From Tribonema minus (lineage: Eukaryota > Sar > Xanthophyceae > Tribonematales > Tribonemataceae), in the NCBI GenBank assembly GCA_017506865.1, contig JAFCMP010000246.1, positions 124,001-188,000 on the forward strand: a DNA stretch of 64,000 nucleotides, read 5' to 3'. Each line of letters starts with the position of its first letter. Position 1 is the stretch's first letter. The notes below the pieces were generated by a model that saw only the letters and a list, made by a program, of their open reading frames with translations, searched no databases and was not told the DNA's origin. This document shows, piece after piece, positions 1-64,000 of the stretch. Position numbers and translations under genes: made by a program.

Positions 1-184
1 GCCACGTAAAAAGCTGGATGCAGTCATGATGACGCTATGTAGACGCGCATCTGGACTACCTGCTTGGGCATGCGCCATGTGCTTACACATGTCGTGACCC
101 AATTCTCGCAGCAGGATCTCACGACGGCGCTTCGCTGCGGGCAGTTACGCAACAGTTACATGACAGTTACGTTCAAGTACGCAC

Positions 185-2905
185 CTTCGCGCTTCGCCCT
201 GGCCTTGGCGGGCTTGCTCTTGGGCGACATCGCGTACATTGCGGCCGCGGCGCCGCCCGCCGAGGACGCACGCGGCGGCCGCTCATCTGCACGCGGCAGA
301 TACACACATTGCTGAGCACTACAGCAGTGTGTGCGTGCGTGGTTATGTGTTTCTGAGCACTGTGATTGCCTGCCACACCGCGAACAGCAGACACAATTGG
401 CGCTGTGCACTGCGGCAAGGTGCTGGCGCCGTCAAGCGTGGTGATCGTGAGCTGAGGACGCGCGCGCCGCGTCCGCTCGTCTGCACGCGGCGGAGACGTA
501 CTTCGCTGAGCACTGTGACAGAGTGTGCTTCTGAGCACTGAGATCGAAAACAGAGGCCGCGTGCGGCGGCCGGTCCTCTGCGCAGCAACGCATCTTCTCA
601 CGAGCGCTGCGGCAGATTCTGCTTCTGAGCACTGTGGTCGTCAACCGAGGACGCGCGCTGCGGCCGCTCATCCGCGCGCGCAGCGGACGCATGCGCTGCT
701 GAGCCTTCGGCACGGCTATGCTGCTGAGCGCTGTGATTGCGGCCGGCCGGCCGCGCAGATGGCACACGTTGCGGAGCAGTGCGACGACGTCTGCCGCAGA
801 GCGCTGCGCTAGCGACACATGCGGCAGCCGTCGCTGCCTGCGCCGCCGCAGCCTCCGATGACCGTGGCAGGTTGTGCTGCGGAGCGCTGCAGCCGTCTAC
901 TCAGAGGGCGCCGTAGGAGTCGTGGGCGGCCGCTCGTGCGCCGCGAGGCTGCTCCTGTGCGCAATTTGACATTTTGAACATGCGCCGCTGAGCACTGCGG
1001 CACGGTCTGCATCTGCGGATGCGCGCTGTGATCTCGTGGCGGTTGAGCGCGCGTTGGCGCAGCGGCGGCGGCGCGCCACGGCCTTGTGAGAGAGAGAGCC
1101 CTCGTGCAATGCGAACGTGTAACATCGTCAGGCTCGACCACGACCGAGGCACCAAATCCCACAACGGGACAGAGAGAGGCTGTACGCACTGAAGACGTGT
1201 AGCGCTGCCAGGCTCGATCGCGAATCGAGACACCAACATCCCACCGCGCTGACGCTGCCGGAGGCCAGTCGAGTGCGCCCTCACAGTCGGCGTAGACGCT
1301 CTTTGACTGAATTCAGTTTTACACCCCAGAAATGGTCACGTATCAGGTTCATCACCTGGGGATACCCCTTGATTCAATTTTATACCCCAGAAATGGTCAT
1401 GCATCAGGTTCATCACCTGGGGATACCCCCTGCTTCACTGCGGTCCCCCGGCGCGACCCCCCCTCCCCTGCCGCCGCCGCCGCTGCCGTCGCCGCTGGGC
1501 CCTTCCCTGCCGCTTGCTCATCTGTCCCCGCTTGCCCTATGGACCCGCTGCGTCGCTTTGCCGTCTGCAGCAGGCTCTGTGCTCGGGGAGGGGGGGGGGA
1601 GTTGAACAGTTTACAATAGGAGAGGTGGGGCACGCGGGGTGGGGGGGTGGGGCGGTACACGAACCGCTTGCAAGTATGAGGCGCTGCTGTCTGCATTCTT
1701 GTGCTTGGGGCCATTGGCGTTTCTGCTTGCTGAGGTGCTTAATATCCCATGCAGATGGAGCGATGCCTGTGCCTCGCCGCTGTCAAAGCGTCGAGCACTG
1801 CTGCTTCTGTTGCAGAAAAAGATTCAAAAACGCTTGTGCATAAGAAGCGCAGTGGATGACCCAGTCTGAGCCGCAAGTGTCCCTCACGCCGCACCACATG
1901 CACGTGGGCTGTATGCGGCCTCGCGTCCGCTGAATCGCTGAGCACTGCACCTACCACGTACGTATGTACGTAAGTATACATACAGTGCCACAACCATCGC
2001 AGTGCTCAGCAACGCGCGGTCACGACGTAGCTGCGCACAATGCCTGCATTGGGCTTCGCCTTCAAGCACGTCGATGGGACGCGCTTGTGCAATCTCATCA
2101 CTGGGAGCTCCAATTGGCGCCTGAAATGAAGTGATGCCACGGTCTAGCGTCATGTGTCATGCCCCTCCTCCCCCCCCCCCCCCTCCCCCTTTGGTGTCCT
2201 GCCAGCTGCCCCTCATGCTGCAGTGGCCGCGCACAAGCAAACACACATATCCCAGTATCACAGAGTCTAGAGTACAATACTGAGGTTTCAGGCACCACTG
2301 TACTCCCCGTCGGTGCCTCCTGTACTTCAACAGGCGACGCACCTGCGGCGTGACGTTCCGCCCGTCCAGCATGACGCGCATGCCGCCGGCGCCGCCCGCG
2401 AAGCCCGTGGTCATGCCGCTGGCGTACGCGCTGCGGCTGCGCGAGCCGCCGCCGCCGCCGCTGCCACCCGTGCCGCTGAACGCATTTGCCGTCGACCCCG
2501 CGTTGCGCGCGCCGCCCCCGGGCCTGCGTAGAACAGCGGCACTGCGTCAGCCTCCACAGCACCATTGCTTTTTACGATGCGATGTGGGTGTCTGCCGCCG
2601 GGGGTCAAGTGCATGAGCGCTGCTGCCGCCGCGCGGGCCGCTGCCGCCGCTGCCGTTGGCGCGCCGCAGTCGCCGCCGCCGCCGCACCCGCTCTTGGCGG
2701 CGCCCCCGGCGGCGCGCCTGCGCAGCGTCTGCGAGTCCGAGCGCAGCTTGTGTTTACTCGTGCTGACGCGCACGGGCAGGAAGCGCGTGCGAGTGACAGA
2801 CGGTCTGCCACGCCTGGTGCGCGGTATGCGCGCCGCCAGCGCATGCGCTGCAGCCACGCGAGCCGTCGCTTGTGCGTCGCTCAGTATGATTGCGGTGATC
2901 CCTCC
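185..2905 (-). CDS. Unrecognised minus-strand gene, partial (two joined exons, perhaps a third)
   Basis: Two minus-strand exons join cleanly in phase: complement 2688-2905 (acceptor gttcag, donor GG|GTGCGG) and complement 2343-2523 (acceptor TACGCAG, donor CCGCAG|GTGCGT). The product begins GGITAIILSDAQATARV and AAAHALAARIPRTRR, which looks like part of an ARM/HEAT helix pair. It continues through a basic stretch (FLPVRVSTSKHKLRSDSQ) and a Gly/Ser-rich stretch to GGMRVMLDGRNVTPQ. A possible further exon is complement 185-286, because it has both splice borders and because the sequence upstream of it on this strand (300-800) holds copies of its start. In the phase dictated by the second exon it reads very Arg-rich, so another small exon may be missing. 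The start codon and the 3' end are not seen. The gene points away from the plus-strand gene at 3569, so the two probably share a divergent promoter region. I do not recognise the family. Confidence 0.4.
262..1030. repeat. Array of decayed copies of a minus-strand acceptor plus exon start
   Basis: Segments beginning gaggacgc and ending with a ctgcacgcgg-like element recur at about 262-300, 452-500, 552-590, 646-690 and 733-765, with weaker copies to about 1000. Each is followed on the plus strand by ctgagcactg or ctgagcgctg. Read on the minus strand each is an acceptor (ccgcgtgcag) plus the first bases of the candidate exon at 185-286. The array therefore lies in the intron just upstream of that exon. 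Confidence 0.55.
1307..1430. repeat. Two tandem 61-bp units with an internal hairpin
   Basis: Two nearly identical units (period 61 bp) share ccccagaaatggtca and caggttcatcacctgggg. Within each unit ccccag and ctgggg can pair to form a short stem. The repeat lies in the intron of the minus-strand gene or in non-coding sequence and has no coding potential. Confidence 0.7.
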
Positions 2906-3568
2906 CTGAACTGCGTGCGCCGCTGCGTCAGTGCTGTGATGCTGCGGGTGTGCATTCTAGTCTGTGAACGGAGCGACTCCCTGCACGCAATTCTAGAGCT
3001 TGCTCACGATGTGAGCACGGACGTTGGGACGCCTCGTGGATTGGAGCTGGTGTGACCACTGGCACGAGTGTGGTATCACGTATTGTGGCAACATGTCTGC
3101 ACATCGTACTGATCTAAGGGCTTAGGTGACGCCATATTGAGCATGGCTTCAGGATCCAATTAGCCCGCAAGAGTACAAATCAGATCGAGATCCTTTCAAC
3201 CTGCTGTGAGGCCCGATGGCAAAGTTAAGTGCTGAGCGCTTGCAGTACTAGAATTTATCAGAAGCAGCAGCACGAGATTTGCATGCTACTGATATGCAGC
3301 ACCCTATCTCGCTGCAGCAGATATTTTTGAACTTTTGGCCATCTCAAAGGCACGTGGGCACGCCAACAGCGACGATACTTGAGTCACGGACACCGCACCT
3401 TTGTCGCATGCGCGAGACACTGGTTTTGGACGCCATGCTCTCCCCAGCCAGTCCCCACTTCCTGCTCGCCTTATGCAACTGTCAACATCAACCATTCATA
3501 GTAACCGATGTAACTGTAAGTTTTCGATCCTACATTGACCGCATTCACGGATTCTCTGTAGACGAACG
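2906..3568. promoter_or_regulatory. Intergenic region between divergent genes
   Basis: About 660 bp separate the first visible minus-strand exon (from 2905 leftwards) from the plus-strand start at 3569. It is less GC-rich than its surroundings and holds no supported coding exon. By position it should contain the promoters or 5' leaders of both genes, although upstream non-coding exons of either gene could also lie here. I see no convincing TATA box. Confidence 0.3.
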
Positions 3569-5859
3569 ATGCCTGCGCCAAACGCAACCATGTTGTCCAG
3601 AGCAGAGGTGGCGACCATAAGAGCGAAAGTGGCGCCGCCACCAGAAACGGACCTGGAGGCTCGGCGGAGGGAGCTCAAGAAGCTGAGCGACGAGAGGGTG
3701 AAGCACTGGCCCAATACCCTGGAGGCGACGCGGATGAAGAAGCAAAATTGGAAGCTGGAAAAAGAACAGAGGCTGGAGGAGGAGAGGCTGCAGATCGACA
3801 GGTGGGAGTGGCGTGGGGCACGCTGCCGTGGTGGTGGCCGGTGTGGTGTGCATGTGTATATTATGGTGCTGCGGGTGCGTGTACATGCTGCAGCGTTGAG
3901 GCGATACGCATCATATGGCGGTCAGCATCGCTCAGGTAGCGTCAAACAGCAAAGCCCTTCAGCATTCGTTGGCAGAGGCGATGTTGGTGACCGCCAGCCG
4001 TTGCCCACACATGATGTCGCAACGCAAACGCAGGCGGGAAGCAGAGCTACAGCGGCAGATGCGGCTGGAGACCATAGCCAAGGCCAATGCTGCGCTCTAT
4101 GAGCAGACAGACAAGATCAAGTCTCTGAGATCTGCTCTGCTCTATGGTGACATCCTGGAAACGAGGGCTGCACAGGTCAGTGCTGCTGCTAAATGCTTCA
4201 ATGTACACTGCAACGTGTTGACTTTGGATCGATGACGATGCTCAGATATGGATGTTGTAGGCACGCGGATTGTGCCAGTGCCCGAGTCGTTGCGGTCCGC
4301 ATGAGGCGCTCCATTGGTCTCTGAGCACAGCAGATAGATGATGCGCTTGATATTCTGTTGACCTCGGCAGCGTGCAGCGAGAGGTGCACGCACGCCAGAT
4401 GTATCATTGCCTCGTGGCACAAAGCTACGTGCGCAGAAGGGGACGCTGTGCGCCGCCAACGCAGTCGTGGTGCCAATGTGCACTCGCGGTGCCAGAGCTT
4501 CATGAAGTGGCGCAACTGACGACGCACTCCACCTATACGCATGGGCGCCTGCTCTGCCAGCCATCAACGCCCGCGGCCGCACTGATCTCCTCCTCTCTCT
4601 TGCAAGCGCAGGAGGCGCAAACACTGCGCGCACAATTCCTCACCGTGCAATGCCGCGTTTTTGACGTTCAGGTCACTCTATAGCCTACACGTGTCTCTGT
4701 GGGCCGCCGCTATGTAGCCGGCGCCGCGCTGCGTCCACGCACACGCGCTTGCGCCGCCGGCCATACTTGAAGTACATGGCACAGTACGAGACCGCGCACC
4801 AGCTCCTCTCTCCCCCCCGCTCTTGCGCTCTCTCTCGCACAAACACACAAACACACATTCTGTATGCGCGCACCGGCTCCTCTCTCCTCCCTGCTCTCAC
4901 TTTCTGTCCCTCTCTCTCACACACAAACTCTCTATGTCGCCATCAGGTGCAGGAGGCGCAGGCTCGGCGCGCGCGCTCCTCGGTGCGCGACGCCGCGTAC
5001 CTGGAGCAGGCGCTGCGCGGCGCGCGCGCGGTGGAGGAGCGCGAGGAGCGCGAGGCGCGCGCACGCAAGGCGGCGTCCGCGACGCTCGCCGCCGTGCAGA
5101 TGGAGCAGCTCAGCGAGTGCAGAGGTAGGGCTGAGCGCTGCTGCTGCTGCTGGCACTGCCGCTGCGCGCGCCGCGATCATCGCCCAGCTGCCGTATGCGA
5201 TGACGTGGGTGCAAGAGTGCTGTCGGTGCAGCGCATGCGTGCCGTCGCGTCGGGCGGGCGTGCGTGCCTTCTTGATGCGCAAGCCGGAATCCGAGACGCT
5301 CGTCGCTGGGTAGATGGGGCAGCTCAGCGCGTGCAGAGGCGCACGGGGTTGAGCGCTGCTGCTGCCGCTGCTGCTGTGTCTGTCATCCAATTGCTGCAGT
5401 GCATGCCATGACACTGAGGGGTAAAGGGTGCTGCCGGCGCGCTGAGTGCTGAGGTGGAGCGGAGTTTGAGCGCTGCTGCGCGCGCCGCCGCGCTCTACTG
5501 CGTGCGGTGCCGCCGGATTGAAAGTGCCACTGGTGTAGGGCGCGTGCGCTGCTGCGTTGCGTGGGTGCGCTTGGCTTTCTGATGCGTCAGGCGGCGCCCG
5601 AGGAGCTCGCCTTGGCACAGATGGAGCAGAGGTAGGGCTGAGCACTGGTGCTGCTGGTGCTGCTGCTGCCGCTGCGCTTGCCGCGGTCATTGCCCCGCCG
5701 CCACACGCGATGCCGTGGGCGTGAGAGTGCTGTTGGTGCAGCAGCGCATGTGTGCCGTCGCATTGGGTGGGCGCGCATGCCTTCTTGACGCGCACGGCGG
5801 CGTCCAAGACGCTCGTCGTCGCGCAGATGGAGCAGTTCAGCGGTTCAGCGCTGCAAGCA

Positions 5860-5893
<34 letters not shown>

Positions 5894-6282
5894 GGCGGCG
5901 CGTGCGCGGCATGCTCATCGTCTGGCCGCCCGTGCATGCGGTGCCGTCGGCGCGAGATGCGATGCCCCCGGCATCAGAGTGTCACTGGCAAGTGTGTATC
6001 CCGATGCGCTGCACGGATGCGCAACTGTCATCCAGACCACAGGCGCATGTGCGCGTGGCGGACAGCGCATGGCAGAGCGCGGCACCGGAAGAGCGCGTCG
6101 CACAGCAGCAGTAGAGCAGCGGCGGGGGGGGGGGGGGAGGGGCGTTGCCTGACGGTAACGCTGTGCACTGCTTGCATACTGTACCCGGAAGCTTGAATGC
6201 CATCCTTTCGGACTGCTGAAACGTATGACGCGGATTGCGTCCGAAAGAGAGCGCGGGCTCGCGCATCGCACTGGACGCACCT

Positions 6283-6314
<32 letters not shown>

Positions 6315-9300
6315 AGCTGCGGTGGCGTGGCCGCCGCCATGGGGGGCGGGGGGGGGGGGGGGGGGACGGGAGGGCGCTGCATCAACTGAGGCTGCAACAG
6401 CCAACACAGCAATGACTAGGCTTTTGCATTGCCATGCCGCAGTGCGCACGTCAAACGGTGCCGGCGCCGCAAGACCGCATCATTCATGCGCTCCGCTGCC
6501 GCACACAGCTGCCCCAAAGTACGTGGCGAGCCGTGTCAAGGACGGCCCTCATTGCAGCGGAGGCGGCAGCAGCGGCGGCTGTGCAGTGTCCACCGGCGCT
6601 AGTGCAACACCTTTGACAATCGACTGCGCGAATGCGCTCCCCGCTGCCGCATACAAGTACGTGGCGAGCCTCGTCGCGCAGCGCGCGGAGGACACGCGCG
6701 TGGTGGCGAACGCAGCGGCAGCAGCGGCTGCGCACTGTCAACTGGCCCTACCGCAAGAAACCTTCAAGTGTGACACCACATTGCTGCAGAACTCTGAGAC
6801 AGTTGAAGAGCACAGTGGCAGGGATGCAAGGTTTTGACCTCCGATAACTGACGACGCGATACAAACCCAGCTGCCGCAGACAAGTACTTGGCGAGCCTTG
6901 TCGCGCAGCGCGCGGAGCGCGCGCGGAGGCGGCAGCAGCAGCAGCGGCGGCGCACTATCAACTGATTCCAGTGCAACACCTTCGATAACTGACGACGCAA
7001 TGTGCTCTCCGCTGCCACAGACAAGTACGTGGCGAGCCTCGTGGCGGAGCGCGCGGAGGGTGCGCGCGTCGCGGCGGAGGCGGCGGCGGCGGCGGTGCGC
7101 GAGCGCGAGGAGGGCGCGGCGGCGCGGCGCCGCGCGCGTGCCGAGATGGAGAAGATGATGGCCGTCAACACGAGCCTGCGCGAGCAGCGCGAGGCTCACG
7201 CGCAGAAGGAGCAGGTGAGGGCCCCGCAAACGCATCATGACGCTTGGTTACTTGAAGTGAAAGCAGCTTAGCTGTGATTTAGTGCTGTCATTTCGATGAT
7301 CATTAAATTTGAAGGTCATGGCGTTGAGTAAGTGGCCGAAGCATAGCTGGGATTGTGTCCTTCCATTTTGATCTTTAGTATGAATTGAGCATTCAACCGA
7401 CTTCAGATGCCTACCCCTTTTGATTGTTTCTTAAAAAAGGCCGCAAACCAGAGAGATGGGACGGAGAAGATGATGTTTGTCACGAGCCTGCGCGGCCAGC
7501 GTGAGTTTAGCGGTTTACAATAGTTACATGCAGGCTGCTGATGTACTTCCCAGAAGCATGCCGCCCTTACAGCCGCACAGTCAACGCCAGCATCATTGTC
7601 ATGGTATAGACTAACAGCTGCTCGTACAATCAGCATGCGTACTGACATGGCAGGCAGGGCAAGAGTGTGCAGTCAATGCAGGCGTGCGAGCGAGGTACGC
7701 GAGCCACGGCTCCGGCGCTCTTCTTCGTTACTCGGCGCGTTCCTCCTGCATGACGCCTGACAAGGCGCATGGCGCCGTGTGCAGTGCCTGACGCTGTGCT
7801 GAGCTCTCATTCATGGGCACTGGCGCGTTGCAACGCGCTGAGCTGACACGCGGCAATTGCGCGTTGAGCACTGAGCGTGATCATATGCTGAGCACTGACG
7901 TGTGACTACGTGTTGAGCACTGACATGTGACCATGCGCTGAGCACTGACATGTGACAAGTGCGTGCTCAACACATGTAATGTGATGATGCTGAGCACTGA
8001 CACTTGACCACGTGCGCGCTGAACGCTGTGACGCGTGACCGTGCGTCGAGCGCTGCGTGGCACGTGAGCGTGCGCCGAGCACTGCTGCTGACCTGTCACC
8101 CACACGCTTCGGACGCTCCGACCGTTTGCCAACAGGAGGAGCTGCAGAGGTGCGAGGAGGAGCGCGGGGCGCTCAACGCGCTGGCGGCGGCGCGCAAGGT
8201 ACGGCTGAGCACTGATATCACTGTTGTCCAATCCAGAACAGACACATACGCCATGTGCGGCCCCGCCTTCCACGTTCCGCGGCCTGCGTACGTTTTGTTG
8301 TCCAAGCATATGTCACAGTGCAAACTGCAAGTGCGCGCTGCACTTCGCGTTGCGCGTGCCCCCTGGCGTACGTGCCCCCCTTCCATGCCTCAATCACAAT
8401 GCTGTGCTGATGATCATTCCTCTGCATACCCGTAGCAGGCCATGAAGGTGCCATGCGGCAAAGACTGGCATGGTCGCTTGACACTGACAAAATCAACATC
8501 AAGCGTCCGAGCTTCCCCTCCGGGGAAGTGATAAGACCAATCCCCCTGTCTGAGTCCTGTGTGTAACCTAACAAGTTCAACATCACGCATACAAGTCTCC
8601 TCAGGGCAGTTGCTCAGATCATTCCCCTGTCTGCGTCCTGTGTGCAACGCCTGACCAGACGACCCAATACCACGCAACACAAGTTCAACATCAACTTTGT
8701 GTATGATTTTTTGACAGGCTCTCGAGGGGTTGCGCTTCCAGGAGCGCCAGGCCGTGCGGCAGGCCATGATCGACCGCGCGACCGCGGAGCTGCTCAAGCG
8801 CAGCGCGGACATCGACAACCGCGAGGTGAGCACTGCTGCTGCGTTCTGCCGCACTTGCAATGCCCACATCATTCTCCGCGGTATCACAGAGAGCAGGGGA
8901 TGCGGAACCTCTGGGCCACTTTTCAACGTTTCTCTGGCAAGTGCCACGGCAGCAGTTTTCGTGCGCTCGCAGCGGCGCACGCAGACGGCAGCAGAGGCCG
9001 TCGCTTTGCGGTGTGTGTGTGTGTGGGGGGGGGGTGGTACCCTTCGCGCTCGGACAGCGGCCGCTCTTAGAAGGCGCACCCCGCGCACAGGCTGGAGCAG
9101 AGCGCCACCCACTGATGCTCCTGAGCACTGCTGCTCGACTGCTGCTCAACCACGTGGTCAAGAGCGCGAGGCCCAGGAGCAGCGCGCGCCAGCCCCTCGC
9201 AGCGCGCACCTCCGCTCACAGGAACGCACACCGTGACGGCCGCGACGCGTCACACTTCCACACCAGACCTGAGCACTGACTCTCGACAAATGCCCCATGC

Positions 9301-10996
9301 GTGCTCCAGGAGCGCGAGGCCAAGGAGCAGCGCGCGCGGGAGGACGCAGAGGCGGAGCGGCGGCGCGACATGCGCACGTGCGAGCACGCGGCCATCGAGG
9401 AGTCGCGCGCGCAGGCGCGCGCCGCGCGCGCCGCGGCGGCGGCGGACGCGCGCCTCGAGGGCGAGCGCATCAAGGCGTACTACAGGCAGTGCGCGGAGGA
9501 GGCCGCGCACCAGGAGGTACGTACGCTGTGCGTGAGATTTGGTGATACCTACCCTCTGCGTGTGTGTTTTTGTCGACATGTGGGTGAATCTGGTGCATGT
9601 ACTACAGTATGGTCAAGGGTACGTGTCTTCAGCGTGTCTGTGGTTGGACATGTTTGCTATGTATCCGAGATTCATCGATGCCTCCCCGTAGTGTGTGTGG
9701 GTGTGTGGTGTGTCGGGGAAGCTGAGTGTGGTCGAGGTTCAGCTCAGCATCGAGTGCATCATGGCGTCATGGCTGCCGTGTGCGCAGGGAGGTGTTGAGG
9801 TATGCCAATACTTCTTGCGCCGCTGAAGGCTTGGAATATTTGCCGTGCCTCAAGTACCGAGAGGATACCATGTGTGTTGCTGCTACGGCAGGGCAATTGG
9901 GTTGAGGTGACTGGCGGTGCGTTTGAGGTGTCATGCGGCAGGTGTGGAGGCAAGGTATGCGTGCGCATACATGCACGCATACCTGAACGAACCCTAACCC
10001 TAACCCTAACCCTAAGTATTGCTAGTGCAGATGCGCATCACTGCGGGCCATTGCATAGGTCTACGAATGAGCACTATGCGTTAAACCATTAACGTACCTG
10101 ACGTAACAGACTGCTACGCATATAGTCTACCCGTCAGCACCATGCCTGCATCCATCCTCAGCGTCACCGACACCACTGATCAACGACGCCTCGCATGCGT
10201 GTGTCTGCAGGAGGCGGAGGCTGCGGAGGCGCTGCGGCGCAACCTCGCCGTCAAGGCCAGCCAAGTGGAGCAGCGGAGAGAGGCTCGCGAGAGGAAGGCC
10301 CTAGAAGATGAACGCCAGGTACCTGGATTGAGCCCCTGCCCCAACCGTATCTTGTTGTAGACGTGCTAATCCTGTGCAACTTTGCGCCAAGTGCTGCATC
10401 GCACTTGCAACAAAGGCTAGACGGCAATGCAGGCGCCAGATACCAGGCTCCGAGCTGCCTCGACTGTAGCAATGATGCCTGTATGGTGAGTCATTGGTGA
10501 CGACCCGTCATCTTGAAAATGTGAAGGCCCCATCCACGCACAACGGCGTGTAGGCGTGCAAGAGGTGCTCGCTTCTGCGGGCCCGCAAGCCGTACTGAGT
10601 GGGCGGCGCCGCTTGTATGCGGTCTTATGCGCGGTCATGCAGTACGAGTGGAGACGCTCTCACCCTCATTGTAACCGCAACTGCCCTACCTTGAGCGGTG
10701 CCGAGCGGCGACCGCAAGGCGCCGCCAAAACCTGCGCGCAACCAAAAAGTCGTACCGGGCACTGAGCACCGCTGCTCGCACGCGCGCGCTCTGTCGCTCT
10801 CTCGCAGGCGGCGCAGCACGCGCGCCTGGCGGCGGTGGCGGAGGAGGAGAAGCGGCGCTTCGCGGCGGCCGCGCAGGTGCACGCAGACGAGCTCCAGGCG
10901 CACGGCAGGAGCACCTACATGCTGCGCCGCGCCCTCGAGGACGCCAAGATGGCGCTGCCCGCGGCGGACGCGGTGGCAGCGCCCAGCGGCGCCTAG
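3569..10996 (+). CDS. CFAP210: CFAP210/CCDC173-like ciliary coiled-coil protein (9 exons)
   Basis: Nine exons join in phase to a protein of about 473 residues: 3569-3801, 4034-4175, 4947-5124, 7021-7214, 8136-8198, 8718-8825, 9310-9516, 10211-10318 and 10808-10996 (stop TAG). The N-terminus has LSRAEVATIRAK, then DERVKHWPNTLEATRMKKQN and EEERLQIDRREAELQRQ, then IAKANAALYEQTDKIKSL and SALLYGDILETRAAQ. This order (acidic start, W-x-NT-L block, YxQTDxIK block, L-x-E-R-x-A-Q) matches the CFAP210/CCDC173 family of trichohyalin-plectin-homology coiled coils. Known members are microtubule inner proteins bound in the ciliary doublet. The rest is almost unbroken charged, Ala-rich coiled coil, and the human protein is of similar size. 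The exon 3 start could be 4953 instead of 4947 (both phase 0). An upstream coding exon cannot be excluded. Family call is from motif memory only; another TPH coiled-coil ciliary protein is the main alternative. Confidence 0.7.
5084..5850. repeat. Intronic copies of exon 3 end plus donor (CFAP210-like gene)
   Basis: The real exon 3 end (5084-5124, gacgctcgccgccgtgcaga then tggagcagctcagcg) and its donor are echoed at about 5294-5345, 5605-5640 and 5800-5845. Each echo keeps the gatgg-gcag core and at least one keeps a gaggtagggctgagc donor-like segment. Between the echoes the spacer (CTG-rich, then ccgtcgcgtcgggcggg-type sequence) is also repeated. The copies contain stops or frame breaks and so are intron, not exons. 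Confidence 0.75.
6480..7020. repeat. Intronic copies of exon 4 acceptor and start (CFAP210-like gene)
   Basis: Exon 4 begins at 7021 with acaagtacgtggcgagcctc after ccgctgccacag. Related copies of this acceptor-plus-exon segment occur at about 6495-6620, 6640-6735 and 6865-6975, including the downstream Ala-coding gcggcagcagcgg stretch and the following gtgcaacaccttNgataa segment. The unit is about 150-200 bp. The nearest copy to the real exon (6865) encodes nearly the same residues (KYLASLVAQRAE) before breaking down. Confidence 0.8.
7455..7500 (+). repeat. Decayed copy of exon 4 end
   Basis: The stretch gacggagaagatgatgtttg followed by tcacgagcctgcgcggccag repeats exon 4 positions 7145-7190 (gagatggagaagatgatggc, cgagcctgcgcgagcagcgc) with a few changes, and runs into gtgag. 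It lies about 240 bp downstream of the real exon in the following intron. Confidence 0.65.
7858..8095. repeat. Minisatellite of ctgagcactg-type units
   Basis: About eight imperfect units of 25-30 bp built on ctgagcactgacatgtgacc lie just upstream of exon 5 (8136). One unit (near 7967) is in inverted orientation (gtgctcaac). The core matches the motif scattered through other introns in this window. Confidence 0.75.
8485..8700. repeat. Imperfect tandem repeat in intron upstream of exon 6
   Basis: Two clear units and a partial third share ccccctgtctgagtcctgtg and acaagttcaacatca segments, with a spacing near 105 bp. They end just before the exon 6 acceptor at 8717. No coding potential. Confidence 0.55.
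9158..9200 (+). repeat. Decayed copy of exon 7 start
   Basis: The sequence gagcgcgaggcccaggagca followed by gcgcgcgcc copies the first 30 bases of exon 7 (9310 onward, gagcgcgaggccaaggagca then gcgcgcgcg). It lies about 150 bp upstream of the real acceptor. Confidence 0.7.
9991..10015 (+). repeat. Interstitial telomere-like (CCCTAA)4
   Basis: Four perfect CCCTAA units lie inside an intron of the CFAP210-like gene, between exons 7 and 8. The position is internal to a gene, so this is not a chromosome end. Confidence 0.9.
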
Positions 10997-12650
10997 ACGA
11001 GGGGGGGCAGCGGCGCGACGCTGCTGATGGCGGCGCGCTGCCCCCCGCGCGCTGCTGTGCTGCTTTCTGTTCGGTGTAGTCTGTGTGGGGACGGGTCCTG
11101 GGCGCCTCTGGTGACTGTGGTTGCGTGTATATACGATGGCGCGTCTCAGGCGCGTGCTGAGAAAGTTGAGGTGACTGGGCTTGGCTGCTGCTGCTGCTGC
11201 TGGTGGGTGTGCTGCTGGTGCCAATACCGCTGCTGCTGCCGCCGCTGCTGGTACATGTTGCACACATGTGATGCGCATTTTGTTAGCGCTGTGACTGTCA
11301 AACTCGTGTACTGTAACAATCAAATGCGCAACTCCAACGATTGAGTCATTGAGTGCGAGTGACAACCAAAGGCCGGCAGAGCATCGGCGGAATGTGCTTC
11401 ACTAGGGGTTCCCGTGAGTCTCAGGCGTTTTTTTGACAATAGTGCTACCGTAAACCGAACCCCCCCGCGCCCCGACCAGCACTAAACCTCCGAGGCCTCC
11501 GGGTTTCAGTGCCTGGAAGGCCAGCTCCTGCTGGAACTACTCGAAACCTCCGATTGCGGCCCACACATGCATCACGTATGTCTAGACAGCCATTCCACTC
11601 CGTGGGGGGCACACTGGGTGCATCATCCGTTTATAGGCGAGGGACCCTTCAGGGCGCGAGCCTTCTTAAGTCATGGCGCGCGCAAGCCTCCGCACTACTG
11701 ATGCACAAACGTGATGCCACGCTTGCTGATTTTTGCGAACACGAATACTGATTTTTGCGGAATGTTGCGCACCGCCGCCAATCAGCGCTGGCGCATTGTT
11801 GCTGAAGCAGCTCGGCACGACCGTTTACCAATCAGCGTGCAGGGGTTTAGTTGCCCAAGTTTAGTTGCTCGTGCATATCGGCAACACCAGGAAGCTGCGA
11901 GCTGATTCTGGCGCTGGCTCTCCAGCTCGCGAGGTGTTGCGGCACAGGCGGCGCTGACCGCATGCAGCGTTTTGGCACTTGGCGTGTATCGCATTGCAGA
12001 TTCAAGCCTGCGGCCACACTTCGCGGCCTGCGGAGCTCTCGAGGGCTCACGAAGCCTCTATTTTCACCATCGTCTACAACAGCAAAGGTTGTGCGCAACT
12101 TCACTTCCTGAGGCGCTAACCCTAACTTTAGGGGTGGGGGGCTACTTAAGGGTTACGGCCAGAAAAAAGGTGGTGTTGATGTGCTAAACGTGGCAGGACA
12201 GCTTAATGGCAATGCAGATGTAATTCCGTTCCTTTTTTTGCATAACATGATCTCAATGCAGCAGAAACGTGGCAGGACAGCTTAATGGCAATGCAGATGT
12301 AATTCCGTTCCTTTTTTTGCATACCATGATCTCAATGCAGCAGAAAATATGAGGTGATGCACATGTTTTAATTTCAAGCAATCGCTGAGGTGATGGTCTC
12401 TGACCTGCTTTAAGCGCGCAACTTACAAAAAGAGGCTGTCTGTTCCCGGGTCGCTCGCCCCCCATTCCTTCAGGAGGGGGGTGCTTTCTTGTGCAACCAG
12501 CATTGCACTGTTTGACGTAATTTCCTGAAAAGTCCTGGTTACCTTGGAAGGACCAAGTAGACAAAGTTGAAGTGTCGATCTGGACCAAAGTTGAAGTGCA
12601 TGATGTTCTTATATTTTGTTTCTTTTTACTTCAGCAGATCTCCACGCAAC
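10997..12650. other. Intergenic, no supported gene
   Basis: This stretch holds the 3' region of the CFAP210-like gene and the 5' region of the PPR gene. It contains CTG-rich triplets (about 11170-11255), a short run of C at 11460, a ctaaccctaa element near 12117, and the 79-bp tandem repeat at 12188-12345. Open frames here are short and show no family resemblance. Confidence 0.5.
12188..12345. repeat. Two tandem 79-bp units upstream of the PPR gene
   Basis: Two almost identical copies (one base difference seen, cataac versus catacc) start at acgtggcaggacagcttaat and end at atgcagcagaaa. High identity suggests a recent duplication. No coding role is evident. Confidence 0.85.
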
Positions 12651-15223
12651 ATGTGGCGGCAAGGCTGGCGTGCTCTTGGACAGCTGCAGTTCTGTGCTCG
12701 AGATGCTGCTTGGCAGTCGCTGCGGCAGCGTTACCCTCACAGATTGCCGCAACCCTTTTCTCGGAGCTTCAGCTATATAAACAAGGATACATCTGGCAGC
12801 CTCAAGGCGTCCTACACGGTGACTGCGAAGAGCCAGGGTCGCTCTGTTGAGTCAACGACATCACCAACCAAAGCGCCGGCTGGAACAAGCCAAGGCAGCA
12901 GCAGTGGTGCAGGCAACCGCAGCAGCAGCGATGCAGGCAGCAGCAGCAGCACCACCACCAGCGGCGGTGGCGGCGACAACAGCAACACCCGGAAGCAAGG
13001 CCTTCGCGAGCAACAAATGCGGCGCACCTTGCAGGATGCAGCTTCGCGAGGAGACCATACGGCTGCAATCGATGCCGTGCACCGACTGCGTGCTATGGGC
13101 GCCGCAACCATGGAGGATAGGATTCAGCAAGTGCAAGATCTACTCATGGCAGACAGAGGTCGTGAAGCAGTCAGTGCCCTCAAAGCTATCATTAAATATG
13201 GGCACCAGCCAGAAGCCGACCTTTTCCATCTCGTTATGAGAGCCCTGACCAAACGCCGCAGCATGAGGTCGGATGCGCTTGTCGTATTTGACCTCATGAG
13301 GCGGTGTGGCAGGGCCCCGGACACAATGGCATGCACTTTTGCTCTCCGTGCGTGCAGCGGCATTCACGCTATGCAGCATGCTGACCAGGTCCTGCGGGCA
13401 ATGGCAGAGGCAGGCTTGGCTGCTAATAAACACACGTATGGTGCTGCTCTCAACGCCTGCGCGCAATCCCGAGACTGGCAGCGCGCGCTTGAGCTCTTCG
13501 CGGACATGGAGGCGCACCACCCCGACTTGGTCTCGGTACACATGTGGAACCGGCTGCTGAGCGTGTTAGTGATCACCAATCAGCCACAGGCCGCAGCGGC
13601 GAAGGCCGCGGCGATGGCGGAACGTGGGGTGCCGTACGATGCAGTGACGTACTCCCTTCTGCTGGGCGCGCATGCGCTCCTCGCAGATCACACCAAGATA
13701 GACATGCTCATGTCGGAAATGCGGGAGGCAGGTGTGGAAGTGACGCTCCAGTGCCACCAGGAGATCATCCGCGGCTACGCCATCGGCGGGCACGTGCAGC
13801 TGGCGGAGGAGGCACTGCAGGCGGCAGTCACGAGCGGCCATGCTCAATCATTCTTGGCCATGCCCCTTATAAAGGGGTGCAGGCGCGCCCAGGACGTGGC
13901 GGGCGCGCGGCGCTGGCTGGAGCGCTTGCCGTCACTGGGCCTTGCGACGACTCCACGCATGTTGCTCGTGGCGATGGAGACGGCGCATGAGGCGGGCGAC
14001 GCGGACGCAGTGCCCTCATTGCTCTCGTTAAGTCTCGGCATCGGGCGGAAATCGACCTTTTCCATCTCGTTCTGAGAGCCCTGACCAAACGCTGCGGCAT
14101 GATGTCGGATGCGCTTGTCGTGTTCAACCTCATGCGGCAGTGTGGCAGGGCCCCGGACACAATGGCCTGCACTTTTGCTCTCCGTGCGTGCAGCGGCATT
14201 CACGCTATGCAGCATGCTGACCAGGTCCTGCGGGCAATGGCAGAGGCAGGCGTGGCTGCTGACAAACACACGTTTGGCGCAGCTCTCAACGCCTGCTGCC
14301 ACTCCCGAGACTGGCAGCGTGCGCTTGAGCTCTTCGCGGACATGGAGGCGCACCACCCCGACTTGGTCTCGGTACACTTGTGGAACCGGCTGCTGAGCGT
14401 GTTAGTGTTCACCAATCAGCCGCAGGCAGCAGCAGCGAAGGCCGCGGCGATGGCGGAACGCGGGGTGCCGTATGATGCAGTGACGTACTCGTATCTGCTG
14501 GGCGCCAGCGCCCTCCTCGCCGATTCTACCAAAATAGACATGCTCATGTCGGACATGCGAGAGGCAGGTGTGGAGGTGACGCTCCAGTGCCACGAGGAGA
14601 TCATCCGCGGCTACGCTGCCGGCGGGCACGCGCAGCTGGCGGAGGAAGCGCTGCAGGCGGCGGTCGCGAGTGGCTATGCTCGACCATTCTTGGCCATGCC
14701 CCTCATGAAACGTTGCAAGAGCACGCAGGACGTGGCGGGCGCGCGGCGCTGGCTGGAGCGCCTGCCGTCGCTGGGCCTCGCGACGACGCCGGGCATGTGG
14801 CTCGTGGCAGTGCAGACGGCGCACGAGGCGGGCGACGCGGACGCGGCGGACGCCCTGTGGCGCGACGCGTGGGCAGCTGGCGTGGTTTCCCCCTACAAGG
14901 CCATGCGCACCGTTCAAACCGCGACGGGACGCTTCCTCATCGTCGAGCGCGACACGCCGTCGCCGCTGCAGCAGCCGCATAAATCGGCGCTGGACCTCAC
15001 GCGCTGCTCTATAGCGGTGGCGCACGTTGCGCTGCGGGAGGCGGCGCGGGAGCTGCGCCAGATGCCGTCGCCGGCGATCAGGTACATTTTTACGGGCGCT
15101 GTCAGTCCCAGGCAGGAGGCAGTCGCGGAAGCAGCCATTACCATCATGCGCGACACGGGTGCGCAAGTGTCAAAGGAGGCAGGCAAGGGTTTGTGGAAGG
15201 CCACGCTGCTGGCTCAGAGCTAG
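12651..15223 (+). CDS. PPR protein with Smr-like C-terminus, frameshifted at an internal duplication junction
   Basis: Start ATG at 12651 gives MWRQGWRALGQLQF followed by an Arg-rich, acid-poor N-terminus, typical of a mitochondrial or plastid presequence. After a Ser/Gly-rich linker come helical pairs of PPR type, for example DTMACTFALRACSGIHAMQ, then NKHTYGAALNACAQSRDWQ, then YDAVTYSLLLGAHALLAD. PPR proteins bind organelle RNA. The first frame ends at 14075 (474 residues). A second frame open from about 14012 to 15223 repeats the same block and ends in LDLTRCSIAVAHVALREAA followed by IRYIFTGAVS, resembling an Smr domain with changed catalytic motifs (LDLT for LDLH, no TGRG). The two frames differ by one base at the junction near 14010/14011, where 4 nt are missing relative to the first unit. 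It may be made as two products, be read through by frameshifting, or be a damaged gene. No intron is seen. Confidence 0.8.
13155..14870 (+). repeat. Internal 836-bp tandem duplication in the PPR gene
   Basis: Two in-tandem units, about 13155-14010 and 14011-14870, align with a constant 836-bp offset over several PPR motifs (for instance agggccccgg at 13311 and 14147). The junction lies in a short shared tract (gcag...tgccctc). Unit 2 lacks four bases there, which shifts the frame. Confidence 0.9.
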
Positions 15224-17548
15224 CAAAGACAGAACTGTTGCGGCAGGTGATGACGCTCCACCCCATTGCAGATTGATTTAGATTGCATGCAGCTGCAGCA
15301 GTGGTTTGTATGGCATGGCTCAGGTGCTGCTGTGCCGTAAATACAAGTCACACATTGTACAACAATGCGCAGTCATGATTGCAGCTTGTTTCAGTACCCG
15401 CTTTCCGGTTGGCGTGTCATGTCTCAGTACTGCATGCGCGTGCAAATGCAAAGTTGATGCTACACTCCTGTGTCTTGCCCTGCACACAGAACAATCATTC
15501 TTGAAAATGTAAGCGCTTGTGATAGTTTCTTGGCACCTTAGCATCTGTCAACTTAGCATGTGTGAACAAAGACTTCCTCTTGACTACTGTAGGTTAGTCT
15601 GTAACATGGACTGTGACAGTAGTACTCTACTTGCCGTAATTTCGCACAGGAATGCAACTTGTAAAACTCATGTAACCTTTGCATTCTCATGGTCGTGTTT
15701 GGCATCACTGATCACACAAAACGCAGCTGTGCAATGCGAGATCATTGCACCGCGAGTTTTGCAGTATTGAAAAAGACCACTCGAACTGCAGCCGAGAACT
15801 ATGCTGGCAGTGCCGTATACTTTAAGCATCTGTCAACAACATCAAGTTCAGCTGAATATGCAGCCAGCTGCCAAATTTCATATGAGAACAGAGCATCACG
15901 AGGCGCTCCATCATGATCCCTGCACATGGGTAACATTGGGTGATGGCTCACTGTCAACACCAATGACCGACATGAGCTACATAGTACTAGTATAGTGTCA
16001 ATTATTATTATATTGAAAGCGTTCAGATAGTTGCAGATGTTCCTTGTTGGACAAAACACGGAGCGCCAGCGAGATGCAACAACGTTAGCAGCAGCGTTCC
16101 AGCTGTGCCTTCAGCAGCTCGGGTCTGCAGCATTGCGGTGCTGCAAAGCTAACTGAGAAGTTTTCGCTGGAAGACTTGGTGTAACTTCAACCCCCCAATC
16201 GCCGCCAGCGCTCAAACAGTTCTGGATCATCGACGGGCTCACACGGCTAGTAGCCGGCTACTGGCCGTGTGAGCCTGTCCTAAGGCTTGTTGTGCTGAAG
16301 GTAGTGCTGAGCAACGCATCCGTTCATCCACGGCTGCTGGTAGCCGGCTACTACCCGTCCTTGTTGTGCTGAAGGTGCTTCCGCGCGCAGCATGTCCATT
16401 TACCAGACAACGCTTCCGGAAGCCCAGCGAAGCAGATCGTGCCTGCGGCGCCGGAAGGTAGTACCTGAGCAACGCTTCCTGTTCGTCCACGGTCAAGGCA
16501 CAGGGATGGGAAGGGAGGAGAGCATTCAGGTTGCAATATGACAACCTGCAGGCGCTGGACCAAGTCCGCTCGTGCCAGACTACTGCGACGCCTCTGTTTG
16601 GCTGTCAACCTAGTTGCTGCTCGCAGCATCTACAACAGCGGGGGTTTCGTGCAGCGTTGAGCCCCACCAATGCTGGCGCAGGCGGTGAAGCCTCCCACCA
16701 GCAGCAGCTGCTGCAGCGCTCAGCGCCACACGCACTGGCGTATCAGCGACAGTGCTCAGCACTGCAGCAGCAGCGCTCATGCAAAATATCGCAAAGTTAA
16801 ACCAGTGATGATGCAACACAGCGCCAGCAGCAGCGTCTCGACTGTGTGCGTATGGCAGCTGCTGAGGAAAAGGGGGTTGGCAGCGTTGACGAGGGTATCG
16901 CACAGCCTGACTGGGCGGATCTGCTGTAGATGCTGCTGCTGGCTACACATCAAGAGAAAATTGCGGCCACGCGAATGGTTCGAAATCATTAGAGGTGATT
17001 GGGGGGTTCTCTTGGCAAATCGCTGCCATGGAGAACAAGAGCCACAGTTTCACGAAGCCATTCTAATCTCTGCAGAGCGTGCGGACACAGGTGCCGCACC
17101 AACGTCTGGTCCGTCTTCCTGCCACGACATTTGTTGAGTGTGTGTATCCACAAAGGCGAACTACAGCAAAGTACCCTGAAGGCAAGCAATTCGGCGGAGG
17201 TGACTTCCAAGGCGTTGAAACTCAAAACCTGAAGCCCTTCGCAGCCAGGAGAAACTCTCATGTGGTCTGAATGATAAGAGGCGGAGGTAGCAGCGGCATG
17301 TACACCCCAGGCGCACCTGTTTGAGGAAACACCAGGCTGGAACTGCGGCTGCGGCTTCAACCGGCTCACAACACTGAGATGGAAACGTTTTAAGCAGCAC
17401 AGATGGATCTCTGTTGAGGACGGCAGTTGAGTAGGAGGCTCGTGTATCTGAGGCGCTCACTCTGCAATCTGCACTGCCAGCGTCGTCGATGAAATTGAAC
17501 TTCAAGGGAATCCAAGTTGAAGTTTATTAGTCTGAGACACTCTGCAAC
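15224..17548. other. 3' flank of PPR copy 1 and spacer, no supported gene
   Basis: From 15224 to 16215 this is the duplicated 3' flank; tgtaa at 15507 could act as a green-algal-type polyadenylation signal. From 16216 to 17540 it is a spacer with palindromes (16236-16275), tandem ctgaaggtagt / cctgagcaacgc elements and CAG-rich stretches. I see no gene in it. Confidence 0.5.
16236..16275. repeat. 40-nt near-perfect palindrome
   Basis: The 20-nt left half ggctcacacggctagtagcc pairs with the right half with a single mismatch (a G-T pair in RNA). A second related palindrome core (tagtagccggctact, ggtagccggctacta) recurs about 90 bp downstream near 16340. The sequence marks the end of duplication copy 1. 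Confidence 0.9.
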
Positions 17549-20106
17549 ATGTGGCGGCAAGGCTGGCGTGCTTTTGGACAGCTGCAGTTCTGTGCTCGGA
17601 ATGCTACCTGGCAGTCGCTGCGGCAGCGGCGCACGCACAGATTGCCTCAAGACGTTTCTCGGAGCTTCAGCTATATAAACAAGGATACACTGGCAGCCTC
17701 AAGGCGCCCTACACGGTGACTGCGAAGATCCAGGGTCGCTCTGTTGAGTCAACGACATCACCACCCAAAGCACCGGCTGGAGCAAAGCAAGGCAGCAGCA
17801 GCAGTGGTGCAAGCAACCGCAGCAGCAGTGGTGCAGGCAGTAGCAGGAGCATCACCTGCGGCGGTGGCGGCGACAGGAAGCAAGGCCTTCGCGAGCAACA
17901 AATGCGGCGCATCTTGCAGGATGCCGCTGCACGAGAGAGCCACAAGGCTGCAATCGATGCCGTGCACCGACTGCTTGCTATGGGCGCCGCGAACACGCAG
18001 GACAGGATTCAGCAAGTGCACGCTCTACTCATGGCGGACAGAAGTCGCGAAGCAGTCAGTGCCCTCAAAGCTATCATTATGGGCACCAGCCAGAAGCCGA
18101 CCTTTTCCATCTCGTTATGAGAGCCCTGACCAAACGCCGCAGTATGAGGTCGGATGCGCTTGTCGTGTTTGACCTCATGAGGCGGTGTGGCAGGGCCCCG
18201 GACACAATGGCATGCACTTTTGCTCTCCGTGCGTGCAGCGGCATTCACGCTATGCAGCATGCTGACCAGGTCCTGCGGGCAATGGCAGAGGCAGGCTTGG
18301 CTGCTAATAAACACACGTATGGTGCTGCTCTCAACGCCTGCGCGCAATCCCGAGACTGGCAGCGCGCGCTTGAGCTCTTCGCGGACATGGAGGCGCACCA
18401 CCCCGACTTGGTCTCGGTACACATGTGGAACCGGCTGCTGAGCGTGTTAGTGATTACCAATCAGCCACAGGCCGCAGCAGCGAAGGCCGCGGCGATGGCG
18501 GAACGTGGGGTGCCGTACGATGCAGTGACGTACTCCCTTCTGCTGGGCGCGCATGCGCTCCTCGCAGATCACACCAAGATAGACATGCTCATGTCGGAAA
18601 TGCGGGAGGCAGGTGTGGAAGTGACGCTCCAGTGCCACCAGGAGATCATCCGCGGCTACGCCATCGGCGGGCACGTGCAGCTGGCGGAGGAGGCACTGCA
18701 GGCGGCAGTCACGAGCGGCCATGCTCAATCATTCTTGGCCATGCCCCTTATAAAGGGGTGCAGGCGCGCCCAGGACGTGGCGGGCGCGCGGCGCTGGCTG
18801 GAGCGCTTGCCGTCACTGGGCCTTGCGACGACTCCGCGCATGTTGCTCGTGGCGATGGAGACGGCGCATGAGGCGGGCGACGCGGACGCAGTGCCCTCAT
18901 TGCTCTCGTTAAGTCTCGGCATCGGCCGGAAATCGACCTTTTCCATCTCGTTCTGAGAGCCCTGACCAAACGCCGCGGCATGATGTCGGATGCGCTTGTC
19001 GTGTTCAACCTCATGCGGCAGTGTGGCAGGGCCCCGGACACAATGGCCTGCACTTTTGCTCTCCGTGCGTGCAGCGGCATTCACGCTATGCAGCATGCTG
19101 ACCAGGTCCTGCGGGCAATGGCAGAGGCAGGCGTGGCTGCTGACAAACACACGTTTGGCGCAGCTCTCAACGCCTGCTGCCACTCCCGAGACTGGCAGCG
19201 TGCGCTTGAGCTCTTCGCGGACATGGAGGCGCACCACCCCGACTTGGTCTCGGTACACTTGTAGAACCGGCTGCTGAGCGTGTTAGTGTTCACCAATCAG
19301 CCGCAGGCAGCAGCAGCGAAGGCCGCGGCGATGGCGGAACGCGGGGTGCCGTATGATGCAGTGACGTACTCGTATCTGCTGGGCGCCAGCGCCCTCCTCG
19401 CCGATTCTACCAAAATAGACATGCTCATGTCGGACATGCGAGAGGCAGGTGTGGAGGTGACGCTCCAGTGCCACGAGGAGATCATCCGCGGCTACGCTGC
19501 CGGCGGGCACGCGCAGCTGGCGGAGGAAGCGCTGCAGGCGGCGGTCACGAGTGGCTATGCTCGACCATTCTTGGCCACGCCCCTCATGAAACGTTGCAAG
19601 AGCACGCAGGACGTGGCGGGCGCGCGGCGCTGGCTGGAGCGCCTGCCGTCGCTGGGCCTCGCGACGACGCCGGGCATGTGGCTCGTGGCAGTGCAGACGG
19701 CGCACGAGGCGGGCGACGCGGACGCGGCGGACGCGCTGCGGCGCGACGCGCGGGCAGCCGGCGTGGCCTCCCTCTACAGGGCCATGCGCCGCATTAAAAC
19801 CTTGGAGGGGCGCGCCTCTTAATCGTTGAGAGCGACACGCCGTCGCCGCTGCAGCAGCCGCACAACTCAACGCTGGACCTCACGCGCTGCACTACCGCGG
19901 TGGCGCACGTTGCGCTGCGGGAGGCGGCGCGAGAGCTGCGCCAGATGCCGTCGCCGGCGATCAGGTACATTTTCACGGGCGCTTTCAGTCGCAAGCAGGG
20001 TGAAATCGCGGAAGCGGCCGTGGAGATCATGCGCGATACAGGTGCGCAAGTGTCAAAGGCGGCAGGCAAGGGTCTGTGGAAGGCCACGCTGCTGGCTCAG
20101 AGCTAG
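17549..20106 (+). pseudogene. Degraded second copy of the PPR gene
   Basis: This copy is close to the 12651 gene but carries several lesions. A 1-nt deletion lies near 17689 (gatacactgg for gatacatctgg) and a 4-nt deletion near 18079 (atcattatggg). The same junction frameshift as in copy 1 lies at 18891. A TGG-to-TAG nonsense change is at 19262-19264, and a 1-nt insertion near 19810 leads to TAA at 19820-19822. The end (KATLLAQS) is kept at 20106. The upstream sequence before ATG 17549 is unrelated to that of copy 1, so it may also lack the original promoter. The longest intact segments still look like PPR coding sequence, so decay is recent. A functional fragment cannot be excluded. Confidence 0.85.
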
Positions 20107-20701
20107 CAAGGCAGAGCTGTTAGGCAGGTGATTACGCTCCACCCCATTGCAGTTTGATTTAGATTGCATGCAGCTGCAGTGTTTTGTATGGCATGGCTCA
20201 GGTGCTGTGCTGTAAATACAAGTCACAGATTGTACAACACGATGCTCAGTCATAATTGCAGCTTGTTTCAGTACCCGCTTTCCGGTTGGCGTGTCATGTC
20301 TCAGTACTGCGTGCGTACGTGCAAATGCAAAGTCTATGCTGCACCCCTGCGCCTTGCCCTGCACACAGAACAACCGTTCCTGAAAATGTAGTCTAAACGC
20401 TTGTGATAGTTTCTTGGCCCCCAGCATGTGCCACCAGCGACTTCCTGTTGACTACACTGGACTGTTACTGTGTGAAAGACTCTACTTGCCGTTGTTCCGC
20501 ACAGCAATGCAACTCGCAAATCTCATGTGATGTTTGCAATCGCATGGTCGTGTTTGGCGTCAGTGATCACACAAAATGCAGCTGTGCCATGTGTTGCGAG
20601 ATCATTGCACGGCAGAGTTTTGTAGTTTTGAAAAAAACAGCTCAAAACTGCAAACGAGACTATGCTGGCAGTGCCATATGTATATCTTTCTGTCAACAAC
20701 A

Positions 20702-21521
20702 TGGAGTTCTGGTCTTTTATGAACTTGTACTCATGATCTTGTATTTATAGCAACCCCAAGGTGGGCTTGATTCGTTGGACAAGAATGCAAAAAACTAAAA
20801 TCGGACGGGCCCTTAGAGCCCTGTGTTGCAGGCTTGTACTAGACTTATGGGGGGCAGAAACAGCGGCACCCAGTCTGAGCCACACCTATCGTAGCCGATG
20901 TCTCCATCTCTTGAGCGAAAACGCCGGAGGACCACGGTTATGCCTCTAGTATACATTTGGGCCAGAGGCGCCCGGTCCTCGATTCCTTGCCTAAGCACGC
21001 CGCTGACGTGCCTGGCCGAGGTTCTCTTTCTTGCGTGTTCAAGCAAACGATCTACGGTGTGCCCTGATGCTATCCGCATCCCCATGTTCCAATATCCCCT
21101 GCTGCTGCCCAGAGCCGTATCCTCACCACACACGACTCGCAGCCAGAGCTAGCATCTCCTCTCCCCTTGCTGCCTGTCGTACCCTCGCCAGCATCAGCGC
21201 CACCGCGAGCGCTGCCACACCTCTCGGTGCTAACGAGCAGCTACAGTACTGGTTGTGGCCACAATGAACTTGTACTGAGAGGTGTGTAACAAACTCATAA
21301 AAATACGAGGGAAACACTTCACGTAATGGTACCAAGCCTGTGACCTGCAGGCCAAGACTTCAACCTTTCTCTGTATGTAAGGCTACCCCTCACCTTGATC
21401 CTGCCCTTTTCATCAGGTAAGCGCAGAGTTGCGTTGGGGACTGCTGGGTTGCTCCTGTGCTTCCAAAGTTGTTTAGCATTACTGGTGCTGCGGCATGACC
21501 AAAAGCAGCGGCAGGGTTTTG
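20702..21521. mobile_element. Insertion of unknown type inside duplication copy 2
   Basis: Comparing the duplicates, copy 1 runs from gtcaacaacat (15832) almost directly into gctgaatatgcagccagctg, while copy 2 has about 820 extra bases between the matching points (20700 and 21522). Inside, the 13-mer atgaacttgtact occurs at 20719 and 21265 in direct orientation and could be target-site duplications of a 546-bp element. A 106-codon minus-strand frame (20813-21133) has no family I recognise. Type is inferred only from presence/absence. Confidence 0.4.
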
Positions 21522-21958
21522 CTGAAAATGCAGCCAGCTGCCATTATCCTTCATGGGAACAGAGCATCACGAGACGCTACATCATGACCCCTGCACACAT
21601 GGGCAACACTGTCTGATGCTCACTGTCATCACAATGAACATGAGCTACAGATCATTGAAGCGCTCAGATAGTTGCTCCTTGATGGACAAATCACGGAGCG
21701 CCAGCGAGAGGCAACAACGCCAGCAGCAGCGTTCCAGCTGTGCCATCAGCAGCTGCTGTGGATCGGGCCAACAGCATTGCGGACGGTACCGCAAAAGATC
21801 AGAAGTTCTTCTCGAAGTGTAACTTCAACCCCCCAATCGGCGCCAGCGCTGGATGGCAGACGAGACGTCATCGTGGTTTGTGAGCTGTCGGGTAAAGGGA
21901 GCTCTGCTGCGTTGGTCTGCTGCAACATCAACCATTTGACAGCAGCAGAACTTCAGTC

Positions 21959-24900
21959 ATGTTCGATGGAGCCTCAGACGATGAGGACATCCCCAAGGTG
22001 AAAATCCCAATATCCACCAGATGGCGTGTGTGTGTGCGCTGGGTGACAGTTCGCTCTTGCGTAAGCCTCATCACGCATCAGTTTCAGCTCTCGATCCACT
22101 CTGCGATGTGCAGGTGTCACCACCCCTGTCCACGGATTACTGCACCACCTGATGCTCTGCTTGGACTTCATGATCACGCGACTGAACTGCACAATTCGCA
22201 CGAATCAGAGCTGTAGCTCGCGCTGCCGCACTATGAATGCATCGTCGTGCTGGCAACTGCACACTGCGCATGCATTCCTGTCTCGAGCGTCACTCCCCCA
22301 CTGTGCCACGCCCCCGCAGGTGCGAGTCAAATTCGTCACCAAGCTGGCCTCCATCAGGGTGACGGACCTCCCCATAGCGGTCCCGGAGACCCTCGGCAGG
22401 TACGGCCTCAGCGAGGTCGTAAACCACCTGCTCGGGCTCAATGCCGACACCAGCGCAGCTGCCGCCGCGCCGCACGATGCCGCGCCGCCGAGCAGCAAAG
22501 CCCCCATCCCCTTCGACATCCTCATCGACGGCCGCTTCCTGCGCACGTCGCTCGCGCGCTACATGCGCGCGCACGCCGTCAGCGGCGAGACCGTCCTCGA
22601 GCTGGAGTACCTGCCCGCGCTGCGCCAGCCCACGGAGGAGTCCGCGGACACGCAGCCGGACTGGGTGAGCGCGCTCGCGGCGTGCGCCGGCGCCGCGGGA
22701 ACAGGCGGGGAGCGCGTCGCAGGACCGTTCCTGGCGAGCGCGTGCTACGACGGCTGCCTGCGCCTGTACGGCGCGAGCGGGGGCCTCGACATTGCGCACA
22801 GCGCGCGCGTGTCGGCGCAGCCGCTGACGGCGCTGGCGGCGGCGGCGGGGGGCGGGGCGGGGGGGGGCGATGATGCGGAGCGCTGCTGGCTGCTGGCGGG
22901 GGGGAAGGACAGGGGGGTGAGCCTGTGGCGCGTGAGCGGCGGCGAGCAGCGCATGCTGGAGCAGGCGGCGGTGCTCAGCGGGCACCAGAACAGCGTCGCC
23001 GCTGTGAGCTTCTCGCCGGCGGGTGCAGGTGCGTGCGCATTTCCGTGTAATTCGGAGCATCTTATGGTGGAATTGAGAGTACAGTGCACTGTTGTGCATG
23101 GTGATGTATTTGATGGTATATCGCAACCGGGTAGCATGGTCTCTGAAGGAGCAGAAGCGTTGGGGCCAGTGAGGCAGTGCCACTGCTGCCATCCCCCGTG
23201 TTACAGCCGTAATTGTTCCGACCCCGCTGGTAGGAGCAAAGCGCTCTTGGTCTCAGAGCGAAGTATTTGTGTGGCATGATTACATATGTAGGTAGATACT
23301 GTAAGCTACTTTATAACAGAACTGCCAGCATGTGTGCGCGAGCACTCACTGGAGTGTACAGCAGCGCTCCACGCGCGTCAGCAGCGCAAGTTTGCACGCA
23401 CATTGCCAGCTGGAGGCGCGCAAGTGCATGCGGCACGACTCGGCAGGCGTGAAGATCACAGCTTGACGTTGCGGCCGTCGTCGCGGCGCTTTTGCCTGCG
23501 TTTTACTTACTGATGTGGACAGTGCAGGACGGTATCGCGCTAATTCGCGTCAGTCTGGGGTGAAGGCGTACACGCCTCAATGAGGGTTAGGGCTAGCGCG
23601 GCGCTCATCTTGTCACCTCATGCAGAGCAGTCGCTGTCCTACATGTTTATTGTACGCTGGCCGTGCGCAATATGTCGTGGCAAAGGGGGGGGGCACACTA
23701 CATAGCAATGCTAAATCCGCGTGCTGGAGCCATACACCTGAAGCTATCTTCAAGGAGTGAAATAAGATAGTGCGTGTCAACTGCACGCATGACAAAACAA
23801 TGTTGTCGCGATACACAGCGTTCTGACAGGTGGCGGTAGAATCGACACTGAGCTCGCGGATGTTTGGCGTTTGACGTGGTGTTGAACACTTCCATTGACA
23901 AATATGCCTGAGAGCGTTGTGCTAAGGAGAGGAAGGTTGTCAGCAGGCGGATCGGACAACCTAAACATCGCTGCAAGATCATGTCCAAGAAGAGTCACTT
24001 GACACCAGACGCTGTCAAAAGTTATGGACGGAGCTGGCATTACGCTAAGCGTTACAGGGCAGGTGTGCGAGGGACGCCTGTGTAGCGTCACACTCCAGAA
24101 GCACTGCAAGCTGATACAGCACTTCAACTTCAATGTCAAAACGCCGCACCATGCGCACGAGCCGAATCTCACAGTCACTGCGATACGCATGCTGTCATGA
24201 CAGGCGGGGCGCACGCGGCAGCAGGCAGCGGCAGCGGCGGGCGCGCTTAACACGAAGAGACACCGCACAGACAATCGAGCTAAATTTCACGGTCACCGCG
24301 ATGTGCTCCGTTATGACGCGCTTAGCGCATACGCCATAAGTTGCGGCCCGTAAAGGACCATTGAGCTGACTATCACAGACACCGCGATACGCAATCTGTC
24401 ATGACAGGCGGGGCGCACGGGGCAGCGAGCAGCTGCGGCCGCGGCAGCTGCGCTTGACGCACAGACGCTGCAACAGACAAAAAAAAAGGAGCTCACTGTT
24501 ACAGTCACGGCGACATGCTCTTTTTACAACACGTCAACGCAGCGACGCCGTAACGGGAACTCGCCGCGATGCACGATCTGTCTTGACAGGCGGAACGCAC
24601 ACGGCGGCGAGCGGCGACTGGGACGGGCGCATGTGCCTGTGGGACCTGGCGGCGGCGCAGGGCGCGGCGGGCGCGGACGCGGAAGCGGGCGGGCCCGGCG
24701 TGAAGCGCAGAAAACGGGCAGCAGGTGCGCACTCGAAGAAGACTTCAAGAAGTATATAGTAGAAGCGGGCGGGCCCGGCGTGAAGCGCAGAAAACGGGCA
24801 GCAGGTGCGTACTTGAAGTGCTTACTTATGCATGACTGATGTCCGTGGTGGTGGCGTGATCAGTGCGTGACTCGTCGTGGTGATCGAATGTCAGGCATGC

Positions 24901-27900
24901 AGCGCAGAAGACGGGCAGCAGGTGCGTACTTGAAGTGCATGTTACAGTGTGCACGGCATATGTGAAGCTCATGGGAGAGTGAGATGACGGAGGGCCGGCG
25001 CAGGTTAAGCGCAGCAATGGGCAGCAGGTGCGTACTTGAAGTGTATACTGGGAGGTAATACTTGAAGTTCAGAGCGGTGGTGTGCTCAGTACGTGGCCCG
25101 TCGTGGTGAACGAAGGTCAGGCGTGCAGCACAGAGAACAAGCAGCAGGTGCGTACTTGAAGTGCATACTGGCAGGTCATACTTGAAAATCATGGCGGTGG
25201 TGTACTTTGTACGTGACTCGTTGTGATGATCGAATGTCAGGCGCGAAGCGAAGCGCAAAAAACGAGCAGGTGCGTGCTTTAAGTGCGCAGTTCTGCATGC
25301 TCGAAGTCTGTGGTGGTGCTTGGACAACAGGGGCAGGGCGGCGGCGTGGAGCGCAGAAAACGAGGAGCAGGCGCGTCCAAGTGCATAGTTGAAGTTCATA
25401 CTTGAAGTTCATGGCATGGTGGTGGTGTGCTCAGTACGCATCTTGTTTAACATGCACGCATGCATTTCCATGATGGTCGAATGTCAGAGGCGTGAAGCGC
25501 AGCAATGTGCAGCAGGTGCACAGTACATGGAGTGCAGTGGAAAGCGGCAAAGAGTATAGTTATAGTTCATTGTGGCAGTTCGAGTTTCATCACCAAGCAA
25601 AGCAGGGAAAACAGGCAGGGGATGCCCCACTTGCAGTCGCTCATGTACAGCAGTGCATATGAAACGCGCATGGCGGTGCTCCGCAAGTGACAGACTACTT
25701 GTATCAAAGTGCATGGCAGGGCTTGGCAAAGTGACCGACTATTCATGCAGCAAGTGGACTCGGCGCAGTGGCGTCGGCGCCGCAGTGACACCAGCGCTCC
25801 GAGCGTACGCATTCCCAGACGCTTGCCAGCACGTGCTGCATGCAGCAGGGTCGCTGCTCAAAGTGCGTGTATTACTTGGCGCTCACCATCACGCCTCACA
25901 CTGCAGTGGTGGTGAAAACTGTTCAGAAAATGCCGGCTGCAGCGCCTCTCAACCCTTCTTCGCAATGTGTGTGCCGTAATTCGCGCCTGTGCGGCAGGCG
26001 AAGCCGACGCGGTGGTCGTGGAGCTGGAGCCGACGGCGGTGTTCAAGGCGCACTCGCAGGCTGTTACGGGCGTCTACCTGGCCGGGCCGGACACTCTGTA
26101 TACGGGCTCCTGGGACCACAGTCTGAAGGCCTGGGACGCACAACGACAGGTGGGGGATGTCACGCGGTGCACAGTTGGAGTTTACGGTGAAATGGTGTGA
26201 GCTCACGGAGAAGAGTTGCAGGACACGCGCTGCTCGTAAGTCACCTGAAGGCTTAGTTTCGTCACCTGGAGTCTGATGCAGGTGGAGGATGTCACGTGGT
26301 CACTTGTTCACCCGCGCTGAAGAGCTGTGCGCGTCCCTGCAGGTGACTGCGCGTGCGCGCCATCGCGCGCGCCAACCTTCTCACTCTCCGCCTCCCTCGC
26401 TTACTCACTCACTCACTCCCTTCACTCACTTGTCGTCGTGCGTCATGCGCGCGCGTGCGCGGCCTCCGCCTGCAGGACTGCGTGCGCATCAAGGCCTACG
26501 CCATGGCCCCCTTTCTCGCCATTGCACTTCCTCAACTTTCAATCCCTTGTTTACTTATGGTGAAGAGTCGTGCTCATGTCTTTGCAGGGCCGCGTGCGCA
26601 CCATGGCCTGCGCCAAGGCCGTCTCTCACCATTCCACTCGCTCACTCACTCACTCACTCACTCACTCACTCACTCGTGTGCGCATCGTGTATCATCGCGC
26701 TCACGTCCCTGCAGGACTGCGTGCGCACCATGGCCTGTGCCAAGGCGGTCGCGTGTATGGATGCGCAGGGCGGCGACGATGCTGCCGCCGCGTCTGGCCT
26801 GCTGGCGACGGGGCACCCTGACGGGCGCATCCGCGTGTGGGACGTTCGCACCAAGGTGAGGACTAGGGTTACAGTTGGGATGAGGATTTGAGGTCAGGGG
26901 TGAGGGGGTTTGATGGGTCGTTGCATTCGGTTTAGCGTTAGGGTTAGACGGGGCACCCCGACGGGCGCATCCGCGTTTGGGGCGTCCGCACCAAGGTGGG
27001 GACTAGGGTTAGGGGTTAGGGTCGGGGTCGATTCAATGTTGGGGTTAGGTTAGGGCGATTAGGATTAGGGTAGGTCTTGGGGCACCCCAACAGGTGCATC
27101 CGCGTCTGGGACGTCCGCACAAAGGTGGGGAAGTAGGTCACATTCAGGGTTAGGTTTTGGATCCAAGGTCAGGGGGGTTGATGGATTAGATGTGGAGTAG
27201 TATTAGATTCAGCGTTAGGGTTAGACGGGGCACCCCGATGGGCGCATCCGGGTGTGGGGCGTCCGCACCAAGGCGAGGAGTAGGTTTTGGGGTCAGGGTT
27301 GAGGGTAAGATGGAAGGTTGATCGAAGGTTGAGATTACGTCAGGATGAGGGATCATTAGCATTCTTTACTATTGTCGTTAGGCTACGCCATGGGGCACCA
27401 ACGGGCGTGCCCGGGTGTGGGACATCGGCACCAAGGTGACGAGTAGGGTACGATTAGGGTTAGGGCCAGGTCAATGCTGGGGGTAAGTAAGCATGATGGT
27501 TGCCTGGGGGTCAGGATTAGGGTTTGTCCACTCTGCTGAAGTGACGGTATTGATGATTGAAGTTGGAGGTAGGGTTAGGATTTAAGGTTGAGGCTAGGTA
27601 TGCGTACGCCGCTTCCCTGCTTCCGCCCCGCTTGTACGATGACCTAGGCCAGATTGACCTTCCCCATAGCCTGCGCTGATGCCAGGCTGAGGTCATGCTC
27701 CCCGCTTGACCCTGTCGCCACACCGCCTCTGCTGTCCTTTGCCACACAAGTTGAACATGTCCGTTGTCCGCCTGCCTTGTCAAGTGGTACGAGTAGGGAG
27801 GGGGGGGGGGGGGGGGGGCTGCTCATGCTTTCTGACCCGAGCAACCTAGTGCGGCGGAGGGTGCACATCAATTGAGCATATGGGTCAGCGAGTGCCTCAT

Positions 27901-29519
27901 GCCCCTGTCTCAGATCAATGCGCGCTCGCGGGGCGCTTTCCTGGTTCTGGAGTCGCACCCCTCCGCGTTTATACTCGCATCTGCCCCCCCCCCCCACTGG
28001 CAGTACTGATCAGCCCGTGTCTCCAGCCCTGCGGCGCGGCGCTGGCGTGTCAGCGTCTGCTTCTTCCCCGCTATGAGATCAATGCGCACTTGCCTTGCAC
28101 TTCCCTCCAGGGATCCGAATGTCGCCCTCCCGCCCCCCCCCCCCCCCCCCCCCCCCCCCCTTATACGTATACGTACCTGCCCCCCCCCCCCCCATCTGGC
28201 AGGCTGGAGAGACGCTGACGCTCGCGACGCTGGCAGCCAGGGGCGGCTGGGTGTACGGCGTCAAGTGGGCACACGGCTCAGCTTACAACCTCGCCAGCAG
28301 CAGCCGCGACGGCTCAGTTCGCTTGTGGGACATCAGGTGACCATTAGTGTGCCCTGAGTGTATTCATCTACAGACCAGTAGTACACGTGAGGTGCCGTTT
28401 GGCGATGTCGTTCAGAAGTTATCATCAGTGTGCATCGAGACACGTTCGAGTCGTCACAAGATTCATATAGGTTTTGGTACCAGGCTCGACATCAACTCTT
28501 GTGGGCCTGTCGCGCCGTAGGGAGAATTGACAAGAAGCACACATGCTTCAGTGGTGGTGCCCGCATTTCAGGCACGCGCAATAAGCAACGCTGCTGCTCA
28601 ACACACTCGCCCTCGCGCACGCGCTGCGAATCACTCCAGCTCGGATGCATCGATCATTATGGCGGACTGCTGATGTTGAAGCAGCATGCACCTCCGTATG
28701 GAATTATACTCCGCACGCTGGTGCCGTGCAAAAGCGGCTGATCAAGAGTACAATACCCAAGATGCAGAGCACTGTCGCTGCCCAAACCGCCAACAAAAGT
28801 GAAGTAGTATCAACCCACAGTTCAAGTGATTGGTACGCTGCATGCCCTCTGTGTTGTGCACTCAGCAGCGCTGACGCTCTTGCTCTCAATTATTCTGACT
28901 CTGACGTTGGGCCAACGCCAGCCAGGCAGACTGCCACAGGCAGTGGCTCGCAACGCCTCTCCGCTGCCGTGCATCTCTGCCTTCAATGCTTGGGGCGCAT
29001 CACTTGGCAGCACCTGTTCATACAAACAGGCGGCCACGACGCGGTCGTAGAATGACAAGCTCGTGGTCGCGCACCTCAGAGACCATTATGCGGTACGCAT
29101 GTTCGACAGCGTCTATCGTCGCCTCACTGCGTCGGCAACAGGTGCACCTGCGCTCTATGGCCATCCTCCGCGCGCCAGAGCCTCAAGCGTGGCCACTGCC
29201 TTCATGAGCCCTGCCCCAGCCCCCCCCGCCCCCCCCCCCCCTTCGCGCTTCACAACCTGCTTCAAATTCCTGCTTCATGCATGCCACTCACTAACGGAAG
29301 AGTACTCTAGATGACTGCGGGGGCGACTTCAGACCACTGACATTAGTGCGCTGCGTATCCATGCTTGGTCGGCGCAGGAGCGGCGCTGCCCTGCGCACGC
29401 TGCCGGCGCACAAGGGCGCGGCGCTGTGCGTGGCGTGGCACGCCGGCGGCGTCGCCAGCGGAGGCGACGACGGCGTCGTCCGCACGTTCAAAGTTGAAGT
29501 AGCCGCCACCGTAACGTAA
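21959..29519 (+). CDS. WDR12: WDR12/YTM1-like WD40 ribosome biogenesis protein (7 exons)
   Basis: Exons 21959-21997, 22320-23028, 24590-24724, 25998-26149, 26715-26855, 28203-28336 and 29378-29519 join in phase (483 residues, stop TAA). The N-terminus VRVKFVTKLASIRVTDLPIA, then VPETLGRYGLSEVVNHLLG and PFDILIDGRFLRTSLARYM, is the NLE (Notchless-like/Ytm1) domain. WD40 blades follow, with visible ends at GDWDGRMCLWDL, GSWDHSLKAWD, GHPDGRIRVWDVR, SSSRDGSVRLWDIR and GGDDGVVRTFKVE. The family member WDR12 works in the PeBoW complex with PES1 and BOP1 in the nucleolus, for 60S subunit maturation. Human WDR12 has 423 residues; the excess here is in Ala/Gly-rich loops. Exon 3 ends in a basic RRKRAA loop whose 3' edge is copied many times downstream, so alternative donors are possible. 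Introns contain long tandem arrays described separately. Confidence 0.88.
24165..24615 (+). repeat. Copies of WDR12 exon 3 acceptor and start
   Basis: Three copies of the segment tcacagtcac..gcgata(c/t)gcN...ctgtcNtgacag|gcggggcgcac occur at about 24170-24245, 24370-24440 and 24505-24615, the last leading into the real exon 3 (24590). The spacing is about 205 bp. The two upstream copies keep an acceptor tgacag but lose the frame after a few codons. Confidence 0.8.
24704..25520 (+). repeat. Eight copies of WDR12 exon 3 end plus donor
   Basis: The exon 3 end and donor (gcgcagaaaacgggcagcag|gtgcg, 24704-24729) recur at about 24782, 24899, 25005, 25110, 25238, 25345 and 25490 with increasing divergence. 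Most keep gcagcaggtgcg, followed in four by tacttgaagt. The first copy (24763-24806) is a near-perfect 43-bp repeat. Units are about 80-130 bp apart. Confidence 0.9.
26380..26750 (+). repeat. Copies of WDR12 exon 5 acceptor and start with (ACTC)n
   Basis: The real exon 5 start (ctgcag|gactgcgtgcgcacc at 26709) is preceded by copies at 26473-26510 (ctgcaggactgcgtgcgcat) and 26583-26625 (tgcagggccgcgtgcgcacc). Between them lie (ACTC)n microsatellites at about 26400-26430 and 26640-26675. The unit length is about 112-124 bp. Confidence 0.9.
26807..27445 (+). repeat. Copies of WDR12 exon 5 end plus donor, with TTAGGG elements
   Basis: The exon 5 end (gacggggcaccctgacgggc ... gttcgcaccaag|gtgag, 26807-26860) recurs at about 26947-26999, 27077-27128, 27227-27275 and 27388-27440. 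Each copy is followed by a donor-like ggtgNggaNtag and by ttaggg-type sequence (for example near 26938, 27005, 27222 and 27455). Stops and frameshifts show the copies are not coding. Confidence 0.9.
27797..28200. repeat. Poly-G and poly-C tracts in a WDR12 intron
   Basis: A G run near 27797-27818, a C run near 27987-27999, an uninterrupted run of 28 C at 28133-28160 and another C run ending at 28192 lie before exon 6. Such runs recur throughout the introns of this window. The run next to the exon 6 acceptor may serve as its pyrimidine tract. Confidence 0.9.
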
Positions 29520-32500
29520 TGACACTTCACTTTAAGTCCTGGTGACCGGCGCCGCACAAGGCCCTGCGGTTGCTTCTGCTGCCTGCGCCGCATGTTCAGT
29601 GGCTGCTGCATGCTGGTTTGTGTGCACCAAGCGCAGTGCCCTGTGGCAACTGAGGTGCTCTCCGCATTGCCAGACTCACCTACACTGCCTTTCTCCATGT
29701 TGCATACTCTGACTGTGCATGGATTGTTGTAGAGAATCACTGCACGGGTGAATTGCCGGAAAGCATTGACGACATTTGCGAGACTGATGCAAACATTCGC
29801 TCATGGCTCGGACGCGCTGCGCGCCCCGGGAAATGGGCGGCAGTACCTGCTGCAGGCCAACATGTAACGCCAAGCCGCTGCCCTCAATGCAGCGAGTGCG
29901 CCCCTTTAGTGCGTTAAGAGTATGATACCCAAGGTACGCTATCTGAACTTGCTGTGACCAAAATGTGGATGAGACTTGTTGGGTATGACTACCATCAGGG
30001 ATAGGTTTGAGTGAAGGTCAGTGCGTACTGATAATCTATAACTCATGTGCGTACATTTTTTCATGCTGCCAGCGACACTTACCTCCTCAATGGCTGAGTA
30101 GCTGCACAGCACAAGCTCTGTGGCACGCCACAGTGACTAACAGCTACAGGATGCCTTCACAGCAGCAATGTGACTCAGCTGCTGCAGTCATAATGCTAAA
30201 ATCCCGTTGTGCTTTGCCAGCCTGTAAGCTGTTAGTTAATAGTGGTAATTGTTAGCGCTGAGTCTCAACTTTCAGACCTATCCATCCAGGAGCTTCCTGG
30301 CGCGCTGGCTCGTTCGATGAAAACAAATACGCCGGAGGTGAGGCCTGCGGGCAGCAACTCAATCACAGCGAGATACACACTTTGCTCGACGCCGCGCCAT
30401 GAAGCTAGAAGCGCTACTGTTGCTGGCGGTCATCAGCCAACACTTCCAACAAGGCGGCACAGCCAGCCTCCCGCAGGCGAGTGTCTCTGTGTGAATGGAA
30501 TTGGTGCACACAGCTGATCTACGGCCGTAGATGCGCGGTACTTTGGCACACAACTGAGGGTGTTATGCCATCGCCTCTTTACTTGACATCACGATGAGGA
30601 CGGGGGCGCGTCGCAGTTCAAAGCAACTGTTACCGTTACTTTTGGGAACCCTAGACTAAGGACAAGTGATGTGGTTCGAGGAGCCTTCAGATTTCAAGAG
30701 AGTGAAGACTGCACAGCTACTGTGCCTCACAGATTACAGCCCTGTACAGTCGAGTGCCACAGTGACTCAGATCCCTTGACTGTAGTACATCACACTGTGG
30801 CGCCATCTGATCAGACCCACTTGAAGCTCGCATATGTTCAAAGTCGTTTCTCAGCCTGAGCTGCCAAGTACGCGTTGGCTCCAAGTACAAGTAGTACAGG
30901 ACGTACCACAGTGAAGCAGATCTCGAATGTTATTCTGAACTCACTGCCAGTCTCAGACTGTCAGTCACTCGATTCCCCGGTCCGCCGGCCAGTCCGCCAA
31001 CTTGAACTTGAAGTTACAAAGATGTGCCTGTAACGTGATTTTGTTTTGTTCAAGTTGTTGGTAAGACCACTGCCATCACGACGGTGGCACCTGAAGCTGA
31101 GGCCGTTGCAGCGACAAGTGATCACGGTAATTCCTGTCGCAGTCACTGACGGTCACTCAGTGTGGTAGACTTACTACCTAATAGACGATCACTTGACAAC
31201 TTGAAGGCTTCAAGATGACGGACTCAGGGACCGGATATACCTATAGTAGGGTTAATTAAATTTGACCTTCATCCAAAAACCACTGCGGCACCCAGATCCG
31301 ATGCGTCAGATTCAAAATCACTGACAGATGACTCAAATTTGTTGCCTCATCGGACTCTGGCAGATTCAACATCGCAAAACGGCAATAGCGGCGGGCAAAG
31401 TTGGTGGTCTTCAAGTTCCAGCATCGTCATCTGCTGCCCCAGGGCTTCCGCGCCGCAACCTGCAAGTTCAACCAACAACTGGGAAGGTGAGCACACTGTG
31501 ACCCGCTTGTTGTGAACAGGACTGGGACAAGAGCCCATGTTCAGGCGGGAGAGGCGTCATTGAGGTCGCAGCCTGCGCGCGATCCACTTGCGTGCTCGTC
31601 CACCTATGTCTGCAAAGGCATTGCTATATGCACACAGCAGTGCTGTGCCACACTTGAACAGAGAATACGAGCAGTAATGCATCCCAATCCTGTAACACTC
31701 ATGCGTGCGAGTCAACACGCACTGACCTAAGAGAAGCGACCCATATGGCGCACCCGCGCAGCAGCATGCATGAATGACTTCCTGCGTGAGCACCATCACA
31801 ACGCAGTCACGAACTCCGCTGGTGCCCCCACTTCTGTCCACAGCCGACAAGAACTCCGACACGAACTCCCACACAGAGGCGGACTGCCAAGTAAGTGATC
31901 ATGCACGCTGCCATGAGTGTTGTCCTGCATGCAGCTGCAGTTGCTTGCGGACGCATGATGTATGCTGGAAATTGTTATCCAACCAGCTATGGCAACCCTT
32001 GAGCTGGCTACATGATTACAAGGGCGGAATGGCAAGGCACTCAGCAGTAGGCGCATCATCAAATTGGCGCTGCTGTGCAACTGTATTACGCTGGGGTTCA
32101 AGAAGAGGGTTAGGGCCAAGGGCTAGGACTGGTTTTAGGGTTTGTGAGCGCTCGCTTCATACTCGTGCTGCATTTCTTGCGTCATTTTGCCAGCTTCTCC
32201 CTGCTGCCCTGTCAAACTCTCTCATGAGGGGTCAACAGAAATCCATGTTGTGACTTTCTCAAAAGCAACACTGTTGCATGTGGATTGCACAATTGGGTTT
32301 AGATTTCACAGAAGAAGGCTTGCTTGCAACGCTCCAGGATTCCAGGTAGTGGCTCCTGCAGATGCACCCCGCGGCTCTCTTGAGAAGCCTCCATTCTTGT
32401 CAACACCGTCCCTTCTCCTGCTCTCTTGCAGCACAATGTACAGTGCCTCCTTCCAGAGCCATGCGTAAATTCAGTAGAGGAGCAGGGGCAGGGTCACCCC

Positions 32501-32594
32501 ATTGGCCATGCAGTACGTCTGCACTATAAAGCTGTCCTTTCTTGTAAAGCGACACTTCTTCAAAAGTCTCCGCTTTTCACTGTACCCTGCGCAG
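29520..32594. other. Intergenic, no supported gene
   Basis: About 3 kb between WDR12 and the first recognised exon of the protease gene. It is less GC-rich, with scattered cttgaag/cttcaag elements and an agggttagggcc element near 32105. The tgtaa at 29863 could be the WDR12 polyadenylation signal. The missing 5' exon(s) of the protease, including any signal peptide, should lie in the right part but I cannot identify them. Confidence 0.4.
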
Positions 32595-35500
32595 GCCCAC
32601 CGCTGCTCCAACGCGGTTGCCCTCCGCCAAGCCGACTGCCAAGCCAACGCGAAAGCCCACCGCTGCTGCCGCCCGCACCGCCAAGCCAACTCTTGCACCA
32701 ACTACCGCCAGGCCGACACAGACACCTACTGTCAGCGCTACCACCGAGCCGAGCGCTGCGCCAACAACGGCCGAGCCAACCGCAGAACCAACAAGCAGGC
32801 CAACTACTGCAGAGCCTACATCAGAGCCGACTGCCGAGCCTACCGCTGAGCCCACTGCAGAGCCCACCGCTGAACCAACGGCTGAGCCCACCGCCGAGCC
32901 TACTGCGGAGCCCACCGCAGAGCCGAGTGCAACGCCGACCACAGCTGAGGTATTTGATGTTACTCGCTTCTGTTGCGTTGGTTTCAGTCAGTTTGCTGTT
33001 GCCAGCTGCCTCAGGCTGAAGTTTGGGAGCAGGTTGAACGCTATTTGCGCTTGAGCTGCATGCCTGACCATGCGGCGCCGACTGGTGTTCTGCGCTGATT
33101 GCTGATAGTTGTGCTGTGTTGACCGGTTGCTCGCTACTCTCGTCCTGCAGCCAACGGCGGAGCCCACTGCTACTCCTATTGCGCAGCCTACATCCGAGCC
33201 CACCGCTATGCCGACTGCTGAGCCTACGGCCAAACCGACCGCATAACCCACTGCCACGCCAACTGCTTCGCCCACCGCTACACCGACGGCAAACCCGACC
33301 ACTGAGGTATGAAGCAACTCTGTTGAATATCGGGTAACATACCCAAGTGCCTGGAACAGTCTGGAAGCACGGGACAGTTCATATGCTCCTTTGAAGTCAA
33401 GCTGCATGCCTTACCATGCCTACTGGAGTTTGCTGTCGTGACTGGTTGTTGTGGTGTGCTGACAAGCTGCTCATTGGCTCTTGCGCTGCAGCCAACGGCG
33501 GCGCCCACCACCACGCCAACCGCGAACCCGACCACTGCAATGCCCACCGCTTCGCCGACCGCGGACCCGACCGCAGTGCCCAGTGCGGCGCCGACTGTCA
33601 TGCCTACCGCAACCCCGACGACTGCTAAGCCAACCGCAACACCCACTACTGCTCAGCCAACGGCGACGCCCACCAGCGTGCCGACTGCGCGGCCCACTGC
33701 GAGCCCCACCGGCTACAACATCCAGCTGGTGTTTGCCGATGGCATGTCGGAGGACCTCAAGAACCTATTCTATGACGCTGCCAACAGGTGAGCTTGGGGT
33801 GGATGTGGTGTCTGTCTGATGGTGCCAACCCTAACCCTAACCCTAGACCAGAGGCTTCGGGTAGGCGGTACGCTAGCAGTGCATTTGCAGTACACGGCAC
33901 ACCTGTGAACAGTAGCTCCTAGTAGCATCGACGGGCCTCCTCTGCAGCGTTCAGGGCCAATGACCATCCTTCACCTCTTGAGGGGCAAACTCGGATGCAG
34001 AACAACGACACCGCAACGCCGTCGACACTGAGCGCAGCAACGGTGTGGCAAGGGGATATGTACCCCCGGTGCGCATCCTGTCGCGGCGTTCGTCCGGCAC
34101 CTGCATCCCGCGCATTGCGCTGCCATCATGTCAGCGCTCAGCAATGCGTGATTTGCATGTGCGGGACGGCGGTGCCGCTTGAGCACTGCTTCTGCGCTGC
34201 CCTCTGTGGGGGCGGCAAATGCCGCAGGGCGTGCACGGCTCGACCGGCCGGTACTCGTCGCTTGGGCAGTGCCTTGAAGTGCGAGCGCGTGCCGCCGGCG
34301 ACTGGTGCTGCCGGTGTCAGCAAAAGTCTGCCTTGTAGATCGCCAAAACTTTAGTGCGCCACTTGCTTTCCCCGTCAGTGGCCCCCGGGTCGCTGTTTCC
34401 TCGCGTCTTAATGCTTTGCAGTTCTGCCAAAACCCTATCGCATCGCCAGAGGCTTGCAAGCATGGCGAATACGGTCCGGCAGTAGGAGTAGCGTTTGTTC
34501 ACTGCGCATCGCACAGCATACCACTCACATACAAATGGGTAGCATAATGATTTTGCAAGAGAACTTTAGGGTGTGAACATGCTTCATAGTTGCGGATGCA
34601 CCCCCCTTCAGTTGAAGCCGAGCATGCACTTCCACTGTTGCCATATGGTGCTGAGAGCTCGAGGCAGCACAATCAACACGGCCTTTTCGATATCATCTAA
34701 ATGGATGGCTTGCCAGTGCTGTGGTGCAAGCATCTTTGACAATGCCTTTATTAAAGACAGTCCGTGCGATAATGCTCATAGTCGCGCCTCTGTCCTGCGC
34801 AACTGTGCAGGTGGCAATCCATTATAACGGCGGATGTCCCAGACCTAGCGGCTGCGTCATTTGACTGGTTTTATGGACTCGTGCCTGGGGTCACATACAG
34901 CGTGAGTGCTTCCGTGCTAGTTGAGATTTACACTTCAACTGCATCACGTGCCCTCACTCACGGTTGCACGCACGCCCCACTGTGCATGGTGGGAGTATGC
35001 GACGTGAGCACACGAATCCCGCAAGCCTTGCGGCCCACATTAAGTCACGATCGCGCGCCAATGTCTGGTGCGCAGTGTCGACCGGGCACGCTCCCTGTCA
35101 TGCGTCCTCGATGCACGTGCTAGAGGCGCCTTTGTCGTGGGTCTCAGTGGCATCCTGCCACTGAGCGCTGAGCATCACTCGTTTCATCAAGTTGAAGTTC
35201 TCCATGACGGATCTGTTGTTCTCATTTGCACTCCGCTCCGAGCCGAAATACTGTGACGGTGCTGTTATGGCTTGCTGAAGCCGCTGTGGTGATACTGTGC
35301 GTGTTGATGTCTATTTGGGCACCCCACGAGTATAAATGTATGCTCTGATCACTGATCACTGTACGCCATGCGTCGAACTGTTTTGCTGTTCTGCAGGGTC
35401 CCGTCGATGATATCGTGATTGCAGCTTCGGTTACAACAATCGGTACGTTCAACACAGCTGGAAATTGTGGACACCATCTTAGGTGCAATGACAGCAGTAC

Positions 35501-38500
35501 GCATTGGCAATAACTGTCTTCAACAGGATGCCCATCACTTCTGTTGCTCTTCTGCAGAACTACCATCGCAAATCTCATTGGTGTAGAAAGTAGTAGGCGC
35601 TACGGCTGCAGTAGAGGGGGGGGGGGGGGGATGCACCACGACAATTTGCAGGGTGGGTGGGGCAGCCCCTGCTGAGCCCTTCATTGACTTTGTCGCTATG
35701 CCTGGATGTTTGTTCACTTATTTGTTACCGAGGCTTGCACGATAATGTGCCACATGCATGGAGGTCAAGCGCCTCTGAACTACGGTCCCCTGACGTGTGT
35801 GACTCTCTTGTGCCACTGCACACAGACGGTCCCGGTAAAATACTGGGATCGGCAGGCGCGCTGTACTACCGCAGCAGCCCGCCGCTGCCGATCTCCGGCG
35901 CCATGAGATTTGACATCGACGATGTGGCGGGACTCATTGCCAGTGGCTCCTTCAAATACGTCATACTGCACGAGATGGGCCACGTTCTGGGTGAGTCGAC
36001 GAGTAAATGAGTATTTAACGAGTAAACGAGCATCTTTTAATTAGCGCTGTACTGAGGTGGACCGCGTGCCGGTAGGCAGCTTTGGCAACCTGCGTAGCCG
36101 CGTGACGAATATCCTGCCTTCCATGGTCAATGCTGATAGCTTGAGGGGCAGGACATCGATAGCACCGCTGACGTCAACTCTTGATGTCCTCGACACTTGA
36201 GGCAAGGACACGCCTCACTGCGTCATCAGCCATTCACAAACAGTCAGACTGTGTCCAGCGGGCGGTCTACTGCGGCCCCACTATTGCCCCCGGCGCCCCG
36301 CAAGAGCCGTTGCCATCTCATCTTTTTCCTCACCTTAACTTAAGTATCCTCAACTTGAATCTACCCTTACTACAGAAACATCTTCAACCACTGCAGCGCA
36401 GTATCTCATGTGTTACATTATGCTGATGTGCGCTCATCAGGACTGTGCTGCTCGAAACCACCATGCGGCATCTCCATGCGGCATCCGTGCTCTATCAAAC
36501 CGCGGTGTGCGTCTTGATGCCGCGCTTGGGCCAATCACATCGACATCTCGGCTGTGGTGTCGGCACAGCAAATGCTCTCAAAGATCTCAGGCCTCTTTCG
36601 ACATTCACGGTGCCATCCAGTACGCTGACCGGTGCACGTGCTCTGTGCCTGCGCAGGTTTCTCGTCGTACTTCTGGCCCTCGTACAACGGCAACTGCGGC
36701 AGCGTGTGCACGGCGGGCGCCGCCAGCGCCACCTACGTCGCTGGCGCCACCGGCACCTGCAATGCCGTTGTGAAGGCCGCAGAGCTGGGGCTGATTGCCC
36801 CCCTTCAGCTAGGTGAGTGGGCCCAGGTGGAGGTCCAGGGGTGTGCGCCGTGCCCGCCTGTGCGCCTTGATCGCACAATGGCCCCTTACGTTGGCTGCCA
36901 TTCCCCGCTGACACGGCATATTGGCCCTGTATATGCTGTATATACATATGTTGATCAAGTCATAGGGAGCGCTGTGCATTGACTCACAGTCAACCACACA
37001 CACCTAATTCAACAGTTGTTTAAGCCTTCCCATGGCTGCATTGTAAACGATGTCCCCAAGCCATGAACTGCATGCCAGTAAGGCATGCGTCACGCGGATG
37101 TTCGCGCTTGGCACCAAAAGTGTAATCTCACCAGCCCGGGTGCGCGCATACAGAGGTGCAAACTGTCAACAGATGTCATCTGTATCGCAGTGCCAAGTGT
37201 CGCAGTGCCATGAGCGCGTTCAACGCTGCGTCTGCATCGTGTGCTCATGGTGATGCTTGCGCATGTTCAACTGTGTGCTGCTCTGCAGAGACTGACGGCG
37301 GCTCTGGAACCGCTTGCTCGCACTGGGATGAGGCAAGTGGCTGGTGCCCTGCGTTACAATCTACATCCGTCGTAGACTAATCCTGGAGCATGATAAGCCC
37401 GACGTATGTCGGCTGCGGCATTGCGTTACACACGTTACACATCTTTTGCACGATTCTACAGAAGGGGTGCTCTTTTTATGAATTCCATAGCGCACGACTA
37501 GTGGCAGCATGTCAAGTTTGCCTACGCTTGAGGCTGTAACCATGTGTTCGTGCATGTTGCAGCATGTTCGTCAGGGGCGCCCTAACCCTAACCCTAAGCT
37601 ACCATGTGCACCGGTGCGCTTGACGCATCACTGATGCCACCACTCACCTTCTTGCTGATGGTGTGTGCTTTTTGCTGCAGACTCAGTTGTGTAATGAGAT
37701 CATGACAGGTGGGTGCCCGCTGGCTGCCACCTGACACGTATGTGCATATGCATGATTGGTGGTATATGTCCAGCATGCATGGTCTTGCCTCTGCGCATGA
37801 ATGTCTAGTAGAGAGAGGAAAGCGCACGTGGTGCGCTAGTGCTGAGCGTTGTTGATCAACAACATGCCTCAGTGCTCAATGCGCTAGCAGTTGATCAGCG
37901 ACAGATAGGTGCCGATAGACTTCGCATTGTCGTCTTACGGATCAGCGACAGATAGGTGCTGATAGACTTCGCATTGTTGTCTGATGGGTATGCTCACAAC
38001 AACAGTGGATCGAATATTGCGCGGGGCGCTTTAGAAGCAGTGTGCGAGAAAATGCGAGAAGGCCGCAGTCAGCATTGCATGAGCACTGTGTCAGACCGAC
38101 ATCTGCTAAGGAGACATGCACTGTGTGCCATGGCGATATTGCTGTACTTCAAGCCTGAGGTGTTGTCAAGGAATGACTGGGTGAAATGTGCTGGTTTGCT
38201 TGTGTATGTGTGTGCGAGTCATGATTTGTGTGTGTACATATTCGGGATGAGGCATCGACTATCTGTAATGGTCACTGCAGCGTTCACAATGGCGAGCCTT
38301 GACTACTGGTGGCACCTTGAGCCTCTGAGTGTGTGGGCTCATCACGATGCATTGTGTAGGCCAGTGCCTGTGTCAGCTTAAGTCAAGCATGCTCGATTGA
38401 TCATCGGTGCACGTGCCAACGGAATCGGCGGCATCTCATGTGATGCCGCACTGGCAGCAATTTCCAGGTGGCATGCAAGCCAAGCCTCTGTGTCGCTGTC

Positions 38501-40490
38501 TGAACCCCGCTGTTCACATTGTTTCAGCGCTCAAGATGCCAGAGTTAACAATAATGCCTGCTAAACCCCTGATGTGTGCCCATGTCCATTACAGGTTACC
38601 TTAACGCCAACACAAACTACTTGAGCAAAATCACAATGTGAGTGGCACATCTCGGTCGCTTGATGTCGAACATGCTGGCACTGATGGCTCGCACATGTCC
38701 ATGCTGGGTCTCTTCATGCTGGTGGCCATGAGAAGTACGCACTTCTATTTGTTCGAATGATCATGAACACACATTGTCTGATTTGCAGCTGTGCAAAGCG
38801 CAGACTTCTCTGTCACCTGTCGAATACACTGGCAGTAACTTCCCGAGCATGTCATCCAAGTATCATTGTGCACATACCAGTGCCTGCGATCTGCAATCTG
38901 GCTGCCCAAGGTTATTTGCTCAACTAAATGCATAGGCACCCGCTTTGGGAGATCGACTTCTGCCATGGCAAAGCGGCTGACAGCACAAGCATGGTGGCTG
39001 GTGTTCCCGCGCAGTGATTGCCCCTTCACAATGCGATCAAACAGTTGTGAGCTGTCGCTGTCAGCATTGACGTGCTGGTCAAGGTGCCAAGACGCTGTCG
39101 GCGGCTCACTTTGGGTTAGGATTACAACAGGATGCATGTGGCCACTTTGCATCCACCTCATGACACCAAGTGCTTGCTAGTACAGCTTTGTTACGTTGTT
39201 GAGCTGCATCTGCGGTGCGCCGCGTTGTGCGCACTGCTGCGTTGCGGCTCATGTCAAGCAGCCTGTCCATCAGCATCCCATGGGACGTCCACATGATGAG
39301 TACAGCTTAGCGGTATGTTTTGTGTCTACCACACACCAGCGCCTTTGGCAACAACGATGACAGTAATCCACCTGCAGGGACGCCGGCAGCGCAGAGAATG
39401 AGCGCTGTCAACAACCATGCATCATGCTGACTTTCGTTGCCCTTGGGTCTTTGTCTTGTGTCCTCCTGCACAGTGGTGCCATGCAGGATCTTGGATATCA
39501 GGCAAGACGCAGCGAATTGTAGAAGTACTAATCCGAAGTGTTTCATTGCTGAAGCAGAGAAGGGTACATGCAGCCATGCTTGATGCACGTGGAACACAGC
39601 AGGAACTCCACTTGCATTGTCCCAACAATCAGCACTGCACTCAATGCGTGCCTATAATACCTGGTCCACACTGATGTACTTAAATCAGTCTGCAAGGACA
39701 TGGCGTTTGACTGTATATGATGCAGTGCCCTACGGAGCTGTGTCTTGTCAAGAAGCTGATGGATGTTTACCCATACTGTACTAATAGTATGATAGTAGTG
39801 GCTGTCTGCTGCTCGTGCAAACTACTCATGCGCCTTGTGTCAGTGGTCAGCAAGAAAAACGTCATGTCTTGGCTGACAACAAGCACAGAGTGTTTTTTCG
39901 CATGGTCCACGACGAGCCCAGTGCGTGGCAAGGTCACAGTATGTGGATGTCAATTCAGTGACTCTCACTTGCGCTGCGACCAACGTACTTATCGTTATGC
40001 AAGCAATTAGGCGAGGCCTTCGTTAGAAACCTGGCTGTAGCTGACCTCTGCCATTGGGCTCCTTTGTTTGGCCATGTGGTCACCAAGCCACATAAGTGAA
40101 CTGGCATTCCTGTGGGTGGTAGGAGTGCATGAGGACAGGCATGATGTTGAACTTAGAGCATGTATGTAGTGCGGACACATTGTAGATCGTCGCAGCCGTA
40201 TTCGATGCTGCAGCACAGGTCTCTCTGTGCAGGCCCTATCTGTCCTCCAATGAGCCCTGTGCGCAGTGCAGCCACCTCCGACGCAGCCACTCTTGTCCTT
40301 CTGTCAGCGTGCTAGCACTAATAATCTAAAGCACACCGGTCTTGCTTGTGCTGCGCAGGTGGACTACACCAAAGCGGACTCGTTCAACCCCATCACCTGC
40401 TCGGCCGCCAGCCTCCGCGTTGGAGGCGACGACACCATCTGGAACAGCAACCAGGTCACGCGGCCTCAGCCGCTGGAGCTGCCCGCATAA
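32595..40490 (+). CDS. Leishmanolysin-like (M8) metalloprotease with Pro-Thr stalk, 5' end missing
   Basis: Exons in phase: 32595-32949, 33151-33306, 33492-33787, 34811-34901, 35397-35442, 35826-35990, 36657-36812, 37289-37332, 37681-37708, 38595-38637, 39474-39501 and 40359-40490 (stop TAA). The first three encode PTAEPTAEPT-type repeats, a likely O-glycosylated stalk. The catalytic part then reads NIQLVFADGMSEDLKNLFYD, RWQSIITADVPDL, GPVDDIVIAASVTTIDGPGK, VILHEMGHVLG, CSHWDE, TQLCNEIMTG, YLNANTNYLSKIT, GAMQDLGYQVDYTKADSF. HEMGH (codons 35969-35983) supplies two zinc ligands and the catalytic Glu. His in CSHW (37321-37323) is the third ligand, and NEIMTG gives the Met-turn. This is the M8 order. 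Two introns use GC donors (37333 and 39502). The second stalk exon has an in-frame TAA at 33244-33246 but is 156 nt and phase 0/0, so skipping it restores the frame. The product is probably secreted or on the cell surface. Confidence 0.82.
33826..33845 (+). repeat. Interstitial telomere-like CCCTAA run
   Basis: Three CCCTAA-type units, the last ending ccctag, lie 38 bp downstream of the donor of the third stalk exon. Confidence 0.9.
37580..37597 (+). repeat. Interstitial telomere-like (CCCTAA)3
   Basis: Three perfect CCCTAA units lie in an 348-bp intron of the protease gene, about 80 bp upstream of the NEIMTG exon. Confidence 0.9.
37889..37986. repeat. Two tandem 47-bp units
   Basis: Two copies of a unit starting gatcagcgacagataggtgc and containing gatagacttcgcattgt lie at 37893 and 37940, with three or four differences. 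The unit is in a protease-gene intron. Confidence 0.85.
37956..38381 (+). other. 141-codon open frame in a protease-gene intron, possibly a gene fragment
   Basis: An intact ATG-to-stop frame lies within the intron between the NEIMTG and YLNANTN exons. It reads ARGALEAVCEKMREGRSQH, then HLLRRHALCAMAILLYFKPE and further hydrophobic stretches. The GALEAV...HALCAMAIL pattern faintly resembles armadillo-like repeats such as the fragments at 48.6-50.8 kb. It could be chance, a nested gene or an inserted fragment. Confidence 0.2.
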
Positions 40491-42420
40491 TTTTAAGCAG
40501 ACCACTTTGTGCCATTGCTGTGCTACTGCAGTGCGACTGCACTGTGTCCACAAGGCAGGCCGTTGTATGTGGCAGCCCCCTGCTCTGCCTGACTGGCGTC
40601 TGCACGTTGGCAGCGCAGTTGCCGCTACAATGCTAGATGACAAGATCAGCTCCCTAGAACGACAAGAGGGCAATTTAGGATCTTTAGTAGCAAGCTTTCA
40701 AGAGGCCAATGAGGCCAGCTATACCAGTAATGGTGTGCCGCATCAGACCATGTCATCGCAGTGAACAACATCCACTTTTTAACACGCTTTTGCTGGATTA
40801 TGGCTCCAGCAAGTTAATTCACCAGTGCTGGCACCTATGTAGCTTTTAGACGCTCCACTTGACTGTACATAGATTGCACCGCACCTACAGTGCAATACAG
40901 ACGCACCCAGACCATGAACTTATGCTTCTTTGGGCCTTGCCCACTCTGTCCACAGTGTGTTGAAACATCTTCTTTCCGTCCCACATTTGATTCACCACGC
41001 TGCTGGGCAAGTTGAGGAAACTGCAACTTGGCACCATTTGAAAAGCAGTTTGAAGTGCAAGTGCGGCTTGAAGTGCCGGGCAGGCCGGCTGGCGATCGAC
41101 GTTCTCAACGCTGTTGGAATATGGACACTTCCTGCTTCTGTCGCAATCATCTGGTATGGGGGGGATTCAGACCCAGCCGTTTCATAGCACACGTCAGGCG
41201 TGTTCGTGTTCTCGGGAATGTGCGTTACTTGACGGTTACATCGTCTGGTTACATGCTTTGTGTGTCTACATGGTAACATTTACTCTCGTAAGCCCAGCCA
41301 GCACCCACGGGCTGGCGATGCCTCTCAGCCTCCTCTGCAGCCTTTGCTTTTGTGCAAAACTGCACTTCTAACAATGCATCAAGGCTGCACCTTACCATAA
41401 CTTCACCTTTGCCGTGTCAAACACTACCGGGACCCCAGCTATTGCTAGGCACAGCTTACGATGCACTGCGTTGTGTTGACGTTGTCACCCCCCAGGTGAG
41501 TGACTGATGCTCTGTCAGTCATGTTTGCCAGATAGTGTACCTGATACTTGACCAAATGTAGGTGACCGCTACCCCCCCCCCGCCCCCCCTGCCCAATTAG
41601 GGCTGGGGGTGCATGCACATACACCGTGCATTGCGGTACGTTGGTCTGCTGACAATGAAACATCTTCTAACCACCACATCAACAGGCATGTGTGCCACGC
41701 ACTCTCACACCAACAGCTCTCAGGTGCGCATCACACACAGAGTGACATGACGTAGTCTATATTCATTTCTGTGCCCCAACGCATGGTCAGCTACTAGTGG
41801 AAATGACCAAGTTTGCTTGCTTGCCTGCAGTATGGGTGCAACACGCACACCCAGAGCTGGAAAGCACTGTCGTCTTGCTGCTGCGGCTGCTGGTGAACGC
41901 AGGAGAGCCTGTGGCTGACGACTCGAGCTGTGTGCGCAGTTCGCAGCTGACACCAAGCATGCCCCGTTTTTCACTGCACGTGCCGCCGCTGCTGTCGCTG
42001 GTGCGGCTGCAGTGCCGCGCAGCAGCTTTCATTGTACAGGAAACCAAGGATGCGTGTACTACTGTTTTGCGTGCAGCCCAAAGCGCAGTAGCCCGATGCA
42101 ACGGGTAAAGGTGGCAGTGGCAGCCGCTGCCCACGCATGAGACGCCGAGGGTTGGGATGTTGCGGCATCCCGCGCACAAGTGCGCGATGGGGGGTGCAGT
42201 GAACCCTGGCTGCCGATGATTCTCAGGGAGGGCCTCATTGCCCCAGGAAGGGCCTCAGCCCCTGCCTCAGCCCCTGACTGTTTGTCCCACAGGCAGGCGA
42301 GCAGGCCTCTACCGCACTCGTAACGCACGCAGCCACGCAGCCGCATGCTCAGCAGGACACGAACGGGGTGGCGTCACAGCGCATCACAAGGCGTGTGCGC
42401 GCGCGCACGTGGCGCTCACG
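40491..42420. other. Convergent intergenic region, no supported gene
   Basis: This lies between the stop of the protease (plus strand) and the stop of the minus-strand gene at 42421. It includes a C run at 41572-41587. A plus-strand Leu-rich frame around 41830-41935 starts after ctgcag and weakly recalls armadillo-type sequence, without enough support to call. Confidence 0.4.
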
Positions 42421-45400
42421 TCACACGGCGACGCGGTGAGTCTCTGCCATGCCTGCGTGCGCGGCCACGGTCTCTGGCTGGTGGTCCGCGTGTTGTTGCT
42501 GCAGCTGGTGCGACGGCTGCTGCAGCGGAGCCACAGCAGGCACAACCACGTGGTGCTGCTGCTGCTGCTGCTCGTGGTGGTCCTGCTGTTGGTAGTAATG
42601 CACCGGCGCATGCTGCTGCTGCTGCTGTTGCTGGTGGTGGTGGTGCGACATTGGTTGATGCAGCTGCTGCATCACTGGCTGCTGCTCTTGCACAGGCTGC
42701 TGCTGCTGCTGCTGCATCTGCTGCACATCCGCCGGCGAAGGTGCCAGCGCCGCCGCTGCTGGCGCCGCCGCCTGCGGTGGCTGCAACTGCATCGGCCACA
42801 GGGCCTGCTGCTGCAGCAGCGCCCCGTGCTGCTGCTGCTGCTGCTGCTGCTGCCACGACCCCTGTAGAGGGGCGGCCACATCATTTACCGCCACCGTGGG
42901 CATGGCCTTGCCGCTGGGGCCGCCGCCGCCGCTGCCACCGTTACCACATGCAGCCGTTGTGAACACGACCTGCATATCGGCGCCGGCGCCGCGCACGGCG
43001 ACCGGCGGCAGCGGCGCCGCCGCCGCGTGGGAGCAGCGCGCCGCGACCGCCGCCGCAAAGTCCTGCAGCGCCAAATCGCCGCCGCCGCTGCCGTCGGCAG
43101 CAGCGGCGTCGTGGGGGAGGCCGGCGAGGCGTCGCCGCGTATCCGCGTCCACGTGCGTGTAGAGAAGCGTGATGCAGTGGCCGAGGGCGTCGAGCGCTGC
43201 TGCATGGCCGCGGCGCGCGGCCTCGGCGTCCACCTGCGGAGCGGCACCGCGCGCGAGAGGGACGGCGGCGAAGTGGTTTACCGACGGCTCAGCGCTAGCA
43301 GACAGGGGATGGTGGCTTCTGCCTCAGCACTGTGCTCACTACGTGTACTGCGCCAGGAGTATTTACAGGTGCCTTGAAAGTGTTGAGCACTGCAATGTGG
43401 CTGCCCTCTACCTCGATTTGCATGCTGTCGCTTCAAGCGAAAACGAACACCAGCACAGACCTGACATTGCGCTCTTCCTCTGATCACAAGGAGATCGTTA
43501 CTTCTCGATGACAGCAAACCAACATGCGATGTCATGAGCCATGACCACACTGCACTCCAACAGTACATACACGGTACTGTTCGTGTACAGTAATGTACAG
43601 TACATACCTTATCGTCAGGTGGCGATGGCGGTCTGGTGCGTTTACGCGTTCTGGTGGCGGTTGCTTTTGCGGGGGGAACCGCGGCGGCGGTGGCGGCCTC
43701 TGCTTCGCCCGCTGCTGCAATCTGCTGCTGCTGAGCGTCATCGTTGGTGCTGCACAAGTGCAGAGGTCACGGAGGCAAGAATTCATAAAGGTTGAGTTCT
43801 AACAAGCGCACTTCCTGAACTTTGATGATGGATGCCAAAACCACAGCACATCAACTATGGTACAGTTTGCCATTGCCAATTTTTTTTAAAGATAACTTGA
43901 AGTATATGATGGCTCAGCTGGCGGCGGAGACCGGAGTATAGCAGCAGGTGTGCAACCCCAGTCGCCACTGTGCACAGAGCACGACCATTCGCCCCTGTCC
44001 CGAAGCAGCACAACCACATCTGCAGCAGCCCGTGCCCCGGCCCGCCCCCCCGCCGCCATCCACACACAGAACAACGACAACGACGCAGCGCGCACCTCTC
44101 GCTCTTGGCGCGCCGCCCGCCGCCGACCGTCGCCGTGCGCATGGCGGGGTTCGTGCCGATGACGGCGCGCGACAGGTCGAACAGCTGCGCGTACTTGACG
44201 GGCGCGTCCGCGGCGCACGGCGGGTTCACGCTGAGCGCTGCCGACAGCTCCGCGGCGCCGGCGCTCCACGCGCCGCCGGCGCTGCGCAGCGACACCACGA
44301 CGTGCGCGGCGCGCGCCGCGAGCGGCGTCCCCGGCTCCTGCGCGCCCGCAAGCAGGATGCGCGAGAGCGCCTCGTACTGGCGCTTCGCCTGCAGATGCAG
44401 TGGAGGAACGTCGTCAGTTGAGGTTGGAGGTGGTGAGGGTGTTGCGGAGCAAAGGCGCGCTGCTGTGCGCAGCGGTGCGCTGCGAGCAGTCAGTCGACGT
44501 CGCGAGCGGGGGCGCGAGAGGGAGCGCCTGCCACTTTGCCTACGCGCGCGGCTGAGGAGAGTCGCCATGTGAAGATGAATGTGCAGCAGCGCGGTGCGCT
44601 GGGTGTTAGCTCGATGCGGAGCGCTGCGTTTATGGCGCGCTGCATGCCGTGGGCCTGCGCCCGCGCTCGCTGCGTGGGCAATGGCGCCTCCCCGTGCCGC
44701 TTTGCTCACGCCTGAGGAGATGTACTACTGAACTGCTGACCATAATGGAAGGCCTGAGCAGATGTACTACTGAACTGCTGACCATAATGGAAGCCCGTAC
44801 TGCGACGGGCGCGCTTGTGATCTACCTGAATTACCTGTGCGCAAGACAAATCTGACATGCCCTGGGTGTACTTCGTCCTCAGCGGCAGCCCAGGTCTCAA
44901 CACACGGCAAGTATTTGAAGTACACTTAGCGCGCTACCGCAAGCGGCGACCCACCAGCACGCGCGGCAAGTCCGATATGCCCTTGGTGAAGTACGCGCCG
45001 AGCGGCAGCACGGGCCTGTCCTACTTTCAAGCACACTAAGCGCGCTACCGAAAGCGGCGACTAACCCGCGCACGCGACGAGTCTGACATGCCCTCGGTGA
45101 AATGCGCGCCCAGCGGCAGCGTGCGCCTGACGTACTTCAAGTACACTAAGCCCGCTACCGCAAGCGGCGACTCACCCGCGCGCGCGGCGAGTCCGACATG
45201 CCCTTGGTGTAGTACGCGCCCAGCGGCAGCACGGGCTTGACGTACTCCAAGTACACTAAGCGCTACCGCGTACTTCAAGTACACTAAGCGCTGCCGCAAG
45301 CGGCGACTCACCCGCGCGCGCGGCGAGTCCGACATGCCCTCGGTGAAGTACGCGCCCAGCGGCAGCGCGGGCTCGACATACTTCAAGTACACTAAGCGCT

Positions 45401-47580
45401 ACCACGTGATTCAAGTATACCAAGCGCTACCGCAAGCGGCGACTCACCCGCGCGCGCGGCGAGTCCGACATGCCCTTGGTGTAGTACGCGCCCAGCGGCA
45501 GCGTGCACTTGACGTACTCCTAGTACACTAAGCGCTACCGCGTACTTCAAGTACACTAAGCGCTACCGCAAGCGGCGACTCACCCGCGCGCGCGGCGAGT
45601 CCGACATGCCCTTGGTGTAGTACGCGCCCAGCGGCAGCACGGGCTTGACGTACTTGAGCCACAGGTCCTGCGGCGGCAGCGCCGGCGTCGGCAAGTCGTA
45701 CAGCGCGAGCTGCGCGAGGATGGCCTCCGGCGGCGGCGGCGGCGCATCGTACGACGGCGGCAGAAACATGCCCTGGCGCAGCCCCCACAGGCGCAGCATG
45801 TAGATGCCCACGGCCGCCAGGACGGGGACCTCGTCGCGCTTGCTGAGCAGCATGCTGCGCGCGGGGGGGGGGGGGGGGGCGAGGCGAGGGGGCGTCATTG
45901 GTGTTTTTTGGTTATTATTTCGAAAGGCCTGTTTTGTTTTGTTTTGCGTTAGTTTTACTAGTTTTAGACTTCTACTTCTGAAGAACATTCAATAGTATTT
46001 AGTTAATTCCATAAGTTCCATTCTTTTCTTGTAAACATTCATGAAAAGATGGCCAATTGCCGCAGCAGCGGTGACCATGGTTATTGGTGGAAGGCACTTG
46101 CGGCTGACCATCCCTTGGCACCTAGAGCTCCAAGTACAATTTTTTGCTTTGTTTTCATTACCCATTCAGGGTTAGCATCACCGCATCCTATCAGGCACCA
46201 GAGTGCCTGCTGGTATGTACATACACTGGGGATCTACAGTGGCGAGTAAGGCATGCTGGCAGAAGTGACGTGCTGCGGCGGACGGAGGGCAAATGATACG
46301 CGCGCACGCGCAAATGGGGCTCGTGGTGGTGGGATGACGCGCAACACGTTTTGACATGTCATTGATGCATCATTGACATGTCATCGAGATGTATTGCGCC
46401 AGATGTCACATACTGCTGACCAGCATGCTGCGGGGACGCGACAGAGAGCACGCGCGCGCGCAAGAGTGGGGTGCTGTAGTGTTTGGAGCGTTTCTTTCAC
46501 GTGCAGGGGGCGCGAGGAAGTTCGAGATAGCGGGGGCCGCGTGCTCGCTGAAAACGTCGAATGCCACGCAGGCACGTATCGCACGGCATGTGACGTACAC
46601 GTGTGCTTGTGAGATTGGAGCTGGTGTGCATCAGCGCGTGCGCACCACAAAGCATTCAGCGGAACACAGGCCTTGGCGCTGGTGCACACCTGCCAGCGCT
46701 CCTTTGCCGCCCTCGGCCATCGGCCTGACGTCTGCGTGCAGCCCATCCGATGTTCGACCAGAGCATGCTGCAAGACAAAGCTTCTACTTCGAAGTACTTC
46801 AAGTTCATCCAGTGCGCGCTTGCAGCCTGGCGCCGTGGCCGTCGTCCGTGACGTCCACCCGCATTCCCTGCGGCCGACGCACCACATGCACCACGCTGCA
46901 CGTGACTTCAACTTCAACTTCAGCTTCAACACGCACCTGCCAGTGCTCCACAGCCCCGGCGGCGGCGACGCCGTCGCCATGACCCCCAGGTCCACCTGCA
47001 CCTCGTCCGCCCTGTTCATCCAGACCTTGAACTTGCCGTTCTCGAGCTTCTACCACACCGCGTCGCACGTGACTGCAACTTCAAGTTCAAACACGCACCT
47101 GCCAGTGCTCCAGCCCTGGCGCCGGCGGCGCCGTGGCCATGACCCCCAGGTCCACCTGCACCCCGTCCGCCCTGTTCATCCAGACCTTGAACTTGCCGTT
47201 CTCGAACTTCTACCACACCACGCTGCACGTGACTGCAACTTCAACTTCAAACTCAGCGCTCACCTGCCAGTGCTCCACAGCCCCGGCGCCGGCGGCGCCG
47301 TCGCCATGACCCCGAGGTCCACCTGCACCCCATCCGCCCTGTTCATCCAGACTTTGAACTTGCCATTCTCGAGCTTCTGGAAGCCGCGCACGCCGGGCCG
47401 CAGATTGTTCTCCAGCGGGTGGTCCGACTCCTTGAGCGAGAGCGCAAACGCCTTGCGTAAGGAGATCTCGGGGTCCTGGCTGGGGGGCGCCTGGCTGGGG
47501 GGCGGCCCCGGCGAGCGCTGCTGCTGCAGCAGCGCGACGGCGGCCGCGTCCGCTGCCTCCATCTCAACGCCGCCGACCAT
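42421..47580 (-). CDS. Unrecognised minus-strand protein with Gln-rich C-terminus (5 exons)
   Basis: Exons complement 47264-47580, 45584-45854, 44096-44388, 43608-43749 and 42421-43233 join in phase to about 611 residues. The start is taken as ATG at 47580, but an acceptor-like gcgcag precedes it, so an upstream exon is possible. The protein begins MVGGVEMEAADAAAVALLQQ. Next come PGVRGFQKLENGKFKVWMNR and ADGVQVDLGVMATA, then DEVPVLAAVGIYMLRLWGL, YDLPTPALPPQDLWLKY, KRQYEALSRILLAGAQEPG, a basic RTRKRTRPPSPPDD segment (nuclear-signal-like), DAEAARRGHAAALDALGHC, and a long tail of poly-Gln, His and Pro. The RGFQ..NGKFKVWM...VDLG segment faintly recalls the beta-sheet of an AP2/ERF domain, but the following exon lacks its usual helix, so I do not assign it. 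The Gln-rich tail and basic patch suggest a nuclear or RNA-related role; this is inference. Two introns contain arrays of exon-edge copies. Confidence 0.6.
44712..44795. repeat. Two tandem 42-bp units
   Basis: Two nearly perfect copies contain agatgtactactgaactgct and gaccataatggaag, differing at two positions. The repeat is intronic on the minus strand. Confidence 0.9.
44830..45583 (-). repeat. Six copies of a minus-strand exon end plus donor
   Basis: The exon complement 45584-45854 ends YVKPVLPLGAYYTKGMSDS, PRAR, then donor gtgagtcgcc. Copies of this end and donor (plus strand: cgactcacccgcgcgcgcgg, cgagtccgacatgccc, tacgcgccNagcggcag) occur at about 45437, 45304, 45166, 45056, 44946 and 44830, becoming more divergent with distance. 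Each is separated by tacttcaagtacactaagcg. Period is about 105-140 bp. Confidence 0.92.
46687..47263 (-). repeat. Copies of the first exon end plus donor in the following minus-strand intron
   Basis: The first exon's 3' half (KLENGKFKVWMNRAD to the donor) is copied at 47096-47213 and 46935-47051, both close to identical and each with a preserved donor (cacctgccagtgctc on the plus strand). A further decayed copy begins near 46687 (cacctgccagcgctcc) and extends to about 46870. Copies are separated by tgacttcaacttcaacttc-type sequence. Confidence 0.9.
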
Positions 47581-48561
47581 CTGCGCCGCGGCGACCGTTT
47601 TGGATGCATAACGGGCGAGGGTGAGGACGTGTGATAGGCTGGCCACGGGGAGGAGCATGGGCAAGGTGCATGGCTAGATTAGTGCAGCAGTCTGCCGCTG
47701 TCACCGCTTGGCAACAGCGGCAGTTGCAGCAGCGCTCTGCGCGAGTGCCAGGCTCTGCTGAGAGCTCAGGCCTGGTGTGTGGGGACGACACGTGTGACAG
47801 GCAGAGCACGCCAAGCAGGCACAATGGCGATGCTCAGTAGTCGCAGCCAGAACCGTATGCGATCCAGTGCGTGTGAAACACTTTGCGTTAAGCACTACTG
47901 ATTGGGCGCCAGATGCATAATTGAAGCAGCCGGAGACTGACAGTGCCTTGAAAGCTTGGTTGACTAGCATTCGAAAGATAACAAACATCAATGTCTCTAT
48001 TATTTCGTTCCTGAGGTTGATTGTGTCGCGGCAGCATGAAGTGTCCGCGAGCGGAGCGGGTGATGTGGCGCACCTAGTTTCTCACCTTGGCGTGCGCGCC
48101 AAATTATCGAAACAGATCGACGAGCCGAGAAAAGCACCTTTGACATCAACCGCGCATCACTGTATGCTTTGACCAATCACACGCTGTGTGAAGGTGACCG
48201 TCGTTCATCGACTCACCTGCATTGGCTGCTGTGCCGAAGCTCCTGCCTGCGTCATTCTTCTGTGCGGCCGCCGCCTAGCCTGCGGCACACACTCTCTTTG
48301 CAGCCAAATGCACAGCTTGAAGTTTGGCTTGCTAACAAGCTACTTCTGCTTACAGAACTGCGCCACTGTTGAAGTATAAAAGTTGAAGTAGGAGGGACCG
48401 AAAGCAAAGGGCAACAAATCCGCCGGAAGGCTGCTTATGCTGCCCCCATGGGCGTCGCCTACACTGCGACACTGGCATGAGTGCGGATGCGCCTCGCACG
48501 CTGAGCCTGAAGGCGCTATGGCATGTTCTGGCCAACGCCTCTGCCGAGGAGTAGGTGGCCG
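47581..48561. other. No supported gene
   Basis: This is the 5' side of the minus-strand gene. It may contain that gene's promoter or an earlier exon (the frame stays open on the minus strand to about 47664). No family resemblance or notable repeat is seen in the rest. Confidence 0.35.
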
Positions 48562-48599
48562 TCAGGCATCGGCGGCGGGCTGCCAGCCTGTGGTGGGTG

Positions 48600-50780
48600 C
48601 AATGTAGGACAACGCCACCATCTCTTCATCAATCGCAGTGCTGGCACTGCACAATGCTTCAACAGCAGACACAAGCGATTGTGAAGGGCCTGTGTGAAGC
48701 GATTGCTTCAGCTCTGCGTAGTTTGCCGCAGATCTTTCTGGAGCTCTGCTGCGGCAGGCACACCGTCGCCTGACTACAGTTTCAGGAATCGATGCCATTG
48801 GTGCCTACGAGGCAGCTGATTGCGGCCAATGCAACACATAAAATGCTGTAATGGCGATGCCGCGTGTGATTGGCAGCCTGGCCTGACAGCCCAACTCTGA
48901 GTGCCGGTGGTGTTTGCGAAGCGGTGATAGAGCTGTTGACAGTCTATGCGGATGACCAGCATGTGCTGTCTCAGTATCTCAGGGTGGCATCACGGCTTTC
49001 ACGGCACGAGGAAGTCGGGGGCAGGCTGAGCAATGCAGATGCTGCCCCCCCACTACTATCAGAGCCTTGCATTCGTTTCCGCCAGAACAAGTTGCAAACG
49101 TTCAAATGCTTGGCGACAGCATAGTTGCCGCGCTTTCCATCAGCAGCAGCAGCATGTGCTGCAGGCAGCTGGCTGACATGGGCAACCCCGAGCTGGCGGC
49201 TGCCGTCAGGGTTTGCATGCACAGTCCTGATTGCCAGGGGCATGTTGAGCTGTAGTGCTCATCACAGTTGGTCACCAATCAAGAGGTGAGCAAGCAGCGG
49301 ATGGGACATCATTCTGCTACAGAAGCACCACTAACAGTAAGCAATAAGCAAAGCGGGTAGTTGTCTTGCAGCAATGTCGGACGGAGAGAACAGAGAGGAG
49401 GTGAACCAGGGGCGCAGGAGCAGGGCGATGAGCTCGATGCAATCCACAGGTGTGCTGGAGCAGCAGGTGAGCATGAAGCACGAGCTCACGTCAAAACTCA
49501 GCGGTCGTTGAGAGGCCTTATAGGCTTCCATCCGCAGGGCGGCGGCGTAGCTAACGACACACGCAGGGAGTACAACACCGTCCGTGAGAAGCCTCTGTAG
49601 CTCGCGGAAGCGCTTGGCGTCTCCCTTGATTGCCGCCGTGGCGGCCGCAGCCACAGGCCGGCACGCTCTAGGGATGAGGTCGCTGCCGAGGTCCCACAGC
49701 AAGTCCGCTACGGGCTGCGTCACCTCCAGCCCTAATCGCGTGCCTGCACGATTGCGAGGTGCAGCACACGCGCACTTCCACTGACGGCCGCGGTGAGGCC
49801 CATCAAGGGAGCGTGGATCAACCCCCACCACCGCTTCTGTCCAGCGGCGCTCCACACGGTGTTGTTCTCCTTGCGTTTGTCGTTGGGTACGCCGCCGCCT
49901 GTGCCCCCTACGTACGTTTCTAAGGCCTCCACAAGGCCGCTGAGTTGCACAAGCCCGTGCTTCTTGCCCAGCAGCTGCTTCAGCACAGCTTCCAGCGACC
50001 CGTGAATTGCAGCAAGCTCATCGCCCTGCTCGCCCTACTCCTGCCCCTGGTTCACCTCCTCTCCGTTCTCTCCGTCTGACATTGCTGCAAGACTAGCTGC
50101 TTGGCTTGTTGCTCGCTGTTGGTTGTGCTTCCGCAGCAACAATGCTCCTGATACCCGGGGGTTGGTTGGACGTGGAGGCGGAGGGAGAGTACAAACTTTC
50201 TGGCATCAACATTGATAATGCTTGCTCCAGAGTCCTTGTCAGGTGCATTCCTGTGGTGTAAACCAGGAATTTCAAGGCATCTAACAACCAATGGCCGCCT
50301 TCCATACTGTCCCAGCCGATGCCTCGGTTGACGACATTTCTGTTGCGAGCTGCAAGGTGGCGGCTGCCGTCAGGTTTGCATAAACAGCCCTGATGCCGGT
50401 GAAGCTGGGCTCGCTTCGTTGGCCACCTGAGGCAGAAGGTCATTGCGACAAGCTAAGCGCTGCATGCAAAACCACAGTCGCAGAGGCGGATAAAGACCAT
50501 GAAGGCGTCTTCGCACATGGTCTGGTGGCCATCGGTTGCCTGTCCTGTGCGACTGCAAGCTGCGCGCCGCTGCGGCGCACTGGACGCGGTAGCAGCAGCC
50601 GCGCGACGCTACCCGCACAACGCAATGATGTTGATCGTGGCTGACGATGCAGTGCTCAGCTACGTATTATACTGGCATGCAGACACAGTCGGTTTCAATC
50701 GCACAACGAGGAATGCACTAGGTGAGCTTTCGGCTGCACCGCCGGATCGGTTGCTGCATGCACTTCAGCTGCTCTGAGGA
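48600..50780 (+). pseudogene. Degraded armadillo-like repeat fragments
   Basis: Short plus-strand segments look like armadillo-type helices but are broken by stops and frame changes: DNATISSSIAVLALHNAST near 48610, GGVCEAVIELLTVYADDQHV near 48910, ADMGNPELAAAVRVCMHS near 49175, and CGALDAVAAAARRYPHNAMM then VGFNRTTRNALGELSAAP at about 50570-50750. The segments ggctgccgtcag-gtttgca at 49198 and 50360 are related. I infer the remains of one or more armadillo-repeat genes interrupted by the inverted repeat at 49308-50147. The family call rests on general pattern only. Confidence 0.3.
49308..50147. repeat. Inverted repeat with about 290-bp arms
   Basis: The arms 49308-49595 and 49862-50147 are diverged reverse complements around a 265-bp spacer. 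Each arm contains, reading inward, agcaccacNaacag, gtcttgcagcaatgtc, then a start codon followed by MSDGEN-EEVNQG, then ggcggcggcgtaNcNaacgac (GGGV-ND-R-E-NTV). Both copies have frame breaks (the left-facing copy has a stop after NQGQE). It could be a foldback element or an inverted duplication of a short gene. Confidence 0.75.
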
Positions 50781-51986
50781 TTGAACCCATGAATTCAGTG
50801 ATACATGGCTGCACAGCGGATGCCAATCGAGGCCACGCCATGCCTGCGTGGCCTGTTGCTGGAGGCCCCATTGATGCAGAGACCCAAGATGCACAGAGCT
50901 TCAGATAGAGAGTAATGAGTGTGGTAATAAATCATCACCAATGATGCTTTGACACACTCTGGGCTGTTGCTTTTGTCATGCCTAGCACCTATATTGCGTC
51001 AACTTGTTTGTCGGGGTAGTACATTGAGAGCGATTGCGCAGTATTGTAATGCTGCAAGGCAATTGCATGTATGCATGACTGTTATCATGTGTCCGGCTTA
51101 TGAGTGTGCAGCAGAGTGAGGACAGTCTTGCTCGTTGTTCCTGCTGTCCATTTTATAAATGTGTGTGCCAGTGCTGCAGCAGTTGCGCAACAGCTCTGCT
51201 TGCTCATGACATTAGTTATTCATATTACCAGGCGGATGGTGTGCATGCTGAAATGTATGTTTTGCTGTCGCGTTACTAATTCTGCGAACATGCACTAGAA
51301 ATACTGTTCAGAATGCTCACGCCCCTTGTCAGCCCACCCGGAAGCCATGCACTGGAGGGTACCCCACGTGCTAAGGGGTGCGCAATCGCATTAAGCCATG
51401 TGCATGCGCGCGCAGGTAGCTGTCGTGGTGAGCCTTGCATGCTCCGAGGCCAATGCAATATTTTGAAGTAGAAGTACGCCTGTGGCGCACAATACGAAAT
51501 TGCATAGTGATGCACAGAGTTGCGCTCAAGATGCTTCAGCCATGCAAACAGCCATGTCGGCACAGAATCGCAGAAATGTCAATGCAACGGGAGAAGGAGG
51601 ACTGCAAAATATGACCAAAACCATTCCATTCATGCCATTCAGACTTTGTTTGACAAGAGACCGTCTGCTCTGCTAATAACTTCAATGTCCCATTTAGCCC
51701 GGACCGCTTGCAATGGCGTCACCATAGTGGTCCATGGCAGCTCCTGCAACCTTTACGACGCGTAACAATGAAACATGAGATGATGGACCAATCACCATAA
51801 TACAACTGAACTTCGTTGAACTTCTCAGAGATGATCCAAACAACCACAGACCTGCAAACCAATCAGCTGCAGATAATCAAATGAAAGCCCTTCGCTCCCG
51901 GCACTCGCAATGCTCATGCCAGCCGTACACAGAGATCATACAATGTAAGTCCAACACCCATACATGCACGCGTGGAAACGACTGTG
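50781..51986. other. No supported gene
   Basis: About 1.2 kb of lower-GC sequence downstream of the minus-strand gene ending at 51987. I see no coding exon, array or element beyond short tgtaa and tgaag motifs. Confidence 0.4.
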
Positions 51987-54900
51987 TCACAAACCGTTCT
52001 GGCCAGCCTCCACGCAGCACTCAGCAGGCAGCGGGGTGCTGAGCGGTGTCACATCCTCCACGTGGACTTCCCCACTGGCACCCCCACCCGCACCCATCCC
52101 GCCCCCCTTCTCCCCCGCCCCTTCCTCCACCTCATCCGAACCCCCGGGGCGCCCGCGGTGGCTCAGCAGGCGCAGCACGCGCCCCTGCAGCCGCTGGCTC
52201 TGCAAACCGCGTCGGTGGTGCTGCGGCCGCTGCTGCTGCTGCTGCTGCTGCCAGCGCCCGCTGCCGCCGTCGCTGCCGCCGGGCGTGCGCATGGGCGACA
52301 CGCACGCGGCTGCGGCGTACGCGTAGTCGCCGCTGCTGACGCGCGGCGGCTGCAGGCGGAGCGCCGCTGCGCGCGCCGCCGCCTTGGCGTCCTCGCGTAT
52401 GAACCCCTGCATGAGGGCGACGGACTGGCGCAGCGGCGGCGCCGCGGCGCGCTGCCGCTGCTGCCGCTGCGCTCGCTCCGCGCCCGCGGCCTGGCGGCAG
52501 CAGCAGCGGCGGCACGCTGCGACGACCGCCCGAGACGTCACGACTGCCGTGTCCATGTAGATGGGCACGGTGAGCGTCGCGAGCGCGATGAGGGAGAGGA
52601 TCATCATGCCGCTGAGCGCGGCGGCGCGCGCGGCGCCGCTGCCGGCGGTGGCGGCCACCAGCAGCAGCGCCGCGGACGCGGTGTCATTGGCGGCGAGCAG
52701 CGCGTCGAGCGCCGTCATGGCGACGTTGCCGTAGGGCCGCAGCGCGAGGACCAGGAGGAGGTGTGCCGCGGACGCCGCGAGGAAGCAGGCCGCGACGGGG
52801 GCGGCGTGCGCGGTGAGAAGGCCCGCGATCAGCCCCAGGAACAGCATCCTGAGAAGCTCCCACTGCGCACGCCGGGGGGCGGGGGGGGGGGGATGCGCAT
52901 TGATGCAGGAAACTGGTGCGGTGCTGATGTGATGACAGGGATGACCAGCTGCAGCGCAACAGGCTGGACGACCGCGATGCAACCAATGGCAGACTGATGA
53001 CGCGTGGGCCTGCGCTGCGGCTGCATGTCAAAACGCAGCCACGCCGACAATCTGCAGTGTGGTGCACGATGCGACATCAAGCTCACAGAGCATGCGCCGG
53101 GAACATGCATTGCACAACGTGAGTTAAAATGAAGTGCGCTGACTGATGCACGTCACAACCAAGCACCACCTTCTCAACGACATGCGTTGCACAACGCCGG
53201 CTCAAGACTGAGTGCGCAGCATGGTCACCAGCACACCTCAGCAGCAAGTCATTATCAGGCTCTACACACTCAAGTCTCAAACTGCGCAGTTGTCGAGTGC
53301 ATTCCACCCGCTGCACTCACGCTGATGAGCCAGCTGCCCATCTGCGTATAGTCCACAAAGAGCGGCTCAAAGCCGATGCGCAGGCGCCGCGAGTCGAGGG
53401 CGCTGGGGTGCGTCTCGTCACCTGTGGCCGCGTGCCATGCGCCGTTGACACCCCAGTCCAGGATGGACTCCCCCTTGGCCCTGGTGACAACGCTCAGCAA
53501 CAAGGTGAGTCATGACATAGGCTGTTTGCGCTTTGAACGGGTGCGCGCTGCGGTGTTTGATACGTGAAGGACCACCTGAATCATCTTCTGCATGAGGTTG
53601 TCGCTGTGAAAGCATTCAAGTAGTGCTCATCCCCTGGTCAAGCAATGCTTTCGCATAGGCATTGCTCAGTAGCATGTACATGGCAGTTGATCAGGTGGCA
53701 GGGACGGTACGACCGTGAGGTGCATTGGTCAAAGCCACCAGCGCATCAGGGGCAGCAACGGCTGCATAACCCCAGTCCTAGTTCCCCGATTCTTGCCTAA
53801 CTTACGTTGAACGTCAACTTGAACCCCAAGACCAGCTTGCTGGTTCAAGCGTGGACAAGATGCAGCGTTTTCGCACAGCAAGTACATGCATGAGACTACG
53901 TGCTCACCATGCTGTTGCGATGCCCTTGCAGGCGCGCTTCAACAGGCCCCCTGCCTGAGCGCTGTCACTTTTTTCAAACATGAGGCTGGGGTCCGCGCAC
54001 GCCAGGTGGTGTGACACCAGGTGCGTGGTGTACACCAGCATCGCCGCGGGGTACAGCAAGAGAAGCGCTGCTGCAAAGACGATGACGCCGGCGCGGCCGC
54101 TGTTGAGCGCTGCCGCCTGCGCCTGCACGGCGCCCTGTCAGGCACGGTAATGATGACAGAGGAAACTAAGGGAAAGCGAAGACGAAGGGCAAGTTGTAAG
54201 TTATGAATCTGGCAGTTGATGGACAGCATGTGATGCACCTGCCAGAATTGAGCACCCGAGCGACAAGCACTGCTGCGTAGGTAACGGCACCGGTGCAGCC
54301 GTTGCTGAATGATCGTTGGAGGTTGAACGCACGCTGGCAATGTCACAAGCAGAGTTACACCATCAAACTACGTTTTTCCATCTTATATTTGCTGCACACC
54401 AACTTGAACACAGCTGTGCAGCAGCCTGAGGGCACTGCTAGGGAAGCATTGCTGAGTGCTGCTGCCTTGAGAGCACTGTACAAGAAGTGCTGCTGCTTCA
54501 CTGCGATGACGCCAGATCCCACTGATGTTCAGCAACGCCGCCGCCAGCGCTTGTGCGGTACATCTGCACGTAGGATGATCGATCGGCAGCGCACCTATGT
54601 ACTGCATAGGGCTCAGACGTGTGACTGCACTGATGGACCGCGGTTGGACATTTGCGCATCAGTGCTCAGCCGCGCGCGCCACACCTGGTATGAGAAGAGC
54701 AGCCACACGAGCTGGTAGCGCGGGAAGTAGAACCACGCGTTTTCGCTCATGCTGTGGTACGCCACGAGGTCGTCCTCGCACACCGCGCCGGAGGGGTCGC
54801 AGGACTGCGCGCCCAGGCGGCCCAGCGCGCGCGCCTGCAGGGGGCCACGGGTTGAGCACTGGGGTGAGCCACTTGGCATGATCAAAGCGGCGCAGATGGT

Positions 54901-56106
54901 TGGTTCGTGCAGCAGCTAAGAAGGCGGCGGCATGGGTTGAGCACTGGGGTGCCACAGTGAGCCAGGAGTCAAAGCGGCGCTGTCGTTTGGTTTGTGCAGC
55001 AGCTACTATGAGTAAGAAGGCAGCCGCACGGGCTAAGCACCACTCATGAGGGATGCCAGTCAGGGTCCAAGTGGCGCAGATGCTTGATTTGTGCAGCTAG
55101 GCACTCCATCCTGCGGCAGCTGGCAACAAAGGCATAAGCATGGTTGCCCTCTGGCACGTCAACACGTGTGCTTCTTCAAACCGATCTCAGCCCTAGGGCT
55201 GCAGCTGAGGGCCAGTGCTATGCCACGGCATGCGGCGCATCGTCCTGCACCTTGAGCCATGCGCCGTACAGCAGCTGAGCGACGCACAGCGCCAGCAGCC
55301 CGCCCGCAATCATGATCGTGTTCCCCACCAGCACGCGGACGGCGTCGTCGTCGGACCAGGCGTCTTGCGCCAGGCGCCTCCGCGCGCCGCCTGCGGGGCG
55401 CAAGTGCGGTCGCATATGGTGATGTGTGGAGCGCACGGCAGCGCTCAGGCGGGCGCGCCCACCGTGACGCTTGCCGTATGGTTTTTAGAAGTCAACTGCG
55501 GCTGGCTTCAGAGCGCTCGCAACGGCGGTGCCTGAGGTGCGCTGTTGCGCGTGTCATGGTATTGTGTGGGCTGTGTTGCAGGGCGACTTGCTGCCAGTGG
55601 TGCGGCCTGTTGGTGCAAGAACTTTCAGCATGCGTAGCGGACTGTAACTTTAGGACGGGGCATCACTCACGAGTCGGTGCGCAGCTGTGCAAGCAGCGTA
55701 CAGCAGCGGCACTGCAGTGAAGCAGGTGACATCTTCAACGATGCAGACGGCAGCACTGTGGGAGTGCGGATGGGCAGCAACGGAGCCAACGGCAACTCAG
55801 CAACTGATGCACGCATGTACATGTGGCGCACAGTCAAATGTGGTGTTTGCCATTTTGACAGGGTACATGAGCGTGGTGAAATCCCTTAGTGCATACGTGG
55901 GGTAACACAAATCAACAACGACCGGTGCTGAAGGCTTCTCACCGCCACTGACACCCGATGAGAAGGCCATCGGGATCTGCAAATTGGCCCACTTCAGGGA
56001 GTCGGCAAATGACGCGAAGCTGCTGCCGTTGGCCGCCTGCGTGCTGCCCAGGAGTGTCAAAAACTGGACCTGTCCTACCATCATGGCCGCGGCCGTTGCG
56101 GTGCCG
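51987..56106 (-). CDS. TRP-like multi-pass membrane region (C-terminal part of a VCBS-TRP gene)
   Basis: Six minus-strand exons join in phase: complement 55943-56106, 55251-55390, 54685-54834, 53908-54122, 53321-53480 and 51987-52862 (stop). Hydrophobic segments include VGQVQFLTLLG, LVGNTIMIAGGLLALCVAQ, YQLVWLLFSYQ, AGVIVFAAALLLLYPAAMLV, LLRMLFLGLIAGLLTA, VAACFLAASAAHLLLVLAL and MMILSLIALATLTVPIY. Family-like motifs are SFASFADSLKWANLQIP, FEPLFVDYTQMGSWL and LALRPYGNVAM. These match TRP-like channel regions found in algal and oomycete proteins, where they often follow FG-GAP/VCBS and linker regions. The last exon ends in a cytoplasmic Gln/Arg/Gly-rich tail. The first exon needs two bases from an upstream exon that I cannot find on this strand nearby. 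See the inversion finding. Ion conduction is family inference only. Confidence 0.65.
54841..55110. repeat. Three imperfect intronic units next to a TRP exon
   Basis: Units starting gggttgagcactggggtg and containing tggttNgtgcagcagcta lie at about 54850, 54935 and 55030, with spacing near 90 bp. They sit just upstream (on the minus strand) of the exon starting at 54834. Confidence 0.65.
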
Positions 56107-56726
56107 CTGTGCGGGGGAGTGAGAACGCGCATGGTGTAGCAATCATCAGCAGTGAGTCTCTTAGGTCTTAAGTTATGTAAAATGAATATGTTCCGCACGT
56201 TACAAAAGCCACGAGTCTCGCGCGAGCTCCAAGTCTACACGCGGCGTGCGCTACAGTCAGAATGCCCTCAAGCCAACGTTGAGCAGCTGTGCGGCCTTGA
56301 ACTTCAACTTTGAGAGGGAATTGAGCATTGCGATTTGCACCCTGTTGTTGATGGCAGCTACAGGAAGAGCGGCACTGTGGGTCAAGGCGAGTGCACATAG
56401 AAGCACGCCAATATTGCGCAACGCCATCGAACAGGTGAAATCGGCCTACTTCCAATTACACGCGAGCAAGTGTCCAATGCGCGTTTGTGCACACTCGATC
56501 GACCCCTGCGGAGCTCAGCCTGTTGCCCGTAGGGTCCCACCTCTGGCAAGGGTACCGCCAACAATCGTAAAGTCAACCACGCCAGTGACTTGTGCAAGAT
56601 GGATGCAAACAGAAGCACATACACTGTGCACACAGCACCTGGCTTGACTGGCGCATGCCGAGCCGTCGCTGACCGGTGCCGCAGACGTCGGCGACGACGC
56701 GCAGCTGCCGGCGCCCGCTCCAGAGC

Positions 56727-57350
56727 CTGCGTGCAGCGAAACAGGTGGCGGCGCGCTGTGGTCGGCGTCGGCAGCAGCGTTGGCTGCCAGTCAATCGGCT
56801 GAAGTATCTACTTCAAGTAGTCCATTCTGGTACACTTTATGACGCAGCGATTCTGACGCACTGCTGTTGCGCCCGCAGGCGACAAGTACGTCGAGATCCT
56901 CACGCAGACCGTCACCGCCGCCGGTGTCGGCGGCAGCGTCGGCTGGCAGTCCATGACGGCCCCCGGCAACGCATCCGAGTGGGCCGCCAAGGTGGTACCC
57001 GTCTGTGCCAGCCTGGCAGAGGGGCGATACCGCGTGACGGACGTGGGGGACTACGACGGCGATACCTACCCTGATTTCGTCGTGATCGCCAACGAGTCAG
57101 ACGCGCTCAGCGTGAACATCATGACGCTCTCGTAAGTGCGCGCGAATGTAGAGTGGGGGGGATTGCGGTGGTCACATCTGCCTACTTTTGTCGTGGTCGC
57201 CAACGAGTCGGACGCGCTCAGCGTGAACGTCATGACGCTCGTAAGTGTGCATAGGGGGGGGGGGGGGGGTGCGATGGTCATACCTACTCCTGAATTTGTT
57301 GTGACTGCCAACAAGTCTGGCGCGCTCAGCGTGCATGCCCTGACATTTTT
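56727..57350 (+). repeat. Exon-edge copies on both sides of VCBS exon 56879-57131
   Basis: Upstream, 56735-56800 (ggtcggcgtcggcagcagcg, ttggctgccagtcaatcgg) copies the exon start region. Downstream, 57178-57245 and 57286-57355 copy its end and donor (gccaacgagtcggacgcgct, cagcgtgaacgtcatgacgc, then gtaagt or gtgagt). A G run separates the downstream copies. A further start copy of the next exon is at 57492-57525 (gctgccagggacgtgcc). Confidence 0.85.
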
Positions 57351-59323
57351 GTGAGTGCAAATGTATGGACATGCACAAATCGCCAAAAGCTGCCGCGCTT
57401 GCCGCCTTTTGTGAGCCATGGCACACCCCTTGGCAGGACACTCATTGGTGCCATTTTCTCGGAGACTGTTGTGTGCTGCTGTTATTGCGCTAGCTGCCAG
57501 GGACGTGCCATTGCTGCCGCCTGGCGCACTTGTGCCTTAAGCCCAATATCCGATAACCCCGTCCGCTACATGGGCGCAGACTTCTGCATGCTGATACCCG
57601 CTGCCTTTCTGCGCGCTGCCAGGGACGTGCCGTCGCTGCCGCCGACGTATTTGCGCCTCAAGCGCGAGAATGTGACGGGCGACACTAGCCCCGGGCTGAG
57701 CAGCACGCGCCTGGTGCGTGTCGATGCCGATGCGGACGTGGATCTGCTGGCATACTTCAATGACAACTCGAAGAACCTGACATGGTGAGGTTGCTGCTGG
57801 CACGTGATCCAGTGGTGAAGTTGTATACTCTGTGCAAGTTTCACTGTGATGATTGGAGTCAGTGCTGATCATCACCAATGGTGCGGATCGCCCCTGAACC
57901 TCACTGCTGGTGCGGCTGAGAGTGTGCAAGATTTGACCTCACACACTTTCAATGATGAACGTTGTTCAACATTGCAGCATTCAGCATTCAGCATTACCAG
58001 TGCAAAATGAACAGAGAATACTTTGCAGCTCTTGTTGGTTGAAAGAAAGCACAAGAACCGAGAGGGAATTGAGTAACCCTGCTTAACGATGTGCGTTTAC
58101 ATGTGTGTATGAGGTCCAACTACCAGCACCGAGGATGCTGGAGGCCGTGCACTGGCGCCAGAGTCCACTCTGCTGTACGCGTCGCGCCTCAGAGGGCAGC
58201 ATGCAGCTAAATCAATCAGTGTTTTTCACTCGTATATACCCCCCCCCCCCCCGCCCCTGCATGCTCTACCCGCCTCAACACGGTCTCGAAGAGGCTCATA
58301 CCGGTTGCTATTGCTCGAAGGCTGGTTTGCACAGCACTGTCGCATGCACTCCTCAGCTGCACCTTCACATGCGCATTTTTCCTATGGCCTTGCAGGCTGT
58401 CAAGCAGCGTCGCGACCTCGACTCCCACCGAGGCCCCGACCACTGCTCAGCCCACTGCCCAACCGGAGAGCCCGGCGCCAGAGCCAGTCTACATTTCCGG
58501 AACGGCTGCAGGTAAAGCGTGGTCAGCAGGAAAAGAGCTCACAGCAGTACACGACAAGGCTTATCATACGTAGCATGCAAGCAAGCACCCTCATCCTGGA
58601 CCTGAGCGATGAGGCACCATCAAGCTTGCTCCCATAAAGTTGCGAGTTTGTAATAGGACGCTGCCGGGCACCTGCTCTCACTGGACGTTCAAGTATCAAT
58701 TGATTGAAAACGCCATGCCAAAAAATACGCTCAACATGCGGGCTAGCAGGCTCCCACATATGTATTTGGTGCGCGTCACTCTGCGCACTCGCCGTTGCGT
58801 GCAGCACTGCAGTCAATGAGCAACCTGGAGCGCTACAGTATGCCTAGCCCTAACTACTTCCCTCAGCACTGCAGTAGCCTGACCCTATGACCGCCATTGT
58901 CACCTCAAGCTCCGCATTTTGGCTCTCCCCCAGTCCACTTACGACCCTGCTCGCAACGGGACAGCGGCAACTGCCACAGAGGTGCCGCTGCAGCAACGCT
59001 CAGCAGAGGCTCCACCCCAGCGCTGCCACCGCTGCATGCACGCCTCTGCCCTCGGCCCAGGGGACACGCTGAAGCAGCGCTCACCTCTGATGGCCCGTTG
59101 ACTCACCTGCGATGCGTGACGAAATCGTGCCGGCGAATGCCTGTGTGCACTCAGCCTGCTTGCGCTGCGCATCTTTCAATCGAAGGCGCCGCCGCATCAG
59201 CGGCGGTTGGCGTTGGAGTTGCGGCAGCGCTTGGCGCGAGCGCTGCCGCGGGGGCGGGGGCGGGCGCCGGGGCGGGGGTGGCCGCGGGGGCGGCAGGGGG
59301 GGCTGGCGCAGGGGCAGGGGCAG
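56879..59323 (+). CDS. VCBS-linker-Gly/Ala segment, plus-strand middle part of the VCBS-TRP gene
   Basis: Plus-strand exons 56879-57131, 57623-57784, 58396-58511 and probably 59186-59323 join in phase. They encode DKYVEILTQTVTAAGVGG, VTDVGDYDGDTYPDFVVIAN (an FG-GAP/VCBS metal-loop pattern D-x-D-G-D-x-x-x-D), LVRVDADADVDLLAYFNDNS, a STPTEAPTTAQPTAQPESPA linker, and a Gly/Ala-rich hydrophobic stretch (AASAAVGVGVAAALGASAAA) that could be the first membrane segment. There is no upstream plus-strand exon that could start the protein, since the exon at 56879 requires one base from a previous exon. It looks like the missing middle of the gene whose ends lie on the minus strand. A separate truncated paralogue is the alternative. 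The last exon is the least certain. Confidence 0.6.
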
Positions 59324-59814
59324 GTGAGCGATGCTGTACACTGTATGGCATCTCACTGCAAGCAACTCAAGTGCAGTTGAAGTCAGTTTGGTCAAATGCT
59401 CTCAGTCTGCAGCTAGCCAACTGTATACAAGCTGACCGTGCCCCTGCAGCGGCGTGGTGGTGGCGCACGTTTTTGGGCTGTACGTAGGCTGTGGCTCTGA
59501 TTTCAGCAGTTGTTGCCCCAGCGGCCGGCCGAACATGATACCAACCGCGACATTCAAAAACAAAACAACAAAAGATACCCATGCACTGGCACGATCATGG
59601 GTGTTTTGCTGCATTCAGACGGCGGCACAGGTGGAGCCACCAGCTGCTCACACCCTCTGTGAGCTCTGCGGCCAAGCAGCCCGTTGTTTTGTTGAGCGCA
59701 CACAGCACGCGCACGCGCGGCAGCTCTGACATTGCATCTCGCTGCCATAGACTCAGCTCCAGCGCCTGTAATGACCAATATTGGCATTGGGGCTGAGGCT
59801 CAGATCTGTCGCAT

Positions 59815-59955
59815 GAGCGTCACCACATGCTGCATTGATGAGCATCATCAAGTCTGCATTGATGAGCATCACCAAGTCTGCATTGATGAGCATCACCACA
59901 TGCTGCATTGATGAGCATCACCAAGTCTGCATTGATGAGTATCACCAAGTCGACG
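59815..59955. repeat. Minisatellite, five 24-bp units
   Basis: Five or six units of ctgcattgatgagcatcacc aagt (with caca or tcat variants) lie in direct tandem. The repeat falls at the right side of the plus-strand block, close to the inferred inversion breakpoint. Confidence 0.9.
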
Positions 59956-59981
59956 TGTGCATCACGTCCCTGCGCGCTGAC

Positions 59982-62811
59982 CGGCGGTGACGGTCTGCGT
60001 GAACACCTCGACGTATTTGTTGCCTACAGGCGTATCACACCAGTGCATTAGAATTGTGGCGTCGTCAAGTTTACCATATCGTGTATATTATGATATCGTG
60101 GACCAGATAGCCAATAGCACTTCTGAATGACACTGTTGGCAAGGCCCTCGAATTTACAGGTGCGCTGCACCACGAGTTGCATGACCGGAAGTGCGCAATT
60201 TACCGTGACGTGTATACTGTGTCATGCGGTACAGGCTCGAACATGTTGAACTCTGTGGGTCAACGGCCGGTATAATTACGGCCAGCTGCTGCTCCGAGTT
60301 GACCTGGCCGCTCAGGGGCTCAGGCGGTACCGGTGCATAAACTTTGACTTTGAACCTGCCATGTGTGCACGACAAGCCGAGTGGCAGGCTGCACCATGTG
60401 CGCCGCGTATGGCCCATGCCGCGGTACAATTGGTCAACTTGAGGTGCACAAACTTGAACTAGCGCTTACTGTTATGCATCTGATGATAAGCAGCATCTGC
60501 AACTGCCACCATTGCCATGGCCAATTTCTGTAGAACGCAACGGCGATTTCGTGACTCCATCTTAACAGATGTGGGAGATCATACACGCGCAGGATGTTCA
60601 TCCCTGGCATTGTGACTCTCCGAGTCCTCTTAAGCATCATGCTGAGGGGTCTGCATGCACAGTGGTCACCACCCGCAGACCGCTGCCGCAGCATCACACC
60701 GTCGCACACTCGCTATCAACATCATGGCCACCACCACGGCAGCATTCGTATCCAGCGCTGCCAGTAGGTTTGATACAGCGTACAGTTGCAACGCTAGAGA
60801 TTGAAGTTGATGCAGTCAAGTTGAACTACCGAGGTGACGCTCACCGTCAATGTCCACGGGGCATGCCACGTCAGTGCCCGCTCCGGGCACGTCAATCTTC
60901 TCAAAGAGTATCGGCGCGAGGCCGTTGTTGATGTACACGGAGAAAATGGAGGTGATGTCGCCCACAACGTTCTGCGTTGCGCGCGGAGGGCACACCGAGC
61001 GACTTCAGAATGCACCCCAGGCGTATAAGTGGGGGTCAGGTCATAAACGACACCTGCAAAAATGTAATCATGCTGGCGGCGCCCATGGGCCTTCAACTTG
61101 AACTTTGTGTGACAGATGCACCTGAGGGCGCAAGTCAACTGCCTGCAGGCAATCAAGTCTGCGTCTTGTGAGTGTTGTATGTTTACTTCACGGTATGTGC
61201 AAGGAGCAGCTGTGCTTGATGCCGTACCAAGGGTATGCACGTATGTGAATGGCAGAGCAGTTACTATAATGCCAGGCGCCATGAAGAAGGTTACGCTGCA
61301 TGTCACCACGTTTCTACCTGCAAAACATCTGCACTCACTGCGTCACATGTCCTGGGCACTCCGTTTCTGACTGCTGCCGGACAAGTGCAGATTTTGACAT
61401 TGGCACTTCAAGCCGCACGCTGATCGGGATCTGCTGATCCTGGGCTGCCCTCAACGCAGCACTGTAACACCATCCTGACGACAAGACCGGAAGTCCAGCA
61501 AGTGTGAGATATGGCCCATGACATGGTGCACTGCATGCCAGCAGCAGCACAGCGGTGCCATATTGTGTGCCTGCAGCACCAACTTGAACGCTTGCCAGCT
61601 GAGCGCTGCTGCTCACCGGATTGTTGCCTGCGGAAATCAGGTCCAGGTGGCCATCGTTATCCACATCCACAATGACGCTGCACCAGAAGTTCAGAGGGTC
61701 GTACGTAACCGCCATCATGTTGCTGGGGTCTTGGCCTGTCGCCCAGACCTTCAGGTTGTTGCCTCCCGACCAGAAGCCGCGCTCGGGCCCTATATTCCTG
61801 TTCCAGTACATGAGCTGCGGTGAGCAGCAGCGGATGCAGCGCCCAACGACACTCGAGCTTCAACTGACAGTACTTTTTTTTAATGGTGATGCCAGAACTT
61901 TCAGGCACTTCAACGTATTGTGGATCGTCCACAAGCACTCGTCGGCAAGTTTGTGTGCGAGTGGGAGGGGTCAGGGCAGCCGCGTGGTGTCACAGTGCTC
62001 AATGGCGAGCCACTTGAAGTTTGACAGTAGGTTGAGGTTAGCTAGATGATGACGTGTGAGCGAGATATCTGACAGCACCTATGGCATCATAATGCGGAAA
62101 TGGCCACAGGACAGAAGGCTGGCCCGTTGTGTTGCAATGCTGGGCGATATGACCTCTGATGGCGGTTTCAAAGCGCATTTGAAGCCACAGTGACTGCGTG
62201 GCATCGGCTAGCTGACACTGCACGAGAGGTCAGTTGACGGTGGCTATGGCATTGAAAGATACAGGAGTGGTGACGCTCTGATCATGCAAGTCTCGCAATG
62301 GACTCCAGATGAGGATCTTACCCAGCCCTTTACCTTATAAGCTTAGCCTCTACACCTTATCCTGACCCTTAGCCCTCTTTTGAATCCTTGGCCTAACCCC
62401 CTATGTAACGTCAACGCGCACCCACTCACCCCGTTCGCCGAGAACACCATGTCCGGCAGGCCGTCGCCATCGAGATCCACGATTTCCAGATACCCAATGG
62501 CCACCGGCGCGCCGGCGAACTCGCCGCCGTACTCAAGTGCCGCGGCGAGCGCGTACGACGCCGTTGCGGCATCGCTCAGCCACGTGTACACCATGTGCGA
62601 CGCGAATGCGTAGCCGGGCAGCGTCACGTTGACCACGGCGACGACGTCTAGAGTTCCATCCGCGTTGAGGTCGCCCGTGCGTATGGCGTCCACGGATTCG
62701 CCGTCCCCGACGGCAAGGACGTCAGCAGCAATGCTCAGCAGGTTGAAGCTGGGGGCTGCGGCGGCGTCGAGGCCGCCGCGGAGGACGGCGACGCCGCTCG
62801 GCAGGGCGGCG
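59982..62811 (-). CDS. FG-GAP/VCBS repeat region, N-terminal part of the VCBS-TRP gene
   Basis: Minus-strand exons: complement 62430 to about 62811 (acceptor uncertain), 61616-61814 and 60845-60971, with a short segment 59982-60023. They encode IRTGDLNADGTLDVVAVVN, then YLEIVDLDGDGLPDMVFSANG; LMYWNRNIGPERGFWSGGNN, then WCSVIVDVDNDGHLDLISAG; and NVVGDITSIFSVYINNGLAP, then CPVDIDG. These D-x-(D/N)-x-D-G-x-x-D loops are the calcium-binding pattern of integrin-alpha-like FG-GAP/VCBS blades, normally extracellular. Phase from the first to the second exon fits. From the second to the third it does not, so an exon is missing between 60972 and 61615. The 59982-60023 segment (NKYVEVFTQTVTA) is nearly the same as the start of the plus-strand exon at 56879 and is probably an exon-edge copy, not a true exon. 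Upstream exons may continue beyond the window. Confidence 0.6.
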
Positions 62812-62925
62812 CTCGCGTGTTGTGCGGAGAACAGAAGATCCGTTCTGAGGGAGTGATTGGCAGGGTGGGGGGGGGGGGTATGTTGAGTGTTAGCTTTGAA
62901 GTTGTTGTACGGCAGCCGGACAGGC

Positions 62926-62956
62926 GCACTCTGCCCCCAACAATTGGGCAGAGTGC
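62926..62956. repeat. Perfect 11-bp stem hairpin
   Basis: gcactctgccc at 62926-62936 is the exact reverse complement of gggcagagtgc at 62946-62956, with a 9-nt loop. It is intronic or upstream of the VCBS exons. Confidence 0.9.
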
Positions 62957-63126
62957 ACCGTGCAGATGGGTATGTGTAGTTGCATGGGTGCATTCTGGGT
63001 ACAACCACATGTACTTTTACTATATTCCACTCGTGGCTGTGGAAATGCCATGTTGTAGGTGTGTCGCCTTGTTTACACTCTTGGATGTAGCATGCAAAGC
63101 TTGCACGCCACACCCCGCCCCCCACA

Positions 63127-63512
63127 TCACCCCCAACAAAGCACCCGCAAGCGACTGTCCCCCACATACTAGCAGGGATACCAAACAAAGCTACAAGACC
63201 CTCCCCCCACAGACAGACCCGTCTTAGGGCCACCCAGCTCCACGCAGACTCCATCTCAAAGTTTTCATGCAGGCCAAGGTCACCATAATGGGCCCTGAAC
63301 TGGAGATTGTGGCTATCTACGTGAACCCCGACATCATTTATAAAGATAAGCAGAGGGAGTCACTGGGCGCCAGGCGCTGACGCTAGAAAGAAAGGCTATA
63401 TAACTTAGCAAAGCATCGCCTCCTTGATGAGCGAGACGGTGGTTCACCGGGCCCCCATATCACCCCCAACAAAGCATTCGCAAGCGACTGTCCCCCACAC
63501 ACTAGCAAGTGT
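63127..63512. repeat. Pair of 50-bp direct repeats
   Basis: tcacccccaacaaagca(ccc/ttc)gcaagcgactgtccccc acaNactagcaNg occurs at 63127-63178 and 63461-63512 in direct orientation, about 330 bp apart. The enclosed sequence shows no recognisable gene. It could be a small insertion or part of an array. Confidence 0.8.
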
Positions 63513-63778
63513 ACTTCAAAAGAAGTAGAAGTAAATGTTATCTGGGCCAAGCGGGTTTGTGAGCAGATGCTTTGCGGACTCAATATCCATTTCACACGAG
63601 GCGTATGAGCCGAACCCGCGTGGAGGCCTCAATGGCAGTGGAACACCACCGCAGCTCAAGCTCAAGAATGATTATGCACTTGGCAAGGTCCCCACTCATG
63701 CCAGAGCAGGGCAGGTGCTTTTGTGAATGTGACCCAAGAATAAACTGCGCAGTGCCGGCATTGGTACCCCTCCCTCAC

Positions 63779-63805
63779 CTGCCGTCCCCGTCGAGATCCA
63801 CGATC
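63779..63805 (-). other. Possible further VCBS exon edge at the right end
   Basis: On the minus strand this reads IVDLDGDG followed by a donor-like ggcag|gtgagg, matching the IVDLDGDGLPD loop of the exon at 62430-62811. It may be another VCBS exon end or a decayed copy. The frame upstream of it stops after the motif, so it is not assigned to the gene. Confidence 0.35.
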
Positions 63806-64000
63806 TACGACGCGCAGCAGCAGCACCGTCAGCGCCACCAGCAGCACACGCCGCCGCCGGCAGCACACACCATCACCGCCAACACCAGCAGTAGCAGCGC
63901 GAGAGGAACATTAGCGCGATTGAACGCTCACAATGCGGCATTGCCCTGCAGAACACCCGCATTCACCTGCATGTGGGTGTAAACGTCTCCCGGTATGCCC

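Follow-up and report, generated by a model that had tools for sequence, protein, structure and literature searches.

Copied exon borders in the window

The window, a 64,000-nucleotide stretch of the genome of Tribonema minus, a yellow-green alga (ochrophyte), contains genes in which exon edges recur, together with their splice sites, in the adjoining introns (Table 1). A preliminary description named 13 such borders and assigned them to at least six genes. Five genes are counted here, because the minus-strand exons at 45584 and 47264 share one gene according to collinear matches of the ortholog P0023. This protein matches exon 47264-47580 and two of its copies separately.

The named borders were scored by aligning each 60-nt exon edge with its own flank, the null being 69 flanking stretches from other loci aligned to the identical edge. 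Donor arrays at 5124, 24724, 26855, 57131, 45584 (minus) and 47264 (minus) scored 70-120, against null maxima of 24-31. Acceptor scores were 77 at 7021, 51 at 9310, 54 at 26715, 42 at 57623, and 44 at 286 (minus; null maximum 34). Eleven of the 13 borders stood above all 69 null stretches. The acceptor at 24590 was marginal on exon bases alone (27, null maximum 24), with two copies emerging once intron bases are included, and the acceptor at 56879 (24, null maximum 27) did not rise above the null. Wrong-side scores did not exceed the null maximum except at 7021 (39) and 9310 (38); for both, the flank on that side starts within the same exon.

Table 1. Exon borders and their intronic copies in the window.
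Feature	Position	Strand	Remarks
Exon, TPH-domain gene	4953-5124	+	Predicted; the annotated protein P0024 of T. minus matches it; 3' edge and donor copied downstream
Donor-edge copies of exon 4953-5124	5278-5874	+	Clearest at 5278-5365 and 5791-5874
Acceptor-edge copies of exon 7021-7214	6508-6952	+	6508-6578, 6627-6733, 6870-6952; exon from prediction and protein comparison
Acceptor-edge copy of exon 9310-9516	9153-9189	+	
Two weak acceptor-edge copies of exon 24590-24724, WDR12-like gene	24180-24244, 24383-24433	+	Marginal on exon sequence alone
Seven donor-edge copies of exon 24590-24724	24762-25522	+	Skipped in P0001
Three acceptor-edge copies of exon 26715-26855	26332-26623	+	
Four donor-edge copies of exon 26715-26855	26947-27449	+	Skipped in P0001; degenerate TTAGGG abundant in spacers
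Six donor-edge copies of exon 45584-45854	44833-45518	-	110/136-bp units; ortholog P0023 has segment once
Tandem copies of 3' part and donor of exon 47264-47580	46889-47263	-	~160-bp units; TRF
Donor-edge copies of exon ending 57131	57132-57353	+	~111-bp units; TRF; limits partly by eye
Acceptor-edge copy of exon starting 57623	57490-57545	+	Limits by eye
Acceptor-edge copies of exon 185-286	451-683	-	451-497, 645-683

Frequency, architecture and specificity of the arrays

The frequency of edge copies was measured in 256.5 kb, comprising the window and 192.5 kb of other contigs, with exons predicted ab initio by a self-trained exon finder. The first outside sample (142.5 kb) came from 15 contigs picked by number and read from base 50001 (14 pieces of 10 kb plus a single 2.5-kb piece; 15 of 20 chosen positions existed). 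The second (50 kb) comprised 5 of 120 randomly drawn places. One fetched stretch, L001, lay inside the window and was excluded from the sample, while every other (L002-L016 and L017-L021, respectively) was used. From 216 predicted exons, the 152 scoring at least 10 were retained, and exclusion of edges with less than 150 nt of flank or an exon shorter than 30 nt left 120 donor and 119 acceptor edges.

Copies on the predicted side of the adjoining intron were found for 28 of the 120 donor and 17 of the 119 acceptor edges, against a null of about 0.8-1%. Wrong-side copies numbered 4 and 3, respectively, and mid-exon 50-mers, used as a control, had copies in 1 of 44 and 1 of 44 cases. Outside the window, 22/86 donor and 13/86 acceptor edges were copied (null 0.8-0.9%), although 10 of 21 loci lacked any edge copy scoring above 34. 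The observation is real and extends beyond the window. Both the excess over chance and the rule that donors are copied downstream and acceptors upstream were borne out in this sample. The strict orientation follows from geometry, since only copies on the intron side of the used site can be spliced out. Extrapolated very roughly from 216 exons in 256.5 kb, the 158-Mb genome would hold some 130,000 exons, with copied borders numbering in the tens of thousands.

The copies lie head to tail, as expected if tandem duplication had repeatedly crossed exon-intron borders. Spacers between neighbouring copies were homologous in 60 of 72 comparisons (gapped alignment, above the 97.5th percentile of 40 draws), and significant homology was lacking in the other 12. 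The duplicated unit therefore includes intron, and copies run across the border into it, as in the border-spanning units of 'mirage' minisatellites. A reading in which only edges are copied, drawn from ungapped profiles whose similarity was lost within ~14 intronic nt, was dropped in view of the gapped comparison. Edge-to-edge periods had a median of 144.5 bp (quartiles 128-171), and the first period was 100-200 bp in 28 of 35 arrays (median 144). Local repeats comprised 233 direct pairs (<600 bp) versus 14 inverted pairs (<500 bp), 11 of the latter at <50 bp.

Each array appears to be private to its own exon, as had been proposed, in the four arrays and 95 introns compared. In DNA searches of the whole genome, which pass over very common words, three of four array stretches matched their own locus only, and the fourth matched elsewhere only through a telomere-like spacer. 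Among the 95 introns, 30 of 31 between-locus matches were 21-37 nt long, several of them at a CCCTAA-type array (9990-10015), and the remaining match was an 84-nt dispersed element. Neither comparison revealed a sequence family common to the introns of many genes. Introners are present in algal genomes, yet these results leave next to no credence for the insertion of mobile elements, introners included, at the borders, and this explanation was rejected.

Decay of the copies and use in splicing

Mismatches fell at 9.3, 9.7 and 15.4% of codon positions 1, 2 and 3 of the copies, and 31 of 95 copies carried a frame-shifting indel. This is the pattern expected when an exon under constraint is copied and the copy evolves neutrally, and the copies show neutral-looking decay. 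The copies could instead be alternative or mutually exclusive exons, or remnants of whole-exon duplication. Near-identical copies do persist (five of six in the 45584 array at 86-100% identity, the last at 75%), the exon finder called 47099-47171 and 46937-46995 as exons, and the mismatch rate at third positions is 1.6 times that at the other two. However, positions 1 and 2 each mismatch at more than 9%, almost a third of copies are frame-shifted, and P0001, P0024 and the ortholog P0023 carry the segments once. Copies that reach the border are also partial, covering 43-66 nt of the exon (quartiles, with a search maximum of 70; mostly <100 nt in another alignment), and consequently seldom carry both splice sites. 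Arrays of coding exons are thus very improbable and were rejected.

The suggestion that divergence grows with distance from the exon did not generalise. The within-array permutation test gave p = 0.15 (23 arrays with at least two copies), and the mean rank correlation was -0.07 (15 arrays with at least three). The trend is present at 26855 (-0.8) and 45584 (-0.77), and weak at 24724 (-0.4).

Many copies retain plausible splice sites, which raises the possibility that they are kept as decoys whose extra donors or acceptors regulate splicing or expression. Splice dinucleotides are intact in 39 of 45 donor and 19 of 27 acceptor copies. On a position matrix, donor copies score 4.9, compared with 6.0 for real donors and -0.95 for 4453 intronic GTs, and 21 of the 45 equal or exceed the real site in strength. 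Nevertheless, real sites outscore copies on average (p = 0.005 for donors, 0.018 for acceptors). Retention is also close to that expected under neutral decay at the identity of the exon part (43/47 versus 37.6 expected, z 2.05; 22/25 versus 19.9, z 1.1), counts that lean upward because alignments end at mismatches. Functional decoys are accordingly quite improbable.

Comparison with annotated T. minus proteins covered two genes, and in both (P0001 and P0024) the models splice past the copies. The claim that only the exon-proximal site is used thus agrees with these two annotated models. The nearest donor copy usually lies 100-200 nt from the called site. With 21 of 45 donor copies matching or exceeding the called site, yet the exon-proximal one used in the two annotated genes, the arrays offer a natural experiment on splice-site choice.

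Lengthening of introns, also proposed earlier, is direct at each array. The 25 array introns have a median length of 1136 nt, versus 520 nt for 95 others (p = 0.006), although the excess is not significant against introns of at least 150 nt (median 625; p = 0.12).

Intron growth and comparison with known systems

Intron interiors carry local repeats too. Among 50-mers more than 100 nt from an edge, 14-21% have a local copy (null 1.1-1.7%). Nearer than 100 nt to an edge the rate is 27.6%, against a null of 3.7%, and it declines to 14% at distances above 1000 nt, where the null is 1.1%. Age-matched young copies were found at 14 of 231 edges and 69 of 2897 interior windows (p = 0.004); each intron window enters the latter total once per direction, and windows from a single array are not independent. 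Position-blind duplication would not yield such an excess. Borders might be duplication hotspots, over and above general tandem duplication, because of transcription, R-loops, exon nucleosomes or a TTGAAGT word after donors. This is a possible but rather doubtful explanation. The age-matched excess holds for donors (9/116 versus 37/1493, p = 0.004) but not for acceptors alone (5/115 versus 32/1404, p = 0.19), and the match assumes that intron pairs diverge twice as fast, while indels hamper their detection more. The genome-wide excess of TTGAAGT/GTACTTGAAGTAC is real (492, against 45 for the pattern read backwards), and 7/20 array donors have TGAAGT no more than 60 nt away, versus 14/118 other donors (p = 0.015). 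However, enrichment at unit junctions is weak (24 matches in 2470 nt versus 30 in 5449 nt, with arrays not independent), and the word was set aside as a duplication seed. Borders are perhaps at most 2-3 times hotter than interiors and not clearly special, and the local repeats within introns leave a process directed at exon edges unsupported.

The arrays are very probably of mirage type, produced by local tandem duplication. Where a unit spans a splice site, its duplication would be tolerated because splicing removes every such site except the exon-proximal one, and introns lengthen as a result. Tandem layout, orientation, the side rule, excess over the null, neutral-looking decay, own-locus specificity (four arrays) and annotated skipping (two genes) support this reading directly. 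Duplication, mostly of 100-200 bp, would act throughout the introns of this alga. A unit over a donor would place extra copies downstream of the used donor, and a unit over an acceptor would place them upstream of the used acceptor. Removed as intron, these copies would be free to decay, and every event would lengthen the intron. Replication slippage, template switching or unequal exchange could generate the units, whose size, near nucleosome or Okazaki-fragment length, may hint at breakpoints. The exon-proximal site may be preferred since the other exon end defines the exon. A broader version seems unlikely, namely that border duplication of nucleosome-sized units of ~145 bp is a main, continuing route of intron growth and affects borders in the tens of thousands, chromatin or Okazaki-fragment size fixing the breakpoints and splicing having to choose by position among several equally strong sites.

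Intron growth is usually ascribed to transposons. The Tribonema arrays point to another route, in which introns become longer and the correct border would still be chosen in splicing. With private tandem duplication, each added copy can be dated individually, since the exon with which it is compared hardly changes.

Several known systems resemble these arrays in part. Introners likewise reshape introns on a large scale, algae included, but are described as one sequence family copied into many genes (PMC9860276), whereas each tested Tribonema array is private to its border. Intron gain by tandem duplication, as outlined for potato RdRp (PMC4974935) and Drosophila (PMC2891723), also involves splice signals. 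Those cases create a new intron from a duplicated exonic AGGT or an intron-exon piece, while the Tribonema intron pre-exists and grows, and the used site stays. Exonic duplication creating a new intron (Rogers) differs in that Tribonema units include intron and a splice site. The 90-bp LRR arrays of Tetrahymena are tandem units of exon and intron, but multiply whole, still-coding exons (PMC6564038); in Tribonema, exon pieces turn into intron.

The closest match is with the 'mirage' minisatellites of amphioxus, so the pattern, for which no named description had been recognised, already has a name. Two reports (PMC3087553, PMC3902484) describe them in Adh3, the globins BflGb6 and BflGb9, troponin C and PGBD5, the first citing Canestro et al. 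2002 for the original description. They are tandem duplications over the exon-intron border at either exon end, with units of 150-160 bp in BflGb6 (identity 81-100%), 157 bp in BflGb9, 10-72 bp in Adh3, and 60 and 108 bp in PGBD5. Many copies retain splice signals, regular splicing is reported as undisturbed, and the mechanism is called unclear. Length instability between haplotypes or cells is reported, and a wider phenomenon is suspected beyond this handful of lancelet genes. Tribonema shares border-spanning arrays at both exon ends, with unit sizes resembling those of BflGb6 and BflGb9. It differs in lineage and in scale, with copies at roughly one in four of the donors and one in seven of the acceptors tested, in one assembly, with null, side and neutrality controls. 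Among the matches listed from the open-licence literature (titles and abstract starts), none reports border duplications in Tribonema or other ochrophytes. New here are the lineage and the controlled measurement of frequency. A mirage pattern with globin-like unit sizes in an ochrophyte suggests that the underlying mutational process is general and not peculiar to lancelets.

Edge copies in the sampled loci

The Tribonema minus genome comprises 158.18 Mb in 554 contigs, and the window occupies positions 124001–188000 of contig JAFCMP010000246.1. The sample analysed here, which adds 20 stretches from elsewhere to the window and totals 256.5 kb, covers 0.16% of the genome, with multiple tests being run on modest counts. 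Exons were predicted by a self-trained finder combining a coding Markov model, splice-site matrices and exon chaining, which returned 216 exons. It recovered all six exons of P0001 (an annotated WDR12-like protein) and all nine of P0024 (JKP88DRAFT_245526, a TPH-domain gene) that tblastn locates in the window, some terminal or late ones being truncated. When joined, four window exons of the WDR12-like gene match P0001 at 99% identity over the full length of the joined exons. The second gene matches P0024 at 94% over 98%, and the mismatches, judged by eye, lie at exon ends misplaced in the drafted model. The finder also fuses adjacent genes, calls as exons two copies from the array beyond minus-strand exon 47264–47580, and misses the exon that ends at 57131 and the one that starts at 57623, both on the plus strand.

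For exons scoring at least 10, the outermost 50 nt at each edge were compared by alignment with up to 1500 nt of the flank beside it, and the cut-off was the 99th percentile of a null made up of 30 alignments per edge to flanks from other loci. On the intron side, 28/120 donors and 17/119 acceptors exceeded it, as against four donors and three acceptors on the wrong side, which upholds the preliminary description's claim that donors are copied downstream and acceptors upstream. Mid-exon controls from long exons exceeded it in 1/44 and 1/44 cases. Outside the window alone, the counts were 22/86 donors (binomial p ~1e-24 at 1%) and 13/86 acceptors (p ~4e-12). At least one edge copy scoring above 34 occurs in 11 of the 21 loci, window counted; the effect is patchy, since the other 10 have none.

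Anatomy and decay of the arrays

Copies stand head to tail: successive post-copy spacers are homologous in 60 of 72 cases, which supports the proposed tandem duplication across exon–intron borders. The median edge-to-edge distance is 144.5 (quartiles 128–171), and with one period value per array, 28/35 fall within 100–200, by a method nearly blind to units well below 60 bp. Local repeats away from edge arrays are of similar size range, with short units commoner (50–100 bp clusters: 25/99 outside, 7/89 within). Local repeats are direct rather than inverted, small hairpins aside. The proposal that each array is private to its own exon held in whole-genome searches with four array stretches, which matched only their own loci, save one telomere-like spacer.

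In 95 copies from 44 arrays, the exon part differs from the exon by 9.3/9.7/15.4% at codon positions 1/2/3, and 31 copies carry a frame-shifting indel. This pattern points to neutral copies of a parent whose own changes are largely synonymous. The dinucleotides of the splice sites are retained at an approximately neutral rate; by matrix score real sites are stronger on average, while 21/45 donor copies score at least as high as the real site. The duplicated segments are present once each in the annotated proteins of two genes, and once in P0023, the 45% identical ortholog of a third, from which exclusive use of the exon-proximal site, as previously suggested, is predicted.

Borders, intron interiors and other repeats

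Local copies were found for 27.6% of intron 50-mers less than 100 nt from an edge (null 3.7%), 21% at 100–300 nt, 18% at 300–1000 and 14% further (null 1.1–1.7%), and for 5–13% of presumed intergenic sequence. Exon copies are more readily recognised than intron copies, since decay affects just one member of the pair. With ages roughly matched, the edge excess was 2.6-fold (14/231 vs 69/2897, p = 0.004), significant for donors (9/116 vs 37/1493) and not for acceptors alone; these p values are too favourable, as windows within one array are non-independent. The arrays probably reflect a general local duplication process in which borders take full part, donors possibly holding some excess beyond it. 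The side rule needs no separate mechanism, because splicing can remove only those copies that lie intron-ward of the site in use.

Every copy lengthens its intron by its own length, and detected edge arrays span ~12 kb of the sample. The claim that duplication lengthens introns stands in that sense, and median length is 1136 with edge copies (n = 25) vs 520 without (n = 95; p = 0.006); the difference weakens when the 77 introns of 150 nt or longer serve as the reference (625, p = 0.12).

Several further repeats were observed (see table). Genome-wide, 492 occurrences of GTACTTGAAGTAC, a near-palindromic word, stand against 45 for its backward-read pattern. Within 60 nt downstream of 138 donors, TGAAGT occurs at 21, its reverse complement at 8 and the control TGATGT at 2. 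No longer element was common to 54 contexts of ACTTGAAGT. Telomere-like 10-mers rank among the sample's most over-represented, and one copy in stretch L014 seems to carry a telomere-like insert directly after its donor.

Other repeats in the window (L numbers denote other stretches of the genome)
Position	Feature	Elsewhere
24811, 25034, 45552(-), 47086(-)	Examples of GTACTTGAAGTAC	
26860–27600, 9990–10015	Intronic degenerate TTAGGG/CCCTAA telomere-like runs	L011, L009, L017
12561–15223 and 17536–19822	Large tandemly duplicated region whose repetitive reading frames look PPR-like; blocks near-identical	
32548–33791	Reading frames with (T/A)(A/E/K)PT runs, upstream of predicted exons encoding HEMGHVLGF, presumably a zinc-metalloprotease-like motif	
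46050–46160	Short dispersed element, ~60–130 nt	Recurs in L003, L006; linked matches in L013, L017, L021
63009–63507	~500 bp, probably a dispersed repeat	L003:7400–7895, 96% identical

Relation to known tandem repeats

Calls by Tandem Repeats Finder take up 7.8% of the sampled sequence, and for Ectocarpus a paper puts tandem repeats at 3.35% of the genome (PMC12477816), an unmatched comparison. The preliminary description knew of no named system of this kind, yet one has been named: in two amphioxus reports, tandem duplications of exon–intron borders are called ‘mirages’. Their units measure 150–160 bp in two globin genes and are smaller in Adh3 and PGBD5; they occur at either border, splicing is reported to be normal, and the mechanism is described as unclear (PMC3087553, PMC3902484). 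The Tribonema arrays fit the structural definition of mirages. What they add is a remote lineage, a frequency measured with controls, neutrality and a unit-size distribution.
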